The notes under the pieces were generated by a model, which ran no database searches, was not told the origin of the DNA, and saw only the letters and a list, made by a program, of their open reading frames with translations. From Leifsonia sp. Root4 (GTDB lineage: Bacteria > Actinomycetota > Actinomycetes > Actinomycetales > Microbacteriaceae), in the NCBI RefSeq assembly GCF_001425085.1, contig NZ_LMDN01000003.1, forward strand, positions 126,763 through 190,762: a DNA stretch of 64,000 nucleotides. Reading direction: 5' to 3'. Made by a program: the position numbers and the translations under genes. Positions 1-64,000 of the stretch are shown one piece after another. Each line of letters begins with the position of its first letter. The stretch's first letter is position 1.

Positions 1-345
1 GCGTGCATTCTCACGCTGGCTTGAGGGAGCGCCAGCGACCGAAGCCCTGAGCGTCTTGCCGGATCGGGTCGCCCTGGTCTCGATACGGCCGCGGGCGGCC
101 TACTCGACCATCGGGAAGGACAGTGTCTGGCATGCTCGGGGCTTCGCGTGCGTCGCTGCTCCTTCGTCGCGGCGCCGCTCGCTCGAGCCAGCGTGCATTC
201 TCACGCTGGCTTGAGTGAGCGCCAGCGTGCATTCTCACGCTGGCTTGAGGGAGCGCCAGCGACCGAGGCCCTGAGCGTCTTGCCGGATCGGGGCGCCCAG
301 GTCTCGATACGGCCGCGGGCGGCCTACTCGACCAACGGGGTCGCG
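1..345. repeat. Intergenic repeat cluster, two long copies plus a partial
   Basis: A unit of about 110 bp occurs at 1-110 and again from 225 to about 335 with only a few differences. A partial copy of its first 30 bases lies at 191-220. Each unit starts with a perfect inverted repeat, GCCAGCGTG and CACGCTGGC around a 6-base loop, and ends in a GGTCTCGATACGG...CTACTCGACC segment that recurs at 45449-45574. No protein is convincing here; the short ORFs in both directions are arginine-rich shadows. It lies downstream of the minus-strand helicase gene. The first copy may extend past the window edge. Confidence 0.85.
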
Positions 346-360
346 CTGGCACGCGAAAGG

Positions 361-389
361 GCGGGGTGTGCGGCATCCGCACACCCCGC
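361..389 (-). terminator. Terminator hairpin after the DEAD-box helicase gene
   Basis: Perfect 13-bp arms surround a 3-base loop (CAT). The hairpin sits about 40 bases past the helicase stop codon. There is no clear U-run, which is common in high-GC actinobacteria. The centre of the hairpin contains the CGGCATCCG motif that is abundant throughout this window. Confidence 0.75.
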
Positions 390-431
390 CCTCAGCGGTG
401 AATCAGTTGAACGTCACTTCAGCGCGACGGC

Positions 432-2240
432 TCAGTAGCGCTCGCGCGGCTTGCGCGGCGGGCGGTCGTCGTAGCTGCGGTCGTCACGGCGCGTCGGGCC
501 GTTGTCCGGGCGCAGCTCGATCAGCTTGCCGCTGATGCGGGTGTTCTCGAGTCGGGCCAGCGTGTCGTTGCTGAGGTTCGCCGGAAGGTCGACCAGCGAG
601 AAGTCGGGGCGAATCTGAATCGCACCGAAGTCGTCGCGGCTGAGTCCACCCTCGTTGGCGAGAGCGCCGACGATCTGGCGCGGCTCCACCTTGTGGCGCT
701 TGCCCACTGCGATGCGGTAGGTCGACAGGCCCTCGTTGCTGCGCGGGCGGCGCTCGGGGCGGTCGCCACGGTCACCGCGGTCGCCACGACGGTCATCGCG
801 GCGGTCGTCACGGCCGCGCTCGTCGCGGGAGCCTCGGTCGAAGCGCTCCTCGCGGTCGAAACGCTGGGCGCGGGCGTCCTCGGGGGAGAGCAGCAACGGC
901 GTGTCGCCCTGGGCGACGAGTGCCAGCGCTGCGGCCACATCGGCTTCCGGCACATCGTGGTGCTTGATGTAGTGGTTGACGATGTCGCGGAACTCGGAGA
1001 CCCGCTCGGTCTGGCTGAGCGCCTCGGTGATGGCGCCGTCGAAGCGGGCCAGACGCGTGACGTTGACGTCATCGACGCTCGGCAGCTGCATCTGCGTGAT
1101 CGACTGGCGGGTTGCCTTCTCGATCGAGGTGAGCATGCGACGCTCGCGCGGGGTGACGAAGCTGATCGCCTCGCCGCTGCGGCCGGCACGGCCGGTGCGG
1201 CCGATGCGGTGCACGTACGACTCGGTGTCGATCGGCAGGTCGTAGTTGACGACGTGGCTGATGCGCTCGACGTCGAGACCGCGCGCGGCGACATCCGTTG
1301 CCACCAGGATGTCGAGCTTGCCCGACTTCAGCTGGTTGACGGTGCGCTCGCGCTGCACCTGGGCGACGTCACCGTTGATCGCGGCGGCGGAGTAGCCGCG
1401 GGCGCGCAGCTTCTCGGCGAGCGTCTCGGTCTCGTTCTTGGTGCGCGTGAAGACGATCATGCCCTCGAAGTTCTCGACCTCGAGGATGCGGGTGAGCGCA
1501 TCGACCTTCTGCGGGTACGCGACCATGAGGTAGCGCTGCGTGATGGTCGCAGAGGTGGTGGTCTTGGTCTTGACCGTGATCACCTCGGGGTCCTTGAGGT
1601 ACTGACCGGAGATGCGACGGATGCCGGCAGGCATGGTGGCCGAGAACAGCGCGACCTGCTTCTCGTCGGGGGTGTCGGCGAGAATCGTCTCGACATCCTC
1701 CGCGAAGCCCATCTTCAGCATCTCGTCGGCCTCGTCGAGCACGAGGAACTTGAGCTCGGAGAGGTCGAGGGTGCCCTTGGCGAGGTGGTCCATGATGCGA
1801 CCGGGCGTGCCGACGACGATGTGCACACCGCGGCGGAGCGCGGAGAGCTGGACGCCGTAGCCCTGGCCACCGTAGATCGGCAGCACGTGGACACCCTTGA
1901 GGTGCGCGGCGTACTTCTCGAAGGCCTCACAGACCTGCAGGGCGAGTTCGCGCGTGGGCGCGAGCACGAGCGCCTGCGGCGTCTTCTGCGAGATGTCGAG
2001 CTGGGAGAGGATCGGGAGCGCGAACGCGGCGGTCTTGCCGGTGCCGGTCTGGGCAGTGCCGAGCACGTCGCGGCCCGCGAGCAGCGGCGGGATCGTGGCG
2101 GCCTGGATGGCGGAAGGCGTCTCGTAGCCGACGTCCTTCAGTGCTTTGAGAACTGCGTCATCGAGCCCGAGCTCGGTAAAAGTCATAGTCGCGGGGGCAA
2201 TTTCTGCCTCGCCCGTCGTGGTGGTGTCAGAAGACGTCAT
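432..2240 (-). CDS. deaD: DEAD-box ATP-dependent RNA helicase with DbpA-type RNA-binding C-terminus
   Basis: A cytoplasmic RNA-unwinding ATPase of 602 residues. The Q motif comes first, then Walker A (GTAQTGTGKT, 61-70), DEAD (169-172), SAT (200-202) and HRIGRTGRAG (344-353), so both RecA-like domains are complete. After about residue 460 comes an Arg/Asp/Gly-rich disordered stretch, then a DbpA-like RNA-binding domain (about 515-580) and a basic tail. This layout is typical of DeaD/CsdA-type helicases that act in ribosome assembly and cold adaptation. That role is family knowledge and is not shown here. The gene is monocistronic, with a hairpin terminator downstream. The family call is secure; the exact paralogue is less so. 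Confidence 0.95.
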   Translation of the reverse strand: MTSSDTTTTGEAEIAPATMTFTELGLDDAVLKALKDVGYETPSAIQAATIPPLLAGRDVLGTAQTGTGKTAAFALPILSQLDISQKTPQALVLAPTRELALQVCEAFEKYAAHLKGVHVLPIYGGQGYGVQLSALRRGVHIVVGTPGRIMDHLAKGTLDLSELKFLVLDEADEMLKMGFAEDVETILADTPDEKQVALFSATMPAGIRRISGQYLKDPEVITVKTKTTTSATITQRYLMVAYPQKVDALTRILEVENFEGMIVFTRTKNETETLAEKLRARGYSAAAINGDVAQVQRERTVNQLKSGKLDILVATDVAARGLDVERISHVVNYDLPIDTESYVHRIGRTGRAGRSGEAISFVTPRERRMLTSIEKATRQSITQMQLPSVDDVNVTRLARFDGAITEALSQTERVSEFRDIVNHYIKHHDVPEADVAAALALVAQGDTPLLLSPEDARAQRFDREERFDRGSRDERGRDDRRDDRRGDRGDRGDRPERRPRSNEGLSTYRIAVGKRHKVEPRQIVGALANEGGLSRDDFGAIQIRPDFSLVDLPANLSNDTLARLENTRISGKLIELRPDNGPTRRDDRSYDDRPPRKPRERY

Positions 2241-2332
2241 ACTCCTAACGGTAGTCGCTCGCGGGCCGCGAGATTACAGGAACTTCGACGAATCTGCGGC
2301 ATCCGGCGAAATCGACGAGAATGTGGGCCGAT

Positions 2333-2384
2333 GTGCACCGGAACCGTGCACCGGAACCGTGCACCGGAACCGCACACCGGAACT
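2333..2384. repeat. 13-bp tandem repeat, four units
   Basis: Three identical units of GTGCACCGGAACC (2333-2345, 2346-2358, 2359-2371) are followed by a fourth imperfect unit ending at 2384. They lie between the divergently transcribed helicase and MmcQ genes, about 55 bases before the MmcQ start codon. No known operator is recognised. Confidence 0.85.
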
Positions 2385-2437
2385 GCTCGCTCTGCGGCGG
2401 CCGCTGCCCTGGCATCTGGAGTGTCTAGGCTGTCGTC

Positions 2438-2815
2438 ATGACCCCGGACGAGCTCGCCGCCTTCTGCCTGAACCTTCCCCAGGCGATCGAGACGTACCCC
2501 TTCGGTGAGCAGACGACGGTGTTCAAGACCAGCGGCGCTGACCGCAATGGTGATGGCAAGATCTTCGCGCTGAGCGTTCTGGACGCCGAGCCGCTGACGG
2601 TGTCGCTGAAATGCGACCCGGAGGAGGGCAAGGCGCTGCGCGAGGAGTTCCCGACGCACATCAGCCCTGGCTACCACCTCAACAAGAAGCACTGGCTCAC
2701 GCTCGTGCTCGACGGAACACTCGACGACGCGCTGATCGAGCAGCTGCTGCGCGACAGCCACGCGCTGGTGCGCCCGAAGGTGCCGCGGGCGCCGCGCGCG
2801 GCGTCGACGGCCTAG
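2438..2815 (+). CDS. MmcQ/YjbR family protein
   Basis: A 125-residue single-domain protein of the MmcQ/YjbR (CyaY-like fold) family. Family features seen are an N-terminal helix around the LPQAIETYPFGE segment, a central VSLKCDPEEG strand-turn, a PGYHLNKKHWLTL segment, and a final helix ending in RPKVPR. Members are often called DNA-binding, but the biochemical role is not established, so none is claimed here. The ATG start gives the usual family length. It is read divergently from the helicase and convergently with the ABC-F gene, ending 12 bases from the ABC-F stop. Confidence 0.9.
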   Translation: MTPDELAAFCLNLPQAIETYPFGEQTTVFKTSGADRNGDGKIFALSVLDAEPLTVSLKCDPEEGKALREEFPTHISPGYHLNKKHWLTLVLDGTLDDALIEQLLRDSHALVRPKVPRAPRAASTA

Positions 2816-2827
2816 CCGCCGCCGCAT

Positions 2828-4525
2828 CTAGGCCTCCAGACGGTCCCGCAGCTCACGGAGGCCGCCGTCGGCATCGAGTTCGAGAACCCGGTCGAGCCCG
2901 ATCCGGTCGAGGAACGCATCGTCGTGGCTGACGATCAGCACGGCGCCCCGGTAGCTCCGCAGCGCGGCGACGAGTTGTTCGACGCTCTGCAGGTCAAGGT
3001 TGTTGGTCGGCTCATCGAGCACGAGCAGCTGGGGCGGCGGTTCGGCGAAGAGCAGGCGCGCCAGGGCAACACGGAAGCGCTCCCCGCCGGAGAGTGTCTG
3101 CACCGCTCGGTGAACACTGTCGCCGCGCAGCAGCAGACGGGCCAGCCGATTGCGGATGTCGCCAGGCTCGACGTTCGGCGCGACACTGCGGATGTTGTCG
3201 ATGCTGTCTGAGGCACCGTCGAGCCCGTCCAGGCGCTGGCTGAGATAGCCGACGCGGCTCGTGTGCAGGATGCCGCTGGCCCGGTCGGCGGGCGCGGCAT
3301 CACCGCTCACCAACTGTTCGAGCAGCGTCGTCTTGCCCACGCCGTTGGCGCCCACGATGGCCACGCGCTCCGGCCCTTGCAGGTAGAAAGTCTCGCCGCC
3401 CCCGCAGTCGGCTCCGTCGTCGTTCGCGCTGTCGCCACGGCGCAACTCGCCGCTGTGCAGCTCGGCGATGCGCTTGCCGCGCGGCACAGCGGGGTCTGGC
3501 AGCTCGAGGTGGATCGCCTCGTCATCGCGCAGGCGCGCCTCGGCGGCATCCAGCGCGTTCGTCGCCGCGTTCAACCGCTCGTCGCCTCCGCTGCGCAGTT
3601 TGCCCGCTGCGACCTGCGCGTTGGAGGCCTTCTGATTCATCACGATCTTCGCCGCAGTGCGGTTCTCGTAGTTCTTCTGCGCTGTGCGGGCGCGGCGGGC
3701 GAGCTTGGTCTCTGCCTCCGCCTTCTGCCGCTTCTCGGCGCGCACCGCCTGCTCCGCGGTGCGCACGGCCTGCGCCGCGGCGGACTGCTCCTGTTGCCGG
3801 TGCTCGAGCCACTCGCAGTAGGGCCCGCCGAATACGCTGAGCCGCCCACCGTGCAGCTCGGCGGTGGCGTCCATACACTCGAGCAGCGCGGTGTCGTGGC
3901 TCACGACGATGAGGGTTCCGTACCAGCTGCGCACGAGGTCGCGGAGGCTCGCTCGTGCTGCGCGGTCGAGGTTGTTCGTCGGCTCGTCGAGCAGCGTGAT
4001 CGCCGTGCGCTGCAGCCTCAGCCCCGTGATGGCCACGAGCATCGCCTCGCCGCCGGAGAGCTCGGCGACGCTGCGATCGAGGTCGACGGCGGAGAGTCCG
4101 ATCGCGCGCAACGCCTCGTCGGCGCGGGTCTCCAGATCCCAGTCGTCGCCGAGCGTGTCGAAGTGGCGCTCATCGACGTCACCGCTCTCGATGGCGTGCA
4201 GCGCGTCGAGCTTGTCGCGGATGCCGAGAAGACCCGCGACGGTGTGCGCGGCATCCAGCGTCAACGTCTGCGGCAGATACCCGACGTCGCCGTTCGTGAT
4301 GATCTGCCCAGATGACGGCGTGAGCCGCCCCGCGAGCAGGCGCAGCAGCGTGGACTTGCCCGTGCCGTTCGTGCCGACGAGCCCGGTGCGGCCGCCACCG
4401 AAGCTACCGGTGAGGCCCGAGAGCGCAGGAGTGCCGTCTGGCCAGGCGAACGAGACGTCGTTCAGCGTGACGGAGGAGCGGGTGCCGGACGGGCGAGAGA
4501 TGGACGAGTGTGAAGCGGATGACAT
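2828..4525 (-). CDS. ABC-F family ATP-binding protein (ribosome protection type)
   Basis: A soluble 565-residue protein with two ABC ATPase domains and no membrane segments, the ABC-F layout. Walker A motifs are GTNGTGKST (51-59) and GANGVGKTT (about 395). ABC signatures read LSGGEAML and LSGGERFR, and both Walker B motifs are followed by EPTNNLD. A charged, lysine- and alanine-rich linker of about 90 residues joins the domains, as in ABC-F proteins that enter the ribosomal E site. Family members act in translation or protect ribosomes from macrolides, lincosamides or pleuromutilins; which applies here cannot be read from sequence. The ATG has GGAG four bases upstream. The preceding leader peptide and structured leader suggest induction by ribosome stalling. 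Confidence 0.93.
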   Translation of the reverse strand: MSSASHSSISRPSGTRSSVTLNDVSFAWPDGTPALSGLTGSFGGGRTGLVGTNGTGKSTLLRLLAGRLTPSSGQIITNGDVGYLPQTLTLDAAHTVAGLLGIRDKLDALHAIESGDVDERHFDTLGDDWDLETRADEALRAIGLSAVDLDRSVAELSGGEAMLVAITGLRLQRTAITLLDEPTNNLDRAARASLRDLVRSWYGTLIVVSHDTALLECMDATAELHGGRLSVFGGPYCEWLEHRQQEQSAAAQAVRTAEQAVRAEKRQKAEAETKLARRARTAQKNYENRTAAKIVMNQKASNAQVAAGKLRSGGDERLNAATNALDAAEARLRDDEAIHLELPDPAVPRGKRIAELHSGELRRGDSANDDGADCGGGETFYLQGPERVAIVGANGVGKTTLLEQLVSGDAAPADRASGILHTSRVGYLSQRLDGLDGASDSIDNIRSVAPNVEPGDIRNRLARLLLRGDSVHRAVQTLSGGERFRVALARLLFAEPPPQLLVLDEPTNNLDLQSVEQLVAALRSYRGAVLIVSHDDAFLDRIGLDRVLELDADGGLRELRDRLEA

Positions 4526-4527
4526 GA

Positions 4528-4605
4528 GACTCCAGAGTGTTCAGCGGATGCGCTGAAACCGGAGCCGAGAACGGCAAGTCGACGATTGTCAGCGCACAGA
4601 GTGCG
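4528..4605 (-). promoter_or_regulatory. Attenuator-like leader RNA of the ABC-F gene
   Basis: On the minus-strand transcript several mutually exclusive pairings are possible. Segment 2 (4589-4596, TGCGCTGA, spanning the leader-peptide stop) can pair with segment 1 (4601-4605) or over 8 bp with segment 3 (4549-4556, TCAGCGCA). Segment 3 can instead form a 7-bp hairpin with segment 4 (4540-4546). Around that hairpin, 4559-4566 (GGCTCCGG) can pair with 4528-4535 (CTGGAGTC), which contains the Shine-Dalgarno sequence, using two G-U pairs. This resembles the translational attenuators of inducible resistance genes. The pairings are read by eye and no folding energy was computed. Confidence 0.55.
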
Positions 4606-4630
4606 GCGCGAAACCCTCGATTGTCCTCAT
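4589..4630 (-). CDS. 13-residue leader peptide upstream of the ABC-F gene
   Basis: A short ORF encodes MRTIEGFAPHSVR and stops 63 bases before the ABC-F start. It has a strong Shine-Dalgarno sequence (AGGAAAGGG) ending 7 bases before its ATG. An ATG five bases further upstream opens only a two-residue ORF whose stop overlaps this start. The leader's last codons and stop lie inside the pairing segment of the attenuator-like structure. Leader peptides of this size regulate many ABC-F and erm genes by drug-dependent ribosome stalling; that this one does so is inference. Confidence 0.5.
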   Translation of the reverse strand: MRTIEGFAPHSVR

Positions 4631-4942
4631 GTCATGACCCTTTCCTCGGCAACAAGACATCTGCAGTCTGCCAAAGGCTGCACACCGAATGCAAACTCGC
4701 TCGCGCGTGATCAGAGGCGGCTGTGTGCGCGCACAGGCCCGGAATTCCGGCCATGCTAGGGTGAAATTGTTGGGCCGCGTCTACCACGCGGTAGTCCCAT
4801 TCGGCATTGGTGTTGCACATATTCTGCGACTGGCCGTCGGTGACCAACGTGTCGTTCAGCGACATCTCACGGGGAGCAGGCGATTCTGCCTGCCCATTTT
4901 CTGCCCGTGGTTAAACGAAGGCCGCAGGCCGGAGAGGAACAT
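4631..4942. other. Intergenic region between divergent ABC-F and monooxygenase genes
   Basis: About 310 bases without a convincing gene. It must hold two divergent promoters, but I could not pick clear -35/-10 pairs. A hairpin with arms GCAGGC and GCCTGC (about 4876-4893) lies roughly 50 bases before the monooxygenase start. A minus-strand ORF at 4632-4865 was judged spurious. No known riboswitch consensus was recognised. Confidence 0.5.
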
Positions 4943-6340
4943 TTGCAGAAGCGCATCGCAATCATTGGAGCCGGACCGAGCGGCATGGCCCAGCTCAGGG
5001 CATTCGAAACGGCCAAGGAGCAGGGCCGGTCGATTCCCGAGATCGTCTGCTTCGAGAAGCAGGATGACTGGGGCGGCCAGTGGAACTTCAACTGGCGCAC
5101 CGGCACCGACGCGCACGGTGAACCCGTGCACTCCAGCATGTACCGCAACCTGTGGTCGAACGGGCCCAAAGAGGCCCTCGAGTTCTCCGAGTACACCTTC
5201 GACGAGCACTTCGGTCGGCCGATCAGCTCGTACCCGCCCCGCGCCGTGCTCTGGGACTACATCAGCGGTCGCGCCGAGCAGAGCGACGTGAAGAAGTACG
5301 TGCGCTTCTCGACCGTCGTGCGTTGGGTGCAGTTCAACGAGGACACCCAGACCTTCACCGTGACGGTGGAGGATCTTGCCCGGCACACGACGGAGTCCAG
5401 CGAGTTCGACCACGTCATCGTCGGCTCCGGGCACTTCTCCTTCCCCAACGTGCCGGATTTCGCCGGCATCGAGACCTTCCCCGGCGCCTTGCGCCACGCG
5501 CACGACTTCCGCGGGGCAGAGAGCCTGGCCGACAAGGACGTGCTGCTCATCGGCGCGAGCTATTCGGCCGAAGACATCGGCGTGCAGGCGTACAAGATGG
5601 GCGCGCGCTCCGTGACGCTCAGCTACCGTTCCAAGCCCATGGGATTCGACTGGCCCGAGGACATCACCGAGGTTCCGCTGGTCGAGCGCTTCGACGGGTC
5701 GACCGCCCACTTCGTCGATGGCAGCTCGAAGCGCTTCGATGCCGTCATCCTCTGCACCGGCTACCTGCACCACTACCCGTTCCTGCCGTCTGAGCTCTCA
5801 CTCAGCTCGCCGAACAACCTCTACCCGGACACCCTCTATAGAGGAGTGGTGAGCGAGGCCAACAACAAACTCTTCTACCTCGGCGCACAGGACCAGTGGT
5901 TCACCTTCAACATGTTCGACGCGCAGGCTTGGTATGTGCGCGACGTGATCCTGGGGGAGCAGACGCTTCCGGATGCCGCTGCACAACGTGCAGACATCGA
6001 CTCATGGCTCGAGCGTTTGGCCGCGCTCGACAGCGCATCGGCCGAGATCACCTTCCAGGCCGACTACATCCGCGACCTGATCGAGGCCAGCGACTACCCG
6101 CTGTTCGACCTCGACGAGGTCGTGCGCATCTTCCTGGCGTGGAAGAAGGACAAGCAGCGGAACATCCTCACCTACCGCGACGCGGTCTACCCCTCTGTGA
6201 TGACCGGGACAATGGGTGCCGCGCACCACACGCCGTGGCTGCAGGAACTCGATGACAGCCTCGAGCGGTACATGGCCCATCCGAAGACCGATGTCATCAA
6301 GGTGATCGTCGACGGCAGCCGGGAGGCTTCCGCGGTCTAG
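4943..6340 (+). CDS. tmm: Flavin-containing monooxygenase, trimethylamine monooxygenase-like
   Basis: A class B flavoprotein monooxygenase of about 465 residues. It has an N-terminal FAD site (GAGPSGM), an NADPH site (GASYSAED), and the FMO fingerprint FxGxxxHxxxF in FPGALRHAHDF. Segments such as VHSSMYRNLWSNGPKE, SYPPRAVLWDYI and FNMFDAQAWYVRDVI match my recollection of bacterial trimethylamine monooxygenase (Tmm) closely. Tmm oxidises trimethylamine to its N-oxide with NADPH and O2. Substrate is inferred from family, and other small amines or sulfides are possible. I chose TTG at 4943 because GGAGAGG lies five bases upstream and the protein then begins just before the FAD motif. A GTG at 4907 would add 12 residues and has no good ribosome site. 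A strong terminator follows. Confidence 0.88.
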   Translation: MQKRIAIIGAGPSGMAQLRAFETAKEQGRSIPEIVCFEKQDDWGGQWNFNWRTGTDAHGEPVHSSMYRNLWSNGPKEALEFSEYTFDEHFGRPISSYPPRAVLWDYISGRAEQSDVKKYVRFSTVVRWVQFNEDTQTFTVTVEDLARHTTESSEFDHVIVGSGHFSFPNVPDFAGIETFPGALRHAHDFRGAESLADKDVLLIGASYSAEDIGVQAYKMGARSVTLSYRSKPMGFDWPEDITEVPLVERFDGSTAHFVDGSSKRFDAVILCTGYLHHYPFLPSELSLSSPNNLYPDTLYRGVVSEANNKLFYLGAQDQWFTFNMFDAQAWYVRDVILGEQTLPDAAAQRADIDSWLERLAALDSASAEITFQADYIRDLIEASDYPLFDLDEVVRIFLAWKKDKQRNILTYRDAVYPSVMTGTMGAAHHTPWLQELDDSLERYMAHPKTDVIKVIVDGSREASAV

Positions 6341-6352
6341 GAGCACGATCGG

Positions 6353-6389
6353 CGACGACGGGGCCCGGCGAAGTCGGGCCCCGTCGTCG
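6353..6389 (+). terminator. Terminator after the monooxygenase gene
   Basis: Perfect 15-bp arms (6353-6367 and 6375-6389) flank a 7-base loop and begin 12 bases after the stop codon. No T-run follows. Confidence 0.8.
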
Positions 6390-6444
6390 TGCTCGCTGTG
6401 GATAACTTTGACGCGAGCCGCCCGTTGTGGCCTACGGTGTTCGC

Positions 6445-7017
6445 ATGCGGAGTCTGCGGGCGCGTGTGGTGCGGGTGATGCTCGGCGCGCTCGTCGTGGC
6501 CTCACTCGCGGGCTGCGCCGCCTCGCCGGTTCCCGCGCCGACAGCGCCAGCGACGCCGGATGCCGCCGCACCGCTGTTCGCCTCGGACGAGGAGGCGCTT
6601 GCCGCGGCCGAGGAGGCGTATGGCGCCTACCAGGCGGCGTTCGACTCGGTATCAGCGTCAGGTGGGGCCGAGGTTGATGCCTTGGAAACCGTCGCCTCAG
6701 GCGTGGCCTTGGAACGCGCGCGGTCGAGCGCAGCTGATCTCTTAGCGGCTGGTGCGCGAGGCATCGGGGACACCAGCTTCTCAATTCACAAAGTCCAATC
6801 CATGGAATATGCGTCGCCTGCTGAGACCCGAATCGCATTGTACGTCTGTGACGATGTGTCGGGTGCGGACCTGTTGGACGCGAAAGGTGACTCCTTAGTG
6901 CTCCCGGATCGGCCGACTCTCGTGCCGTTTGAGATTGTGCTCGCCGCAACCGAACGTGGACTGCTCATTCTTGCGGAGAAGAACTTCTGGGCGGGCGAGA
7001 GCTATTGTTCTGGCTGA
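6445..7017 (+). CDS. Putative lipoprotein, function unknown
   Basis: A secreted lipoprotein of about 190 residues. The basic N-terminus and hydrophobic stretch end in a lipobox, LAGC, with the lipidated cysteine at residue 24. A short Pro/Ala-rich linker follows, then an alanine-rich helical segment (DEEALAAAEEAYGAYQAAF) and an alpha/beta region. I do not recognise the family. The ATG at 6445 was preferred over one 18 bases upstream because it puts the basic residues directly before the hydrophobic core. The middle of the gene is less GC-rich than its surroundings, a possible sign of recent acquisition or relaxed codon use. It overlaps the next gene by 13 bases, suggesting translational coupling. 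Confidence 0.75.
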   Translation: MRSLRARVVRVMLGALVVASLAGCAASPVPAPTAPATPDAAAPLFASDEEALAAAEEAYGAYQAAFDSVSASGGAEVDALETVASGVALERARSSAADLLAAGARGIGDTSFSIHKVQSMEYASPAETRIALYVCDDVSGADLLDAKGDSLVLPDRPTLVPFEIVLAATERGLLILAEKNFWAGESYCSG

Positions 7018-7829
7018 CATCGACGCTGACGGTGGCTTTCTTGCTGCCCCTATTTGTAGCGACCGAGCCGGGCGCAGAGTCTGCTTGCCCAGAATGGGCC
7101 GCGGTCGCAGGCGTTTGCCCGATCGATGTCGGCGCGGAGCTTTCGCCCGGTGGCGTCGACCTGAGTGCCGGCGGCAGTTCAGGCGGCGGAGCGGGGGAGT
7201 CCGACGGCGGTTCCGAGGGCGGCGGCGCGCTGCCGCTGCCTCCCGCGCCGCCGGCGCCGCTCAGCCCGGAGGAGACAGACCCGAACGACAACCGCCCGCC
7301 GACGCGCTGCACAGACGCGCCCGATGTCTGTGATCCGCAGCTGGTGCTGACGTGGAGCGACATCGCCTCGTTCCGTGCGACGCCGCCGGTGCTGACACTG
7401 ATGGAGCCGGAGGGGTGGGCGGTGAAGGGCCTTCCGATGAATCTGGTGGCCGCGGCATCCGTCGAGGAGATCGCAGGCAGCCTGCTCGGATTCCCGGCGG
7501 AGGTGCGCTTCACCCCGACGGCATTCGCGTGGGACTACGGCGATTCCCAGACGGGTCGCACGGCGACGGGTGGGGCGAGTTGGGCTGAGCTCGGCCTTCC
7601 GGATTTCTCGGCGACCAGCACCAGTCATGTTTATGGGGCGCGAGGGGAATACTCGGTGACGGTCGGCGTCGAGCTGACGGCCGAGTACCGTTTCGCCGGC
7701 GGAGCGTGGCGCCCCATCGCCGGCAGCGTCGGCGTTGCCGGCTCCGCGGCTCCCGTCGTCGTGAAATCGGCGACGACGGTCCTGGTCAGTGGCTCCTGTG
7801 TGGAGAACCCGCGCGGCCCCGGATGCTGA
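7005..7829 (+). CDS. Secreted PKD-like domain protein, function unknown
   Basis: A 274-residue exported protein, starting at TTG with a purine-rich GGCGAGAG upstream. A hydrophobic signal peptide (about 1-20) is followed by a low-complexity Gly/Ser/Pro linker (about 45-90). Past residue 165 is a PKD-like pattern (FAWDYGDSQTG, then SHVYGARGEYSVTV), the typical W-x-F-G-D...Y...G-x-Y-x-V signature of immunoglobulin-like surface domains. Several cysteines could form disulfides. It overlaps the upstream lipoprotein gene, so the two probably act together at the cell surface. The 3' end overlaps the convergent HAD gene by 44 bases. Confidence 0.75.
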   Translation: MFWLTSTLTVAFLLPLFVATEPGAESACPEWAAVAGVCPIDVGAELSPGGVDLSAGGSSGGGAGESDGGSEGGGALPLPPAPPAPLSPEETDPNDNRPPTRCTDAPDVCDPQLVLTWSDIASFRATPPVLTLMEPEGWAVKGLPMNLVAAASVEEIAGSLLGFPAEVRFTPTAFAWDYGDSQTGRTATGGASWAELGLPDFSATSTSHVYGARGEYSVTVGVELTAEYRFAGGAWRPIAGSVGVAGSAAPVVVKSATTVLVSGSCVENPRGPGC

Positions 7830-8487
7830 GCCGGAACGCGTCGCCGAGCTGCTCAAGCTGCAGCTCCGCGAAGTCGTGCACGCGGGGGAGTGCCGCCGTC
7901 TCGGCGCTCTCCAGCCCGCCGACGACGTAGGCGCGCATTCCGGCCGCGCGTGCAGATGCCAGGCCAGCATCCGCGTCTTCGAACACGACGACCTCGGTGG
8001 GGTGCAGACCGAGCTGTCGCGCCGCGCTCAGGTAGGGATCGGGCGCCGGCTTGCCGTGTACGACATCTTCCGCGGCGACGATCACCGCAGGCATCGGTGC
8101 GCCGATGATGCGCATGCGTGCCTCGGCCAGCGCACGAGGCGCCGATGTGACGAGCGCGACCCTGTCGGCGGGCAGCGAGGCCAGGAAGGCGGCCGCGCCC
8201 GGAATCTCAACGATGCCGTCGACAGCCCCCAACTCGAGTGCGACCAGTTCCGCGACGGTGGCGGCGACGTCAATGCCGGCGGACCCGAAGCGGGCGACCG
8301 TCTCCTCAGCCTTGCGTCCGTGGGAGACGGAGAGGAGCTCCTCAAGATCGGCTCCGTGCTGCCGCGCGAATCCGGCCCAGGTGGCCTCGACGACCGAGGT
8401 CGAGTCGACGAGCGTTCCGTCCATGTCAAAGAGGAAGCCCTTGGCTTCAAGAGTGTGAGTCGCGCCGGCGATCGGGTTATCGGTCAT
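7786..8487 (-). CDS. HAD superfamily phosphatase (sugar-phosphatase-like)
   Basis: A 233-residue cytosolic phosphatase. The HAD nucleophile motif FDMDGTLVDS places the catalytic aspartates at D21 and D23. Motif II (LVTSAPRAL), motif III lysine (GKPAPDPYL) and motif IV (VVFEDADAGLASARAAGM) are all present, so it should be active. The cap region of about 60 residues marks it as a subfamily I member, like beta-phosphoglucomutases and hexitol/glycerol phosphatases; the substrate is unknown. The reading frame stays open well upstream, but this ATG directly precedes the conserved N-terminus. Confidence 0.9.
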   Translation of the reverse strand: MTDNPIAGATHTLEAKGFLFDMDGTLVDSTSVVEATWAGFARQHGADLEELLSVSHGRKAEETVARFGSAGIDVAATVAELVALELGAVDGIVEIPGAAAFLASLPADRVALVTSAPRALAEARMRIIGAPMPAVIVAAEDVVHGKPAPDPYLSAARQLGLHPTEVVVFEDADAGLASARAAGMRAYVVGGLESAETAALPRVHDFAELQLEQLGDAFRLSIRGRAGSPHRSH

Positions 8488-8556
8488 CACCCCATCTTGC
8501 CTTCCCACGCGCGCGGCGTACCGGCGGGTGTTCCGCGCAGGCGGCAGAATGCCGGT

Positions 8557-9060
8557 ATGGCCTCCGTTGTGCACCTCGTTCGCAGCCTTGTCTCCCCGCT
8601 CACCCGCACCCGTCTGTTCCGTTGGGCGGCCCCGATCGTGCTGCCGGTTCTCGAGCGCCTGGTCACACGGCTCAGCGGCGGCCGCGCACAGCTGAGCGGC
8701 CTGCTCGTACCATCGCTCGTGCTGCACAGCATCGGCGCGAGGTCCGGTGTCGAACGCGATACCGAGCTCATGTACACGCCTGACGGGAGCGGCAACGCGA
8801 TCATCGCGGGCACCAGCTTCGCGCGTGACCGGCACCCGGCATGGAGCTACAACCTGATCGCGCACCCGGATGCCGCAATCACCGTGCGCGGGCGTCGCCG
8901 GCCGGTGCGCGCCGAGCTGCTCGACGCCGCCGAGCGCGACGCGGCCTGGCGGCTGATCGAAGCGCAGTGGCCCGGCTACCGCGGATACGAGCGTGAATCG
9001 GGCCGAATCGTGCGTCTGTTCCGGCTCCGGCTCCAGCCCCACACGGCGTCGCGGAGCTAG
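8557..9060 (+). CDS. Deazaflavin (F420)-dependent nitroreductase family protein
   Basis: A 167-residue split-barrel protein of the Ddn/DUF385 type. The pattern LHSIGARSGVERDTELMYTP, followed by HPAWSYNLIAHPDAAITVRG, is characteristic of the family, where it lines the F420 or flavin pocket. Members reduce nitroaromatics, quinones or fatty acids using F420H2; the substrate here is unknown. The hydrophobic N-terminal 40 residues may allow membrane association. The ATG start gives family-like length. It is divergent from the HAD gene, 69 bases apart. Confidence 0.85.
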   Translation: MASVVHLVRSLVSPLTRTRLFRWAAPIVLPVLERLVTRLSGGRAQLSGLLVPSLVLHSIGARSGVERDTELMYTPDGSGNAIIAGTSFARDRHPAWSYNLIAHPDAAITVRGRRRPVRAELLDAAERDAAWRLIEAQWPGYRGYERESGRIVRLFRLRLQPHTASRS

Positions 9061-9372
9061 CCTCAACCTCCGAATCGCATCAATGTGTGGTTTTCGGGCC
9101 GAATCGTCACGACGACGAATCACCTCGTCGGCCTTCGAAACTGTCCCGCGTGGATGGCGGCCGGCCACTGCGCAGGACTTCCGGCCGCGTTAGACGGCCA
9201 GCTCCACAGAGGGCGGGCAAGGTAAGCCCCGGTCAGTGCTGGTTTTCATCGTCACAGGACTGCGACCGTTTCCGCTCCACACGGTGCGCACGATGCCCCG
9301 GCGGCGTTCGCGCGAAACGCGCTCAAGCCGGCATCCGCATCGCTCGCATGCCCCCTCCCGACCGTTGTCGAA
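9061..9372. other. Intergenic region upstream of the lytic-transglycosylase-like gene
   Basis: About 310 bases with no convincing ORF. A weak hairpin (8-bp arms 9157-9164 and 9181-9188) may terminate the preceding gene. The rest shows nothing I recognise. I looked for the c-di-AMP (ydaO) riboswitch often found before actinobacterial cell-wall hydrolases and did not find its conserved elements. Confidence 0.5.
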
Positions 9373-9390
9373 CTGTGATGACATTCACAG
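9373..9390. promoter_or_regulatory. CRP/GlxR-type operator
   Basis: CTGTGA-N6-TCACAG is a perfect palindrome matching the TGTGA-N6-TCACA consensus of cAMP-receptor proteins (Crp of mycobacteria, GlxR of corynebacteria). It lies 130 bases before the start of a secreted cell-wall-hydrolase-like gene. In M. tuberculosis and C. glutamicum these regulators are known to control resuscitation-promoting-factor genes. Confidence 0.6.
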
Positions 9391-9407
9391 CCAATGCGGA
9401 GGACTTG

Positions 9408-9424
9408 TGCAGACGCCGTCTGCA
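9408..9424. promoter_or_regulatory. 17-bp perfect palindrome, candidate operator
   Basis: TGCAGACG and CGTCTGCA flank a single central base, 18 bases downstream of the CRP-like site and 96 bases before the next gene. CATACT at 9423-9428 could be a -10 element overlapping its edge. The cognate regulator is unknown. Confidence 0.45.
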
Positions 9425-9519
9425 TACTGTCAACTTCGCCCGCGGGGACCCCCGCCCGAGGGCCAGAGAATAAGAGTCGCTCTGTGCACGATCTCGAGCG
9501 GCTCGCTTTTGTGAAAGTC

Positions 9520-10452
9520 ATGCCTAACTCAAATTCACCAACGATTCGCCCATCTTCTCCCTCGACCAACGGCGCCACCCGCGTTCAGAGACTGAAACGC
9601 CGCCGGGGTCGCAGCAAGATCCTCGTAGCCGGAGCAGTCGTCGCCATCAGCGCGGTCGCCGGAACCGGATTCGTCCTGCAGTCCACGGTCGTCGCCCACG
9701 CCGAGAGGGTCGCGGCCACCGCAGCCCTGAACGCCTCCACTGGGCTCGCGAGCGAGCAGCTCTCCGCGTACACCACGGTCGCAGAGGCCCACGCGGCCCG
9801 CGCCGCCTCGATCACGCTCGACCAGGCTGGCGCAGTGCTCGCCGCTGCCGAAGGCAAGACGGATGCCGGCGACCTCGCCTCCTCCGTTGCCGCCCTCAGC
9901 AACTTCGAGCTGCTCGCACCCGGCCGCGTGTTCACCCTCGTGGACTCCACGAAGGACAAGGTCGCAACCGTTCAGGCCGCAACCGCCGAGGTCGACCGCG
10001 TCGCCGCCGAGCATGCGGCCGCTGAAGCCGCAGCCGCGGCAGCAGCCGCCGCGGCCGCCGAAGCCGCAGCCGCCGAGGAGGCAGCATCCGCAGGGAGCGG
10101 CTCGTCCGGCTCCTCGTCCGGTTCCCGTCCGTCTGCCCCCACTGACCCGAGCGGCGCCCAGGCGATCGCCCGCGATCTGATGGCCGCTCAGTACGGCTGG
10201 GGCGAAGACCAGTTCGGTTGCCTCGTGGCGCTCTGGAACAAGGAGTCCGGCTGGAACGTGAATGCGTACAACGCCTCGAGCGGCGCCACCGGCATCCCGC
10301 AGGCGCTGCCGGGCAGCAAGATGGCCTCGGCCGGTGACGACTGGGCGACCAACCCGGCGACCCAGATCACCTGGGGCCTCGGCTACATTGCCGGCCGCTA
10401 CGGAACGCCATGTGGCGCGTGGGACACCTCGCAGTCGCAGGGCTGGTACTAA
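9520..10452 (+). CDS. Secreted lytic-transglycosylase-like protein
   Basis: About 310 residues. A basic stretch (RLKRRRGRSK) precedes a signal anchor, then an alanine-rich helical region (about 55-220) that may form a coiled coil, a Ser/Gly linker, and a C-terminal SLT/lysozyme-like domain of about 85 residues. That domain has the catalytic-glutamate context WNKESGWN followed by NASSGATGIPQALPG and a closing GAWDTSQSQGWY, as in actinobacterial muralytic proteins related to resuscitation factors. It should cleave or remodel peptidoglycan outside the cell. ATG 9520 was chosen; GTG 9511 is nearly as likely. A CRP/GlxR-type site and a palindrome lie upstream. Confidence 0.85.
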   Translation: MPNSNSPTIRPSSPSTNGATRVQRLKRRRGRSKILVAGAVVAISAVAGTGFVLQSTVVAHAERVAATAALNASTGLASEQLSAYTTVAEAHAARAASITLDQAGAVLAAAEGKTDAGDLASSVAALSNFELLAPGRVFTLVDSTKDKVATVQAATAEVDRVAAEHAAAEAAAAAAAAAAAEAAAAEEAASAGSGSSGSSSGSRPSAPTDPSGAQAIARDLMAAQYGWGEDQFGCLVALWNKESGWNVNAYNASSGATGIPQALPGSKMASAGDDWATNPATQITWGLGYIAGRYGTPCGAWDTSQSQGWY

Positions 10453-10598
10453 GCGGCATCCGCTCGACACAACTCTGGGCGTGACGCCCACACTGCGCCG
10501 TCTCGATCGGCCGACAGGAATTCCTGCGGGCCGCATCGAGGCGGCGTAGCCTGTTTTGCGGGGGATTGACCATCACTTTCGATGTGAGAGGGAAAGCC

Positions 10599-11075
10599 AT
10601 GCAGAACATCACACCCTGCCTGTGGTTCGACGATCAGGGCGAGGATGCCGCGAAATTCTACGTCTCGATCTTCGAGCGTTCGCGCATTCTCGGCGTCTCC
10701 CGCTACGGCGAGGGCGCGCCGGTTCCGGCCGGGACGGCGATGGTCGTCGAGTTCGAGCTCGACGGCCTGAGGCTCCAGGCGCTGAACGGCGGGCCGGCGT
10801 TCAACTTCACCGAGGCGATCTCGCTCTCGATCGCGGCGCCCACCCAGGCCGACATCGACCGGCTCTGGGATGCGCTCACGGCCGACGGCGGCGAGCCGGG
10901 CCAATGCGGCTGGCTGAAAGACAAGTACGGACTCTCATGGCAGGTCGTGCCGCCGCGGCTCTCTGAGCTCCTCAGCGATCCAGACCCGGCCAAGGCCGGG
11001 GCGGTCATGCAGACCATGCTGCCGATGGGCAAGCTCGAGCTCGCCGCCTTGGAAGCCGCATACAACTCCGCGTGA
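10599..11075 (+). CDS. VOC family protein (PhnB-like)
   Basis: A 158-residue protein of the vicinal-oxygen-chelate superfamily, PhnB / 3-demethylubiquinone methyltransferase-like branch. Typical features are the opening MQNITPCLWFDDQGEDAA, the FELDGLRLQALNGGP strand, and a closing CGWLKDKYGLSWQVVP. Members often lack confirmed activity and no substrate can be assigned. ATG 10599 has a good Shine-Dalgarno (GAGAGGGAAA) just upstream and opens at the conserved N-terminus. Confidence 0.88.
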   Translation: MQNITPCLWFDDQGEDAAKFYVSIFERSRILGVSRYGEGAPVPAGTAMVVEFELDGLRLQALNGGPAFNFTEAISLSIAAPTQADIDRLWDALTADGGEPGQCGWLKDKYGLSWQVVPPRLSELLSDPDPAKAGAVMQTMLPMGKLELAALEAAYNSA

Positions 11076-11114
11076 TTCGGCCGTTCCCGCCCGAAATCCG
11101 CGTACGCTGAACTC

Positions 11115-11615
11115 GTGAACATTCGAGAGATTCCTCTGACCACCATCGACGGGCACAGCACGACACTGAATGAACTCGGCGACGGCGCCGTGCTCGTCGT
11201 GAACGTCGCATCGAAGTGTGGCTTCACACCGCAGTACGCCCAGCTCGAGGCACTGTACGAGAAGTACGGCCAGGACGGGCTCACCGTCGTCGGCTTCCCG
11301 TGCAACCAGTTCGCCGGCCAGGAGCCGGGCGACGGCGAAAAGATCCAGGATTTCTGCACGATCAACTACGGCGTGACGTTCCCGCTGTTCGACAAGGTCA
11401 AGGTCAACGGCAGGCACATGCACCCGCTGTACGAGGCGCTGCACGATGTCCCGGATGCCGCAGGCAAGTCCGGTCGCATCAAGTGGAACTTCGAGAAGTT
11501 CGTGATCGGTGCCGACGGCACCATGACCCGCTTCCGCTCGGCGGTCAAGCCCGATGACCCGGCCGTGATCGCGGCGATCGAGGCCGGTCTGCCCGCGAAG
11601 CGCACCGCCAACTAG
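11115..11615 (+). CDS. Glutathione peroxidase family thiol peroxidase
   Basis: A 166-residue cytosolic peroxidase that reduces hydrogen peroxide or lipid hydroperoxides. The catalytic tetrad is visible: peroxidatic cysteine in NVASKCGFTPQ, glutamine in PCNQFAGQEPG, and the tryptophan-asparagine pair in KWNFEKF. It uses cysteine, not selenocysteine, and carries a second cysteine in GFPCNQ. Since actinobacteria lack glutathione, the reductant is probably thioredoxin or mycothiol-linked (inference). The bidirectional hairpin downstream separates it from the flagellar locus. Confidence 0.95.
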   Translation: MNIREIPLTTIDGHSTTLNELGDGAVLVVNVASKCGFTPQYAQLEALYEKYGQDGLTVVGFPCNQFAGQEPGDGEKIQDFCTINYGVTFPLFDKVKVNGRHMHPLYEALHDVPDAAGKSGRIKWNFEKFVIGADGTMTRFRSAVKPDDPAVIAAIEAGLPAKRTAN

Positions 11616-11630
11616 CTCGCGGGACGTACG

Positions 11631-11664
11631 CTCGGCCGGAGATTCGGGAGAATCGCCGGCCGAG
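11631..11664. terminator. Bidirectional terminator between glutathione peroxidase and fliW
   Basis: CTCGGCCGG and CCGGCCGAG arms enclose an A/G mismatch and an inner GATTC-GGGA-GAATC stem. It lies between two convergent genes and can serve both strands. Confidence 0.75.
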
Positions 11665-11718
11665 TTGCCGTCTGGGGCAGCGTGTCGCCTGGATCTCCGG
11701 CCGACGGTATGCGGGTCG

Positions 11719-12093
11719 CTAGGCGCCGAGCGGCGCCTGCAGCGGCCAGTCGCGGTCGTCGAGGATGACCTGGGCGGCGGCGTTCGTGGCGGCGTTCACG
11801 ACGATCGGCGCGAGCAGGTTCACCGTCGTCCCGGATTCCGCGGGGTTCGCGACCACGTAGACGCGGGCGTCGTCGCCGGAGGCGAGGCCGAGCGACTCGC
11901 TCTGCGCCTGGCTGAGGCTTGGCGTGTACTCGGGCAGGTAGATCGCGGCATCCAGTACGAAGACGCGCCGAGAGTCGCCGTCGACGGCCGAGAGCGTGAA
12001 CAGCCCGACGGTGTCATCGACCGCGGTGAAGCCGAACTCGATGCTGGGCTCGAAGCCGGGCGGCGGGGCGATGAAGCTCAGCGTCGCGCTCAT
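11719..12093 (-). CDS. fliW: Flagellar assembly factor FliW
   Basis: A 124-residue FliW protein. Family features include the N-terminal beta strands, the central GLFTLSAVDGDSRRVFVLDA segment, and the late strand VNLLAPIVVNAATNAAAQVIL that matches the conserved NL-x-AP-x-V-N pattern. In Bacillus and Campylobacter, FliW binds flagellin or CsrA: free FliW sequesters CsrA and relieves repression of flagellin translation. Both csrA and the flagellin gene are in this locus, so the same switch is likely. It is the last gene of flgN-flgK-flgL-fliW, its ATG overlapping the flgL stop by four bases. Confidence 0.95.
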   Translation of the reverse strand: MSATLSFIAPPPGFEPSIEFGFTAVDDTVGLFTLSAVDGDSRRVFVLDAAIYLPEYTPSLSQAQSESLGLASGDDARVYVVANPAESGTTVNLLAPIVVNAATNAAAQVILDDRDWPLQAPLGA

Positions 12094-12974
12094 CGCAGGA
12101 AGTCCATCAGCGTCGGCTGCAGCACGCGTGCGGTCACGCCGAGTGCCGCCTGGTAGCTGATCTCCTGGGCCTTGAGGTCGAGGATGATGCGGCTGAGCTC
12201 GATGTCCTCAACTGAAGCGCGTTGCGCTTCGAGCGATCCGGTCTTGTCCATCACTGTCTCCTCGGCGCGCATGATGAGCGCGTGGCGGCTACCGACCGCC
12301 GACTGTTCGGTGCGGAGCGCGTTCATGCGCTTGTCGATGTCGCCGAGGCTGGCGCCGATGTTGGTGCCGCCCCGCAGATCGGCGGCGATCTTCTCGACGA
12401 GGGCGAAGACGGAGTCAACGCCCTCTCCGAAGGCCGCGGCGCCGTCGCCGTCGACGCGCACGGTCGTGTCGGCGCCGATGCGGCGTTCGACGGTGCTGCC
12501 GGCCGCGCCGGTGAAGCTGAAGTCGGGGTTGAACGCGACGCCATCGCTCGAGTTGCCGGCGAAGACGCTGCGGCCGAGGTACTGCGTGTTGGCCAGGCCG
12601 AGCAGCTGCTCCTTGAGGCTGTCGAGCTCAACCGCGATCGCCTCTTTGGCCGTGGGGGAGAGGCTGCCGTCGTTCGCACCCTGCACCGTGAGGTCCCGCA
12701 CGCGCTTCATGGCGTCGTTGATCTCGGTGAGCGTTGAATCGATCGTGGTGACCCAGCCGAGCCCGTTGTCGATGTTGCGGCTGTACTGGTCGTTCGCCCG
12801 CTGCTGGGCACGGATGCGCATCGCATCCGCCGCGCCGCTCGGGTCCTCGGATGCACGCGAGAACGCCTTCCGCGTCGTGGCCTGATCCTGCAGCTTGGCC
12901 AGCTGCGCGGCGCTCGACTGCAGATTGCGCTGCGCGGAGAGCATCGAGGTTTGTTGGGTGACTCGGCTGATCAT
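12090..12974 (-). CDS. flgL: Flagellar hook-associated protein 3 (FlgL)
   Basis: A 294-residue hook-filament junction protein, exported through the flagellar type III system. The N-terminal helix matches FlgL/flagellin (MISRVTQQTSMLSAQRNLQ), followed by SRASEDPSGAADAMRIRAQ, the junction-protein equivalent of the flagellin D0/D1 region. The C-terminal helix (SRIILDLKAQEISYQAAL) closes the coiled coil. It starts three bases after the flgK stop and overlaps fliW, indicating tight co-translation. Confidence 0.95.
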   Translation of the reverse strand: MISRVTQQTSMLSAQRNLQSSAAQLAKLQDQATTRKAFSRASEDPSGAADAMRIRAQQRANDQYSRNIDNGLGWVTTIDSTLTEINDAMKRVRDLTVQGANDGSLSPTAKEAIAVELDSLKEQLLGLANTQYLGRSVFAGNSSDGVAFNPDFSFTGAAGSTVERRIGADTTVRVDGDGAAAFGEGVDSVFALVEKIAADLRGGTNIGASLGDIDKRMNALRTEQSAVGSRHALIMRAEETVMDKTGSLEAQRASVEDIELSRIILDLKAQEISYQAALGVTARVLQPTLMDFLR

Positions 12975-12977
12975 TGC

Positions 12978-14393
12978 TTACCTTCCCACGAGTCCTGTGC
13001 GGTTGATGAGCACGTCGAGCATCTCGTCAACGGCGGTCATCACCCGGGCGGCGCCCTGGTAGGCGTGCTGGTACATGAGCAGGCTCACGTTCTCCTCATC
13101 GATGTCGACGGATGAATTCGCGAGCTGCATCCCGACGGCCGAGTTGGTTGCGAGCACGGCCAGATCGGCCTGCCTGTTCTCGGAACGGGTCGTCACGCCG
13201 AGCGCGACGACGAAGTTCGCCCAATACGAGTCTGGCGAGCCAGAGCCGTCGCCGATCTGCGAGATCGCGTCGGCGATGCTCCCGTCCAGCCCGCCGTTGC
13301 CCGGCTTGGCCGCTGCGATGCCGGCGAGGCCCGTCGGAACGATGGTGAGGCCCTGCGCGAGCGGCTTGCCGGCCGTGAAAGCGAAGAAGTCGTGCCCGGT
13401 GGTGCCATCGGCGACGGCTCCGGTGCGGTGCACGGTGTTGACGGCATCCGCAAGCTTCTGGGCGAAAGCGTCGAGCGACTCTGCGCCCGCGGCGATCGGT
13501 CCGCCGGATGCCGCAGGCGCCAGCATCGACACGGCACCGCCGAGCTCTCCGCCATCGAGGGCGATCGGCGAGCCCGGCCGGTGTGACCACTCGAGGCTCA
13601 CGGGGCTTCCTGCGGAGCCGGCCATCGTGTTGGACCCGACGACGTTCACCGAGCGCGCCGTCGTTCCTGTGACCAGGGCGTTGCCGCCGATGTAGACGTC
13701 GATCGTGCCGTCGCCCGCATCGCGCACGGTGCCGCCGGCGATGGCCGCGATCGTGGTGGCGAGCAGGCTGCGCTGGTCGAGCAGTTCGTTCACCGATCCG
13801 CCGGATGCCGTTGCAGAGCGGATACGGCCGTTCAGATCGGCGAGTTGAGATGCGGCACTGTTGAGCTCGGCCGTCAGATCGCGCACCTCGCCGCGCAGCT
13901 GCGACCACTGGTTGTCGAACTCGGTGTAGGTGTTCGAGAGTTGCTTGGCGAGTGCTCCGGCCTGTTGCAACAACACGCCGGCCTGTGCGGGTTCGCCCGG
14001 GCTGTTGGCCACGTCCTGCCACGAGGCCCAGAAGTTGTCGAGCTGCGCGGAGATGCCCTTGGCACCCGGCTCGTTCAACACCGACTCCATGCCGGAGAAC
14101 GCGGTCGCTCGCGCCGCACTGAAGCCGGAGACGCCGGCGGCGGCACGAACCCTGGCGTCGAGGTGCACATCGCCGAGGCGGGCGATTCCATCGATGTTGA
14201 CGCCACCGCCCGGTCGCACGCCGAGCGAGAACTTGCCGGCCATGGCCGGGCCGCCGATCGCTGAGGTGGTCAGGCGCTGGCGGGTGTACCCCTCCGTGCG
14301 CGCGTTGGCGATGTTCTGGCCGGCGACATCGATTCCGGCTTTGGCGGCGGAGAGGCCTCGGTATGCGGTGTTCAGGCCGCTGAATGTGCTCAC
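12978..14393 (-). CDS. flgK: Flagellar hook-associated protein 1 (FlgK)
   Basis: A 471-residue junction protein between hook and FlgL. The N-terminus STFSGLNTAYRGLSAAKAG followed by DVAGQNIANARTEGYTRQR is the rod/hook/HAP signature. The C-terminal helix contains NSSVDIDEENVSLLMYQHAY, the FlgK-specific closing motif. GTG at 14393 was chosen because the conserved N-terminus begins there; the open frame further upstream has no family similarity. It begins ten bases after the flgN stop. Confidence 0.95.
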   Translation of the reverse strand: MSTFSGLNTAYRGLSAAKAGIDVAGQNIANARTEGYTRQRLTTSAIGGPAMAGKFSLGVRPGGGVNIDGIARLGDVHLDARVRAAAGVSGFSAARATAFSGMESVLNEPGAKGISAQLDNFWASWQDVANSPGEPAQAGVLLQQAGALAKQLSNTYTEFDNQWSQLRGEVRDLTAELNSAASQLADLNGRIRSATASGGSVNELLDQRSLLATTIAAIAGGTVRDAGDGTIDVYIGGNALVTGTTARSVNVVGSNTMAGSAGSPVSLEWSHRPGSPIALDGGELGGAVSMLAPAASGGPIAAGAESLDAFAQKLADAVNTVHRTGAVADGTTGHDFFAFTAGKPLAQGLTIVPTGLAGIAAAKPGNGGLDGSIADAISQIGDGSGSPDSYWANFVVALGVTTRSENRQADLAVLATNSAVGMQLANSSVDIDEENVSLLMYQHAYQGAARVMTAVDEMLDVLINRTGLVGR

Positions 14394-14403
14394 GTGCGCT
14401 GGC

Positions 14404-14889
14404 TCACAGTTTCTCGTCGAAAAGCAGGGAGGATGACTCCGCATGGTGCGCGGATCCGCTGGCGTCATAGGTGCCGGAGACGGTCTCGACTCCTGCAAGG
14501 GTCTCTTGCACGCCGCGGACGGCGGTGCGCAGGAACTGCTCGTTCACGTCACGCACCTCCCGGATCTGTCCGGTCAGCTCGGTCATCGCCGCGAGGTGCG
14601 CCGTGAAGATGTCCTGCCACGGCCCGGCCGGTGCTGCGCCGATGATCTCGCGCAGCGATGCGTCTTCCGAGCAGCCCCATTCCGTGGCGAGCTCTGCGAC
14701 CTCGACGGAACGACCGAGCGCGGCATCCCGAAGTCGGTTCATGACCTGCTCGACCTCGCGGCTCGCGTGGCCTACCCAGCGCGATTTGCCTGCGGTGAGC
14801 AGAAGCTGCTCCTCCTCGAGCTTGAAGAGCAATAGCTCCAGTAGCTCGCGTTCGCGCCACAACACTGCGGAGAGCTCGTTGACGCCCAC
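14404..14889 (-). CDS. flgN: Flagellar export chaperone FlgN
   Basis: A helical protein of about 161 residues at the head of flgN-flgK-flgL-fliW. FlgN-type helices are visible: RERELLELLLFKLEEEQLLL, then a second long amphipathic helix near the C-terminus. FlgN chaperones bind the junction proteins FlgK and FlgL before export, and both are the next genes. GTG 14889 has an AAAGGCGAG sequence upstream. An in-frame GTG at 14946 would give 180 residues but coincides with the expected transcription start of the promoter at 14953-14980, so it would need leaderless translation. Confidence 0.85.
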   Translation of the reverse strand: MGVNELSAVLWRERELLELLLFKLEEEQLLLTAGKSRWVGHASREVEQVMNRLRDAALGRSVEVAELATEWGCSEDASLREIIGAAPAGPWQDIFTAHLAAMTELTGQIREVRDVNEQFLRTAVRGVQETLAGVETVSGTYDASGSAHHAESSSLLFDEKL

Positions 14890-14952
14890 TGGCTCGCCTT
14901 TCTGTCGGGTGCTGTCGGGGAGGAATGCGGTGACCGTTCGGGTCACAACACA

Positions 14953-14980
14953 CTCTCGGCAGCCTTCTCAATCATGTTAG
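14953..14980 (-). promoter_or_regulatory. Sigma-28 (FliA)-type promoter of flgN-flgK-flgL-fliW
   Basis: On the minus strand TAAC (rc of 14976-14979, preceded by C) is followed after exactly 15 bases by GCCGAGAG (rc of 14953-14960). The sigma-28 consensus is TAAA-N15-GCCGATAA. Four other promoters in the window share this spacing and core. Confidence 0.7.
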
Positions 14981-15195
14981 TGAGACGGCCTTGAATCGGG
15001 CTGAAAGGGCCCCTGCCCCGAACGAGGGTCGGCATTGTGGAGGACACTCGCACTGGGGGAGTCCGGTCGCGCGTGTCGGAGGGGCGCCCCGGATACGGTT
15101 GAGAAAACCCGAGGAACTGACCCGCCTACCCGAGTCAATCGTCCAAAAAAGGTGCGTGACCCTGCACGCTGCCACAACTGCAGGAATTGATATTT

Positions 15196-16008
15196 GTGAA
15201 TCGTGCGGAACGCAATGAACTCGTTGTCGCCAACCTCCCTCTCGTTGGCTACCTCGTCGCCGACGTCTGTGCCAGGGCAAGCCACCTCTCACGGGACGAT
15301 CTTGCCTCGGCCGGTGCCTTGGCGCTGGTGAGCTGCGCGGAGAACTTTGATGAGAGCCGCGGCATCCCGTTCGGTGCATATGCGCGAACGCGAATCCTCG
15401 GCGCATTCGCCGACGAGATGCGTTCCAGCGATTGGGCGACCCGGTCAGCGCGCAAGCGCATCACCGAGGCCGTCTCGGTCCGAGAAACGCTGACCGCCGG
15501 CCTCGGGCGCACCCCCAGCGTCGACGAGCTCGCCGCGGCGATGGGCGTCGACCGCGAGACCGCGACCGCAGCGCTCACGGATGCCGCACGCACCGTGAGC
15601 ACCATCGACGAGACCACCGCCGAGTACCTCGTCTCGGAGATGACCTCGCCGGAGGAATCGCTGCTCATCGACGAGCGGCAGCGCATCGTCCGCTCCGCCG
15701 TCGACGCCCTGCCGGAACGCATGGCCATGATCGTCCGCGCCATCTATTTCGACGACCGTTCCGTCAAGGAGGTCGCCGAAGAGCTCGGCATCACGCACTC
15801 GGCCGTCTCGCAGCAGCGTTCTGAGGCGATCCGGTTGATCCGCGACGGACTGGGCGCCCACTACTCCGATGAGCCCAACGCGGCAGCGGTGCCGGACGTG
15901 CGCCTGAGCGCGGCGCGTCGCACCGCCTACCTCTCGCGCTTCGAGGACCACCTCGCAGCCGGCACACGCGGCCGGCCGGCCGCCGCATTCATCAGCCAGG
16001 TCGGCTGA
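15196..16008 (+). CDS. fliA: Flagellar-type RNA polymerase sigma factor (FliA/WhiG family)
   Basis: A 270-residue sigma factor. Region 2 includes LASAGALALVSCAENFDESRG with FGAYARTRILGAFADEMR; region 3 has TAGLGRTPSVDELAAAMG; region 4 has a helix-turn-helix, SVKEVAEELGITHSAVSQQR. This is the FliA/WhiG/SigD layout. A tail of about 35 residues beyond region 4 is unusual. It should direct polymerase to the TWAC-N15-GCCGA promoters of this locus. GTG 15196 has AGGA ten bases upstream; TTG 15187 is an alternative. No anti-sigma FlgM gene is seen nearby. The 200 bases upstream, apart from the divergent flgN promoter, show no clear signal. Confidence 0.93.
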   Translation: MNRAERNELVVANLPLVGYLVADVCARASHLSRDDLASAGALALVSCAENFDESRGIPFGAYARTRILGAFADEMRSSDWATRSARKRITEAVSVRETLTAGLGRTPSVDELAAAMGVDRETATAALTDAARTVSTIDETTAEYLVSEMTSPEESLLIDERQRIVRSAVDALPERMAMIVRAIYFDDRSVKEVAEELGITHSAVSQQRSEAIRLIRDGLGAHYSDEPNAAAVPDVRLSAARRTAYLSRFEDHLAAGTRGRPAAAFISQVG

Positions 16009-16044
16009 CGCTGCCGCCGCAGAAAAACTTCCCAGACGAATCCC

Positions 16045-16071
16045 TAACGGATGCCGCCGAGCCGCCGATTG
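16045..16071 (+). promoter_or_regulatory. Sigma-28-type promoter of the flagellin gene
   Basis: TAAC (16045-16048), 15 bases, then GCCGATTG (16064-16071). Transcription should start near 16078, giving a 5' leader of about 54 bases that begins with a hairpin. Confidence 0.75.
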
Positions 16072-16079
16072 TTGTGAGT

Positions 16080-16124
16080 ACTGGCCCACGGATGGGCCGG
16101 TGTACACAACCCACTCACGGAGGA
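16080..16124 (+). promoter_or_regulatory. Probable CsrA-binding leader of flagellin mRNA
   Basis: At the predicted 5' end, 9-bp arms (16080-16088 and 16093-16101, one G-U pair) present the tetraloop CGGA. A second motif, ACGGAGGA (16117-16124), contains the Shine-Dalgarno sequence, seven bases before the ATG. One GGA in a hairpin loop plus one over the ribosome site is the arrangement by which CsrA represses hag in Bacillus subtilis. csrA (42564) and fliW (11719) are in the same locus. Binding is inferred from sequence and structure. Confidence 0.65.
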
Positions 16125-16131
16125 ATTCATC

Positions 16132-16968
16132 ATGGGTATGCAGATCAACAACAACATCGCGGCGAACAACTCGTACCGCAACCTGTCCGTCACGCAGAAC
16201 GACCTGTCGAAGTCGCTGGAGAAGCTCTCCAGCGGTCTGCGTATCAACCGTGCGGCCGACGACGCTGCCGGTCTGGCGATCTCCGAGGGTCTGCGTTCGC
16301 AGGTCGGTGGCCTCACGGTCGCCGCTCGCAACGCGCAGGACGGCATCAGCGTCATCCAGACCGCTGAAGGCGCCCTGACCGAGGTGCACTCCATCCTGCA
16401 GCGTGTTCGTGACCTCGCCGTTCAGTCGGGTAACGACTCGAACAACGCCGACTCTCGTGCAGCCATCGCCAAGGAGGTCACCGCGCTCGGTGAAGAGCTC
16501 ACCCGCATCGGTGCGTCGACCAACTTCAACGGCATCAAGCTGCTCGACGGCAGCAACGCGACCCTGACCTTCCAGGTCGGTGCCGGTGGCGTTGCAGCGC
16601 AGGACCAGATCGCGATCAACCTGAACAACGTCTCGACGATCGGTGGCGTTGTCACCGGTCTTGCAACTGCTGGCTTCGCCGACAAGGCCGCTGCTCTGAC
16701 GACGATCGTCGCGCTCGACGCGCAGATCACGGCCGTATCGACCGCTCGTGCCGACCTCGGTGCGCAGCAGAACCGCTTCGAGTCGACCATCAAGAGCCTC
16801 AACGTGTCGAAGGAGAACCTCTCGGCTGCCGAGTCGCGCATCCGCGACACCGACATGGCTTCCGAGATGGTCAAGTACACCCGCTCGAACGTGCTCTCGC
16901 AGGCCGGTACCGCCATGCTCGCGCAGGCGAACCAGTCCAACCAGGGCGTTCTGCAGCTCCTCCGCTAG
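16132..16968 (+). CDS. fliC: Flagellin
   Basis: The filament subunit, 278 residues. The N-terminal D0/D1 helices (QINNNIAANNSYRNLSVTQN, then SSGLRINRAADDAAGLAISE) and the C-terminal helices (AESRIRDTDMASEMVKYTR, ending in NQGVLQLLR) are complete. The middle is short, so variable D2/D3 domains are essentially lacking, as in Bacillus Hag. It has a sigma-28-type promoter, a strong GGAGGA ribosome site, and a probable CsrA-binding leader. Codon use is less extreme at third positions than in neighbours, fitting high expression. A weak hairpin (about 16975-16992) after the stop may allow partial read-through into fliD. Confidence 0.97.
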   Translation: MGMQINNNIAANNSYRNLSVTQNDLSKSLEKLSSGLRINRAADDAAGLAISEGLRSQVGGLTVAARNAQDGISVIQTAEGALTEVHSILQRVRDLAVQSGNDSNNADSRAAIAKEVTALGEELTRIGASTNFNGIKLLDGSNATLTFQVGAGGVAAQDQIAINLNNVSTIGGVVTGLATAGFADKAAALTTIVALDAQITAVSTARADLGAQQNRFESTIKSLNVSKENLSAAESRIRDTDMASEMVKYTRSNVLSQAGTAMLAQANQSNQGVLQLLR

Positions 16969-17111
16969 CCGGCCGCGGCCACAAGCCGCGCCGATTGGCA
17001 ACAGAGCAACATGACGATGGCCGGTGCCGGGCGCGACAATCCTGTCGTGATCCCGTCACCGGCCCTCGTGCACTCCGTACACGAAGACGATCGAAACACA
17101 GGGCAGCACTC

Positions 17112-18488
17112 ATGGGAATCTCGCTTGACGGCCTGGTCAGTGGCCTCGACACCGCGAAGTTGATCGCATCGCTGATGGCGGTCGAGGCAATTCCGCAGAA
17201 CATTCTGCAGGGCAAGTACACCTCGACGCAGAACTACCTGAAGACGCTGCAGACCCTGAACTCCTCGGTGGCGGCGCTGGCCGAACTCGGCAAGAACGGC
17301 ATGAAGCCAGACGCGCTCGCCCTCTTCAGCGCCATCAGCTCCGACAAATCGGCCACCGTCACCGTCGGCAAGGGTGCCGGCGCGACGCAGCTCGACATCA
17401 CCGTCGACACCCTCGCCCAGTCCCAACAGCAGGTGACAGCACCCATGACGGCGTGGCCGAGCGACCCGCCGGTGCTCACCGTCAAGGCCGCCGATGGCAC
17501 CCTGAAAGAAATCACCGCAGACTCTAGTTCCATCAGCGACGTCGTGCGGGCGATCAACGCCGCGGATGCCGGCGTGCAGGCGACCCGTGTCGCGGCCGGT
17601 GTCGACCCCGGCACCGGCGACACCCTGTACCGCCTGCAGCTCACTGCGACAGAGACAGGTGCGGCCGGCGCGTTCACGATGTACGAGGGCAGCGTGGCCC
17701 AGGTCACGGCGGGCACCGCCCCGCAGTTGAGCGCCACAACCATCCGTACTGCGACAGACGCCGAAGTCACCCTCTGGAAGGGGACGCCCGCCGAGCAGAA
17801 GATCACCTCCAGCAGCAACACCTTCGCCGATCTGGTTCCCGGGGTCTCGGTGACGGTCAGTGCGACAAGCGCAACGCCGATCACCATCACCGTCGCCCGC
17901 GACGATGCGGCCATCGGCAAGGTCGCCGAAACGCTGATCGGCAAACTCAACGAGGTCTTCGAATTCATTGACTCCAAGCGCGCGCTCACGACCACGACCG
18001 GTGCCGATGGCAAACCGGTCGTGTCAGGCGGCGTCTTCAGCTCCGACAGCACCGTGCGCGAGGTCGAGCAGAGGCTGCTCGACGCGGCATCCGCCCCGAT
18101 CGACGGCCGCTCGCCGTCGGAGTTCGGCATCAGCATCACTAAAGAAGGGCGGATGACGTTCGACGCGGAGAAGTTCGCCAAGTCGCTCGCCGAGGATCCC
18201 GGAGCAACGCAGAAGGCCCTCACAACCATCACGACCAGGCTTGAAGAGGCGGCTCGGCTCGCCTCGGACAAGTACGACGGCGTGATCACGTCGAAGATCA
18301 CCGGGCAGACCTCGCTGTCAAAGGACATCACCGAACAGATCGCCAACTGGGATCGCCGACTCGCCTCCCGCGAGGAGACGCTCAAGCGCACGTACTCCGC
18401 GCTCGAGGTGCAGCTGAGCAAGCTGAACGCGCAGTCCTCGTGGATCGGATCGCAGTTGTCCGGCCTGAACGCAGGGAACTCGCAGTGA
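17112..18488 (+). CDS. fliD: Flagellar filament cap protein FliD
   Basis: A 458-residue cap protein (HAP2) that folds flagellin at the filament tip. The N-terminus MGISLDGLVSGLDTAKLIAS matches FliD, followed by a helical stretch and beta-rich central domains. The C-terminal FliD_C region has GISITKEGRMTFDAEKFAKS and a final coiled-coil helix (RLASREETLKRTYSALE). The ATG at 17112 begins exactly at the conserved motif. The stop overlaps the fliS GTG, so the two are translationally coupled. No separate sigma-28-type promoter is seen in the 140-base gap after flagellin. Confidence 0.95.
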   Translation: MGISLDGLVSGLDTAKLIASLMAVEAIPQNILQGKYTSTQNYLKTLQTLNSSVAALAELGKNGMKPDALALFSAISSDKSATVTVGKGAGATQLDITVDTLAQSQQQVTAPMTAWPSDPPVLTVKAADGTLKEITADSSSISDVVRAINAADAGVQATRVAAGVDPGTGDTLYRLQLTATETGAAGAFTMYEGSVAQVTAGTAPQLSATTIRTATDAEVTLWKGTPAEQKITSSSNTFADLVPGVSVTVSATSATPITITVARDDAAIGKVAETLIGKLNEVFEFIDSKRALTTTTGADGKPVVSGGVFSSDSTVREVEQRLLDAASAPIDGRSPSEFGISITKEGRMTFDAEKFAKSLAEDPGATQKALTTITTRLEEAARLASDKYDGVITSKITGQTSLSKDITEQIANWDRRLASREETLKRTYSALEVQLSKLNAQSSWIGSQLSGLNAGNSQ

Positions 18489-19015
18489 AACTGATCGGCA
18501 TCACCCCAGACGCCACAGACACCCCAGGCACCGCGGCAAGCGCAGAGGTGCAGCCTGCGGCGGCGCCCGTCGCGTTCGCGCCCCAGCGCCCGACCGTGCC
18601 GGCCGCCGTCGATCGTGCCGCCCAACTCAACCGCGACGCCGTGCTCTCTGCGACCCCCGTGCGCCTGCTGACGATGCTCTACGACCGCCTGCTCCTCGAC
18701 CTCGGCCGTGCAGAGCAGGCGCAGCTCGCCGAGAACTGGCCGGCCGCGAGCGATCAGCTTCAGCACGCGCAGGCGATCCTTACCGAGCTCAGCGGATCTC
18801 TCCGGCTCGACGTGTGGGACGGAGCAGACGGACTCCTCGCTCTCTACACCTACGTGACGAACGCCCTCGTGCTTGCCAACATCCACCGCGACATCGCCCG
18901 CACGCGAGAGGCCATCACCCTGCTTGAGCCGCTGCGAGCCGCCTGGCATGACGCCGCGGCGATCCTGCCGGCACAGCAGTCCGCGCCGAGCACGGGAGCG
19001 TTGGGCATTGCCTGA
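18485..19015 (+). CDS. fliS: Flagellin export chaperone FliS
   Basis: About 176 residues. After a proline/alanine-rich N-terminal extension of about 50 residues, the FliS four-helix bundle is clear: NRDAVLSATPVRLLTMLYDR, then a helix with QLQHAQAILTELSGSLRLDVWDG and a last segment YTYVTNALVLANIHRD. FliS keeps flagellin unpolymerised before export. Canonical FliS is about 130 residues, so the N-terminal extension is unusual. GTG 18485 overlaps the fliD stop (GTGA), which decided the start. Confidence 0.93.
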   Translation: MKLIGITPDATDTPGTAASAEVQPAAAPVAFAPQRPTVPAAVDRAAQLNRDAVLSATPVRLLTMLYDRLLLDLGRAEQAQLAENWPAASDQLQHAQAILTELSGSLRLDVWDGADGLLALYTYVTNALVLANIHRDIARTREAITLLEPLRAAWHDAAAILPAQQSAPSTGALGIA

Positions 19016-19367
19016 TCAACAGAGCAACCCGGCAGAAATGCCCCCGCGCCAGGCCAGCGAGGCAGAACGGCTCTGGCTCGGAGTGCTCACCGAGCTGGAG
19101 AGCGCACTCACCCTCGGGGTGAACTCGGCTGAGGACGCAGCGGGCGACGCTTATGCCGGAAGCGGCATGTGGCACGCTCCCTCGCAGCTCCCCGCACTGC
19201 CCGATTCCCTGCGCGAGCGCGCGAACGCGCTGCACGAGCGCCAGCTCGAACGCGAGCGCGAACTGCGCAGCGAACGCACCCAGGTGGGCAGGCACCTCGA
19301 GGCGCTGCGCGTAGTCCCGCGGCCACGGTCGGCTGCGGCATCCGTGTACCTCGACGTCTCCGGCTAG
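19008..19367 (+). CDS. Small helical protein in the fliT position
   Basis: About 119 residues, directly after fliS with an eight-base overlap (TTG start); an ATG at 19038 would give 109. The sequence is mostly charged helix: SEAERLWLGVLTELESALTL near the N-terminus and a strongly charged coiled coil (RANALHERQLERERELRSER) later. FliT, the export chaperone for FliD, normally follows fliS and has similar size and helical character, so this may be its functional counterpart. Direct sequence similarity is too weak to name it. Confidence 0.7.
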   Translation: MPDQQSNPAEMPPRQASEAERLWLGVLTELESALTLGVNSAEDAAGDAYAGSGMWHAPSQLPALPDSLRERANALHERQLERERELRSERTQVGRHLEALRVVPRPRSAAASVYLDVSG

Positions 19368-19407
19368 AGCCGACAGGGCCGCGCGCACGAAAACTGCGCG
19401 CACGCAC

Positions 19408-19434
19408 TAACGGATCGCAGGCATCGGCCGAGAG
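19408..19434 (+). promoter_or_regulatory. Sigma-28-type promoter of the flgB operon
   Basis: TAAC (19408-19411), 15 bases, GCCGAGAG (19427-19434). It precedes flgB by about 80 bases and is expected to drive the twelve-gene rod, basal-body and hook operon through flgE. Confidence 0.7.
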
Positions 19435-19516
19435 TGGGTAGTGAGCACGGATCGCTCACCTTCTTCGGCCACGGATCGGCCACCTGTCAGCAGCTTTCGC
19501 CGTCGTAAGGACGAAT

Positions 19517-19858
19517 GTGTTCGATTCCGTGAGCCTCTCGGCACTCTCCAGTGCTCTGGACGGCCTGGCCATGCGCCAGCGCTCCATCGCCGACAACATC
19601 GCCAACGTGAACACACCCGGCTACCACGCCAAGCGGGTCGCGTTCGAGGGAGCGCTTGCCGCATCGATCGCGGGCGGCGACGGGCACACGGATGCGACGG
19701 TGGAGCGTTCGCTCGAACCGACGCGTCTGAACGGCAACAACGTCAACCTCGACACCGAGACGCTCTCCAACGTCGACACGGTGCTGCGCTTCCAGTTCGC
19801 CTCGCGCGCCATCGAGGGCCAGTTCACGAGCGTTCGCAGCGCCATGAGAAGCAATTGA
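19517..19858 (+). CDS. flgB: Flagellar rod protein FlgB
   Basis: A 113-residue proximal rod subunit. The N-terminal segment SLSALSSALDGLAMRQRSIA followed by DNIANVNTPGYHAKRVAFE is the rod/hook family signature, and the C-terminal helix ends FQFASRAIEGQFTSVRSAM as in FlgB. It is first in the flgB-flgC-fliE order shared by most flagellated bacteria. An Asn-rich central loop carries the NVNLDTE segment. Confidence 0.95.
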   Translation: MFDSVSLSALSSALDGLAMRQRSIADNIANVNTPGYHAKRVAFEGALAASIAGGDGHTDATVERSLEPTRLNGNNVNLDTETLSNVDTVLRFQFASRAIEGQFTSVRSAMRSN

Positions 19859-19872
19859 CGAGGGAATGACCC

Positions 19873-20262
19873 ATGACTTTTGACGCAATCGGAATCGCCG
19901 GATCGGCGATGACCGTTCACCGCAAGTGGCTCGACGCCATCTCGGACAACATCGCCAACATCAACACCGTGACCTCGAGCGACGGAGCAGCGTTCCAGGA
20001 ACGCTTCATCCTCGCCCAGGCGGGCGAAGACGGCGGAGTCTTCGTCGCCGGCACGGTGCAGGGTGATGCAGAGGGCCGGATGGTCCACGAGCCGGAACAC
20101 CCCCTCGCAGACGCCGATGGCTACGTGCGGTACCCCGACATCGATCTGGGAGCCCAGATGAGCAGCCTGATCATGGCGCAGCGCGGCTACCAGGCCAATG
20201 CCGCCGTCGTCGACCGGGCCAAGGAAAGCTACCAGGCCGCACTCCAGATCGGTCGTGGCTGA
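19873..20262 (+). CDS. flgC: Flagellar rod protein FlgC
   Basis: A 129-residue rod subunit. It starts with MTFDAIGIAGSAMTVHRKWL and has DNIANINTVTSSDGAAFQER; the C-terminal helix (MSSLIMAQRGYQANAAVVDR) matches FlgC. The ATG follows flgB by 14 bases with GAGGGAA upstream. Its stop overlaps the fliE start (TGATG), showing co-translation. Confidence 0.95.
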   Translation: MTFDAIGIAGSAMTVHRKWLDAISDNIANINTVTSSDGAAFQERFILAQAGEDGGVFVAGTVQGDAEGRMVHEPEHPLADADGYVRYPDIDLGAQMSSLIMAQRGYQANAAVVDRAKESYQAALQIGRG

Positions 20263-20588
20263 TGCCGATCGGAGCGATCGACGCCATTTCCGCGGGTGCA
20301 GGCGCCGTGCAGGGCGTTCGCCCGAGCGGCTACATCGACGGCGCAGCCGCACCGGCGGGCACAGGGGGAGCCGGGTTCGCCTCGGCCCTCAGCGGCGCGG
20401 TCGAGAACATGCAGCAGCTGCAGTCGACATCGAACGAGCTCGCCCTGCGCGCCGTCACGGGTGACCTCACCGACATCCACGCCGCGACGATCGCGTCGAC
20501 GAAGGCGCAGGTCACGGTCGAGCTCGTCGCCGCCATCCGCAACAAGGGCGTCGATGCGTTCAACGAGATCATGAGGATGCAGGCCTGA
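20262..20588 (+). CDS. fliE: Flagellar hook-basal body protein FliE
   Basis: A 108-residue adaptor linking the MS ring (FliF) to the rod. After a low-complexity N-terminus come the FliE helices: GFASALSGAVENMQQLQST, the conserved segment LRAVTGDLTDIHAATIAST, and the close VELVAAIRNKGVDAFNEIMR. It overlaps both flgC and fliF by single-base TGATG junctions. Confidence 0.95.
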   Translation: MPIGAIDAISAGAGAVQGVRPSGYIDGAAAPAGTGGAGFASALSGAVENMQQLQSTSNELALRAVTGDLTDIHAATIASTKAQVTVELVAAIRNKGVDAFNEIMRMQA

Positions 20589-22174
20589 TGCCGCGCCAGG
20601 TCACCTCCTTCTTCCAACGCTTCACGGCGGGCGTCCGCGAGTTCACCGTCGCGCAGCGCACCCTCGCGCTGCTCGCCGTCGCCGTTCTCGTGCTCGGCGT
20701 CGCCGGACTCGGCATCTGGCTCAGCCGGCCCTCGTATGCGCCACTGTTCACCGGGCTGCAGGCGGCGGACGCGAACTCGATCGTCGAGCAGCTCCAGGCC
20801 GACGGCGTTCCCTATGAGCTCAGCGACGGCGGCGGCACCATCATGGTCCCGCAGGCCGATGTCTACAACGAGCGCCTCAAGGCGGCGGCCGCCGGCCTGC
20901 CCAGTTCGAGCAGCGGCGGCTACTCGCTGCTCGACGACATGGGTGTCACCACCTCCGAGTTCCAGCAGTCGGTCACGTACAAGCGGGCGCTCGAGGGTGA
21001 GCTCGCCGCGACGATCTCGGCCCTCAGCGGTGTGAAGACGGCATCCGTGCGTCTCGCCATTCCGCAGGAGACCGTCTTCGCCGACGAGAAGGCCGCCCCG
21101 ACCGCGTCGGTCTTCATCGAGACCGCCAGGGGCGAGTCGCTCGATTCCGAGCAGGTGCAGGCAATCGTCCACCTGACCTCGGCCTCGATCGAGGGCATGA
21201 AGGCAACGGATGTCGCTGTCATCGACTCCTCAGGCACCGTGCTCTCCGCCGTGGGCGGCAGCCCGACGGGTGGAGCGGGCAAGCAGGCCAACGACTACGA
21301 GACCCGGGTGCGCACCGCGGTGCAGGCGATGCTCGACACCGTGGTGGGCGTCGGCAATGCGACCGTCGTCGTCGCGGCCGATGTCAGCAGCGAATCGGCC
21401 GAACGCACGGCCGAGACCTTTGTCGCCCCCGAGACGGTCACCCCGTTGAACGAGTCGCGCGAAACCGAGAGCTACACCGGGACCGGGGGAGCAGGAGCCG
21501 GAGTGCTGGGACCGGACAACATCGCCGTCCCCGGCGGTGCGGAGGGCAACGGCACGTTCAACTCGGAATCGGTGACGAGTAACAACGCCATCGACAAGGT
21601 CACGGAGACCCGCACGATCCCGGCCGGAACCCTGGCCAGGCAGTCGGTCTCCGTCGCCGTCAACGACGCCATTCCCGGCGACGTGAACATGGGCAATCTG
21701 CGCGCACTCGTGTCGGCGGCAGCCGGCATCGACGTCGACCGCGGCGATACCGTCACCGTCGAGTACATGAGCTTCGACAGCAGCAGCGCCACAGCGGCCG
21801 AGACGGCGCTGGCCGATGCCAAGGCGGCAGCGGCATCCGAGCAACTGACCGAGATCGTGCGGATGGGCATCATCGCCCTGGCCGTGTTGATCGCGCTGGT
21901 GTTCATCACCGTCATGATCAGCCGTTCCCGCCGGGCCAGCCGTGAAGCCGTCGACGAGGAGGAACTCCTCGCCGCCCGCGCCGCGCTGGAGGCCGCGCAG
22001 GAGCAGCTCGTGCTGCCCGCTCCGACCGTGCCGCTGCAACTCGAGACCGAGGTCCTGCCGATCGCGCCCGATTCCGACCGCACGCGTTCGGAGATCGAGA
22101 TGCTCGCAGCGCGTGACCCGCAGAAGACCGCCGAGTACCTCCGGGCACTCATGGATGACAGGCAGCCGGTATGA
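20588..22174 (+). CDS. fliF: Flagellar MS-ring protein FliF
   Basis: A 528-residue membrane ring protein. A first membrane helix (TLALLAVAVLVLGVAGLGIW) is followed by YscJ/FliF periplasmic domains with PSYAPLFTGLQAADANSIVE and ELAATISALSGVKTASVRLA. A second membrane helix (MGIIALAVLIALVFITVMI) comes near 420-440, then a cytoplasmic tail that binds FliG (IEMLAARDPQKTAEYLRALM). All family regions are present. The stop overlaps the fliG ATG by four bases. Confidence 0.97.
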   Translation: MPRQVTSFFQRFTAGVREFTVAQRTLALLAVAVLVLGVAGLGIWLSRPSYAPLFTGLQAADANSIVEQLQADGVPYELSDGGGTIMVPQADVYNERLKAAAAGLPSSSSGGYSLLDDMGVTTSEFQQSVTYKRALEGELAATISALSGVKTASVRLAIPQETVFADEKAAPTASVFIETARGESLDSEQVQAIVHLTSASIEGMKATDVAVIDSSGTVLSAVGGSPTGGAGKQANDYETRVRTAVQAMLDTVVGVGNATVVVAADVSSESAERTAETFVAPETVTPLNESRETESYTGTGGAGAGVLGPDNIAVPGGAEGNGTFNSESVTSNNAIDKVTETRTIPAGTLARQSVSVAVNDAIPGDVNMGNLRALVSAAAGIDVDRGDTVTVEYMSFDSSSATAAETALADAKAAAASEQLTEIVRMGIIALAVLIALVFITVMISRSRRASREAVDEEELLAARAALEAAQEQLVLPAPTVPLQLETEVLPIAPDSDRTRSEIEMLAARDPQKTAEYLRALMDDRQPV

Positions 22175-23193
22175 ACGGGGTCAAGGCCACCGCACTGAGC
22201 GGGACGCAGAAGGCCGCCGTCGTGCTCATGAACATGGACCCGCTGCGTGCAGCGGAGGTCATGAAGCAATTCGACGAGCACGAGGCGGAGGAGATCACCG
22301 CCGAGATCGTGCGGCTGCGCCGCGTCGACGCCACGGTCGCCGAAGAGACGCTGGCCGAGTTCCACGCGATGGCCACCCGCGGCACCCGGCAGACCCGGGG
22401 CGGCAAGGACTTCGCGGTCGGCCTTCTCGAAGCCTCCTTCGGCGCCGAGAAGGCGGCCGGCGTGATGAGCCGGGTCGCCTCATCGATGGCCGGGCGCGCA
22501 TTCGAGTTCCTGGATGCCGCGGAACCCGGTCAGCTGCAGAGCCTGCTCGCCGCCGAGCTGCCGCAAACCGCTGCGCTCGTGCTCGCGCACCTGCGGCCGG
22601 AGCAGGCCTCCGCCGTTCTCGCCGGCTTCGAGGAGACCGTGCGCACCGACGTCGCCCACTGCATCGCCACAATGGGCAGCGCAACGCCGGAGGCCGTGCG
22701 GATCCTCGCAGACACGCTCAAGCTGCGCGCGGGCGCCGTCGTGACCAGCAGGGACAGCTTCGAGGTCGTCGGTGGTGTGCAGCCGCTCGTCGAGATCATC
22801 AACAGGGCCGACCTCGCCACGGAGCGTGCAGTGCTCGAAGGCCTCGATCTGCGCGACCCCGTGCTGGCCGACGAGGTGCGTTCACGCATGCTCACCTTCG
22901 CCGACATCGTGCGCCTCGAGCGTCGCGACGTGCAGCAGGTGCTGCGCGGCATCGACGTGCGCGTTCTCGCGATCGCCATGAAGGGCGCGACCGAACCCGT
23001 CGCCGAGATGATCCGCGGCAACATGTCCGAGCGCAACCGCGAGCTGCTGGACGACGAGATCGGAGCAACCGGCCCGCTGCGCCTCTCGCAGGTGGAGGAG
23101 GCCCGCGCCGAGGTGGTGCGTGCCATCCGCAACCTGGAGGCCGACGGCCAGATCACCGTTGCGCGTGGAGACGAAGATGCCTTCGTCGACTGA
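22171..23193 (+). CDS. fliG: Flagellar motor switch protein FliG
   Basis: A 340-residue rotor protein that takes torque from MotA. The N-terminal domain (LSGTQKAAVVLMNMDPLRAA) binds FliF; the middle domain contains the EHPQ-like region (AAELPQTAALVLAHLRPEQA); the C-terminal torque helix has the charged pattern RVLAIAMKGATEPVAEMI followed by RGNMSERNRELLDDE. All three domains are complete. The end overlaps fliH by 17 bases. Confidence 0.97.
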   Translation: MNGVKATALSGTQKAAVVLMNMDPLRAAEVMKQFDEHEAEEITAEIVRLRRVDATVAEETLAEFHAMATRGTRQTRGGKDFAVGLLEASFGAEKAAGVMSRVASSMAGRAFEFLDAAEPGQLQSLLAAELPQTAALVLAHLRPEQASAVLAGFEETVRTDVAHCIATMGSATPEAVRILADTLKLRAGAVVTSRDSFEVVGGVQPLVEIINRADLATERAVLEGLDLRDPVLADEVRSRMLTFADIVRLERRDVQQVLRGIDVRVLAIAMKGATEPVAEMIRGNMSERNRELLDDEIGATGPLRLSQVEEARAEVVRAIRNLEADGQITVARGDEDAFVD

Positions 23194-23836
23194 TGCCCTC
23201 TTCGAGACGCTCGCCTTTCCGAGCGTCGACGGTGCCGGCACCAGCGGCGTGCGCGATCAAGAGAGCCTGCACCGAGCCGTCGAACAGGCAACGGTCCGTG
23301 GCCACGCGGCCGGCTACGCCGCGGGGCTGCGCGAGGCGGGCGTGATCGCCGCCGAACGCCTCGCCACACTCGAGGCGGAACACGCAGAGCAGGCCAGGCG
23401 GGCAGCCGTCAGGGTCGATGCCGCGTGCGCGACCCTCGCCCTGGCCGCGGCCGCCGTGCAGCGCACGGTCATCCCCGTGCTCGAGCAGAGCGATGACGCG
23501 GTGCTCGCCGCCGCACTCGACATCGCTGAGGCCGTCATCGGATCCGAGCTCAGCGACGCGGGTGCCGGAGCCTCCGCAGCGCTCCGCCGCGTGCTCGGCA
23601 CCCTCGGTTCCGACGCCGATCTCCCCGGCCTGATTCTGCGCCTGCACCCCGATGACGCGGAGCTGCTCCGGATCACGGGCCAGCTCCCGTCATCGCTCAA
23701 CGTGCAGTCAGACCCCGCCCTCGGCAGGGGAGACGCCGTCGCCCAACTGCCGGACGGCCTCGTCGACGCGCGCATCGGTACCGCCGTGCTGCGCGCACGC
23801 CGGGCACTCGGCACTCTCGATGGGCAGGCCCAGTGA
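23177..23836 (+). CDS. fliH: Flagellar export apparatus protein FliH
   Basis: About 219 residues, a regulator and tether of the export ATPase FliI. The N-terminal half is a helical GxxxG-rich stretch (GHAAGYAAGLREAG) followed by a long coiled coil, as in FliH. The C-terminal part (LILRLHPDDAELL, then DGLVDARIGTAVLRARRALG) matches the FliI-binding domain. The ATG at 23177 lies inside the fliG end with a GGAG site; the frame upstream has no family similarity. Confidence 0.88.
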   Translation: MPSSTDALFETLAFPSVDGAGTSGVRDQESLHRAVEQATVRGHAAGYAAGLREAGVIAAERLATLEAEHAEQARRAAVRVDAACATLALAAAAVQRTVIPVLEQSDDAVLAAALDIAEAVIGSELSDAGAGASAALRRVLGTLGSDADLPGLILRLHPDDAELLRITGQLPSSLNVQSDPALGRGDAVAQLPDGLVDARIGTAVLRARRALGTLDGQAQ

Positions 23837-25191
23837 GCATCGCAGTGTCGGCGAGCCGGGTCGAGCGCCTACGTGATGCAGCGATCGCCGCCCGCCCGGA
23901 GCGCACCGGCATGGTGTCCTCCATCGTCGGCCTCGGCGTCGAGGTCGTCGGACTCGACTGCGCCATCGGCGACCTCGTGCGCCTCGGCCACGACGACTTC
24001 CGGCACGACGGCACCGACGGTGCGCCGATCGAGGCCGAGGTCGTCGCGTCGACGCGCAGCGGCATCCGCTGCATGCCGCTCGGGCGCATGGCTGGGATCA
24101 GCGTGGGAACGCCGGTGCGTTCGCGCAACGAACCGGTGCGTGTTCCGACCGGAACTGGCCTGTTCGGCCGCGTGCTCGACGGCCTCGGCCGCCCCATCGA
24201 CGGCAAGGGCCCGCTGGATGCCGACGGATACGTGTCGCTGCAGAACGAGGCGCCGTCTGCCATGCACCGGGCGCGCATCGACACACCGCTGCAGCTCGGC
24301 GTGCGTGCCCTCGACACGCTCACCACGGTCGGCAAGGGCCAGCGGATGGGGCTCTTCGCGGGCTCCGGCGTCGGCAAGTCGTCACTGCTCAGCATGATCG
24401 CCCGCGGAACCGACGCCCAGATCAGCGTCATCGCCCTGATCGGCGAGCGCGGCCGGGAGGTGCGCGAGTTCCTCGAAGACGACCTCGGAGCCGAGGGCCT
24501 GGCCCGTTCCATCGTGGTCGTGTCAACCTCCGATGAGCCGGCGCTGATGCGCCTGCGCGCCGCATTCGTCGCGACCCGCATCGCCGAATCCTTCCGGGAC
24601 CGCGGCAACGACGTGATGCTCATGATGGATTCCCTGACCCGCGTCGCCATGGCGCAGCGCGAGATCGGGCTCTCGGTGGGGGAGCCCCCGGCAACGCGCG
24701 GCTACCCGCCGTCGACCTTCTCCGTACTCGCCCAGCTGCTCGAACGCGCCGGAACGGCCGAACGAGGCTCGGTCACCGGCATGTACACCGTTCTCGTCGA
24801 CGGCGACGACCACAACGAGCCGATCGCCGACTCGGCGCGTTCCATCCTCGATGGCCACGTCGTGCTCGATCGCAAGCTCGCCGTCGTCGGACACTTCCCG
24901 TCGATCGATGCGCTCAGCTCGATCTCCCGCGTGGCGAGCAAGGTCACGCCGCCGGAACGCAGCGAGCAGGCAGCCGTGCTGCGCCGCGCACTCTCGGCCC
25001 GCCGCTCGGCGCAGGATCTGCTCGACGTCGGCGCCTACCGCCGCGGCACGAACCCCCTCGTCGACGCCGCTGTCGATCACGAGGGCGAGATCAACGCCTT
25101 CCTGCAACAACGTATGACCGATCAATCAACCGCGGATGACGCCTGGGCCGAACTGGCCCGGTTGAGCAGACTGTTGGGAGCACGAGAATGA
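23833..25191 (+). CDS. fliI: Flagellum-specific export ATPase FliI
   Basis: A 452-residue F1-beta-like ATPase powering type III export. Walker A is FAGSGVGKSSLL (K182), Walker B is VMLMMDSLTRVAMAQREIG, and the FliI-family segment GEPPATRGYPPSTFSVLAQL is complete. The GTG start overlaps the fliH stop by four bases, and the stop overlaps fliJ likewise. Confidence 0.97.
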   Translation: MSIAVSASRVERLRDAAIAARPERTGMVSSIVGLGVEVVGLDCAIGDLVRLGHDDFRHDGTDGAPIEAEVVASTRSGIRCMPLGRMAGISVGTPVRSRNEPVRVPTGTGLFGRVLDGLGRPIDGKGPLDADGYVSLQNEAPSAMHRARIDTPLQLGVRALDTLTTVGKGQRMGLFAGSGVGKSSLLSMIARGTDAQISVIALIGERGREVREFLEDDLGAEGLARSIVVVSTSDEPALMRLRAAFVATRIAESFRDRGNDVMLMMDSLTRVAMAQREIGLSVGEPPATRGYPPSTFSVLAQLLERAGTAERGSVTGMYTVLVDGDDHNEPIADSARSILDGHVVLDRKLAVVGHFPSIDALSSISRVASKVTPPERSEQAAVLRRALSARRSAQDLLDVGAYRRGTNPLVDAAVDHEGEINAFLQQRMTDQSTADDAWAELARLSRLLGARE

Positions 25192-25637
25192 CACGGAATT
25201 TCGCACTGGGTGGCCTGCTCCGCCTGCGCCGCTTGGAGCAGGACGAGGCCGCAGGCGGCCTCGCCGCCGCCAACGCGGGAACGCGCGAGAGCGCGGCGCG
25301 TGAGGCAGCGGCCCGCAGCCTGCTCAGCGAGACCACGGCGACACCGGGCTCGCTCGGTGCGATGCACGGGATCGCGGCCGCGCGGGCCTCGTCTCGGAGC
25401 ATGGTCGCAGAGCTCTCCGCGGTGACGGCCGAGCGTCGGCGCCGCGCAGAGGAAGCACAGGAGGAGTATTCCGCCGCCCGCAAGAACACCCTCAGCCTCG
25501 AGAAGTTGGCGTTCCGCCACTCCGAGACGGAGGCGCAGCTCGAATTGCAGGCCGAGCAGATCGTGCTCGACGAGCTGGCGGGAACCGCATGGCAGCGCGC
25601 GGCCACCCAGCACGGGGCGGAGGAGCACGCCCGATGA
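25188..25637 (+). CDS. fliJ: Flagellar export protein FliJ
   Basis: A 149-residue coiled-coil protein that acts as central stalk of the export ATPase. The opening FALGGLLRLRRLEQDEAAGG corresponds to the conserved FliJ start (F-x-L-x-x-x-L-x-x-R), and the rest is charged and alanine-rich helix. Sequence conservation in FliJ is low, so position between fliI and fliK carries much of the call. It overlaps its neighbours by four bases at each end. Confidence 0.87.
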   Translation: MTRNFALGGLLRLRRLEQDEAAGGLAAANAGTRESAAREAAARSLLSETTATPGSLGAMHGIAAARASSRSMVAELSAVTAERRRRAEEAQEEYSAARKNTLSLEKLAFRHSETEAQLELQAEQIVLDELAGTAWQRAATQHGAEEHAR

Positions 25638-26314
25638 CCGCGATGATCGAGATGATGGGCCGCGTACAGAGCATCCAGGAGGCCATCGACCAGCTGAACG
25701 GAGTCGCGTCGTCCCGCGCGGTCGCCAAGACCGATGCCGGCTCGGCGAGTTCCGCGACCGACTTCTCGAAGCTGCTCGGCAAGGCGCTCGGCACCGCAGA
25801 CGCCGGCGCGGTGCAGGGCACCGGCACGCCGACAGCCGGGGTCACCGGCCAAGCGGTCACGGATGCCGCCATGAAATACCTCGGCGTTCCCTACGTGTTC
25901 GGCGGTGAGGATGCCAGCGGAATGGACTGCTCCGGGCTCGTGCAGCGCGTCTACGCCGACCTCGGCATCGAGGTGCCACGGCTCGTCTCCGGCCAGATGA
26001 CGGCCGGCACCGAGGTCGACTCCCTCGCGGAGGCCCAGCCGGGCGACCTGATCGTCACGGACAACGCCGAGCACATTGTGATCTACGCGGGAGACAACAA
26101 GGTGATCCATGCGCCATACGAAGGCCGAACGGTGAGTCACGTCGAGCGCTGGTTCGACGAGTCCGACATCGTCACGATCCGTCGCATCGTGCCGCCCAAC
26201 ACCGCAGGCACCGCCGCCGTCGGCGCGAGCGCGATTCCGCAGGCCGACCAGGCGGCGCTGAACGAGGCCATGCTCGCCCTCGGCCGCTCCGCGATGTTCG
26301 GCGGTGCCCAGTGA
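25634..26314 (+). CDS. NlpC/P60 (C40) peptidase encoded in the flagellar operon
   Basis: A 226-residue putative peptidoglycan endopeptidase. The C40 fold is clear: AMKYLGVPYVFGGEDASG then MDCSGLVQRVYADLGI holds the catalytic cysteine, QPGDLIVTDNAEHIVIYAG the histidine, and VIHAPYEGR the closing strand. The N-terminal 90 residues are helical and low complexity, with no signal peptide, so export may go through the flagellar system itself (inference). It overlaps both fliJ and fliK by four bases. A likely role is opening the wall for rod passage, replacing the muramidase domain of FlgJ, which is absent here. Confidence 0.88.
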   Translation: MTAMIEMMGRVQSIQEAIDQLNGVASSRAVAKTDAGSASSATDFSKLLGKALGTADAGAVQGTGTPTAGVTGQAVTDAAMKYLGVPYVFGGEDASGMDCSGLVQRVYADLGIEVPRLVSGQMTAGTEVDSLAEAQPGDLIVTDNAEHIVIYAGDNKVIHAPYEGRTVSHVERWFDESDIVTIRRIVPPNTAGTAAVGASAIPQADQAALNEAMLALGRSAMFGGAQ

Positions 26315-27702
26315 GCCTCCCGGTGGCGGTGCTGAGCGCGCCGGCACGCTCCGCGACGACGTCGGCCGGCTCCGCATCCGCCGATCGCGGTGCCGGCTTC
26401 GGCGCGGCGCTGGCCGCGGCCGGGTCCGAATCCGCGGCAACGGACACCGCCACCGGGATGGGGCAGGTGGACGTCGGCATTCCATCGTCCGATTCCGGCA
26501 GCGATGGCAGCGGCGCGGAGCCGCAGACCGAGGGAACCGGCGTGACGACGCCGTCGCCCGCCGACGCTCAGCGGCCGGCATCCGTCACACCCGGGTGGGC
26601 CGCATTCTCCGGATTCGCGTGGAACGCGAACGGTGCGGGCGAGCTCGCGGCACCGGGCACCGCCTCGGCACCCTCAGCACCCACCGCAGCGATCACAGCC
26701 GACGGCGCCCACTCGGCGACTCTCGTCACGGCACAGGATGCCGCGCTCCCCGGCCCGGCCACAGCAGCCACTGCGGCGGTGGTGTCGGCATTCGCCGCCG
26801 CCGCCCCCGTCACCACCACCGTCACCGCCGCCCGCGGCCGCGGCGATGCCGCCCCGCTTCAGGCCCCGCCCGTCGCCTCGGCGCCGGCGGCGGACGGCGC
26901 GCAGCCCTCGCCGGCACCGCTCGGACTGCCGCTCGGGGCAGCGCAGCCGACTCCGGCCGCTCCAACTCCGGCCGCACCGACAACGGCCGCACCGGTCACC
27001 GCCGGCACGCGGACGATGCCGACCACGGCATCAACCCCTGTCGCACTCGCGACGACGGCGGACGAGCCCGCCCAGGCCGACACCGCGCGTCCGAACGCGC
27101 TGCCGACCGCCGCGGTCGCGACCCCGGCCGGTGCCCAGACAGCTCAGGGTGCCTCGCCGGTCGCCGCATCGCAGGCTCCGGCCCGCCCGGCGGCCGCGTC
27201 GCAGCGGCCACCGCTCGCCGGCCAGCTGGCTCGGCCGCTGCTGACCCTGGCCCACGCGGGTGATGGCAGTCACAGCATGACCATCACGGTTGCCCCCGAC
27301 CGGCTCGGTCCGGTCACCGTGCAGGCGGTGGTGACGGGCGACCAGCTGCGGGTCGAACTGTTCGCTCCGAACGATGTCGCCCGTGACGCCGTTCGCGGTG
27401 TGCTCGGCGAGCTGCGCCGCGACCTCGCCGCAACCGGGATTCACGCGACGCTCGGCCTCTCGGCAGACGACGCGCCGACCAAGCAGGGCCAGGGCCAGGG
27501 CCAGAACCAGAGCGGCCAGAACGCCGCGCTGGGGCAGCCGGGCGGCCACGGCGGGCGCGAACCGCGCCCCGGCGAGCAACCACCGGCCGGCCAATCCGGC
27601 ACGCAGCCCGACACCCAAGCGGGCGGCGATTCCACGCAGCCCGCCGAGCCGACGCAGCTCGGCGCGGCATCCGCCCACCCGCACATCGACCTGATCGCAT
27701 AG
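26311..27702 (+). CDS. fliK: Flagellar hook-length control protein FliK
   Basis: 463 residues. The first 300 are Ala/Pro/Thr/Gly-rich and disordered, as expected of the molecular ruler. The C-terminal Flg_hook domain (about 310-385) is recognisable: LLTLAHAGDGSHSMTITVAP, then GPVTVQAVVTGDQLRVELFA and VRGVLGELRRDLAATGI. A Gln/Gly-rich tail follows. FliK measures the hook and switches export specificity through FlhB. Confidence 0.92.
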   Translation: MSLPVAVLSAPARSATTSAGSASADRGAGFGAALAAAGSESAATDTATGMGQVDVGIPSSDSGSDGSGAEPQTEGTGVTTPSPADAQRPASVTPGWAAFSGFAWNANGAGELAAPGTASAPSAPTAAITADGAHSATLVTAQDAALPGPATAATAAVVSAFAAAAPVTTTVTAARGRGDAAPLQAPPVASAPAADGAQPSPAPLGLPLGAAQPTPAAPTPAAPTTAAPVTAGTRTMPTTASTPVALATTADEPAQADTARPNALPTAAVATPAGAQTAQGASPVAASQAPARPAAASQRPPLAGQLARPLLTLAHAGDGSHSMTITVAPDRLGPVTVQAVVTGDQLRVELFAPNDVARDAVRGVLGELRRDLAATGIHATLGLSADDAPTKQGQGQGQNQSGQNAALGQPGGHGGREPRPGEQPPAGQSGTQPDTQAGGDSTQPAEPTQLGAASAHPHIDLIA

Positions 27703-27713
27703 AAGAGGACCCC

Positions 27714-28181
27714 GTGCCGATTGACCCCGTCACCACCGTGAACACCGGCGGCATCTATGCCACCGATCCTGTTCGCAAGCCCAAGCAGGACATGGACGGC
27801 GACGTCTTCATGTCGCTGCTGATCACGCAGCTGCAGAACCAGGATCCGAGCTCGCCGATGGACACCTCGCAGATGATCCAGCAGACGACGCAGCTGGCGA
27901 TGATGGAGAAGATGAACGAGCTTGCCGTCACGAGCGGCGAGAACTTCTCGCTGCAGATGCGAGTGGCCGCCGCGTCGCTCGTCGGCCAGCAGGTGACGTA
28001 TGTGAACGCGGCGGGGGAGACCATCACCGGCATCGCCGACTCCGTCTCCTATGCGGGAGCGGTTCCCACCATCTCCATCGGCGGCAAGAACATCCCGCTC
28101 GACGTGATCGCCAGTGTCACCGCCCCTCCGGCACCCGACACTCCCAAGCCCGAAACCCCCGGCGCAGCCGCCGCCGTCTGA
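27714..28181 (+). CDS. flgD: Flagellar hook assembly scaffold FlgD
   Basis: A 155-residue hook cap. The family core is DVFMSLLITQLQNQDPSSPM, then DTSQMIQQTTQLAMMEKMNE. A short beta domain follows and the protein ends in a Pro/Ala tail. It is shorter than enterobacterial FlgD and similar in size to the Bacillus form. GTG 27714 has AGAAGAGGA just upstream, 12 bases after the fliK stop. Confidence 0.94.
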   Translation: MPIDPVTTVNTGGIYATDPVRKPKQDMDGDVFMSLLITQLQNQDPSSPMDTSQMIQQTTQLAMMEKMNELAVTSGENFSLQMRVAAASLVGQQVTYVNAAGETITGIADSVSYAGAVPTISIGGKNIPLDVIASVTAPPAPDTPKPETPGAAAAV

Positions 28182-28211
28182 TCGCCGACCCCTCCACCGA
28201 AAGGCTCACCA

Positions 28212-29381
28212 ATGCTCCGCTCGCTCTACTCCGGAATCTCCGGTCTCCGTTCGCACCAGACCATGCTCGACGTCACGGGCAACAACATCGCCAACGTCAA
28301 CACGACCGCGTTCAAGGGATCTGCCGTGCAGTTCCAGGACACGCTCTCCCAGCTCACCCAGGGCGCCGGCGGCCCGCAGGCGCAGACCGGTGGAACCAAC
28401 CCGGCCCAGGTCGGCCTCGGCGTGCAGGTCGCCGGCATCTCGACCAACTTCACGCAGGGATCGGCGCAGGCCACGGGGCGTGCAACCGACATGATGATCG
28501 CCGGTGACGGCTTCTTCGTCACAAGCATCGGCGGCGAGACCCGCTACACCCGGGCGGGCGCATTCGACCTCGACGCCGACGGCCGCCTCACCGCGCCCGA
28601 CGGCTCCCTCGTGCAGGGTTGGAACGCCGTCAACGGCCAGATTCCGACCGGTGGCGGCATCGGCAACATCCAGCTCCCGCTCAAGGGCGTGTCGCCGGCA
28701 TCCGCAACGACCGCGGCAACCGTCGGGGGCAACCTGCCATCGGATGCCGCCAACGGCACCGTTCTCGTGCGCGACGTCCCGGTCTACGGAGCGGACGGCA
28801 AGCCGGGCACGCTGACCCTCACCTTCACCAAGGCGGGCAATGACTGGACCGTCTCCGGCACCGACGGCGCCACCACGCAGACGGGGACACTCACCTTCAC
28901 GAACGGCGTGCAGACCGCCGGCACGCTTCCCGCCATCGGCGGCATCACCGTCGACCTCTCCGGCGTCTCGGGCTTCGCCACGCTCAGCACCGTCGCGATC
29001 GAAGGCCAGAACGGTCGCCAGGCCGGAACCCTCGAGTCCTTCACACTCTCCAAGGACGGAACGCTCATCGGCCTATTCAGCAACGGCCAGAAGCAGCCGA
29101 TCGCCCGTGTGGCGCTGGCCACCTTCGCCAACCCCGGCGGTCTCGAGAAGACCGGCTCCTCCGGCTACCGCGCCACCGTCAACTCGGGCGGCGCGACGTA
29201 CGGCGTACCGGGCGGCGACGGCCTCGGCGTGCTGGCCGGCGGCCAGCTCGAGATGTCGAACGTCGACCTCTCGCAGGAGTTCACGAACCTGATCGTCGCC
29301 CAGCGCGGCTTCCAGGCGAACGCCCGCATCATCACCACCTCCGACGAGGTGCTGCAGGAACTCACCAACCTCAAGCGCTAA
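28212..29381 (+). CDS. flgE: Flagellar hook protein FlgE
   Basis: The 389-residue hook subunit, last gene of the operon. The N-terminal rod/hook signature is MLRSLYSGISGLRSHQTMLD with TGNNIANVNTTAFKGSAVQF; a D1-type segment IAGDGFFVTSIGGETRYTRA follows, and the C-terminal helix is QEFTNLIVAQRGFQANARII. FlgE and the distal-rod proteins FlgF/FlgG share these features. Length and position after flgD favour FlgE. A strong terminator follows 25 bases later. Confidence 0.93.
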   Translation: MLRSLYSGISGLRSHQTMLDVTGNNIANVNTTAFKGSAVQFQDTLSQLTQGAGGPQAQTGGTNPAQVGLGVQVAGISTNFTQGSAQATGRATDMMIAGDGFFVTSIGGETRYTRAGAFDLDADGRLTAPDGSLVQGWNAVNGQIPTGGGIGNIQLPLKGVSPASATTAATVGGNLPSDAANGTVLVRDVPVYGADGKPGTLTLTFTKAGNDWTVSGTDGATTQTGTLTFTNGVQTAGTLPAIGGITVDLSGVSGFATLSTVAIEGQNGRQAGTLESFTLSKDGTLIGLFSNGQKQPIARVALATFANPGGLEKTGSSGYRATVNSGGATYGVPGGDGLGVLAGGQLEMSNVDLSQEFTNLIVAQRGFQANARIITTSDEVLQELTNLKR

Positions 29382-29405
29382 CGCCGCGGGAGGCCAACGT
29401 GCCGA

Positions 29406-29438
29406 CGGGAGGCCAGAATCGGTGATTCTGGCCTCCCG
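29406..29438 (+). terminator. Terminator after flgE
   Basis: Perfect 15-bp arms (CGGGAGGCCAGAATC and its complement) around a GGT loop, followed by CCCTGCTTAATA. It lies between convergent flgE and the DUF1254 gene and can serve both strands. Confidence 0.85.
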
Positions 29439-29468
29439 CCCTGCTTAATACCTCCGCGCTCCGGCGCT

Positions 29469-30899
29469 CTACTCGACGGGCTCGAACTCGTTCAGGCGCC
29501 AGCTCTGGTCGAACCACGGCTCAAGCGGCCCATAGGCCCGGAACAACGGGAACCACGACTTGCCCGGTACCGTCTCGATCCAGTTCGATTCCTTGCCCAC
29601 CGGTGCGCTCGGACCGAAGTAGAGATCGTACGAGCCATCGGCATTCGCCTGCAGGGTTCCCGTGTTGCTGGCAAGAGCCGGGTACGGCGTGGAGGGGATG
29701 ACGAGCAGCGAACGGGTCTGGGTGTCGTAGATGTCGATCGCCCAGAAGTTCTTCGCGGGCGCATCGGCGTCCATGCGCAGCCGGTAGCTGCGGCCGCCGT
29801 CGAGGAGATCTCCATTCGCATCGTGCACCGTGTAGGCGTAGGCGGATCCAGCACCGACCTGGGCGTGGGCCATCGCCGGGGTGATCACGGTGGCGAGGTA
29901 GTGGAACTGCGTGCGGGCGTCGAGCAGACGTGCACCCTCCCTGAGGAACTCGTAGCTGCCGCCGACGAAACCATTGCGCCATGAGCCGTAGAGCACGGCA
30001 TCGGGGTCGCGCGGCTGATAGGCGATCACCCTCGCGAGACCGGCCGCGATCGGGGCAGCCTTCTCGAGGATCGCCCTGAGCCTGGCATCCGGCGCGAACG
30101 GCGCACCATGGGCGATGCCGATGGAGGCGAGTTGCCCGGCCCGCTCAGCATCGAGGGCCTCGATGGGCTCCTCCTGCACGAGCTGCGCGACCTCCTCATA
30201 GAAGCTGAAGTCGTTGGCGTGGATCGTGTTGAAGCTCAGCGCTGCCAGATTGATGAACTCGTTCGGTTCCGGATTCTCAGCCTCGGTGAGCGGGTAGATC
30301 CGGGTCCGTTTGATCGCCGGGACTCCACCGAGTGCGCGGAACACGGCGAAGTTCGTGAATGTCGGCGTTCGGTAGACGTGATACCCCTCTGGCACCTCAC
30401 CCTCGTAGCCCGGCGGCAGGTACAGGTACTTGCCGCCTTCCCCACGGTCGGGCCCGGCGATGCCCATGTCGGCGACGTAGCGGAACCAGAAGTCGTCGAC
30501 GACGCAGAGGGACTGTTCGGGGACCTCGACCACGGTCGGACCCCACGCCTTCAGGTCCAGCATCGTGACGCCGTAGGTGGTCTCAGTGTTCGGCGTGAGG
30601 AACAGTGCGCCCGAGTTGGCGCGCGGGTCGGTGAATCCGATCTGCCGCGGTGATGTCAGCCCGACCGAGCGGAGGCCATTGCGGAACGCCACGAGCGAAG
30701 CACCGGGCACGGCGTTCAAGAACACCTCGATGCCACGCATCAGGTCCAGCGCGTCGTAGCCGACCTCAACCGACTCCGGCAGCGGCACGCCGTCGAAGAA
30801 GGTGAGGTCACCGAACGGCGAAGTCACCGTGTCCGGTGTGCTGAGTGACGCGATTTCCCCCTCGAGTGCGCTGACACCTGCAAGATCCTGAAATGACAT
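29469..30899 (-). CDS. DUF1254/DUF1214 domain protein
   Basis: A protein of about 476 residues. The N-terminal DUF1254 region has SGALFLTPNTETTYGVTMLD and WFRYVADMGIAGPDRGEGGK with YLYLPPGYEGEVPEGYHVYR. The C-terminal DUF1214 region has YRLRMDADAPAKNFWAIDIY and WFPLFRAYGPLEPWF. The two domains commonly occur together; their biochemical function is unknown. No signal peptide is evident from this start. ATG 30899 has GGGGAG six bases upstream. The gene points against the flagellar operons on both sides and has no evident link to motility. Confidence 0.9.
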   Translation of the reverse strand: MSFQDLAGVSALEGEIASLSTPDTVTSPFGDLTFFDGVPLPESVEVGYDALDLMRGIEVFLNAVPGASLVAFRNGLRSVGLTSPRQIGFTDPRANSGALFLTPNTETTYGVTMLDLKAWGPTVVEVPEQSLCVVDDFWFRYVADMGIAGPDRGEGGKYLYLPPGYEGEVPEGYHVYRTPTFTNFAVFRALGGVPAIKRTRIYPLTEAENPEPNEFINLAALSFNTIHANDFSFYEEVAQLVQEEPIEALDAERAGQLASIGIAHGAPFAPDARLRAILEKAAPIAAGLARVIAYQPRDPDAVLYGSWRNGFVGGSYEFLREGARLLDARTQFHYLATVITPAMAHAQVGAGSAYAYTVHDANGDLLDGGRSYRLRMDADAPAKNFWAIDIYDTQTRSLLVIPSTPYPALASNTGTLQANADGSYDLYFGPSAPVGKESNWIETVPGKSWFPLFRAYGPLEPWFDQSWRLNEFEPVE

Positions 30900-31076
30900 G
30901 CTGACTCCCCATTGACGACGTCGTTTGCACTCACTCTGGCAGCGAGCCGTCTGGAGTCGCAAGAGCTGCCCCGGGATGCCGCGGAGATCATGCCATCGGC
31001 ATGATGCGCCCACTGCGGCCGCTCAGGAGTCTGGGCTCGCGGCCGAATGCCGCCGAAGGGGAAAGGTGAGAACAAC

Positions 31077-31478
31077 ATGAGTACAGTCAACGAACCAACG
31101 GGCTGGGTCGGCTGGATCGGCTTCGCCGGCATTATCCTGATCCTGAACGGCGTCTTCAGCGCGGTGCAGGGCTTCATGGCACTGCTCGGCTCGAACACGT
31201 ATTACCTCGTCAGCAGTGGAACCCTGTTCCTCTTCGACATCACCGGCTGGGGATGGTGGAACATCATCATCGGCGCGCTGCTCGTTCTCACCGGAATCGC
31301 GCTGTTCGGCGGAGCCACCTGGGCGCGGATCATCGCCGTCATCCTGGCCGCTCTGAGCGCTGTGGGGCAGATGTTGCTCCTCCCCGCACAGCCGTGGTGG
31401 GCGCTCATCGTCATCGCGATCGACATTCTCGTGATCTACGCCGTCACCGCTCACGGGCGAGAAGTCAAGGCCGCCTGA
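31077..31478 (+). CDS. Small integral membrane protein (DUF7144-like)
   Basis: About 133 residues with four predicted membrane helices separated by short loops (GWIGFAGIILILNGVFSAVQ; WGWWNIIIGALLVLTGIALF; ARIIAVILAALSAVGQMLLL; WWALIVIAIDILVIYAVTAH). The pattern GWGWW before helix two and GATWAR after it match an actinobacterial family now listed as DUF7144. Its function is unknown. ATG 31077 was chosen over an in-frame upstream start because the GGGGAAAGG ribosome site fits it. A terminator hairpin follows directly. Confidence 0.82.
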   Translation: MSTVNEPTGWVGWIGFAGIILILNGVFSAVQGFMALLGSNTYYLVSSGTLFLFDITGWGWWNIIIGALLVLTGIALFGGATWARIIAVILAALSAVGQMLLLPAQPWWALIVIAIDILVIYAVTAHGREVKAA

Positions 31479-31484
31479 CACGCA

Positions 31485-31523
31485 ACGGCCCCCTGTGCAT
31501 CGTTCGGATGCGCAGGGGGCCGT
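31485..31523 (+). terminator. Terminator after the membrane protein gene
   Basis: ACGGCCCCCTG and CAGGGGGCCGT arms enclose a further TGCATC/GATGCG stem with one G-U pair. It lies between convergent genes. Confidence 0.8.
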
Positions 31524-31531
31524 TCGTTGCC

Positions 31532-31693
31532 TCAGATGCGGCGGCGGCGGCCCGGTGTCACGGCCGCGCCAACCACGGCGGCCTTCGCGACCGGCGCCGG
31601 CCCTGGTCGAACCGCCGCGGTCACGACGGCAGCCTTGGCTACGGGTGCTCCGATGACGCCAACGCGCCCGATACGAGCTGGTCTCAGTGGCAT
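31532..31693 (-). CDS. Small protein with duplicated AKAAVV motif
   Basis: 53 residues beginning MPLRPARIGRVGVIG. An internal near-duplication, APVAKAAVVTAAVRPG followed by APVAKAAVVGAAVTPG, takes up most of the protein, and it ends in GRRRRI. The ATG has AGGAG seven bases upstream, a better site than many larger genes here, and the DUF6325 stop lies one base before it, so translation is probably real. No family is recognised; the sequence could form a short membrane-associating or nucleic-acid-binding segment. Confidence 0.6.
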   Translation of the reverse strand: MPLRPARIGRVGVIGAPVAKAAVVTAAVRPGPAPVAKAAVVGAAVTPGRRRRI

Positions 31694-31694
31694 G

Positions 31695-32153
31695 TCATTC
31701 TCCTGACTTCTCGGCAGCCGCATCGGCCTCGATGGAGGCGATGATCGACTGGATGGGGATTCGTCCGTCGGCGATCAGCTGACCGCCGGCGCGCCTGGCT
31801 GCCGCCGCGAACGGAGCGGCCCACAGGTTTTCATACACGAGCACTCCGGCGACGCTGCCCGGATCCATGGCAGCGGCGAGGTGAGCGACGTCTTCGGCGG
31901 CGAGAAGCTCGGCAAGATCGGCCTCGATGCGCAGCAGATCACCCAGGTCCCCGGCATCGGAGAGCTCCATCGCGTCGATTGCGCCCTCGTCGTCCTTGGT
32001 CAGGATGAGGATGTCGATGACGCGGATGGTGCCGGCATCGACGAGGTTCACCAGTTCAGCGACAATTTCGCCGCTGAAGTTCGCCTCGCCCTTCGGGAAC
32101 TCAACCACGAGGTAATCGACGGGGCCGAGCGCCTCGAGTTCGTACTCAGTCAT
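31695..32153 (-). CDS. DUF6325 family protein
   Basis: A 152-residue acidic protein. The opening LGPVDYLVVEFPKGEANFSG, the helix-strand unit ELVNLVDAGTIRVIDILILT, and the later MDPGSVAGVLVYENLWAAPF with RRAGGQLIADGRIP match the actinobacterial DUF6325 family. Function is unknown. ATG 32153 is preferred over an upstream in-frame start because the conserved N-terminus begins there. It forms a two-gene minus-strand unit with the small repeat protein. Confidence 0.85.
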   Translation of the reverse strand: MTEYELEALGPVDYLVVEFPKGEANFSGEIVAELVNLVDAGTIRVIDILILTKDDEGAIDAMELSDAGDLGDLLRIEADLAELLAAEDVAHLAAAMDPGSVAGVLVYENLWAAPFAAAARRAGGQLIADGRIPIQSIIASIEADAAAEKSGE

Positions 32154-32261
32154 AGTGCGGTGTCCTTTCGTCCGAACGCACGCTCCTCCTCGTCGCACGG
32201 TGGCGCATCACCCGAACAGGATGATCGGGCGGCTGCCGAGCGGCCCCGATCCGCACCCGGC

Positions 32262-32288
32262 TTACCGCGCGCCCATCACTGCCGATAG
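32262..32288 (+). promoter_or_regulatory. Sigma-28-type promoter of flbD-motA-motB
   Basis: TTAC (32262-32265), 15 bases, GCCGATAG (32281-32288). It implies a 5' leader of about 47 bases before flbD. Confidence 0.75.
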
Positions 32289-32341
32289 TGCAGCGTGACG
32301 GCCGATCGGTCGAGCACCGAGACCGGAAGCGAGGCGAGGCG

Positions 32342-32671
32342 ATGATTGTCGTAACCCGACTCAACGACAGCCAGTTCGCGATCAATCCCGATCTGATCGA
32401 GCGCATCCACGAGAGCCCCGACACCACCCTGGTGATGTTGGACGGCGCCAAGTACATCGTGACCGAGTCGCTCGCCGAGGTGATCGCCCGCATCACGGAG
32501 TACCGCGCCCGTGTGATCAACCTCGCTTCAGCGATGCAGGACGAGTCCGAATATCAGGAACACGGCCGCCCGCAGCCCGTGCTGCGCCCGGTCGCCAGAG
32601 CGCTCGAGCTCGCCCCGGACCCGGTTGACCCGCAGCCCGGCGGTCACAGCGATTCGACGAGGAGCAAGTAA
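32342..32671 (+). CDS. flbD: FlbD family flagellar protein
   Basis: 109 residues. The first 65 match the small FlbD family: MIVVTRLNDSQFAINPDLIE, then SPDTTLVMLDGAKYIVTESL. FlbD in Gram-positive bacteria normally precedes motA, as here, but its role is poorly defined. It is unrelated to the Caulobacter regulator of the same name. A Pro-rich C-terminal extension of about 40 residues is unusual. The ATG has GAGGCGAGG upstream, and the stop overlaps the motA ATG by one base. Confidence 0.9.
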   Translation: MIVVTRLNDSQFAINPDLIERIHESPDTTLVMLDGAKYIVTESLAEVIARITEYRARVINLASAMQDESEYQEHGRPQPVLRPVARALELAPDPVDPQPGGHSDSTRSK

Positions 32672-33435
32672 TGGATCCCGCCATCCTCATCGGCCTGGTG
32701 ATCGCCTTCGGCTCACTGTTCGCCATGATGACGCTCGAGGGCACCGCCGTGACGGCGATCCTCATTCCGGCGCCAATGATTCTGGTGCTCGGCGCGAGCC
32801 TCGCTGTCGGCATGGCCGGCGGCACCCTGAGCGACACGCTCTCCGCGCTCAAGGCGCTGCCCAAGGCGTTCATCGGCAAATCGGTGAAGCCCAAGGTCAC
32901 CATCGCCCGTCTCGTCACCCTGGCCGAGACGGCGCGAGCCGAAGGCCTGCTCGCCCTCGAGCAGGAGGCGGAGAACGAGAGCGACCCGTTCCTGAAGCGC
33001 GCGTTGCAGAGTGTCGCAGACGGAACCGACGGCGAAGAGCTGCGCATCCTGCTCGAAGACGAGATCCACACGGCCGATCGCACCGCGCGCAACGCCGCCC
33101 GTTACTTCACGAGCGTCGGCGGCTACGCCCCGACGATCGGCATCATCGGCACCGTCGTGTCGCTCATCCACGTCCTGGAGAAGCTCGACAGCCCGGCGAC
33201 GCTCGGCCCGATGATCGCCACGGCCTTCGTCGCCACCCTGTGGGGCCTGCTCAGCGCCAACTTCATCTTCCTCCCCATCGGCACCAGGCTGAAGCGCCTG
33301 GCCGAGCTCGAGAACGAGCGGATGACGCTGCTCATGGAGGGCGTGCTCGCCATCCACGCCGGCAGCCAGCCCCGCCTGCTCGGGGAGCGCCTGCGGGCGA
33401 TGGTCCCGCGTGCGAAGGACTCGGAAGCGGCATGA
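32671..33435 (+). CDS. motA: Flagellar motor stator protein MotA
   Basis: A 254-residue stator subunit with four membrane helices forming the ion channel with MotB. The MotA signature lies at AARYFTSVGGYAPTIGIIGT, followed by MIATAFVATLWGLLSANFIF. The cytoplasmic loop carries the charged residues that contact FliG (ALQSVADGTDGEELRILLED). Ion choice (H+ or Na+) cannot be settled from sequence. It overlaps motB by four bases. Confidence 0.96.
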   Translation: MDPAILIGLVIAFGSLFAMMTLEGTAVTAILIPAPMILVLGASLAVGMAGGTLSDTLSALKALPKAFIGKSVKPKVTIARLVTLAETARAEGLLALEQEAENESDPFLKRALQSVADGTDGEELRILLEDEIHTADRTARNAARYFTSVGGYAPTIGIIGTVVSLIHVLEKLDSPATLGPMIATAFVATLWGLLSANFIFLPIGTRLKRLAELENERMTLLMEGVLAIHAGSQPRLLGERLRAMVPRAKDSEAA

Positions 33436-34325
33436 GCCGCCCAGGCCGCCGCTCGCGCGGCACCGAACACGCCGAGGAGCACGTCGACGAACGCTGGATG
33501 GCGTCGTACATGGACATGGTCACCGTGCTGATGTGTCTCTTCATCGTGCTCTTCGCCATGTCGACCGTCGACCAGGAGAAGTTCACGGCGCTCAAGAACT
33601 CGCTGGCCACCGGCTTCGGCTCTGTCGAGGAGGGCAAGATCGACACAGCCAGCGGCGTCGTCGTGCCGCCGGACAAGGTCAGCGAGGAGGGCGACGGCTT
33701 CACCGACGCCGAGCTCGCCGTGACCGAGGTCGACACCCTGGTGAAGCTGCGCGATCAACTGCGTTCAGCGCTCGAGGCCCAGAACTTGGCCCACGCCGTC
33801 ACCTTCGTCATCGATCAGCGCGGGCTGACCATCGGCCTCATCGGCTGGGAGACCTTCTTCCAACCCAACAGCATCGATCTGCAGGGGGAGGCCCTCGCCG
33901 TCGTCGACACGATCGGGCCGATCCTCGCCGCCTCCGCACACAACGTCTCCGTCGAGGGCCACGCCGACTACCGCGGCTCGCCCAACCCGTTCCCCACCGA
34001 CTGGGAGCTCTCCGGCGGGCGCGCAACGCAGGTGCTGCGGCGCATGGTCGAGTCAGCCGGCTTCCCCAGCGGCCAGATCTCGGCGGTCGGATACGGCTCC
34101 GCCAGGCCCCAGCGCACGGGGGAGACCCCGGAGGACATGGCGTTCAACCGCCGCGTCGACATCGCGGTGCTCTCGCCTCAGCCCGAGGCCGTGCGTGAGC
34201 TCATCCCCGATGTGCTCGCCAACGGCGGGAAGGCGCCGGCGGAACCAGCAGCGCCGGCTGAGACCCCGGCCACCCCCGACAAGAAGGCCGACGCCGCGAC
34301 AAAAGAAGCCGCAGCGAAGCACTAG
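33432..34325 (+). CDS. motB: Flagellar motor stator protein MotB
   Basis: About 297 residues. A short basic N-terminus precedes the single membrane helix (ASYMDMVTVLMCLFIVLFAM) holding the ion-binding aspartate in YMD. The peptidoglycan-binding OmpA-like domain has VSVEGHADYRGSPN, WELSGGRATQVLRRMVE, and a closing PEDMAFNRRVDIAV. An Ala/Pro/Lys tail follows. ATG 33432 overlaps the motA stop. Confidence 0.95.
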   Translation: MSRPGRRSRGTEHAEEHVDERWMASYMDMVTVLMCLFIVLFAMSTVDQEKFTALKNSLATGFGSVEEGKIDTASGVVVPPDKVSEEGDGFTDAELAVTEVDTLVKLRDQLRSALEAQNLAHAVTFVIDQRGLTIGLIGWETFFQPNSIDLQGEALAVVDTIGPILAASAHNVSVEGHADYRGSPNPFPTDWELSGGRATQVLRRMVESAGFPSGQISAVGYGSARPQRTGETPEDMAFNRRVDIAVLSPQPEAVRELIPDVLANGGKAPAEPAAPAETPATPDKKADAATKEAAAKH

Positions 34326-34327
34326 AT

Positions 34328-34375
34328 CGAAAACAGGCAGTCGGCGCCGCGACCGCCCGCCCGTGCCTGTTTTCG
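34328..34375 (+). terminator. Possible terminator after motB
   Basis: Twelve-bp arms CGAAAACAGGCA and TGCCTGTTTTCG are separated by a 24-base GC-rich loop. It lies between the motB stop and the fliM promoter. Confidence 0.65.
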
Positions 34376-34415
34376 GTGCAACCGCGCCGAATTCACCTGT
34401 TTTGACCCCGGCGGC

Positions 34416-34442
34416 TTACGGCGGCGTCCACGCTGCCGATAG
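34416..34442 (+). promoter_or_regulatory. Sigma-28-type promoter of the fliM operon
   Basis: TTAC (34416-34419), 15 bases, GCCGATAG (34435-34442). The expected transcription start (about 34449) nearly coincides with the fliM GTG, implying a leaderless or nearly leaderless message. Confidence 0.75.
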
Positions 34443-34450
34443 TCGCATTC

Positions 34451-35356
34451 GTGACGGTCCGAGAGAAGCAACAGCGCGCGGCATCCGCAGGGCCCCGCAC
34501 CGCCCAGGTCTACGATTTCCGGCGCCCGACCACGCTCGCCCGCGAGCACTCGCGCGTACTGGAGCTCGCCTTCGAGACCTTCGCCAGGCAGTGGGCGACG
34601 CAGCTGACCGCGAAGGTCCGCGTGCTCTCGCAGGTGAGCTGCGAACAGGTGCTCATGCACAGCTACGACGAGTACGCTGCCGGGCTCCCGGCGACCACCG
34701 CGATGGTGCTGTGCTCGATCGGCTCCAGTGCGGCCAAGGCCGTCGTGCAGTTCCCGGCATCCGCCGGCCTCTCCTGGGTGGCGCGCATGCTCGGCGGCAC
34801 GGGGGAGACCCAGGCGCCGGAGCGCGTCTTCACCCAGATCGAGCAGGCACTCGTGCGTCGTCTGATGGATGACGCTCTCGAAGACCTGCGCTACTCGCTC
34901 GGCGCCCTGTTGACCCATGACATCTCGATCGACGGCATCCAGTACAACTCGCAGTTCGCCCAGGCAGCCCCGACCTCTGAGCTGATGATCGTGGCGAGCT
35001 TCGACGTGCGGGTCGGCGACCACCGCTCCCGCGCGACCGTCGCCATCCCCGCCGCCGTGATCCTGCCGCAGCTCGGCGAATCGAATCCGACGAGCCCCGT
35101 CGAGAACGCGCGCGGGCTGATCGAGGCCCAGCTCGGAACGGTTCCCATCGACGTGGTGCTGCGCCTCGCACCCGCCCCGGTGCTGCCTGGCACCGTGCTC
35201 GGCCTCGCCGTCGGTGACGTCATCCCGCTTCCGCATTCCCAGCACCGCCCGCTCGACCTCGTCGTCGACGGCCACGAACTCGCCGACGCAGCCGTCGGGA
35301 TCAACGGATCCCGCCTGGCCTGTGTCGTCGTCAGCACCAAGGAGACAGCACGATGA
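34451..35356 (+). CDS. fliM: Flagellar motor switch protein FliM
   Basis: A 301-residue C-ring component. The conserved YDFRRPTTLAREHSRVLELA lies near the N-terminus, followed by the CheC-like middle domain (TTAMVLCSIGSSAAKAVVQF) and a C-terminal SpoA domain (VLRLAPAPVLPGTVLGLAVG). The N-terminal peptide that binds CheY-P is not clearly recognisable. GTG 34451 is eight bases from the promoter -10 element and has no Shine-Dalgarno. The stop overlaps fliN. Confidence 0.93.
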   Translation: MTVREKQQRAASAGPRTAQVYDFRRPTTLAREHSRVLELAFETFARQWATQLTAKVRVLSQVSCEQVLMHSYDEYAAGLPATTAMVLCSIGSSAAKAVVQFPASAGLSWVARMLGGTGETQAPERVFTQIEQALVRRLMDDALEDLRYSLGALLTHDISIDGIQYNSQFAQAAPTSELMIVASFDVRVGDHRSRATVAIPAAVILPQLGESNPTSPVENARGLIEAQLGTVPIDVVLRLAPAPVLPGTVLGLAVGDVIPLPHSQHRPLDLVVDGHELADAAVGINGSRLACVVVSTKETAR

Positions 35357-36126
35357 CGCCCAGTATGACTCTCGAATCCGGCACAGCCGAGCTTGCTGCC
35401 GTGAACGCCCTCCTCGCGGTCCTTCCGCTTCCGGGGGTGAGCCACGCCGCCATCGCCCGCGATCTGAGCGGAAGCGAGGCCGCAGCGGCGGCCGCCGCCA
35501 TGTCCGGCGCCGCGATGGCGTCGTTCGTCGGATCCCGCTCGGCAGACCTCGCCATCGCGGTGCTCGACGGCGCGGCACTGCAGAGCGCCGGCGGAAGCGA
35601 CTCACCGCTGATCTCTGCGGCCGATGTGCTGCGCCCGTCGCTCGAGGCCGCGGCCGCAACGCTCGGCAACGGCCTGCTCGGCGCGAGCACCCTCGGTGAC
35701 GCAGGCGGCCTCTTCGCCGATGACGAGGCCGTCGTCTTCGAGCTCCTGAACGGTGCGGATGACGACGCAGCCGTGCTCGGCTGGTTCGCCGTGCGCGTGC
35801 GCGACGCCGTCACGACTCCCGCACACGGCCGAGGCGCGGCCGCGCCGGGCTCAGCGGCATCCGACGCAGAAGTCGTCGGCAAGCTCGGCCGGATCAACAA
35901 CGTCGAGATGGCGCTGACCGTCGAACTCGGACGCACCAGGATGACCGTGCGCGATGTGCTCTCGATCGAGCCCGGCGCCGTCATCGAACTCGACCGTTCC
36001 GCCGGAGCCCCCGCCGACGTGCTGCTCAACGGCCGGCTGATCGCCCACGGCGAGATCGTCGTCGTCGACCAGGACTACGCCGTACGCATCACCCGCATCC
36101 TCGACGTGGCAGACGGCGCGCTCTAG
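35353..36126 (+). CDS. fliN: Flagellar motor switch protein FliN, long form
   Basis: 257 residues. The C-terminal 80 residues are the SpoA/FliN domain: VEMALTVELGRTRMTVRDVL, then EPGAVIELDRSAGAPADVLL and VVVDQDYAVRITRILDV. The N-terminal 170 residues are alanine-rich and have the length of the CheC-like domain of Bacillus FliY, but the CheC catalytic pattern is not evident. The gene may be a degenerate FliY. It overlaps fliM by four bases and is directly followed by fliO. Confidence 0.93.
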   Translation: MTPSMTLESGTAELAAVNALLAVLPLPGVSHAAIARDLSGSEAAAAAAAMSGAAMASFVGSRSADLAIAVLDGAALQSAGGSDSPLISAADVLRPSLEAAAATLGNGLLGASTLGDAGGLFADDEAVVFELLNGADDDAAVLGWFAVRVRDAVTTPAHGRGAAAPGSAASDAEVVGKLGRINNVEMALTVELGRTRMTVRDVLSIEPGAVIELDRSAGAPADVLLNGRLIAHGEIVVVDQDYAVRITRILDVADGAL

Positions 36127-36588
36127 GTGGAAACCCTCTTCGTCGCACTGCGCGTCCTGCTCTCCCTCGGTGCCGTTCTGGCGCTGCTGTGGTTGCTGCA
36201 GCGACGCTTCGCGCGCGGCGGAGTCGGCTCGGCGGCGAAGGCGCGCGCCGCTAACAACCCCGCCGTCGTCGGGCGGCAGAGCGTCGGTTCCAAGGCCAAC
36301 GTCGTCGTTGTCGAGCACGACGGTCGGCGCTTCCTGCTCGGCGTCACCGAGCACGGCGTGAACGTGTTGCACAGCTCCCCGATCGAACCGGTGCCCGGGC
36401 TCGACCCCGATCTCTTCGCGCGGGAGCTCGCAGCGGCCGAGCCGGCCGATGTGGCCCTCGTCACCCAACAGGCCGCACCGTCAGACACCGTCGGTGACTC
36501 ACCGCTCGCCGGCTCCATGCTGGCGGGCTCGATCCTCTCCGGCGAGACGTGGAAGCAGGCCGCCGCCGTCGTTCGGAACCGGCGGTGA
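36127..36588 (+). CDS. fliO: Flagellar biosynthesis protein FliO
   Basis: A 153-residue assembly factor for the FliP core of the export gate. One N-terminal membrane helix (LFVALRVLLSLGAVLALLWL) is followed by the cytoplasmic FliO domain with VGRQSVGSKANVVVVEHDGR and FLLGVTEHGVNVLHSS. GTG 36127 directly follows the fliN stop, and the stop overlaps the fliP ATG (TGATG). Confidence 0.9.
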   Translation: METLFVALRVLLSLGAVLALLWLLQRRFARGGVGSAAKARAANNPAVVGRQSVGSKANVVVVEHDGRRFLLGVTEHGVNVLHSSPIEPVPGLDPDLFARELAAAEPADVALVTQQAAPSDTVGDSPLAGSMLAGSILSGETWKQAAAVVRNRR

Positions 36589-37385
36589 TGCGCCGCTGGG
36601 CGATCGCGCTCGGCATTGTCTCCCTCCTCGTCGGCGTCGCCGTTCTCGTCGATGTGAGCAGCGCGATGGCCGCCCCGGTCGACCCACTGCTGCCGACCCC
36701 GCCCGCCGAGCCCGGCGGCGGAGTGCAGGTGGAGATCAACGGCCCCAACGGCACGCCCTCGTCGGCCGTCGTCACACTCATCGGCATCACGCTGCTCTCG
36801 GTCGCACCGGCGCTGCTGCTCATGATGAGCTCATTCACCAAGATCTTCGTCGTGCTGGCCATGACCAGGAACGCGCTCGCCCTGCCGACGATCCCGCCGA
36901 ACCAGGTGCTCGCCGGTCTCGCCCTGTTCCTGTCGCTGTTCATCATGGCCCCCGTGCTCACCGCCATCAACGAGCTGGCCGTTCAGCCGTTCATCGCGGG
37001 CACGATCGACTTCTCACAGGCGCTCGAGGCGGCATCCGCCCCACTGCAGGTGTTCATGCTCGCCCACACGCGTGAAGAGGACATCGCCCTGATGACGCGG
37101 GCGGCCGGGCTGCCGAACCCAGAGAACGCCGCGGCCGTGCCGCTCACCACGCTCATTCCCGCGTTCATGATCTCGGAGTTGCGCGCCGCATTCATCATCG
37201 GCTTCGTGATCTTCGTGCCGTTCCTCGTCATCGACCTCGTCGTCTCGGCCGTGCTCATGTCGATGGGCATGATGATGCTCCCGCCGGTGATGATCTCGCT
37301 GCCGTTCAAGATCCTGCTGTTCATCCTCGTCGACGGCTGGGGGCTCATCATCACCTCGCTCATCACCAGTTATCGGGGTGGCTGA
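36588..37385 (+). CDS. fliP: Flagellar export gate protein FliP
   Basis: 265 residues. A cleavable signal peptide (MRRWAIALGIVSLLVGVAVL) is followed by the FliP core: FTKIFVVLAMTRNALALPTI, then VLAGLALFLSLFIMAPVLT, PAFMISELRAAFIIGF and MGMMMLPPVMISLPFKILLF. Five FliP subunits with FliQ and FliR form the export gate. The ATG overlaps the fliO stop. The stop overlaps the fliQ ATG by one base. Confidence 0.97.
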   Translation: MRRWAIALGIVSLLVGVAVLVDVSSAMAAPVDPLLPTPPAEPGGGVQVEINGPNGTPSSAVVTLIGITLLSVAPALLLMMSSFTKIFVVLAMTRNALALPTIPPNQVLAGLALFLSLFIMAPVLTAINELAVQPFIAGTIDFSQALEAASAPLQVFMLAHTREEDIALMTRAAGLPNPENAAAVPLTTLIPAFMISELRAAFIIGFVIFVPFLVIDLVVSAVLMSMGMMMLPPVMISLPFKILLFILVDGWGLIITSLITSYRGG

Positions 37386-37660
37386 TGGATGCCGCCGCCG
37401 TCCTCGACATCGCGATGCAGAGCCTCATCATCTCGGCCAAGCTCGCCGCTCCACTCCTGATCACTGCCCTCGTCGTCGGCTTCACGATCTCGCTGTTCCA
37501 GTCGATCACGCAGATCCAGGAGGTCACGCTCTCCTTCGTGCCCAAGGCGATCGCGGTCTGCGCCGCCCTGTTCATCTCGGGCCAGTGGATGATCTCCGAA
37601 CTCATCAGCTTCACAGAGCATCTCTTCGCCATGATCCCGATGCTGATCGGCAACGCCTGA
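37385..37660 (+). CDS. fliQ: Flagellar export gate protein FliQ
   Basis: A 91-residue protein with two membrane helices. The FliQ core is AAPLLITALVVGFTISLFQS, then ITQIQEVTLSFVPKAIAV. Its length is that of the family. It is joined to fliP and fliR by one-base TGATG overlaps. Confidence 0.97.
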   Translation: MDAAAVLDIAMQSLIISAKLAAPLLITALVVGFTISLFQSITQIQEVTLSFVPKAIAVCAALFISGQWMISELISFTEHLFAMIPMLIGNA

Positions 37661-38421
37661 TGTTCGGCGCGAGCCTGAGCCTCGGCTGGCTGGAAGCCGT
37701 CGGTCTGGCCACGGTGCGGATGACGGCCTTCCTCATGATCGCGCCGCCGTTCTCGTACCGGGCCATCCCCGCACGCGTCAAAGCGATGCTCGGAATCGGA
37801 CTCGCCCTCGCCGTGTCCCCGCGGGTCACGCCGGGCTACGAACCGCTCGACACCGGCGCCTTCTTCACGGCGCTCGCCCTCGAGTTGCTCGTCGGCGCCG
37901 TGCTCGGATTCCTCGTCGCACTCATCTTCTCCGCCGTGCAGTCGGCGGGAAGCCTGATCGACCTGTTCGGCGGCTTCCAGATGGCGCAGGCCTTCGATCC
38001 AGGATCGATGGTCAACGGCGCCCAGTTCACGCGCCTGTTCCAGATGACGGCTCTCGCGCTGATGTTCGCCTCCGGGGCCTACCAGCTCGTGATCGGCGGC
38101 ATCGTCCGCTCCTACGAGTCCATTCCGCTCGGAGGCGGGCTCGATCTCGGCGTCAGCGCCGAGCTGATGGTGACGGGCGTCAGCCAGATGCTGCTCGCCG
38201 CCGTGCAGATCGCCGGACCGCTGCTCGTCGTGCTCTTCCTGGCCGATGCCGGACTCGGGCTGCTGACACGCGTCGCGCCGGCCCTCAACGCCTTCGCCCT
38301 CAGCTTCCCGGTCAAGATCCTGATCACGCTCGTGCTGGCGGGGATGGTCGTCACGGTGCTGCCGGAGGTCATCGCCGCACTCACCGACGAAGCCTTCACC
38401 ACGATGCGGGAGGTGAAGTAG
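37660..38421 (+). CDS. fliR: Flagellar export gate protein FliR
   Basis: 253 residues with about six membrane helices. FliR landmarks are RMTAFLMIAPPFSYRAIPAR near the N-terminus, the segment GFLVALIFSAVQSAGSLIDL, then MAQAFDPGSMVNGAQFTRLF, and LLVVLFLADAGLGLLTRVAP near the end. FliR nucleates the FliPQR gate. The frame is open for about 280 bases upstream but only the part from 37660 is FliR-like. Confidence 0.95.
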   Translation: MFGASLSLGWLEAVGLATVRMTAFLMIAPPFSYRAIPARVKAMLGIGLALAVSPRVTPGYEPLDTGAFFTALALELLVGAVLGFLVALIFSAVQSAGSLIDLFGGFQMAQAFDPGSMVNGAQFTRLFQMTALALMFASGAYQLVIGGIVRSYESIPLGGGLDLGVSAELMVTGVSQMLLAAVQIAGPLLVVLFLADAGLGLLTRVAPALNAFALSFPVKILITLVLAGMVVTVLPEVIAALTDEAFTTMREVK

Positions 38422-39540
38422 ATGTCGGACGCCTCCGAGAGATCCGAGCAGGCGACGCCCAAGCGCATGAAAGAGGTGCGCTCCAAGGGCCAGCTCACCC
38501 GCTCCCAGGACCTCGTCGCCTGGCTCGGCGTCGGGGCCGCCGCCGTCATGCTCTCCACGACGATCGCGCGGGGGACAGAGGCGGCCGAATCGCAGATGTT
38601 CGGCATCCGCGACGTCATCGCGGCCCCGAACCCCGAGCACGCGCTCGATGAGTTGGTGCAGGGGCTCGGTTCGATGCTCGGCACGCTCGGCCCGCTGTTC
38701 GCCGTCGTCGCAGCCGTCGTCCTGCTCGGCGCCGCCGCGCAGGGCGGCATCCACTTCCGCAAGTTCACCGGCCGCTACGAGCAGCTGAACCTCGTCAAGG
38801 GCGCCGGACGCGTCTTCGGCATGCAGGCGCTCTGGGAGGGCGCGAAATCGCTCCTCAAGACCCTCGTCGTGGGGCTCGTGCTCTTCCTCGTGATCCAGGG
38901 CCTCATGCCGGTGCTCACGAGCGCGGGCGGCCTGCCCGTCAGCGCGCTGCTCGCCGCCGCGGCCGACGGCTCGGCCGTGCTGCTGCAGGCGGCCGTCGCC
39001 GCCGGGCTCGTGCTGGCCGCCGCCGACGTCTTCGTGGTGATGAAGCGCAACCGCAAGAAGACGCGGATGACGAAGCAGGAACTCAAGGACGAGAACAAGA
39101 GCAGCGAGGGCGACCCGCTGATCAAGTCGCAGCGGCGCTCACGCCAGCTCGCCATGAGCCGCAACCGCATGATCGCCTCCATTGCCGGCTCGGACGTCGT
39201 TCTCGTCAACCCGACGCACATCGCCATCGCCCTGCGCTACGAGGCGGGCAAGGCCGCGCCGCGCGTCGTCGCCAAGGGGCAGGGCATCATCGCCACCCGC
39301 ATCCGCGAGGAGGCCGACGCGACGGGCGTGCCCATCGTCAAGGATGTGCCGCTGGCCCGCGCGCTGCACGCCGAGTGCGAGATCGGCCACGAGATCCCGC
39401 TCGAGCACTACAACGCCGTCGCGCGCGTGCTCGCCTTCGTCATGGCACTGAAGAAGCGCGGCTCGGCGCAAGGCATCCACACACTCGTTCCACCGCACTC
39501 ATCAGCACAGCCTGCAGCACCACGAAGGGCACTCTCATGA
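38422..39540 (+). CDS. flhB: Flagellar export switch protein FlhB
   Basis: 372 residues. It opens with SERSEQATPKRMKEVRSKGQ, characteristic of FlhB, has about four membrane helices, and carries the autocleavage site NPTH (N263) in VVLVNPTHIAIALRYE. Cleavage there, with FliK, switches export from hook to filament subunits. A tail of about 25 residues extends past the conserved domain. The stop overlaps the flhA ATG by four bases. Confidence 0.97.
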   Translation: MSDASERSEQATPKRMKEVRSKGQLTRSQDLVAWLGVGAAAVMLSTTIARGTEAAESQMFGIRDVIAAPNPEHALDELVQGLGSMLGTLGPLFAVVAAVVLLGAAAQGGIHFRKFTGRYEQLNLVKGAGRVFGMQALWEGAKSLLKTLVVGLVLFLVIQGLMPVLTSAGGLPVSALLAAAADGSAVLLQAAVAAGLVLAAADVFVVMKRNRKKTRMTKQELKDENKSSEGDPLIKSQRRSRQLAMSRNRMIASIAGSDVVLVNPTHIAIALRYEAGKAAPRVVAKGQGIIATRIREEADATGVPIVKDVPLARALHAECEIGHEIPLEHYNAVARVLAFVMALKKRGSAQGIHTLVPPHSSAQPAAPRRALS

Positions 39541-41579
39541 ATCGAAACCTCGCCAAGCTCGCCGTTCCGATCGGCGTCGTCGGCATCATCCTGCTGCTGG
39601 TCGTTCCGATTCCCGCCTGGCTGCTCGACATCCTGATCATCGTCAACATCCTGCTGGCGCTCGTGATCCTGCTCACGACGATGTTCATCCGCAAGCCGCT
39701 GGACTTCTCGGTGTTCCCGTCGCTGCTGCTCGCCGTCACGTTGTTCCGCCTCGGCCTCAATGTGGCCTCGACCCGCCTCGTGCTCGGCGAGGGTTACGCC
39801 GGCCAGGTGATCGAGGCCTTCGGGCACGTCGCCGTCGGCGGCTCCATCATCATCGGCAGCGTCATCTTCCTCATCCTCGTCATCATCCAGTTCATCGTCG
39901 TGACCAAGGGCGCTGAGCGCGTGGCCGAGGTGGGCGCCCGCTTCACCCTCGACGCCATGCCAGGCAAGCAGATGGCGATCGACGCCGATCTGAACGCGGG
40001 CCTCATCACCGACATCCAGGCGCGGGAGCGCCGCGCCGAGGTCTCGTCGGAGGCCGATTTCTACGGTGCGATGGACGGTGCGTCGAAGTTCGTCAAGGGC
40101 GACGCGATCGCCGGCATCCTGATCATCGTCATCAACGTGATCGGTGGCATCACGATCGGCATGATCCAGCGCGGCATGGAGCTCGGCGACGCGGTGAGCA
40201 CCTACACGCTGCTGACGATCGGCGACGGCCTCGTCACGCAGATCCCCGCGCTGCTGATGGCGGTCTCCACAGGCATGATCGTGACGCGCTCGACCGCCGA
40301 CGCCGACATGGGCACGACCGCCGGGACCCAGCTGGCGCAGTCACGCAATGCGCTCATGATCGCCGGCTGCGCTGCCATCGTCATGTCTCTCATCCCCGGC
40401 ATGCCGATGATCCCCTTCATCGTGATCGGCGCCTTCCTGATCTGGGGCGCCCAGAAGGTGAAGGCGCGCACGCTCCGCGAGGAGACCGCGGCGAAGGTTC
40501 CGGATGCCGGCCCGCCGACGCTGGCGGAGACCACAGACGATCTGATCGAACAGATGCGCGTGCACGCGCTGGAGATCCTGCTCGCCCCCGACCTCGTCGA
40601 TGTCGTCTCCGGCGCATCCGACGACCTGCTCGGGCGGGTGCGCGCGCTCCGCCGCAAGATCGCGATGGAACTCGGCATCGTCGTGCCGCCCGTCCGCACC
40701 CGCGACAGCATCGAGTTGCCGGCATCCACCTACGTGATCCGCATCGCCGGAGTCGAGGCTGGCCGCGGCATCGCGCCGGGCGGGCGCGTGCTGGCTCTCG
40801 GCGACGCGCTCGGGGCCCTGCCGGGAACGGCGACGATCGAACCCGTCTTCGGGCTGCCGGGCAAGTGGGTTCCGGCCGAGCTGCGGCACAGCGCGGAGAT
40901 GGCCGGTGCAACAGTGATTGATCGGGTGTCGGTGATCGTCACCCACCTTTCGTCCATCGTCACGGCCAACGCCGCCCGCCTGCTCACCCGAGAGGACGTG
41001 CGCGTGCTGAGCGATGGTGTGAAGCAGGTGAATCCGGCGGCCGTCGAGGAACTGACCCCCAGCCTGCTCTCCCTGGCCGAAGTGCAGCGCGTGCTGCAGG
41101 GCCTGCTCGCCGAGCAGGTCGCCATCAACGATCTTCCCCGCATCTTCGAGGCACTCTCGCTGCGCGCGAAGGTCTCCGCCGACCCGGAGGGGCTGATCGA
41201 GGCGGCGCGCGTGGCGCTTGGCCCCGCGCTCGTCGCCAAATACCTTGACGGGCGCATGCTGCGCGTCGTGATGATCGATCCCGGCCTCGAGCAGAGCATG
41301 CTCGAGGGGCTGCGCCCGGCAGAGCTCGGCACGCAGATTCTGCTCGACGCGCACAGCATGGAGCGCGTCATCGACTCGTTGCGCTCGGCGCTCGCGCACG
41401 CCGACGCGATCGGAACGGCCGCCGTGCTGGTCTGTGCGCCGGCGCTCCGCCCGGCGATCCACCGCCTCGTCACCCCGCAGACCGGCGTCGCCGTGCTGTC
41501 CTACAGCGAGGTCACCTCCGCCAACGTCGAGATCGAGACAGTGGGGGTGGTGCGCTCTGTCACGGCAGCTGCGGCTTGA
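39537..41579 (+). CDS. flhA: Flagellar export gate protein FlhA
   Basis: A 680-residue export platform protein. The N-terminal half has about eight membrane helices and the FHIPEP-type signature (FPSLLLAVTLFRLGLNVAST, then VTKGAERVAEVGARFTLDAM with PGKQMAIDADLNAGLIT). The C-terminal cytoplasmic domain forms the nonameric ring that receives chaperone-substrate complexes. ATG 39537 was chosen because it overlaps the flhB stop and begins the conserved region; the frame upstream is unrelated. Confidence 0.97.
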   Translation: MNRNLAKLAVPIGVVGIILLLVVPIPAWLLDILIIVNILLALVILLTTMFIRKPLDFSVFPSLLLAVTLFRLGLNVASTRLVLGEGYAGQVIEAFGHVAVGGSIIIGSVIFLILVIIQFIVVTKGAERVAEVGARFTLDAMPGKQMAIDADLNAGLITDIQARERRAEVSSEADFYGAMDGASKFVKGDAIAGILIIVINVIGGITIGMIQRGMELGDAVSTYTLLTIGDGLVTQIPALLMAVSTGMIVTRSTADADMGTTAGTQLAQSRNALMIAGCAAIVMSLIPGMPMIPFIVIGAFLIWGAQKVKARTLREETAAKVPDAGPPTLAETTDDLIEQMRVHALEILLAPDLVDVVSGASDDLLGRVRALRRKIAMELGIVVPPVRTRDSIELPASTYVIRIAGVEAGRGIAPGGRVLALGDALGALPGTATIEPVFGLPGKWVPAELRHSAEMAGATVIDRVSVIVTHLSSIVTANAARLLTREDVRVLSDGVKQVNPAAVEELTPSLLSLAEVQRVLQGLLAEQVAINDLPRIFEALSLRAKVSADPEGLIEAARVALGPALVAKYLDGRMLRVVMIDPGLEQSMLEGLRPAELGTQILLDAHSMERVIDSLRSALAHADAIGTAAVLVCAPALRPAIHRLVTPQTGVAVLSYSEVTSANVEIETVGVVRSVTAAAA

Positions 41580-42564
41580 GGGTCCGTCGCTGAACGCGCT
41601 GCATGAGCGCGTTCTGGCCGAACACGGGCGGCACGCGAAGATCGTCTCGGCCGAGCGCGTCGTGAGCGGCGGCATCCGGGGCTTCTTCGCCAAGCAGCAT
41701 TTCGAGGTCACGGTCGAGCTCCCGGAGTCCGGCAGTCACGGCGTGCACAGCATGAGCCTGCCGACCCGGGTCGGCCTTGCCGCACTGCTGGAGGATGCCG
41801 ACAGCGCCGAACGGCAACTACTCGACGCACCGCTCGTCGAGCAGCCATCGACGGCCAGGCCGGACTTCGCCGCGCTGCTGGCGCAGATGACCTTCGACAC
41901 GGCCCAGACGATCGAGAACCCCGTCCCGCGGGCCCCGGTCGCCGGGCTGCTGCCCATCACCGCCGCCGCGTTCTCGCCGGCCTCCCCGGCGGCGATCGGG
42001 GCAGCCATCGATGCCGTGCCGGCGGCCGGTCCTCCGCCGCAGCCGCTGCAGAGCCCGGGCGACCTCGTGCTGTGCATCGGCGTGCGCGCGGATGCCGAGC
42101 TGCTCGCCCGGGACTGGGCCGAAGGCTCGGGCGCCGAACTCATCCGCTGTGCGCCGCGAGGCACGGGCGTCGTCGAGCCGGTTCCCTCCGAGCCCGTGCT
42201 CTCCGATCGCCGCGACGCCGCGGCTGCGCGGGCGCGCGGCGTCCAGCGCGGGGCGGCCTGCATCGCCGTGCTCGGCCTCGCCCCGCTCGGCGCCGATGCC
42301 GATGCCACAGCCGTGGACGGCCGCGAACGCCAACTCGGCGTCGCTGCCGGCATCCTGCCCGATCAGCTCTGGCTCGTCGTCGACGTCAGCCGCAAGCCCG
42401 AGGACACAGCCGCGTGGGTCGCCGCCTGCCGCGAAGCACTCGATGTGCACGGTGTCGTCGCGATCGGCGGCGCCGAGACCTCCACCCCGCACTCCGTCGA
42501 GGCGCTCGGTTTGCCCGTGCTGTGGGCTCACAACTCCAACACGCGAAAGGATAGGCTGAGCTGA
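41557..42564 (+). CDS. FlhF-like protein with a degenerate G domain
   Basis: About 335 residues between flhA and csrA. The first 60 (LEGPSLNALHERVLAEHGRH, AKIVSAERVVSGGIRGFF) resemble the N-terminal domain of FlhF. After a Pro/Ala linker, the C-terminal part runs parallel to the FlhF SRP-type GTPase: LVLCIGVRADAELLARDW takes the place of the P-loop region, and DQLWLVVDVSRKPEDT with ALGLPVLW the late strands. The P-loop GxxGxGKTT and TKxD motifs are missing, so GTP binding is unlikely. No ATG/GTG/TTG starts near the conserved N-terminus; CTG 41557, seven bases after GGGGGTGG, is proposed. GTG 41434, deep inside flhA, is the only canonical upstream choice. The stop overlaps csrA. Confidence 0.6.
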   Translation: MSRQLRLEGPSLNALHERVLAEHGRHAKIVSAERVVSGGIRGFFAKQHFEVTVELPESGSHGVHSMSLPTRVGLAALLEDADSAERQLLDAPLVEQPSTARPDFAALLAQMTFDTAQTIENPVPRAPVAGLLPITAAAFSPASPAAIGAAIDAVPAAGPPPQPLQSPGDLVLCIGVRADAELLARDWAEGSGAELIRCAPRGTGVVEPVPSEPVLSDRRDAAAARARGVQRGAACIAVLGLAPLGADADATAVDGRERQLGVAAGILPDQLWLVVDVSRKPEDTAAWVAACREALDVHGVVAIGGAETSTPHSVEALGLPVLWAHNSNTRKDRLS

Positions 42565-42812
42565 TGCTTGTCTTGACGCGAAAACCAGGGGAGAAGATCC
42601 TCATCGGTGACGACATCGTCATCACCGTTCTCGACGCGCGCGGCGACAGCATCCGCATCGGGGTGGACGCCCCGCGCGGGATCAAGATCCAGCGCTCAGA
42701 GGTCGTCCAGGCCGTCGCGGATGCCAATGTCGCGGCCACGACCGCCGGTGCCGACGACGAGCAGCGACTCGTGCAGAGCCTCGGCAAGCTCACCCCGCCA
42801 CCGGCGGAATAG
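42564..42812 (+). CDS. csrA: Carbon storage regulator CsrA
   Basis: An 82-residue RNA-binding dimer that blocks translation by binding GGA motifs. The CsrA core MLVLTRKPGEKILIGDDIVI, then GDSIRIGVDAPRGIKIQRSE, is intact, including the conserved arginine in the second strand. A 20-residue tail extends past the family norm of about 60. The ATG overlaps the preceding stop, placing csrA at the end of the fliM operon under FliA control. With FliW and the flagellin leader it likely forms a feedback loop. Confidence 0.97.
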   Translation: MLVLTRKPGEKILIGDDIVITVLDARGDSIRIGVDAPRGIKIQRSEVVQAVADANVAATTAGADDEQRLVQSLGKLTPPPAE

Positions 42813-42872
42813 CCGCGCCGTCCGCGTGGTTCTTGTCGGAGGCGAACGCACTCACGAACCAAGGAGGCACGG

Positions 42873-43919
42873 ATGACGCGGGCACTGGAACTCGGAATCG
42901 ACACATTCGGCGACGTCACCTTCGACGCCGACGGGCATCCGCTCTCACACGGTGAGGTGCTGCGCAATCTCGTCGAACAGGGTGCGCGAGCCGATCTGAT
43001 GGGCCTCGATTTCATCGGCATCGGCGAGCACCACCGTGCCGATTTCGCCGTCTCCGCCCCGGATGTCGTGCTCGCGGCGATCGCGGCGAAGACCGAGCGC
43101 ATACACCTGGGCTCGGCCGTCACCGTGCTCAGCAGCGACGACCCGGTTCGTGTCTACCAGCGCTTCGCGACGCTCGACGGCATCTCGGGCGGGCGCGCGG
43201 AGGTGATCCTCGGGCGCGGCTCGTTCACCGAATCCTTCCCGTTGTTCGGCCTCTCGCTTGAGCGCTACGAGGAACTGTTCGAGGAGAAACTCGAACTCTT
43301 CGTCGAGCTGATCAAGCAGGGCCCGGTGAGCTGGCAGGGCACCGTCCGATCGGGGCTGAATGAGCAGAATGTGTACCCGCACACCGAATCGGGAACGCTG
43401 CGCACCTGGGTCGGTGTCGGCGGGAGCCCGGAGTCCGTCGTGCGCACGGCACGCCACGGCCTACCGCTCATGCTGGCGATCATCGGCGGCAGCCCGGCGC
43501 GATTCGCGCCGTATGTCGAGCTCTACCACCGCGCACTCGCTCAGTACGCTCAGCCGGCGCAGCCGGTCGGCATCCACTCGCCCGGTCACGTCGCCGAGAC
43601 CGATGCGATCGCCCGCGAGCAGCTCTGGCCACACTACTCGGTGATGCAGGAGCGCATCGGCCGGGAACGCGGCTGGCCGCCGATGACCCGCGAACAGTTC
43701 GAGGATTCAGCCGGGCCGGACGGCGCGCTCTACGTCGGATCGCCAGAGACGGTCGCGCAGAAGATCGCGGCCGCGGTCACCGTGCTCAGCGCCGAACGCT
43801 TCGACCTCAAGTACAGCAACGGCACGATGCCGCACGCGCAGCTCATGCAGAGCATCGAACTGTACGGCAGCGCCGTCGCGCCCCGCGTTCGGGAGCTCCT
43901 CGCCGAATCGGTAGACTGA
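42873..43919 (+). CDS. LLM class flavin-dependent oxidoreductase
   Basis: A 348-residue luciferase-like (bacterial luciferase/F420 reductase superfamily) enzyme. Landmarks are MGLDFIGIGEHHRADFAVSA, then HLGSAVTVLSSDDPVRVYQR with FATLDGISGGRAEVILGRGS, and VGSPETVAQKIAAAV near the C-terminus. FMN or F420 could be the cofactor; the substrate is unknown. The ATG has AAGGAGG about seven bases upstream. It lies 60 bases past csrA on the same strand without a visible terminator, so partial read-through is possible, but no flagellar role is implied. Confidence 0.92.
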   Translation: MTRALELGIDTFGDVTFDADGHPLSHGEVLRNLVEQGARADLMGLDFIGIGEHHRADFAVSAPDVVLAAIAAKTERIHLGSAVTVLSSDDPVRVYQRFATLDGISGGRAEVILGRGSFTESFPLFGLSLERYEELFEEKLELFVELIKQGPVSWQGTVRSGLNEQNVYPHTESGTLRTWVGVGGSPESVVRTARHGLPLMLAIIGGSPARFAPYVELYHRALAQYAQPAQPVGIHSPGHVAETDAIAREQLWPHYSVMQERIGRERGWPPMTREQFEDSAGPDGALYVGSPETVAQKIAAAVTVLSAERFDLKYSNGTMPHAQLMQSIELYGSAVAPRVRELLAESVD

Positions 43920-43983
43920 GGGGTATCCCCATCAGGCAACGAGGCCATGCACGGTGACCCCCTGCGGCCGCGCGAAGGAACCC

Positions 43984-45435
43984 GTGACTCAACAGTTTGA
44001 CGCCCACCGCACCCACTGGATCGGCCGTGAAGAACGCGCCGAGGCGATGATCCCCATCATCGGCAGCCTCTACCGCGATCACGGGGTGGTGACCTCGGTT
44101 CATGGCAGGCGGCTGCTGAATCGCTCGGCCATCGGGCTGCTCAAGGCACACAAGTTCGCGAAGCAGGTCGACGGCGCCGAGCTCGACGTCGACGACACGA
44201 TGCGGGTTCTCGAGACGCTGCGCGCGCTCCGGCCCGGCCCGGCATCCATCGACATCGCCCGTCTCGTCTCCGGCTTCGCCGAGCGCGGCGACGGGCGCAC
44301 GCTCGAGGAGTTCGTTCGCGACGAACTCCAGCCCGTCCTGAACGGTGACGGCGCGCCGAGTGGCGGCACGGATGTCGTGCTCTACGGTTTCGGGCGCATC
44401 GGCCGTCTGCTCGCCCGCATCCTGATCGCACACGCCGGCCACGGCGATGGCTTGCGCTTGCGGGCGATCGTCGTGCGCAAGGGCTCGGCCAACGACCTCG
44501 TGAAGCGGGCGAGCCTGCTGCGCAGGGATTCCGTACACGGCTCGTTCGAGGGCACGATCACCGTCGACGAGCAGAACAACACGATCCTCGCCAACGGCAC
44601 GCTGATCCAGGTGATCTACTCCAACGACCCGGCGTCGATCGACTACACCGCGTTCGGAATCACCAACGCCATCGTCGTCGACAACACCGGGCGCTGGCGC
44701 GATGCGGAGGGGCTCGGCCAGCACCTCGCCTGCCCCGGGGTGTCCCGCGTGCTGCTCACCGCGCCAGGCAAGGGCGCGCTGAAGAACATCGTGCACGGCA
44801 TCAACCACGACGCCATCACCGCCGATGACACCATCCTCTCCGCCGCATCCTGCACCACCAACGCCATCACCCCGGTGCTCAAGGCTGTCAACGAGCGGTA
44901 CGGCGTCGTGCACGGGCACGTCGAGACGGTGCACTCCTTCACCAACGACCAGAACCTGATCGACAACTTCCACTCCGGCGATCGTCGCGGTCGATCCGCG
45001 GCGCTGAACATGGTGATCACCGAGACCGGTGCAGCGCAGGCCGTGGCCAAGGCGTTGCCGGAACTGGCGGGCAAGCTCACGGGCAGCGCGATCAGGGTGC
45101 CGACCCCCAATGTCTCGCTGGCGATCCTCAACCTGCGCCTGGAGACGACGCCGAGCCGCGACGAGGTGAACGCCTACCTGCGCGAACTCTCGCTCGGATC
45201 GACCCTGCGCCAGCAGATCGACTTCATCGATTCCCCGGATGTCGTGTCCACCGACTTCGTCGGCTCGCACCGTGCCGGCATCGTCGACGGCCTCGCAACG
45301 ATCGCGACCGAGAACAACCTCGTGCTCTACGTCTGGTACGACAACGAGTTCGGCTACAGCTGCCAGGTCGTTCGTGTGCTCGAGGAGATGGCTCAGACCC
45401 ATCCCACCGTGCTGCCGGAGCGTGCCGCGGTCTAG
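43984..45435 (+). CDS. gap: Glyceraldehyde-3-phosphate dehydrogenase, long form
   Basis: About 483 residues, converting glyceraldehyde 3-phosphate and phosphate to 1,3-bisphosphoglycerate with NAD(P). An extra N-terminal domain of about 125 residues (REERAEAMIPIIGSLYRDHG) precedes the Rossmann fold DVVLYGFGRIGRLLARILIA. The catalytic cysteine lies in SAASCTTNAITPVLKA, and the close is WYDNEFGYSCQVVRVLEEM. This long architecture resembles the second GAPDH (GapB type) of corynebacteria, often linked to gluconeogenesis. GTG 43984 fits the GapB N-terminus and has AAGGAA upstream; GTG 43954 would add ten residues. Confidence 0.93.
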   Translation: MTQQFDAHRTHWIGREERAEAMIPIIGSLYRDHGVVTSVHGRRLLNRSAIGLLKAHKFAKQVDGAELDVDDTMRVLETLRALRPGPASIDIARLVSGFAERGDGRTLEEFVRDELQPVLNGDGAPSGGTDVVLYGFGRIGRLLARILIAHAGHGDGLRLRAIVVRKGSANDLVKRASLLRRDSVHGSFEGTITVDEQNNTILANGTLIQVIYSNDPASIDYTAFGITNAIVVDNTGRWRDAEGLGQHLACPGVSRVLLTAPGKGALKNIVHGINHDAITADDTILSAASCTTNAITPVLKAVNERYGVVHGHVETVHSFTNDQNLIDNFHSGDRRGRSAALNMVITETGAAQAVAKALPELAGKLTGSAIRVPTPNVSLAILNLRLETTPSRDEVNAYLRELSLGSTLRQQIDFIDSPDVVSTDFVGSHRAGIVDGLATIATENNLVLYVWYDNEFGYSCQVVRVLEEMAQTHPTVLPERAAV

Positions 45436-45448
45436 CCGCGACCCCGAC

Positions 45449-45623
45449 GGTCGAGTAGGCCGCCCGCGGCCTCCGCTGGTCGAGTAGGCCGCCCGCGGCC
45501 GTATCGAGACCGAGGCCCCTGCGAAAGCTCGTGTCCGTGAGGTCTCGATACGCTCGTTCCTCGCTACTCGACCAGCAAACCGTTCAGAACGGCGGAGCTG
45601 CTTCGACAGGCTCAACCAACGGG
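45449..45623. repeat. Dispersed intergenic repeat cluster
   Basis: Three copies of the GGTCGAGTAGG...GAGACC family, at 45449-45471 (partial), 45478-45511, and 45541-45574 in opposite orientation, are followed by one copy of the CTTCGACAGGCTCAACCAACG element (45601-45623). The first family also occurs at 67-110 and 300-335; the second is related to the 50587-50916 array. The cluster lies between convergent gap and acyltransferase genes and holds no credible ORF. Confidence 0.85.
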
Positions 45624-45649
45624 TGGCGGTTCGAGCGGAGCGGCGCTGC

Positions 45650-46450
45650 TCAGCTGTGCGGCTTGTGCTTGTCGGCCGCGCGCTCGGCGGCCTCGGCCTC
45701 GCGCCGGCGGTCACGCGCGGCGTCGGAGGCTGCGGCTTCCTCCGGCGTCGGGGCTGTTCCGCCGAGGTGTCGCGGTTGCCACCAGGCACCGGTGCCGTCG
45801 ACCGGGTAGCCGGTCTGCAGCGTGTCGACCATGCTCTGCAGCTTCTGCCGCAGTCGCGTGGTGAGTTCGTGCGGTTCGTCGGTGGGGCCAGCCGTGATCG
45901 GCTCGGCAATCGCGAAACAGATCGGCACCTTGTATGCCTCGCGCAGCGTCGGCTTGTGGTTCTTCGTCAGTAGGCGGTGCCCGCCCCACACCGCGACGGG
46001 GATCACCGGAACGCCGGCCTTCTGGGCCATACGCATCGCACCGCTCTTGAGCTCACGCACGGTGAACGACGCGTTCACTCCGGCCTCGGGGAAGACGCCG
46101 ACGAGTTCTCCGGCCTTGAGCGCCGCGACGGCGTTGTCGAACGCGGCGGCGCCCGCCTTCATGTTCACGGGGATGTGGTGCATGCCGCGCAGCAGCCAGC
46201 CGACGAGCGGATTGCGGAACGCGCTCTCCTTGGCCATGAAGCGCACGTGTCGTCGCGTGCCGAGGTAGACCACCCACTCGGTCAGCGCGAAATCGAGGTA
46301 GCCGAAGTGTGTGATGGCGAGGACCGCACCCCCGTCGCGCGGGATGTGCTCGATGCCGGTGACGGAGCGTCGCAGGCGTAATGCGCCGAAGAGCCCGCGG
46401 CCGATGGCGATCATCGTCGAGTAGACGGGTTCGATCCTGTGAGTGGCCAT
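45650..46450 (-). CDS. plsC: 1-acyl-sn-glycerol-3-phosphate acyltransferase family protein
   Basis: A 266-residue PlsC-type acyltransferase acting at the inner face of the membrane in phospholipid synthesis. The catalytic HX4D motif is HFGYLD, and the acceptor-binding motif is VFPEAGVNASF. A third block, GVPVIPVAVWGG, is present. The C-terminus is a charged, Ala/Glu/Arg-rich tail of about 40 residues. ATG 46450 begins the conserved part. The window has a second PlsC paralogue at 60265. Confidence 0.9.
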   Translation of the reverse strand: MATHRIEPVYSTMIAIGRGLFGALRLRRSVTGIEHIPRDGGAVLAITHFGYLDFALTEWVVYLGTRRHVRFMAKESAFRNPLVGWLLRGMHHIPVNMKAGAAAFDNAVAALKAGELVGVFPEAGVNASFTVRELKSGAMRMAQKAGVPVIPVAVWGGHRLLTKNHKPTLREAYKVPICFAIAEPITAGPTDEPHELTTRLRQKLQSMVDTLQTGYPVDGTGAWWQPRHLGGTAPTPEEAAASDAARDRRREAEAAERAADKHKPHS

Positions 46451-46501
46451 AACTGAACTGTACGGCCGCGCATATGCCGGCCGCGACATGCAGATGGGAC
46501 G

Positions 46502-46879
46502 TTACTCCCGTTCGCCACGCAACCGTTCGATCTCACGCCTGTCACGTTTCGTGGGGCGGCCCGCCCCGCGATCGCGAACGGGCAGGAGCGCCAACTCGGA
46601 CTTCGGCGGGGGAGGTGGGGTGTTGTCGGTGTAACACTCGGCGGCCACATCCGCGCCGACTCTCTTGACGAGTAGGCGTCGAGCGACCACGATCCGGTCG
46701 AAGCCGGAGATCCGAATGCGGATCTCATCGCCGATGCGAACGCCCTGCGCCGCCTTGACCCGCTCGCCGTTCACCCGCACGTGACCAGAGCGGCAGGCCG
46801 CTGTTGCTGCAGAGCGCGTTTTGAAGAGGCGGACGGCCCAGAGCCAGCTGTCGACGCGCGTCGTGCCCTCCTGTGCCAT
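46502..46879 (-). CDS. hslR: S4-domain RNA-binding protein (Hsp15/HslR-like)
   Basis: A 125-residue S4-domain protein. The S4 fold reads TRVDSWLWAVRLFKTRSAAT, then ACRSGHVRVNGERVKAAQGV, followed by GDEIRIRISGF, and a basic C-terminus (GRPTKRDRREIERLRGERE). This is the Hsp15 layout; in Escherichia coli Hsp15 binds stalled 50S subunits carrying nascent chains. The start codon lies inside the first unit of a 19-bp tandem repeat. Confidence 0.9.
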   Translation of the reverse strand: MAQEGTTRVDSWLWAVRLFKTRSAATAACRSGHVRVNGERVKAAQGVRIGDEIRIRISGFDRIVVARRLLVKRVGADVAAECYTDNTPPPPPKSELALLPVRDRGAGRPTKRDRREIERLRGERE

Positions 46880-46970
46880 GACTCGAGCCTAGGGCCATGA
46901 CTCGAACCGGGGGCCATGACTCGAGCCGAGGGCCGTGACTGGAGCGTCGGATCATGACTGGAGCATCGGG
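46876..46970. repeat. 19-bp tandem repeat, five units, over the hslR start
   Basis: Five consecutive 19-bp units begin at 46876, 46895, 46914, 46933 and 46952, each like CCATGACTCGAGCCNNGGG, the last two more diverged. The hslR start codon is inside the first unit, and each further unit carries another minus-strand ATG or similar start. The plus-strand membrane protein gene begins 28 bases beyond. Confidence 0.85.
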
Positions 46971-46997
46971 GAGCGTAGCCTTGAGCTGGAGGAACGC

Positions 46998-47555
46998 ATG
47001 ACCCTGGAATCACTCTTTCTCGCGCTCGACCGCATCGCGGGCGGGCGCACGGCGGGAATCACGATCCCCGAAGACATGAGACAGCACCCGCGCACCCGCC
47101 GCAGTTTCGTCTGGATCACGTGGCTCCTGGCCGCAGAACTTCTGATCGGCAGCGCGGCCGTGGTCGTCGCCGTCGCACTCTGGCTCGATGGCATCGAGAT
47201 TCCTTTCGCCGTGTGGATGCGCTCGCTCGTCGTGCTCGCCATGACGATGACACTGTTCTATTTCGCCTGGCGTGCCCAGCGCGGCTTCTACTGGGCGTAC
47301 TCGCGGCTGCGCCTGTTCAGCAAGATCTTCCCCGTTGTCACGCTCGTGATTGCGGCGATCCCCGGCCTGTACCCGCTCTGGATGGTGACGGAGCAGATCA
47401 TCTTCAGTCTGATCCTCATCGGTGTCGCCGACGTCTTGGACAGCGACCACATGCGCGAGGCCTTCCCGAAACCGAAGCGGGCCGTGCAGCGTGCCGGTGC
47501 AGAGTTCCTGGGCGCAGGCTCCGCCGGCGCAGATCCCGTGAAAGCGATCGCATGA
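46998..47555 (+). CDS. Membrane protein, function unknown
   Basis: About 185 residues with four likely membrane helices (VWITWLLAAELLIGSAAVVV; VWMRSLVVLAMTMTLFYFAW; RLFSKIFPVVTLVIAAIPGL; MVTEQIIFSLILIGVADVL). The basic loop WRAQRGFYWAYSRLRLFSK lies between helices two and three. No family is recognised. ATG 46998 has GGAGGA upstream. The stop overlaps the NUDIX gene ATG, so the two are co-translated. Confidence 0.8.
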   Translation: MTLESLFLALDRIAGGRTAGITIPEDMRQHPRTRRSFVWITWLLAAELLIGSAAVVVAVALWLDGIEIPFAVWMRSLVVLAMTMTLFYFAWRAQRGFYWAYSRLRLFSKIFPVVTLVIAAIPGLYPLWMVTEQIIFSLILIGVADVLDSDHMREAFPKPKRAVQRAGAEFLGAGSAGADPVKAIA

Positions 47556-48034
47556 GTGTGCCGACGCGGCCGCGCGACAGTGGGGACGCCTGGGTGTTCG
47601 GGCAGGACGGCAGCAAGTTCTGGGGCCGTTTCGGTGCGGCCGGCCTGCTCGTGTGCGATCAGGCCAGGGGAGTGCTGCTCCAGCACCGCGCCGAGTGGAG
47701 CCACCACGGCGGAACGTGGGGTCTTCCCGGCGGGGCACGCCACGACGGCGAGAGCGCGACGCACGCCGCGCTCCGTGAGGCCAACGAGGAGGCCGGGGTT
47801 CCGGCTGCCGCGTTGCGCGTGCTCGGTGAATCGGTCTTCGACAAGGGCTTCTGGAGCTACACGACGGTGATCGCGGAGGTGGTCGAGCCATTCGACGCCG
47901 TGATCAGCGATCCGGAGAGCATCGCCCTCGAGTGGGTGCACCCGGCGGATGTCGAGCTCCGGCCGTTGCACCCCGGATTCGCCGCGGCGTGGCCGGCGTT
48001 GCGCCTCCGGCTTCCGAGGGCGGCTGCTGGATAG
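47552..48034 (+). CDS. NUDIX hydrolase
   Basis: A 160-residue pyrophosphohydrolase. The Nudix box GX5EX7REUXEEXGU is met by GGARHDGESATHAALREANE followed by EAGV. The surrounding beta strands (GLLVCDQARGVLLQHRAEWS) are as expected. The nucleotide or nucleotide-derivative substrate is unknown. It overlaps the upstream membrane protein by four bases and is followed 10 bases later by pgsA. Confidence 0.92.
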   Translation: MSVPTRPRDSGDAWVFGQDGSKFWGRFGAAGLLVCDQARGVLLQHRAEWSHHGGTWGLPGGARHDGESATHAALREANEEAGVPAAALRVLGESVFDKGFWSYTTVIAEVVEPFDAVISDPESIALEWVHPADVELRPLHPGFAAAWPALRLRLPRAAAG

Positions 48035-48044
48035 ACTCGAAAGC

Positions 48045-48626
48045 GTGACCGGTCAGCCAGAACTCAGCAACCGTGTCTTCACGGTGCCCAACATTCTGAG
48101 CTTCGGCCGGTTGCTACTCGTGCCCGTCTTCCTCGTCCTGCTCATGCAGGGGCGGGATGCCGCAGCGCTCACCGTACTTGTCATCGCCAGCCTCACCGAC
48201 TTCCTCGACGGCTACATCGCGCGCCGCTTCAACCAGATGAGCCGGCTCGGCCAGCTCCTCGACCCGGCGGCGGACCGGCTGTACATCTTCGCCGCGATCA
48301 TCGGCCTCGCCTCGAGAGAATTGGTCCCGTGGTGGCTGGTCGCCGTCATCGTCGGCCGCGATCTCCTGCTGCTGGTGCTCGGCATCGTGCTCGCCAACTA
48401 CGGCTATGGCCCGCTGCCGGTGCACCTGCTCGGCAAGGTCGCCACCTTCGCGCTCTTCCTCGGGATGCCGCTGATCATGCTCGGCCTCGCCGTTCCCGCT
48501 CTCGCGCCGTTCAGCCAGCCGGTGGCGTGGGCGATCACGCTCTGGGGTGCCTTCCTCTATTGGTGGGCCGGAGCGATCTACCTTATTGAAACGCTGCGTG
48601 TCATCAAGCCGGTGCCGGCAAAATGA
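48045..48626 (+). CDS. pgsA: CDP-alcohol phosphatidyltransferase (PgsA-like)
   Basis: A 193-residue integral membrane enzyme of phospholipid synthesis. The CDP-alcohol phosphatidyltransferase motif is met by DFLDGYIARRFNQMSRLGQL then LDPAADR. Its opening, RVFTVPNILSFGRLLLVPVF, is typical of PgsA (phosphatidylglycerophosphate synthase); a cardiolipin-synthase-type role is also possible. Around five to six membrane helices are seen. GTG 48045 begins the conserved part. Confidence 0.88.
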   Translation: MTGQPELSNRVFTVPNILSFGRLLLVPVFLVLLMQGRDAAALTVLVIASLTDFLDGYIARRFNQMSRLGQLLDPAADRLYIFAAIIGLASRELVPWWLVAVIVGRDLLLLVLGIVLANYGYGPLPVHLLGKVATFALFLGMPLIMLGLAVPALAPFSQPVAWAITLWGAFLYWWAGAIYLIETLRVIKPVPAK

Positions 48627-48687
48627 GAGCCGGCCGTGTGGCACTGCCGCGCCAATCCGATACGCTGGATATATAGGGGAGGTTACC

Positions 48688-49191
48688 GTGGTTGATTCCG
48701 AGCAGGAGAACTCGAGTGATGAGAGCGCTGCGCCGTTGAATCACACTCAGGCGCACCCGAAACTGGTGGACACGACGCTGGCATTCAGCCGCGAGCTGGC
48801 CGCACAGCTGGTCGCCATTGATGGCGATATCAGCGAGGAAGAGGCAGAAGCCATTGCGGCGCTGCCCTCCGGATCGGCGCTTTTGATCGTGCGCCGTGGC
48901 CCCAATAGTGGGGCACGCTTCCTCCTCGACAGCGATGTCACGAGCGCCGGGCGCCACCCGGATGCCGACATCTTCCTCGACGATGTGACGGTGTCGCGTC
49001 GGCACGCAGAGTTCCTTCGCCACGGCACGGCGTTCGAGGTCAAAGACCTCGGCTCGCTCAACGGCACCTACTTCGACGGTGTTCGCATCGAGACCGCGCT
49101 GCTCAGCGACGGTGCCGAGGTCCAGGTCGGCAAGTTCCGACTCACCTTCTACGCCTCGCGGCTCGACCTCGCCCAGGCTGCGAGCGAATAG
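48688..49191 (+). CDS. garA: FHA-domain regulator, GarA/OdhI-like
   Basis: 167 residues. The FHA domain has GRHPDADIFLDDVTVSRRHA and LGSLNGTYFDGVRI. The N-terminus carries VDTTLAF (T29, T30), matching the ETTS-type threonines phosphorylated by PknB/PknG in GarA and OdhI. Unphosphorylated GarA/OdhI inhibits 2-oxoglutarate dehydrogenase and adjusts glutamate metabolism. GTG 48688 has AGGGGAGG six bases before it. It sits directly before ftsR, an order conserved in actinobacteria. Confidence 0.9.
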   Translation: MVDSEQENSSDESAAPLNHTQAHPKLVDTTLAFSRELAAQLVAIDGDISEEEAEAIAALPSGSALLIVRRGPNSGARFLLDSDVTSAGRHPDADIFLDDVTVSRRHAEFLRHGTAFEVKDLGSLNGTYFDGVRIETALLSDGAEVQVGKFRLTFYASRLDLAQAASE

Positions 49192-49889
49192 TGCCCGCAT
49201 CCACGGCCAGGGCGCGGGTGGCTGGGTCTGCTCCGCGACTGAGCATTGGGCAGGTTCTCGCGCACCTGAATCCCGAGTTTCCGGATCTCACACCATCGAA
49301 ACTCCGCTTTCTTGAGGAGCAGGGGCTCGTCTCGCCTGCCCGCACAGAGTCGGGCTACCGCAAGTTCTGCGCGGCCGATGTCGAGCGCCTGCAGCTGATC
49401 CTCTCGATGCAGCGGGACCACTACCTGCCGCTCAAGGTGATCCGCAGCCACCTGGCCGAGATCGATGCCGGGCGCACGCCGAGCCTGCCCGGCGGCGCGG
49501 TATCGGCACCCTCGATGCTCTCGGCCGTTCGGCGCTACAGCCGCGACGAGCTGGTGCGGGAATCAGGCGCGAGCGCAGCCTTGCTCGACGACGCCATCGC
49601 CGCCTCGCTGGTCTCGCCGTCCGAGGTCTACACCGACGACTCGCTGAGCGTGTTGCGCGCGCTCGTCGAGCTGCAGCGATCCGGCATCGAGCCACGTCAT
49701 CTGCGTGGTTTCCGCGGTGCCGCCCAGCGTGAACTCGGACTCATCGAGTCGGCACTCGCACCACTGGCACGGCGCAAAGACCCATCGAGTCGGGCGCAGG
49801 TCATCGAGCGCGCACAGGACATCGCGGGGCAGCTGGAGGTCGTCCGCGGCAGCCTGATCCGCTCCGCGCTCACCCGTCTCGCACCGTGA
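49191..49889 (+). CDS. ftsR: MerR family regulator FtsR
   Basis: A 232-residue MerR-family transcription factor. The winged helix reads LSIGQVLAHLNPEFPDLTPS followed by KLRFLEEQGLVSPARTESGY, and the C-terminal part forms a helical dimer domain without metal-binding cysteines. It corresponds to mycobacterial Rv1828 and corynebacterial FtsR, which activates ftsZ. The GTG shares one base with the garA stop. Confidence 0.9.
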   Translation: MPASTARARVAGSAPRLSIGQVLAHLNPEFPDLTPSKLRFLEEQGLVSPARTESGYRKFCAADVERLQLILSMQRDHYLPLKVIRSHLAEIDAGRTPSLPGGAVSAPSMLSAVRRYSRDELVRESGASAALLDDAIAASLVSPSEVYTDDSLSVLRALVELQRSGIEPRHLRGFRGAAQRELGLIESALAPLARRKDPSSRAQVIERAQDIAGQLEVVRGSLIRSALTRLAP

Positions 49890-50002
49890 CCCGCACGACA
49901 CGCCGAATCATTCGTGCGGATGTCGTTGCCGGGGAGCCCCGCTCTCGGTAGCGTTGCTCTGGTGGGGTGCACACACCCCGTTGACGTTTGAGAGGCAGCC
50001 GC

Positions 50003-50554
50003 ATGAGTGAACTCAGTCGAAGCGAGAAAGACCGCTACGACCTCGGTCTGCTCTTCACCGACGGCTTGCCCGAACTCGATGACTCGGCAGGCTATCGCGG
50101 CGCCGTTGCGGCCCGCGCGGCCGGCATCAGCTACCGCCAGCTCGACTACTGGGCCCGCACTGAGCTCGTAGAGCCCACCGTGCGTGGGGCAGCAGGCTCC
50201 GGATCGCAGCGTCTCTACGGTTTCCGCGACATCCTCGTACTCAAGCTCGTCAAGCGCCTTCTCGACACCGGGATCTCGCTTCAGCAGATCCGCACGGCCG
50301 TCAACCAGCTGCGTGAAAGCGGCGTGAACGACCTCGCCCAGACCACGCTGATGAGCGATGGGGCCAGTGTCTACCTGTGCACATCGGATGACGAGGTCAT
50401 CGACCTGGTCAGCCGTGGTCAGGGCGTCTTCGGCATCGCCGTCGGCAAGGTGCTGCGTGAGGTCGAGACGAGCCTCGTCGAGCTCAACGTGCAGAACGCG
50501 GATGCCGGCGACGAACTCGCCGCCCGTCGCGTCAGCCGCAAGAAGATCTCCTGA
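50003..50554 (+). CDS. MerR family regulator (Rv1830-like)
   Basis: A 183-residue MerR-type regulator. The winged helix is RAAGISYRQLDYWARTELVE with GSQRLYGFRDILVLKLVKRL, followed by a dimer helix and an extra domain (ASVYLCTSDDEVIDLVSRGQ). It corresponds to the second MerR gene (Rv1830) of the mycobacterial garA region. The Rv1829-type bifunctional nuclease gene normally between the two regulators is missing here. The ATG at 50003 has AGAGG eight bases upstream. Confidence 0.9.
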   Translation: MSELSRSEKDRYDLGLLFTDGLPELDDSAGYRGAVAARAAGISYRQLDYWARTELVEPTVRGAAGSGSQRLYGFRDILVLKLVKRLLDTGISLQQIRTAVNQLRESGVNDLAQTTLMSDGASVYLCTSDDEVIDLVSRGQGVFGIAVGKVLREVETSLVELNVQNADAGDELAARRVSRKKIS

Positions 50555-50586
50555 CCTTCAGCGGGTTTTCGACGAAAACCCGCTGG

Positions 50587-51006
50587 TTGAGCTTGTCGAA
50601 ACCAACTGCCCGCCACCGATGGCGAAACCCTATCCGTTGGTTGAGCTTGTCGAAACCCTGTTCGTTGGTTGAGCTTGTCGAAACCGTGACCGTTGGTTGA
50701 GCTTGTCGAAACCCTGTCCGTTGGTTGAGCTTGTCGAAACCGTGTCCGTTGGTTGAGCTTGTCGAAACCAACTGCCCGCAACCGGCGACTGCACCAGCAT
50801 CGCTTGCGGCTGCCGGGGTTGCCTGAGTTTGGGCTGCCGCCTTTCGTAACGCTGCGCGTCACGCTGGTTGAGCTTGTCGAAACCGTGTCCGTTGGTTGAG
50901 CTTGTCGAAACCAGCTGCCCGCAACCGGCGACTGCACCAGCATCGCTTGCGGTTCCCGGGGTTGCCTGAGTTGAGGCTGCCGCCTTTCGTGACGCTGCGC
51001 GTCACG
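50587..51006. repeat. Array of TTGAGCTTGTCGAAACC repeats with a 92-bp duplication
   Basis: Eight copies of TTGAGCTTGTCGAAACC begin at 50587, 50641, 50669, 50697, 50725, 50753, 50868 and 50896. Five are in strict 28-bp period (50641-50769) and the last two are also 28 bp apart. A 92-bp segment is duplicated at 50772-50863 and 50915-51006. The array fills the 456-base gap between the convergent MerR and ParA genes; no ORF in it is credible. It looks like a REP-type element family. Confidence 0.9.
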
Positions 51007-51010
51007 CGCG

Positions 51011-51823
51011 TTACGCGGGGTTCTCCGCGTACTTCTCGATCTTCGCGGTGCGCAGCACGCGGTCGAGCAGCTGGTCGAAGTAGCGCGAGAGTTCCTGCGC
51101 GCTGTCGCCGGGCCAGATGTGCAGCGGCTGGGCAGCGCCCTGCGCCTGCTGCAGCGATGTGCGCTCCGGCAGCTGCGGGCTGAGCACGAGCGGTCCGAAC
51201 ATGTCGCGCAGCTCCTTGATGCGGAACTGGTGCTCGAGGGATGCCGTGCGGGCACGGTTGACGATGATGCCGAGCGGCTGCAGGCGCGGCGAGAGGCCGC
51301 GGCGGATCTCCTCGATCGCGCGCAGTGCGCGGTCGGCTGCTGCCACGGAGAAGAGTCCGGGCTCCGTGACGACGGCGACACGGTCGCTGGCCGCCCAGGC
51401 GGTGCGGGTGAGCGCATTCAGCGACGGAGCGCAGTCGATCAGGACGAGTTCGTAATCTTTCTCAACATTCGCGAGCGCTTCTTCGAGCTTCCAGATGTCG
51501 CGGATGCTCGGGTGCGGCCCGTCGAAGTTGATGGCAGACGGGCTGCCGATCATCACATCGATGACGCTGCCTGCCCTGCCCTTGGTCCAGCCGGACGGCG
51601 CGATGGCCGCGCGCACCACCTTTTCCTTGGGAGAAGCGAGCACGTCGGAGACATTGAGGTGCCCCGCGACTTGGATATCCATGCCGGTGGAGACGTCGGA
51701 CTGCGGGTCCAAGTCCACCACGAGGGTTCGGATGCCGCGCGCGAAGGCCGCCGATGCAAGACCCAGAGTCACTGTGGTCTTGCCGACGCCTCCCTTGAGG
51801 GAGCTGACAGAGAGAACGTGCAC
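51011..51823 (-). CDS. ParA family ATPase
   Basis: A 270-residue ParA/MinD-type ATPase. The deviant Walker A is [12 protein letters not shown] (K10 and K15), Walker A' is VVDLDPQSDVSTGMD, and Walker B is YELVLIDCAPSLNALTRT. No parB lies next to it, so it is an orphan ParA; roles in positioning of protein complexes are common for such genes. It resembles ParA proteins found beside pyc in other actinobacteria, as I recall. GTG 51823 begins the conserved part and has AGGT only weakly placed upstream. Confidence 0.9.
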   Translation of the reverse strand: MHVLSVSSLKGGVGKTTVTLGLASAAFARGIRTLVVDLDPQSDVSTGMDIQVAGHLNVSDVLASPKEKVVRAAIAPSGWTKGRAGSVIDVMIGSPSAINFDGPHPSIRDIWKLEEALANVEKDYELVLIDCAPSLNALTRTAWAASDRVAVVTEPGLFSVAAADRALRAIEEIRRGLSPRLQPLGIIVNRARTASLEHQFRIKELRDMFGPLVLSPQLPERTSLQQAQGAAQPLHIWPGDSAQELSRYFDQLLDRVLRTAKIEKYAENPA

Positions 51824-51899
51824 AAGAAGACACGTTACCTTCACTAGTCTTAGAGAACCTAACCGTTGGCTGAGTGCCCGGGGTGTTTGAAAGGCTTGC

Positions 51900-54800
51900 A
51901 TGTTCCAGAAGATCCTTGTTGCCAATCGAGGCGAAATCGCCATTCGTGCATTTCGAGCTGCTGTGGAGCTCGGGGCGAAGACGGTCGCCGTCTTCCCCTA
52001 TGAGGACCGCAACTCCCTGCACCGACTGAAGGCCGATGAGGCCTACCAGATCGGTGAGCCCGGTCACCCGGTGCGCGCCTACCTCGACGTCAACGAGATC
52101 ATCCGCGTTGCACTGGACAGTGGCGCGGACGCCATCTACCCGGGCTACGGATTCCTCTCTGAGAACCCGGAGCTGGCCGAGGCCGCCCGTGCCAACGGCA
52201 TCACCTTCATCGGCCCGCAGAAGGAAGTTCTGGAGATGGCCGGGAACAAGGTCACCGCCAAGGAGCACGCCATCGCAGCCGGCGTGCCCGTGCTGAAGTC
52301 GACGCCGCCCTCGCGCGACGTCGACCTGCTCATCTCCCAGGCCGACGACATCGGCTTCCCGATCTTCGCCAAGGCCGTCGCCGGCGGTGGCGGTCGCGGC
52401 ATGCGCCGCGTCAACACCAAGGCCGAGCTGCGCGGATCGCTCGAAGAGGCGATGCGCGAGGCCGACAGCGCCTTCGGCGACGCCACGATGTTCCTCGAGC
52501 AGGCCGTGCTTCGCCCGCGTCACATCGAGGTGCAGATCCTCGCCGACGCCCAGGGTGGCACCGTGCACCTGTTCGAGCGGGACTGCTCCGTGCAGCGCCG
52601 CCACCAGAAGGTCGTCGAGATCGCCCCGGCGCCGAACCTCAGCGACGAGAAGCGTGCGGAGCTCTACGCCGACGCCATCGCCTTCGCGAAGTCGATCAAC
52701 TACGTCAACGCCGGAACCGTCGAGTTCCTGCTCGACACCGCGGGCGAGCGCGCCGGCGAGCACGTCTTCATCGAGATGAACCCGCGCATCCAGGTCGAGC
52801 ACACCGTCACAGAAGAGGTGACGGATGTCGACCTCGTGCAGGCGCAGATCCGTATCGCGGCGGGGGAGACCCTCGTCGATCTCGGGCTCGAGCAGAAGGA
52901 CATCAAGCTGCGCGGTGCCGCACTGCAGTGCCGCATCACGACCGAGGATCCGACGGCTGGATTCCGCCCGGACACCGGCAAGATCACGACCTACCGCTCT
53001 CCGGGCGGGGCCGGCATCCGCCTCGATGGTGGAACCATCAACCCCGGTGCCCAGATCAGCCCGCACTTCGACTCGATGCTCGCCAAGCTCACCTGCCGCG
53101 GCCGTGACTTCGGTGCGGCCGTCGCCCGCTCCAAGCGCGCACTGGCCGAGTTCCGCATCCGCGGTGTCTCCACGAACATCTCCTTCCTGCAGGCCGTGCT
53201 CGAGGACCCGTCCTTCGCCGCCGGTGACCTCAGCACCTCCTTCATCGACGAGCGCCCGCAGCTGCTGCGTGGCCGCGTCTCCAAGGACCGTGGAACCAAG
53301 ATCCTGAACTGGCTGGCGGATGTCACCGTCAACCAGCCCAACGGCAAGCCGATCTCCCTCGTGCACCCGGCCGACAAACTGCCCAAGCTCGACCTCTCGA
53401 CGCCGGCCCCGGCCGGATCGCGTCAGAAGTTGCAGGAGCTCGGCCCGGTCGGCTTCGCTGCCGCGCTGCGTGCACAGACGGCGCTGGCCGTGACGGACAC
53501 GACGTTCCGCGACGCCCACCAGTCGCTGCTCGCCACCCGGGTGCGCACCCGCGACCTCGTCGCCGTTGCCCCGTACGTCTCCCGCCTCACCCCGGAGCTG
53601 CTCTCGGTCGAGGCCTGGGGCGGTGCAACGTACGACGTTGCCCTCCGCTTCCTCGGCGAAGACCCCTGGGAGCGTCTGGCAGCCCTCCGTGAGGCGCTGC
53701 CGAACATCAACCTGCAGATGCTGCTCCGCGGCCGCAACACGGTCGGCTACACGCCGTACCCGACCGAGGTGACCGACGCATTCGTGCGCGAGGCCGCATC
53801 GACCGGCGTCGACATCTTCCGCATCTTCGACGCACTCAACGACGTGTCGCAGATGCGCCCGGCCATCGAGTCCGTGCTCGAGACCGGTCACGCCATCGCC
53901 GAGGTCGCCGTCTGCTACACCGGTGACCTCCTCGACCCGGCAGAAGACCTCTACACGCTCGACTATTACCTGCGTCTGGCCGAGCAGATCGTCGAGTCCG
54001 GCGCGCACATCCTGGCGATCAAGGACATGGCGGGCCTCCTGCGCCCCGCCGCCGCCGAGAAGCTCGTCGGCGCCTTCCGCGAGCGTTTCGACCTGCCCGT
54101 TCACGTGCACACCCACGACACGCCTGGTGGCCAGCTGGCGACGCTGTTGGCAGCTGCCCGTGCCGGCGCCGACGCGGTCGACGTGGCATCCGCCCCCATG
54201 GCCGGAACCACCAGCCAGCCCTCCGCCTCCTCGCTCGTCGCCGCGCTCGCGCACACCGAGCGTGACACCGGCATCTCGCTGGACGGCATCTCGAGCCTTG
54301 AGCCGTACTGGGAGGCCGTTCGCCAGGTCTACCGCCCGTTCGAGTCCGGCCTCGCCGGCCCGACCGGCCGCGTCTACAAGCACGAGATCCCCGGCGGCCA
54401 GCTCTCCAACCTGCGCCAGCAGGCGATCGCCCTCGGCCTCGCCGACGACTTCGAGCTCGTCGAAGACATGTACGCGGCCGCCAACACGATCCTCGGCCGC
54501 GTGCCCAAGGTCACTCCCTCATCGAAGGTCGTCGGCGACCTCGCCCTGCACCTGGCCGCCGTGCGCGCCGACCCGGCCGACTTCGCCGAGAACCCCGACA
54601 AGTACGACGTGCCGGACTCGGTCGTCGGCTTCATGGCCGGAGAGCTCGGCGAGCTGCCGGGCGGCTGGCCCGAGCCCTTCCGCAGCAAGGTGCTCGCGGG
54701 CAAGAACATCCGCATCGGCGTCACCGAGATAAGCCAGGAGGACCGCGAGGGCCTCGAGGCCGACAGCGACACCCGTCGCTCGACGCTGAACCGCCTGCTC

Positions 54801-55304
54801 TTCCCCGCGCCGACCCGTCAGTTCGAGCAAATCCGCGAACTCTTCGGTGACCTCTCCAGCGTCGACACCCTCGACTACCTCTACGGCCTGCGCCCCGGCG
54901 GTGAGCACGTCGTCGAGATCTCGAAGGGCGTGCGCCTCTACGCCGGGCTCGAAGCCATCGGTGAGGCCGACGACAAGGGCATGCGCACCGTCATGACCAT
55001 CCTCAACGGCCAGCTGCGCCCCGTGTTCGTGCGCGACCGCAGCATCACCGTCGAGTCCAAGGTCGCCGAGAAGGCCGACGCCTCTCAGCCCGGCCAGATT
55101 GCGGCCCCGTTCTCGGGCGTCGTCACGCTGCAGCTGGAGCTCGGAGCCGAGGTCGCGGCCGGTCAGGCCGTCGCCTCGATCGAGGCGATGAAGATGGAAG
55201 CGGCGATCACCTCACCCATTGCGGGCGTGCTTGAGCGCCTCGCGATCCCCAAGACGCAGCAGGTCGATGCCGGTGATCTTCTCGTGGTTGTGCGTCCGCG
55301 CTAA
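51900..55304 (+). CDS. pyc: Pyruvate carboxylase
   Basis: A 1134-residue biotin enzyme that makes oxaloacetate from pyruvate, bicarbonate and ATP. Domains in order: biotin carboxylase (MFQKILVANRGEIAIRAFRA, ATP-grasp AGGGGRGMRRV), carboxyltransferase (TDTTFRDAHQSLLATRVRTR), and biotin carrier with EAMKMEA (biotinyl lysine K1098). All are complete and of usual length. It is divergent from the ParA gene, 76 bases apart, and is followed 41 bases later by a MinD-like gene. Confidence 0.98.
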   Translation: MFQKILVANRGEIAIRAFRAAVELGAKTVAVFPYEDRNSLHRLKADEAYQIGEPGHPVRAYLDVNEIIRVALDSGADAIYPGYGFLSENPELAEAARANGITFIGPQKEVLEMAGNKVTAKEHAIAAGVPVLKSTPPSRDVDLLISQADDIGFPIFAKAVAGGGGRGMRRVNTKAELRGSLEEAMREADSAFGDATMFLEQAVLRPRHIEVQILADAQGGTVHLFERDCSVQRRHQKVVEIAPAPNLSDEKRAELYADAIAFAKSINYVNAGTVEFLLDTAGERAGEHVFIEMNPRIQVEHTVTEEVTDVDLVQAQIRIAAGETLVDLGLEQKDIKLRGAALQCRITTEDPTAGFRPDTGKITTYRSPGGAGIRLDGGTINPGAQISPHFDSMLAKLTCRGRDFGAAVARSKRALAEFRIRGVSTNISFLQAVLEDPSFAAGDLSTSFIDERPQLLRGRVSKDRGTKILNWLADVTVNQPNGKPISLVHPADKLPKLDLSTPAPAGSRQKLQELGPVGFAAALRAQTALAVTDTTFRDAHQSLLATRVRTRDLVAVAPYVSRLTPELLSVEAWGGATYDVALRFLGEDPWERLAALREALPNINLQMLLRGRNTVGYTPYPTEVTDAFVREAASTGVDIFRIFDALNDVSQMRPAIESVLETGHAIAEVAVCYTGDLLDPAEDLYTLDYYLRLAEQIVESGAHILAIKDMAGLLRPAAAEKLVGAFRERFDLPVHVHTHDTPGGQLATLLAAARAGADAVDVASAPMAGTTSQPSASSLVAALAHTERDTGISLDGISSLEPYWEAVRQVYRPFESGLAGPTGRVYKHEIPGGQLSNLRQQAIALGLADDFELVEDMYAAANTILGRVPKVTPSSKVVGDLALHLAAVRADPADFAENPDKYDVPDSVVGFMAGELGELPGGWPEPFRSKVLAGKNIRIGVTEISQEDREGLEADSDTRRSTLNRLLFPAPTRQFEQIRELFGDLSSVDTLDYLYGLRPGGEHVVEISKGVRLYAGLEAIGEADDKGMRTVMTILNGQLRPVFVRDRSITVESKVAEKADASQPGQIAAPFSGVVTLQLELGAEVAAGQAVASIEAMKMEAAITSPIAGVLERLAIPKTQQVDAGDLLVVVRPR

Positions 55305-55345
55305 ACTGGAACGCTAGTTCTACCCGAAATAAGGGGAAATACACC

Positions 55346-56722
55346 GTGCCCAACACGAAGACGAGCAACGACGAGTACAACAGCGAGCTGCCGCCGGAAT
55401 CGGTCGACAGCCTCGCCTCGTCGCTGCCGGAGAGCCTGAGCGTTCAGGTTGACCTCCCGGCTGCTCCCGCCCGCGTCATGCCAGCAGATGAGGTCGCCGT
55501 TGCGATCGATGAGGTGGCCGTCAATCCGGGCTTCGTCGACTCCACCGAGCCGACCACGACGTCCATCGAGGTAGTCACGCCGCCGCTGCGCCGCTCCAGC
55601 TACTCGGCCGTGCCGTCATCCGGAACGTCGAGCGCCTCACCGTACGACGCCCTGCTGGCGACGGACGCCGCGGCGGCAGCCCAGCACTCGCGCCGCGACC
55701 GCGTGCGCTCAGAACATGTCGACATCGGCTCGAACAGCGCGTACGAGCAGGTGGCGGAGCAGCGCCGCGGCGACGGACCAGAGGATGCGGGCATGCTCAC
55801 CTCCGAGCGTCTGCTCGAAGTGAACCGGCGCACCCGCCCGGCCCCCAAGGGTGGCTGGAACCGATTCGTCTACAACGCGACCTTCCACGGCGTGAATCTC
55901 GGCGACTCGGCGAAGGTACGGGCCGAACAGGCTCTGACCGACCGCATCGCCAAGCAGTTCAACGGCGGAACGCGCTTCGTGCCGATCCTCACCCGCAAGG
56001 GCGGCGTCGGCAAGACCACCGTCACGACCCTGCTGGGCATGGCGCTGGCCGATGCCCGCGAAGACCGCATCATCGCCGTCGACGCCAACCCGGACCGCGG
56101 CACGCTCTCCGAGCGCGTCACGAAGCAGACCCGCGCCACCGTGCGCGACGTCGTCACCAAGGCGCACACCATCAACGGCTTCACCGACTTCTCCTCGCTG
56201 GTCTCCCGCGATGACACGCGCCTCGACATCCTCGCCTCCGACACGGACCCGATGCTCTCCGAGGCCTTCGACGAGAACGACTACAACGTCGTCGCCGACC
56301 TGGCCGCGCGCTTCTACTCCGTCGTGCTGACCGACTGCGGCACCGGCATCGTGCACTCCGTGATGCGGGCGACGCTGCAGCGGGCCGACTCGATCGTGAT
56401 CGTCTCCGGCGGCAGCGTCGACGAGGCGCGCCTGGCATCCGAGACCCTGACCTGGCTGGAGGCCAACGGCTACGGCGACCTCGTGCGCAACGCGGTCGTC
56501 GCCATCAACACGGCGACCCAGGGCACGAACCTCGTCAAGCTTGAAGAGATCGAGTCGCACTTCCAGTCGCGTGTGCGCGAGATCGTGCGCATTCCCTACG
56601 ACCCGCAGCTGGCCGCTGGCTCCGTCGTCAACTACGCCGATCTGAAGCCGCTGACGCGTCACTCCGCCCGTACCCTCGCCGCGCTCGTGGTCGAGGGGCT
56701 CCCGAGCGACAGGGCGCTGTAG
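55346..56722 (+). CDS. MinD/ParA-like ATPase with long disordered N-terminus
   Basis: 458 residues. The first 200 are acidic and Ser/Ala/Pro-rich with no recognisable domain. The ATPase domain starts near 210: [20 protein letters not shown] (K218, K223), then [16 protein letters not shown], and [20 protein letters not shown] in place of Walker B. Similar proteins with disordered N-termini occur in actinobacteria near secretion and polarity genes. The function is unknown. GTG 55346 has AAGGGGAAA seven bases before it. Confidence 0.87.
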
Positions 56723-56730
56723 GCCAGCAT

Positions 56731-57222
56731 ATGACCGTTCGCGAGATCCGCCTCTTCGGCGACCCCGTCTTGAAAACCGTTTCCGACCCGATCCGCCTGG
56801 TCGACGCCCGCGTGCGCGCACTCGTCGACGACCTGATCGACAGCGTCAAACTGCCCGGCCGTGCCGGCGTCGCTGCACCGCAGATCGGCGTGAACCTGCG
56901 CGCGTTCAGCTACAACGTCGACGGCGAGATCGGCTACATCCTGAACCCCGTGATCGAGGAGCTCTCCGGAGAACCGGAGCTCGTCGGTGAGGGATGCCTC
57001 TCGGTGCCGGAACTCTGGCACGACACGATGCGCTATCCCTTCGCCAGGGTGAGCGGTGTCGACCTCGATGGCAACGCCATCGAACTCTCCGGCAACGGGC
57101 TGATGGCGCAGGCCCTGCAGCACGAGACCGATCACCTCGACGGGATGCTCTACCTCGATCGGCTCGACAAGGAACGGCGTCGGGTCGCGATGAAGGAAGT
57201 CCGCGAGTCCGCCTGGTTCTGA
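56731..57222 (+). CDS. def: Peptide deformylase
   Basis: A 163-residue metalloenzyme removing the formyl group from new proteins. The three motifs are [17 protein letters not shown], and QHETDHLDG, with the metal ligands Cys and two His and the catalytic Glu intact. The first motif has GVAAPQ instead of GLAAPQ, a mild variant seen in actinobacteria. It starts eight bases after the MinD-like gene and ends at a perfect-palindrome terminator. Confidence 0.96.
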
Positions 57223-57232
57223 CCGGGCGCGG

Positions 57233-57278
57233 CAACGCAGAAGGGCCGGTCACGATCGTGACCGGCCCTTCTGCGTTG
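57233..57278. terminator. Bidirectional terminator, perfect palindrome
   Basis: Arms of 23 bases (57233-57255 and 57256-57278) are exactly complementary with no spacer. It separates convergent def and the acyl-CoA ligase gene, whose stop lies eight bases away. Confidence 0.9.
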
Positions 57279-57285
57279 TGCGGAG

Positions 57286-59115
57286 CTACTGCTGCAGGCT
57301 GATGCCCTCAGTCGCCGGTGCTCCGGCGTACATGCTCTCGATCTCTCCCGCGAAGTCCTGCAAGATGATGTTGCGCTTGATGCTGAGCTTCGGCGTGAGG
57401 TGGCCACTGGCCTCCGTCAGTTCGAGCGCGAGGACTCGGAACTTGCGGATCGACTCGGCCCGCGAGACGGTCTCGTTGGCCGCATCGACTGCACGCTGCA
57501 ACTCGGCCAGCACGGCCGGGTTGGCGCACGCCTCGTCGAGGGTCATCGCCGCGTCTTCGCCGTTGTTGTTCAGCCACACCGGCAGCATCTCTGGATCAAG
57601 GGTGATCAGCGCCGAGATGAACGGCTTCTGATCCCCGACCACGACGACCTGCCCGACGAGCGGGTTGGATCGGATCGGGTCCTCCAGCGCGGCGGGGGCG
57701 ACATTCTTGCCGCCGGCCGTGACGATGATCTCCTTCTTGCGGCCGGTGATGGTCAGGAAACCGTCGGAATCGAACGAGCCGATGTCGCCCGTCTTCAGCC
57801 AGCCGTCGTTGAACGTCGCCGCGGTGGCCTCTGGATTGTTCCAGTACTCCTTGAAGACGCAGATGCCCTTCACCTCGATCTCGCCATCGTCGGCGATACG
57901 CACGGCGTTGCCGGACAGGGGCGGGCCGACGGTGCCGATCTTGGCCTTGGTCGCGAGGTTCACGGTCGCGGGCGCCGTGGTCTCGGTGAGTCCGTAGCCC
58001 TCGAGGATTGTGATGCCCAGCGAGTGGTAGAAGTGACCGAGGCGCTGGCCGAGCGGCGCGGAGCCGGAGACGGCGTACTGAACCTTGCCGCCGAGGGCGG
58101 CACGGATCTTCTTCAGAACGAGCGTGTCGTACAGCTTGAACTTGAGCGCGAGGCCGAGCGGGACCTTGCCGGCCTCGACCGCCTTCGAGTGGGCGACGGC
58201 GATGTCGGCAGCGCGGCGGAAGATCGCGCCCTTGCCGCCTGCCTCTGCCTTCTGCTCCGAGCTGTTGTAGACCTTCTCGAAGACACGGGGCACCGCAAGC
58301 AGGAACGTCGGCTGGAAGCTCGCCATCGACGGCAGCAGCTGCTTGGTGTCCGGCTGGTGACCGACGCGCACGCCGGCGTGCACGCAGAGCACCGTGATGA
58401 AACGGGCGAACACGTGTGCCGTCGTGATGAAGAGCAGGGTCGATGCTCCGCCGGGAGCGGTGAGCACCTCTTTGAGGGAGACGCCGGCGTTGCGGGAGAG
58501 CTCGAGGAAGTTCGAGTGCGTCAGCACACATCCGCGCGGCTTGCCGGTGGAGCCGGAGGTGTAGATGAGCGTCGCCATGTCCTCGCCGACGGCAAGGTTG
58601 CGGCGGCGTTCGATCTCGGCATCCGGAACCTCGGTGCCGGCCGCGATCAACTTGTCGAGGTCGCCGAGGTCGATCTGCCAGACATTGGCGACGGCGGGCA
58701 GCTCGGCGCGCACCTCGTCGAAACGGGCGAAGTGATCGGCGGTCTCGAGGATCACCGATGTGGCGCCGGAGTCGGTGAGGTTCCACCGCACCTGGCTGGG
58801 GGAGCTGGTCTCGTAGACGGGCACCAGGATGGCGCCGGCGAACCACGTGGCGAAGTCGATGAGCGTCCACTCATAGCGGGTCTTGCTCATCAGCCCGATC
58901 TTGTCACCGGGCTGGATGCCGGAGGCGACGAGGCCCTTGGCCAGAGCAACGACCCGCGCGTGGAACTCAGCGGTCGTGACGGGCTTCCAGCCCGCACCGT
59001 CCGGCAGAGAGAACAACACGAGCTCGGGTGTTGCCGCGACACGTTGGACCAGCAGGTCGGTGATATTCGCCTGAGGATCCGCTGCGACGACAGCGGGCGT
59101 TGAAAATTCTTGCAC
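57286..59115 (-). CDS. fadD: AMP-dependent long-chain fatty acid-CoA ligase
   Basis: A 609-residue acyl-adenylate-forming enzyme that activates fatty acids to acyl-CoA. The P-loop is YTSGSTGKPRG (185-195), with the ligase motifs GYGLTETTAPATVNL and WLKTGDIGSFDSDGFLTITG and the closing lysine region DFAGEIESMYA. It is of the FadD15-type length. GTG 59115 has AAAGGAG six bases upstream. The large plus-strand ORF opposite it is a shadow. Confidence 0.93.
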   Translation of the reverse strand: MQEFSTPAVVAADPQANITDLLVQRVAATPELVLFSLPDGAGWKPVTTAEFHARVVALAKGLVASGIQPGDKIGLMSKTRYEWTLIDFATWFAGAILVPVYETSSPSQVRWNLTDSGATSVILETADHFARFDEVRAELPAVANVWQIDLGDLDKLIAAGTEVPDAEIERRRNLAVGEDMATLIYTSGSTGKPRGCVLTHSNFLELSRNAGVSLKEVLTAPGGASTLLFITTAHVFARFITVLCVHAGVRVGHQPDTKQLLPSMASFQPTFLLAVPRVFEKVYNSSEQKAEAGGKGAIFRRAADIAVAHSKAVEAGKVPLGLALKFKLYDTLVLKKIRAALGGKVQYAVSGSAPLGQRLGHFYHSLGITILEGYGLTETTAPATVNLATKAKIGTVGPPLSGNAVRIADDGEIEVKGICVFKEYWNNPEATAATFNDGWLKTGDIGSFDSDGFLTITGRKKEIIVTAGGKNVAPAALEDPIRSNPLVGQVVVVGDQKPFISALITLDPEMLPVWLNNNGEDAAMTLDEACANPAVLAELQRAVDAANETVSRAESIRKFRVLALELTEASGHLTPKLSIKRNIILQDFAGEIESMYAGAPATEGISLQQ

Positions 59116-59289
59116 GGCAACTCCTTTGGTACCGGAAATGTATAGAACCCACTCTATCGGCGTGTGAACGCGTCACGCGGCCGAGGCGAAGACCGTCCCG
59201 GAATACTGATTGACTTACACTCTAATGTGGTGCGCGCATGCCCTTCGGGACGCCGCCGCCCTGAATTTCACGACGAAAGGCTGTTGCAC

Positions 59290-60234
59290 GTGCACGCGAT
59301 CGGAATCGACATCGGCGGAACCAAGATCGCCGGCGCCCTCGTCGACGAATTCGGTGTGATCGTGAAGAGCGAACGCGTGCCGACTCCGGCCGGCGATCCG
59401 GCGCAGATCGAAGACGCGGTCGTGCAGATGGTGCAGAGCCTCTCCGCGGGGGAGCAGGTGGCCGCTGCCGGCATCGCCGCAGCCGGATTCATCGACGCCG
59501 CGCAGTCCACCGTGTATTACGCGCCGAACATCAACTGGCGCAACGAGCCGTTCCGGGCCAAGCTCGAGGCCCGCCTCGACCTCTCCGTCGTCATCGAGAA
59601 CGATGCGAACGCCGCGGGCTGGGCCGAGTTCCGCTACGGCGCGGGGCGCCTGTACAGCGACATGGTCACGCTCACGATCGGCACCGGTGTCGGTGGGGCC
59701 ATCGTCAGCGCCGACAAGCTCTTCCGCGGTGGATTCGGTGCGGGTGCCGAGCTCGGCCACATGCGCATCGTTCCAGAGGGTCTGCCCTGTGGCTGCGGCG
59801 CGCGCGGCTGCATCGAGCAGTACGGCTCCGGCCGCGCCCTGCTCCGCATGGCCAACGAGTACGCGGATGCCGGCGGCATCGGTCAGACGCTGGCCGATGT
59901 GCGTGCCGCCCGCGGTGAACTCCGCGGCGAGGACGTCGCCGCGCTCATCGCCGACGGCGACGGCGGCGCGTTGGCCGCGCTCCGCCAGCTCGGGCACTGG
60001 CTTGGCCAGGCCTGCGCGAGCCTCTCGGCCGTGCTCGACCCGCAGGTCTTCGTGTTCGGTGGCGGCGTCTCCAGCGCCGGCGAGTTGCTGCTCGACCCCA
60101 TCCGTTCCGCCTACTTCGACCACCTCCCGGCCCGCGGCTACCACCCGGAGCCCGAGTTCCTGGTTGCAGAGCTCGTCAACGATGCAGGAGTCGTCGGTGC
60201 GGCAGACCTCGCTAGGCTGAGTGCAGCTCAGTAA
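59290..60234 (+). CDS. glk: ROK family glucokinase
   Basis: A 314-residue glucose kinase. The ATP site AIGIDIGGTKIAGALVD opens the protein. VIENDANAAGWAEFRYGAG has the catalytic aspartate, and CGCGARGCIEQYGSG binds zinc in ROK kinases. No DNA-binding domain is present, so it is a kinase and not a ROK repressor. GTG 59290 is nine bases after AAAGG; the open frame upstream is unrelated. It is followed by an acyltransferase on the same strand. Confidence 0.94.
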   Translation: MHAIGIDIGGTKIAGALVDEFGVIVKSERVPTPAGDPAQIEDAVVQMVQSLSAGEQVAAAGIAAAGFIDAAQSTVYYAPNINWRNEPFRAKLEARLDLSVVIENDANAAGWAEFRYGAGRLYSDMVTLTIGTGVGGAIVSADKLFRGGFGAGAELGHMRIVPEGLPCGCGARGCIEQYGSGRALLRMANEYADAGGIGQTLADVRAARGELRGEDVAALIADGDGGALAALRQLGHWLGQACASLSAVLDPQVFVFGGGVSSAGELLLDPIRSAYFDHLPARGYHPEPEFLVAELVNDAGVVGAADLARLSAAQ

Positions 60235-60264
60235 GTCGGGCCTGAGGCGAAGGAGGCGGGTGCG

Positions 60265-60954
60265 GTGTTCTACTGGATCATGAAACACATCGTTGTCGGC
60301 CCGATTCTGCTGGCCCTGTTCCGGCCGTGGATCATCGGGCTCGAGAACGTGCCGAAGAACGGCGGGGCGATTCTCGCCTCCAACCACCTCTCCTTCATCG
60401 ACTCCATCTTCCTGCCGCTCGTCGTCGAACGCCGGATGGCTTTCCTCGCCAAGAGTGAGTACTTCACCGGCAAGGGGCTGAAGGGGTGGGCGACGAAGTT
60501 CTTCTTCACCGCAACCGGCCAGCTGCCCATCGACCGCTCGGGCGGCAAAGCATCGGAAGCCTCGCTCAACACCGGTCTGGCCGTTCTCGGCCGCGGTGAG
60601 CTGCTCGGCATCTATCCGGAGGGCACACGCAGCCCGGACGCGAAGATGTATCGGGGCCGCACCGGGGTCGCGCGCATGGTTCTCGAGGCCGGCGTCCCGA
60701 TCGTTCCCGTCGCCATGATCGACACCGAGAAGGTCATGCCGATCGGCAAACGACTACCCAAGATTCGACGCATCGGCATCATCATCGGAGAGCCCCTCGA
60801 CTTCAGTCGCTTCGAGGGAATGGAGGGCGACCGCTTCGTGTTGCGCTCCGTGACGGACGAGCTGATGTACGAACTGCGCGCCCTCAGCGGACAGGTCTAC
60901 GACGACGTCTACGCCAGCTCCGTCAAGGAGCAGCGGGCCACGCTTTCGCGCTAG
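60265..60954 (+). CDS. plsC: 1-acyl-sn-glycerol-3-phosphate acyltransferase
   Basis: 229 residues. HX4D is HLSFID, the second motif is GILLG-equivalent FFFTATGQLPIDRSGG, the acceptor motif is IYPEGTRSPDAKMY, and the last block is GVPIVPVAMI. It makes phosphatidic acid at the membrane. It follows glucokinase by 30 bases (GTG start with GAAGGAGG upstream) and precedes aroG. In mycobacteria a similar acyltransferase (Rv2182c) lies near aroG and pknL, the same neighbourhood as here. Confidence 0.93.
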   Translation: MFYWIMKHIVVGPILLALFRPWIIGLENVPKNGGAILASNHLSFIDSIFLPLVVERRMAFLAKSEYFTGKGLKGWATKFFFTATGQLPIDRSGGKASEASLNTGLAVLGRGELLGIYPEGTRSPDAKMYRGRTGVARMVLEAGVPIVPVAMIDTEKVMPIGKRLPKIRRIGIIIGEPLDFSRFEGMEGDRFVLRSVTDELMYELRALSGQVYDDVYASSVKEQRATLSR

Positions 60955-61039
60955 GCTGATTTTGCATTCGGCTGCCGTTCCCGGCGGCCGTTCATTCCGG
61001 TGTCGTCAGACGCCGCCTCGAGAAAACAGGAATAGTCCC

Positions 61040-62416
61040 GTGGTACAACCCACCGAACCGGTCGTTTTGGCAGATGCATCTGTGATTGCCGGTCTGGACT
61101 ATTGGCGTACGCTTCCCATCAAGCAGCAACCGGACTGGCAGGACCCCGAGGCGACAGCCGCGGCATCCGCCGAGCTGGCCGCAATGCCCCCTCTCGTCTT
61201 CGCCGGCGAGGTCGACCAGCTGCGCTCGCGTCTCGCGGCCGCGGCAAACGGTCAGGCATTCCTGCTGCAGGGTGGCGACTGTGCCGAGACCTTCGCAGGC
61301 GCGACGGCCGATCAGATCCGTGACCGCGTGAAGACCGTGCTGCAGATGGCCGTCGTTCTCACCTACGGCGCCTCCATGCCGGTCGTGAAGATGGGCCGCA
61401 TGGCCGGGCAGTTCGCGAAGCCCCGCTCGAGCGACAACGAGACCCGTGGCGACGTGACGCTGCCCGCCTACCGTGGCGACATCGTCAATGGCTACGACTT
61501 CACCCCCGAGTCGCGCCAGGCCGACCCCAAGCGCCTGATTCAGGGCTACCACACGGCCGCGTCGACGCTGAACCTGATCCGTGCGTTCACGCAGGGTGGA
61601 TTCGCCGACCTCCGCCAGGTGCACAGCTGGAACCAGGGCTTCGCCGCGAACCCGGCGAACCAGCGCTACGAGAAGCTGGCCAAGGAGATCGACCGCGCGA
61701 TCGGCTTCATGGCCGCGTGCGGTGCCGACTTCGACGAGCTCAAGCGCACCGAGTTCTACACCGGCCACGAGGGTCTGCTGATGGACTACGAGCGCCCTCT
61801 CACCCGGATCGACTCGCGCACGGGAACCCCGTACAACACGTCATCGCACTTCATCTGGATCGGTGAGCGCACCCGTGAGCTCGACGGCGCGCACGTCGAC
61901 TTCCTCAGCCGCGTCCGCAACCCGATCGGTGTCAAGCTCGGACCGAGCACCAGCACCGACGACATGCTGCGCCTGGTCGACAAGCTCGACCCGAACCGTG
62001 AGCCGGGTCGTCTGACCTTCATCACGCGCATGGGTGCAGGCAAGATCCGCGACGCACTGCCGCCGCTGCTCGAGGCGATCAAGGCCAGTGACGCTCTGCC
62101 GCTGTGGGTCACCGACCCGATGCACGGCAACGGCATCACCACGCCGAACGGCTACAAGACGCGTCGTTTCGACGACGTCGTCGACGAGGTCAAGGGCTTC
62201 TTCGAGGCGCACCGCGCCGTCGGCACCAACCCCGGCGGCATCCACGTCGAGCTCACCGGTGACGACGTCACCGAGTGCCTCGGTGGCAGCGAGCACATCG
62301 ACGAGGCGACCCTGGCGACGCGCTACGAGTCGCTCTGCGACCCGCGCCTGAACCACATGCAGTCGCTGGAGTTGGCGTTCCTCGTGGCGGAGGAGCTGGC
62401 TGCGGCCAAGCGCTGA
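61040..62416 (+). CDS. aroG: 3-deoxy-7-phosphoheptulonate synthase, class II
   Basis: A 458-residue enzyme for the first step of the shikimate pathway. Class II (plant-type) motifs are LLQGGDCAETFAGATADQIR, GRMAGQFAKPRSSDNETR, TEFYTGHEGLLMDYERPLTR, and WVTDPMHGNGITTPNGYKTR. Length is normal for the class. GTG 61040 begins the conserved part, with CAGGA nine to ten bases upstream; the frame upstream of it shows no similarity. A terminator with long arms follows. Confidence 0.96.
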   Translation: MVQPTEPVVLADASVIAGLDYWRTLPIKQQPDWQDPEATAAASAELAAMPPLVFAGEVDQLRSRLAAAANGQAFLLQGGDCAETFAGATADQIRDRVKTVLQMAVVLTYGASMPVVKMGRMAGQFAKPRSSDNETRGDVTLPAYRGDIVNGYDFTPESRQADPKRLIQGYHTAASTLNLIRAFTQGGFADLRQVHSWNQGFAANPANQRYEKLAKEIDRAIGFMAACGADFDELKRTEFYTGHEGLLMDYERPLTRIDSRTGTPYNTSSHFIWIGERTRELDGAHVDFLSRVRNPIGVKLGPSTSTDDMLRLVDKLDPNREPGRLTFITRMGAGKIRDALPPLLEAIKASDALPLWVTDPMHGNGITTPNGYKTRRFDDVVDEVKGFFEAHRAVGTNPGGIHVELTGDDVTECLGGSEHIDEATLATRYESLCDPRLNHMQSLELAFLVAEELAAAKR

Positions 62417-62438
62417 AGCGTTCGCAACTGAGAAGAAT

Positions 62439-62482
62439 GGATGCCGCGTCCCCTGTGGGGCGCGGCATCCGTCTTTGTGTTT
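62439..62482 (+). terminator. Terminator after aroG
   Basis: GGATGCCGCG and CGCGGCATCC arms enclose a bulged T and a CCCC/GGGG stem with a TGT loop, followed by GTCTTTGTGTTT. Both arms carry the GGATGCC motif. Confidence 0.85.
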
Positions 62483-62522
62483 CTGGTGGCGGGTGGCCTG
62501 GGCATGCTCCTCAGCTCAAACA

Positions 62523-62600
62523 ATGACGCCTTCAGTCGGACCCCGGAGTTCGAGATGGGGTTGCGTTCCCTTGCGGGTGGGGTCCAACTGAAGACGTCAT
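62523..62600 (-). repeat. 22-bp inverted repeat, probable terminator of the kinase gene
   Basis: Arms 62523-62544 and 62579-62600 match at 20 of 22 positions. On the minus-strand RNA the two differences become G-U pairs, giving an unbroken 22-bp stem with a 34-base loop followed by UUGUUUGAG. It lies 95 bases after the stop of the PASTA kinase gene. A small mobile element (MITE) is the alternative. Confidence 0.6.
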
Positions 62601-62694
62601 AACTCGACACCCCGCATACCCAGGCCGCCCTGTGCTCGTTTCACGGGGCTCGGTGAGAACTCCGTTGCGGGCGTCTGGGACTGAACGCTGGGCG

Positions 62695-64000
62695 CTAGAG
62701 GGTTACTTGGGCGGTGATGTGCACCGTGGAGTGGCGCTCGGCCTGGGTGCCGGCGACGGGATCGATCTCGACGACCTTGGCGAAGGGGAACAGCGGCTCG
62801 GGGAAGTTGTAGCTGACCTCGAACTCGGCGGCCTTCAGGGTGTCGATGGCCTCCTGCATGCCCATGCCGACCACGTCGGGGATCGCGACGAGGTCTGGGC
62901 CCTTGGAGATGGTGAGCACGATCGCGGAGCCAGGGCGGACGGGGCCCTCGTCCTGCGGGGCGGCCGAGATGACCGCTCCGTCCGGCACGTTCGAGTCGAA
63001 GACGGGGTCGGTGGTGACGGCATCCAGGTCGACGGCGTCGAGTGCGGCCGTGGCCTCGTCGACGGGGAGGCCGGCGACCTCGGGGATCGCGCCGGCCGAG
63101 ACGACGAGGGTCATCGCGGCGCCCTCTGGGGCGGTGGGGCCGACGGGGTTGCCATCGGCGTCGATGAGCGCGATGACGGCGCCTTGCGGCTGCTCGGTCG
63201 TGAACTGCACGTCGGCGGCGTCCGCGACGGCGAACCGCGCCAGCTGGGCGCGTGCGTCGGCCTCCTGGGCGCCGATGACGGCGGGCACGTCGAGGATCTC
63301 CGGTCCCGTGGAGAGGCAGAGCGTCACGGTGCTGCCGCGGGCGACCGAGGAGCCGATGGCCGGATCGGTGCTCGCAACGAGCTCAGGAGCAATGGTGGGG
63401 TGCGAGCAGCTCGCCGTGGCGTCGGCGACGGCGAATCCGGCCTCGTCGAGCTCGGCGGTCGCGGCGTCGGCGCTCTGATTGCTGACGTCGGGCACCGTGG
63501 ACCGCGAGCCGGGACCGGAGCCGAAGTACCACCCGGTTCCGGCGGCGAGCCCGGCGAGCAGAACGATCAGGGCGAACAGCCAGTAGCCGCGGCGCTTGCG
63601 TTTGGCGGCCGAGCTGCGCAGCAGTGCTGTGCTGTCTGCGGATGTCGCTTCGACCGGGCCGGTGCGGTGTCTGGCACTGCCGATGATCTGGGTTTCCGCG
63701 TCCGAGTCACCGGCGAAGTCGTCGGCTCCACCGGCGAGCACCATCGTCGGCGCGAGCGGGCTCGGCAACACGGTGGTTGCCGCGGTGGCACCTGCCTCTG
63801 CGGTGCCCGGCATCTCGGCGGCGATGAGCTGCAGCTGCTCGAGCATCGCGCTGGCGTCCCGCGGGCGACCCTCCGGGTCGCGGGCAGTCGCCCACAGCAC
63901 GAGCTCGTCGAGCTCGCGGGGGAGCCCGGGAACCTTGAGGCTCGGTGCCGGGACGGAGTCGTTGGCGTGCTGGTAGGCGATCTGCATCGGCGCCTCGCCG
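62695..64000 (-). CDS. pknL: PASTA-domain Ser/Thr protein kinase, C-terminal part
   Basis: The last 435 or so residues; the gene continues past the window end, where the frame is still open (GEAPMQIAYQH belongs to the kinase C-lobe). After the kinase end, an acidic linker is followed by a membrane helix (YWLFALIVLLAGLAAGTGWY) and four extracellular PASTA repeats, which bind muropeptides. The neighbourhood (aroG, an acyltransferase) matches pknL of mycobacteria and corynebacteria. It may phosphorylate the GarA homologue of this window, which is inference. Confidence 0.9.
   Translation of the reverse strand, partial: GEAPMQIAYQHANDSVPAPSLKVPGLPRELDELVLWATARDPEGRPRDASAMLEQLQLIAAEMPGTAEAGATAATTVLPSPLAPTMVLAGGADDFAGDSDAETQIIGSARHRTGPVEATSADSTALLRSSAAKRKRRGYWLFALIVLLAGLAAGTGWYFGSGPGSRSTVPDVSNQSADAATAELDEAGFAVADATASCSHPTIAPELVASTDPAIGSSVARGSTVTLCLSTGPEILDVPAVIGAQEADARAQLARFAVADAADVQFTTEQPQGAVIALIDADGNPVGPTAPEGAAMTLVVSAGAIPEVAGLPVDEATAALDAVDLDAVTTDPVFDSNVPDGAVISAAPQDEGPVRPGSAIVLTISKGPDLVAIPDVVGMGMQEAIDTLKAAEFEVSYNFPEPLFPFAKVVEIDPVAGTQAERHSTVHITAQVTL

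Follow-up and report, generated by a model that had tools for sequence, protein, structure and literature searches.

The flagellar locus in this Microbacteriaceae genome, which belongs to the genus of Microterricola, contained in the 64-kb stretch of DNA analysed here (the window), raises the question of which of its transcription units are driven by the sigma factor FliA (sigma-28) and of how their output is held in check. A sequence-only reading had proposed five TWAC-N15-GCCGA sites, with identical spacing and each directly before a flagellar unit, as FliA promoters of the locus. All five are present, upstream of flgN, fliC, flgB, flbD and fliM, and in every case the spacer is exactly 15 bases; 100 dinucleotide shuffles of the window gave a mean of 0.17 exact matches (largest 3). 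The minus-strand span proposed as 14953-14980 ends at 14979. When one mismatch is allowed, the longer pattern TWAC-N15-GCCGAKWG has one additional match in the window, at 2246-2272. The predicted promoters, with their occurrence among the genomes of the family, are as follows:

14953-14979, minus strand: predicted FliA promoter of flgN-flgK-flgL, TAAC-N15-GCCGAGAG; site before flgN in 26 of 28 genomes
16045-16071, plus strand: predicted FliA promoter of fliC, TAAC-N15-GCCGATTG; site before fliC in 29 of 29 genomes
19408-19434, plus strand: predicted FliA promoter of the flgB operon, TAAC-N15-GCCGAGAG; site before flgB in 28 of 29 genomes
32262-32288, plus strand: predicted FliA promoter of flbD-motA-motB, TTAC-N15-GCCGATAG; site before flbD in 28 of 29 genomes
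34416-34442, plus strand: predicted FliA promoter of the fliM operon, TTAC-N15-GCCGATAG; site before fliM in 25 of 29 genomes

They show the GCCGATA-type -10 element and the 15-base spacing of sigma-28 promoters, and each differs by one mismatch from the family consensus, C-TAAC-N15-GCCGATAG (two carry TTAC, two GCCGAGAG and one GCCGATTG). The genes concerned, together with those for the regulators discussed below, are:

14404-14946, minus strand: flgN, with GTG at 14946 as the seventh base after the -10 octamer and an alternative in-frame GTG near 14889
15199-16008, plus strand: fliA (sigma-28), assumed to start with GTG, with TTG at 15187 as a possible alternative; recognition helix LGITHSAVSQQRSEAIRL
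16132-16968, plus strand: fliC, flagellin
19517-19858, plus strand: flgB, GTG start with AAGGA upstream; a longer open reading frame from 19441 lies in another frame
32342-32671, plus strand: flbD
34451-35356, plus strand: fliM, probably leaderless, with the start codon at the ninth base after the octamer
11719-12093, minus strand: fliW
42564-42812, plus strand: csrA, 82 amino acids

The fliA gene sits within the flagellar locus and its product carries Pfam sigma-70 regions 2, 3 and 4; FliA_WhiG is the best NCBIfam model, at 136 bits and under its cut-off of 189.6, and the closest solved sequences include FliA chains. At three of the sites a GTG follows the octamer at the seventh base; for fliM it does so at the ninth and for fliC at the third. 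Leaderless translation as a general rule was nevertheless rejected, because the start of flgB, at 19517, lies in another frame and has its own Shine-Dalgarno sequence, and because relatives do not keep the GTG before flgN and fliC. It was retained for fliM, where the first in-frame start lies 8-9 bases past the octamer in 16 of the 18 genomes that have an exact-type site (2 uncalled; the other 11 of 29 showed no such site in that scan), and the fliM message is probably leaderless.

Conservation was assessed in the own genome and 28 relatives. Using a leave-one-genome-out matrix, a site was found before the five genes in 136 of 144 cases, those missed being before flgN (2), flgB (1), flbD (1) and fliM (4), while the same matrix yielded none before 11 other flagellar genes (0/310) and none before fliA itself (0/29). 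In the wider family the exact consensus occurs in 52 of 61 FliA-positive and 6 of 138 FliA-negative genomes, and its reversed control gave 8 and 22 hits, respectively; the nine FliA-positive genomes without it include our own. Among the exact sites of FliA-positive genomes, 112 of 125 fall within 50 kb of fliA. Sites, conservation and co-occurrence with fliA are what the comparison supplies, and from them we infer transcription by FliA; the proposal that the five sites are FliA promoters of the flagellar locus is thereby strongly supported.

The accompanying prediction, that matches across the genome would cluster upstream of genes for motility and chemotaxis, fared less well. The bare TWAC-N15-GCCGA pattern has 22 matches in the genome and its reversed control 25, and the short motif alone therefore shows no enrichment; the unusual feature is the crowding of five of the 22 into 20 kb. 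When up to one mismatch is allowed, TAAC-N15-GCCGATAG has seven matches in the genome, of which five are the window sites (control 5). Chemotaxis genes were ruled out as members of the regulon, with no chemoreceptor gene detected in this genome or in any of 199 family genomes. Of the 17 other exact short-motif matches, 15 overlap at least one open reading frame of 100 codons or longer, an observation that carries little weight in a G+C-rich genome. A sixth good site lies at C1:964807-964833 on the minus strand, 33 bases before the gene for a 167-residue putative membrane protein; it is a mere candidate, because the first 120 residues of that protein were matched in none of the other 29 genomes searched. 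Thirteen exact sites of FliA-positive genomes lie more than 50 kb from fliA or on another contig, and some of these, on short contigs or contig ends, may come from broken flagellar loci. Five of them were read (two being one site in two species), together with four of the six matches in FliA-negative genomes, and no flagellar genes were recognised at these nine sites, as judged from open reading frame translations.

The sequence-only reading had also described a local consensus that departs from the enterobacterial one mainly in its -35 box. Among 132 family sites, chosen by the -10 octamer alone, the box reads TAAC in 102, TTAC in 24 and the enterobacterial TAAA in none, and TWAC stands 15 bases away in 126 and 16 bases away in two. 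The departure at -35 is borne out by these figures, and that it lies mainly there needs qualification, for the final base of the -10 octamer is also a G, in 99% of sites. "Local" is unsupported, because TWAC is the rule throughout the flagellated Microbacteriaceae and is present in three Occultella loci too; most other actinobacterial flagellin promoters that were read carry TCA(G/A) at -35.

The box appears to be linked to the sigma factor itself. In a survey of 62 loci, a FliA recognition helix of the form H(S/A)A(V/I)SQ was paired with a flagellin -35 of TWAC in 32 of 33 loci, and the form (E/D)SR(V/I)SQ with TCA(G/A/T) in 18 of 18. For the sole H-type exception (G105) the rule chose a far-upstream site, and the matrix finds TWAC before every fliC. 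Eleven loci were unclassed: G066, L145, L146 and L172 have no -10 element by the rule and seven more have no readable FliA. Eight of the eleven in all lack a readable FliA, and the -35 boxes of these eight include TAAA, TAAG and two unclear ones. By this alignment of protein and DNA, recognition helix and -35 box would differ together between the Microbacteriaceae and other actinobacteria, and the association may represent one evolutionary event, in the Microbacteriaceae and one genus of the Ruaniaceae.

It could be argued that these are plain FliA promoters whose -35 box has drifted neutrally against a G+C-rich background, and that the hairpins described below are incidental or general mRNA-stability elements. 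We regard this as unlikely. E. coli FliA does tolerate TCAA and other -35 variants, as reported in the accessible part of PMC4183435, but in the 132 sites, which were chosen on the -10, C occupies the fourth -35 position in 98% and the position preceding the box in 95%, and the loci outside the clade keep to TCA(G/A/T) in every classed case.

The second half of that argument concerns the leaders of the fliC and flgB messages, which carry the following predicted elements:

16079-16102, plus strand: flagellin-leader hairpin with an A-N-GGA-N loop, predicted CsrA-type site
19441-19459, plus strand: flgB-leader hairpin 1, GTGAGC-ACGGATC-GCTCAC
19467-19481, plus strand: flgB-leader hairpin 2, GGCC-ACGGATC-GGCC, absent from the minimum-energy fold of the own leader

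An A-N-GGA-N segment was obtained from 61 of 62 flagellin leaders across the class, the exception being L171. In 56 of these segments, after removal of three duplicates and of G150 and L159, for which the rule had picked an overlapping, out-of-register A-N-GGA-N, arm covariation reached 0.456, compared with 0.160 in shuffled data and with none of 500 shuffles as high; when G150 and L159 are included (58 distinct segments) all nine arm pairs still pair more often than shuffled ones. A covariance model built from the hairpin recovers the own flagellin leader at E 1.1e-4, with no other match in the genome better than E 0.14; it did not report the hairpins of flgB, which have one more base in the loop. 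In favour of incidental structure, the own fliC and flgB leaders folded as single sequences are no better than shuffles (z -1.10 and -0.41). Against it stand the invariance of the A-N-GGA loop, the covariation of the arms and the distribution of the element: among 20 genes tested it is frequent only before fliC, where a strict rule of four perfect pairs is satisfied in 19 of 29 family leaders, and before flgB (29/29). The fliC hairpin is, by these features, putatively of the CsrA-binding type.

The flgB leader has at least one A-N-GGA hairpin in all 29 family genomes and two in 27, and none of the 18 genes other than flgB and fliC has two. Single hairpins elsewhere were seen before flbD in three of 29 genomes and before fliA, fliI and flgL in one each; in the own genome the flbD leader lacks a GGA hairpin. 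Outside the family, 16 loci from the class were fetched, six without a recognisable flgB, and among the ten with one, at least one hairpin occurs in nine, two in six and a TCA(G/A)-type site in seven. The loops within the family have seven nucleotides, compared with an ideal hexaloop, and we consider the flgB hairpins to be putative CsrA-binding elements as well. The inverted repeats after the fliC and flgB promoters might instead be DNA operators for a repressor or activator: they lie directly after the expected start site, and flgB hairpin 2 (GGCCACGGATCGGCC) is operator-like in being nearly invariant within the family. However, the arms of the fliC element change in compensating fashion around a constant loop, as RNA would; hairpin 2 becomes GCCG/CGGC outside the family, with the GGA loop retained; and csrA accompanies the flagellar locus, all of which makes the operator reading improbable. 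That another sigma factor, or the main sigma factor with an activator such as FlbD, uses the sites is scarcely credible: it can point to a -35 that differs from the E. coli TAAA and to nothing direct, while E. coli FliA sites likewise have GCCGATA at 15 bases (PMC4183435), the sites co-occur with fliA and the -35 tracks the FliA helix.

CsrA is encoded in all 61 FliA-positive and in one of 138 FliA-negative family genomes, in 30 of 32 flagellin-positive genomes of the class and also in seven of the 264 class genomes in which no flagellin was detected. A Pfam search for FlgM was negative in all 199 family genomes and positive in three of 14 control genomes; a diverged FlgM might escape it. FliW is an antagonist of CsrA in other bacteria. 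FliA probably drives nearly all flagellar operons, and CsrA and FliW may replace the checkpoint provided elsewhere by FlgM.

We hold it very probable that the FliA promoters form a flagellar regulon with a helix-linked -35 box, to which CsrA would add an RNA layer at fliC and flgB. FliA holoenzyme would transcribe from all five sites, which would constitute the flagellar regulon of the genome. FliA would not be merely a late-gene factor, with predicted sites before the rod/MS-ring/hook operon (flgB onwards) and the C-ring/export operon (fliM onwards) as well as before flagellin, the hook-junction genes and the FlbD/stator operon. Conserved hairpins displaying A-N-GGA, the CsrA ligand, would stand at the start of the flagellin and flgB messages. 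Unexported flagellin would occupy FliW and leave CsrA free, and free CsrA, for which we infer both binding and a repressive direction, would block translation of both flagellin and the basal-body operon; cells with too little export capacity would in this way halt production. Cytoplasmic flagellin would, if this is true, feed back on basal-body synthesis through the tandem flgB hairpins, and the prediction follows that CsrA targets the first structural operon as well as flagellin. A broader proposal is more tentative, slightly less likely than not: flagellated Actinomycetes without FlgM might have a near single-tier FliA system with a CsrA/FliW checkpoint on flgB and flagellin, within which the Microbacteriaceae would have moved from TCA(G/A) to TAAC by a few helix substitutions, with all the promoters rewritten. 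The clades would then offer a natural experiment in sigma-factor specificity, helix and regulon-wide -35 boxes differing jointly between them. No published description of the promoter consensus, of the hairpins in the flgB leader or of the link between helix and -35 box was found in the open-licence literature searched.

The E. coli FliA regulon, as presented in the available portion of PMC4183435, likewise has two boxes 15 bases apart with a GCCGATA -10, and sites before flagellin and hook-junction genes. It differs in having TAAA where TAAC or TTAC occurs here, and often an A in place of the final G of the -10 octamer; here sites also precede the earliest structural operons, and FlgM and chemoreceptors were not found (199 family genomes). 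The E. coli fliA gene has its own FliA site, unlike the fliA genes here. At the protein level the recognition helix is THSAVSQQR here and ESRVSQLH in chain 6pmi. The Hag-FliW-CsrA system of Bacillus subtilis, for which the relevant part of PMC7652899 describes the CsrA ligand and the action of FliW, shares csrA and fliW, a flagellin leader with a GGA hairpin, and a GGA within the flagellin Shine-Dalgarno sequence. The present system adds the predicted tandem GGA hairpins of the flgB leader, and FlgM was not found. Actinoplanes missouriensis FliA1-3 are also actinobacterial sigma factors of the FliA family, with reported roles in sporangium formation, dormancy and dehiscence. The motility island of Kineococcus radiotolerans (PMC2587704) carries fliA and csrA without flgM; its authors noted a match to the B. 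subtilis BS2 site and on that ground suggested that CsrA controls flagellin, and the portion of their account at hand treats the flagellin Shine-Dalgarno site only, with no promoter consensus and no flgB leader element. They asked in 2008 what controls FliA without FlgM, and the sites and leaders described here provide testable sequences for that question of FliA-driven flagellar control in actinobacteria.

The motif TWAC-N15-GCCGA has five exact matches in the window, with 0.17 expected, and its longer form TWAC-N15-GCCGAKWG gains a single further place when one mismatch is allowed. The sequence-only reading had rightly picked out these five sites, each with a 15-base spacer and each preceding a flagellar unit, although the minus-strand site is 14953-14979 rather than 14953-14980. 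The units behind them were named by family searches and gene order, and fliA was likewise identified by family searches.

11719-12093, fliW
14953-14979, minus strand, site before flgN, flgK and flgL
15199-16008, fliA
16045-16071, plus strand, site before the flagellin gene fliC, fliD and fliS
19408-19434, plus strand, site before flgB and the rod, MS-ring and hook genes
32262-32288, plus strand, site before flbD and motA
34416-34442, plus strand, site before fliM, fliN and export genes
42564-42812, csrA

The closest named relative of the FliA protein is that of Microterricola pindariensis (81%), also of the Microbacteriaceae. Genes for DUF1254/DUF1214 and DUF7144 proteins lie between flgE and flbD (29469-31478), and the starts of flgE and flbD are 4.1 kb apart, as against 1.2-1.6 kb in many relatives. 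The flbD leader carries a 16-codon ORF (32295-32345), with a GTG at the seventh base past the -10 octamer and a stop overlapping the flbD start (ATGA), which could be a coupled leaderless mini-ORF.

Loci of 30-39 kb around fliA were compared from 28 relatives in 27 genera, each genome being scored with a position matrix built from the others, with a pass mark at the 1% shuffle threshold. Sites were found before flgN in 26/28, fliC in 29/29, flgB in 28/29, flbD in 28/29 and fliM in 25/29 cases, with training sites selected via TWAC and GCCGA and congeners of the tested genome remaining in training; at eleven other flagellar genes, fliA included, there were none in 310. Picking 132 sites anew by the -10 octamer alone, which removes the circularity at the -35 box, yielded TAAC in 102, TTAC in 24 and TAAA in none, with TWAC spaced by 15 bases in 126 and by 16 in 2; a C immediately precedes the -35 box in 95% and the octamer ends in G in 99%. 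At one locus (G089), fliM-fliN lie beyond fliW on the opposite strand, apart from the mot genes, and still carry their own FliA site.

FliA is present in 61 of 199 Microbacteriaceae genomes. Of the 61, 52 contain the exact family consensus, as do 6 of the 138 FliA-negative genomes, counted regardless of relatedness (reversed-pattern controls gave 8 and 22 matches, respectively), and 112 of the 125 sites in FliA-positive genomes lie within 50 kb of fliA. Thus the core of the earlier interpretation, FliA-type promoters of the locus, stands, but two predictions made from it do not. Short-motif hits were expected to concentrate at motility genes genome-wide; the 3.87 Mb genome holds 22 matches, five of them inside 20 kb, against 25 for the backwards pattern, so that the motif alone is no marker of such genes. 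Hits were also expected before chemotaxis genes, and chemoreceptor genes were detected in 0/199 Microbacteriaceae genomes, and motility may accordingly operate here in the absence of chemotaxis; the window itself carries a full flagellar locus (11719-41579) with no detected chemoreceptor gene. The family consensus TAAC-N15-GCCGATAG, with one mismatch allowed, has seven matches in the genome, including the five sites (control, five). A sixth well-matched FliA-type site (G000:C1:964807-964833, minus strand) lies 33 bases before the gene of a 167-residue putative membrane protein with no counterpart in 29 other genomes searched. An exact match to the family consensus, remote from the flagellar locus, is shared in identical form by two congeners.

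The idea of a local consensus gave way to a wider one: TWAC prevails among flagellated members of the family and extends to three Occultella genomes (Ruaniaceae), which combine TTAC with an H-type recognition helix as in Microbacteriaceae. Flagellin was matched in 32 of 296 class genomes, and outside the Microbacteriaceae its promoters are mostly c-TCA(G/A)-N15-GCCGA-like. The -35 form is a clade trait. Among 62 loci, 11 of them not classable, the FliA helix (E/D)SR(V/I)SQ pairs with TCA(G/A/T) at 18/18 and H(S/A)A(V/I)SQ with TAAC or TTAC at 32/33, the exception being a mis-picked site. ESRVSQ also occurs in the FliA chain 6pmi (E. coli) and in chain 6pfv (WhiG). The H-type group possibly represents a single clade or stems from a single transfer, so the change was probably one event, and the association is strong as a mechanistic lead and weak as statistics. 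A FliA relative in Sinomonas gamaensis (58% identical, helix ITSSAVSQQR), around which the window's proteins reveal no further flagellar gene within the 20 kb examined, is possibly an orphan sigma factor.

Downstream of the promoters, 61 of 62 flagellin leaders (29 from this genome and its relatives, 29 class loci, three of these within Microbacteriaceae, and four named loci) carry an A-N-GGA-N segment 36-59 bases 5' of the start. In 56 distinct segments the flanking nine-pair stem is paired in 83.9% of cells, 79 cells are changed on both sides against 27 after shuffling, and the A, GG and A of the loop are invariant. None of the 500 shuffles, nor any slid register, reached the covariation score (0.456 against 0.160 shuffled). 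Single-sequence folding of leaders was not significant and Rfam gave no match at its thresholds within the window. The segment has the form of the A-N-GGA-N hexaloop ligand described for CsrA/RsmE (PMC7652899).

Two hairpins of this kind lie in the flgB leader, usually of the form GAGC-ANGGATC-GCTC for the first and GGCC-ANGGATC-GGCC for the second. Under a strict rule, at least one is present in 29/29 and two in 27/29 Microbacteriaceae genomes; fliC has one in 19/29, flbD in 3, fliA, fliI and flgL each in 1, and none occurs before the remaining 14 genes. When the rule is relaxed, and among leaders whose promoter was recognised, a GGA hairpin is present in 18/26 (fliC), 20/20 (flgB), 11/24 (flbD, that of this genome lacking it) and 0/5 (flgN), with at most 1.4 expected per gene. 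Of ten flgB leaders that could be read outside the family, nine carry one or more hairpins, locus L188 being the exception, and six carry two, the second often with GCCG/CGGC. An exact-type site precedes fliM in 18 genomes (11 had none in that scan); among the 18, the first in-frame start codon follows at the 9th base past the octamer in 15, at the 8th in one, and is undecided in two. If FliA transcription starts, by the usual rule, about 7 bases past the octamer, the fliM message is left without room for a Shine-Dalgarno sequence.

CsrA is encoded in 61/61 FliA-positive against 1/138 other Microbacteriaceae genomes and, class-wide, in 30/32 flagellin-positive against 7/264 others. On the observed sites, their conservation, the stem covariation and this co-occurrence of genes we base a scheme in which FliA would transcribe all five operons, the earliest included, and CsrA would repress translation of fliC and flgB until flagellin export frees FliW to remove CsrA, while FliM would be made from a leaderless message beyond this control.

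Promoters of this general kind are already known; in the open-licence literature we found no earlier description of a variant consensus tied to a changed FliA helix, or of tandem CsrA-type hairpins before a basal-body operon. FlgM was detected in 0/199 Microbacteriaceae genomes, in agreement with an mBio survey (PMC10746217), which reports 14 of 69 flagellated actinobacteria to have no chemosensory system, and with the Kineococcus paper (PMC2587704), in which CsrA control of flagellin was already proposed.
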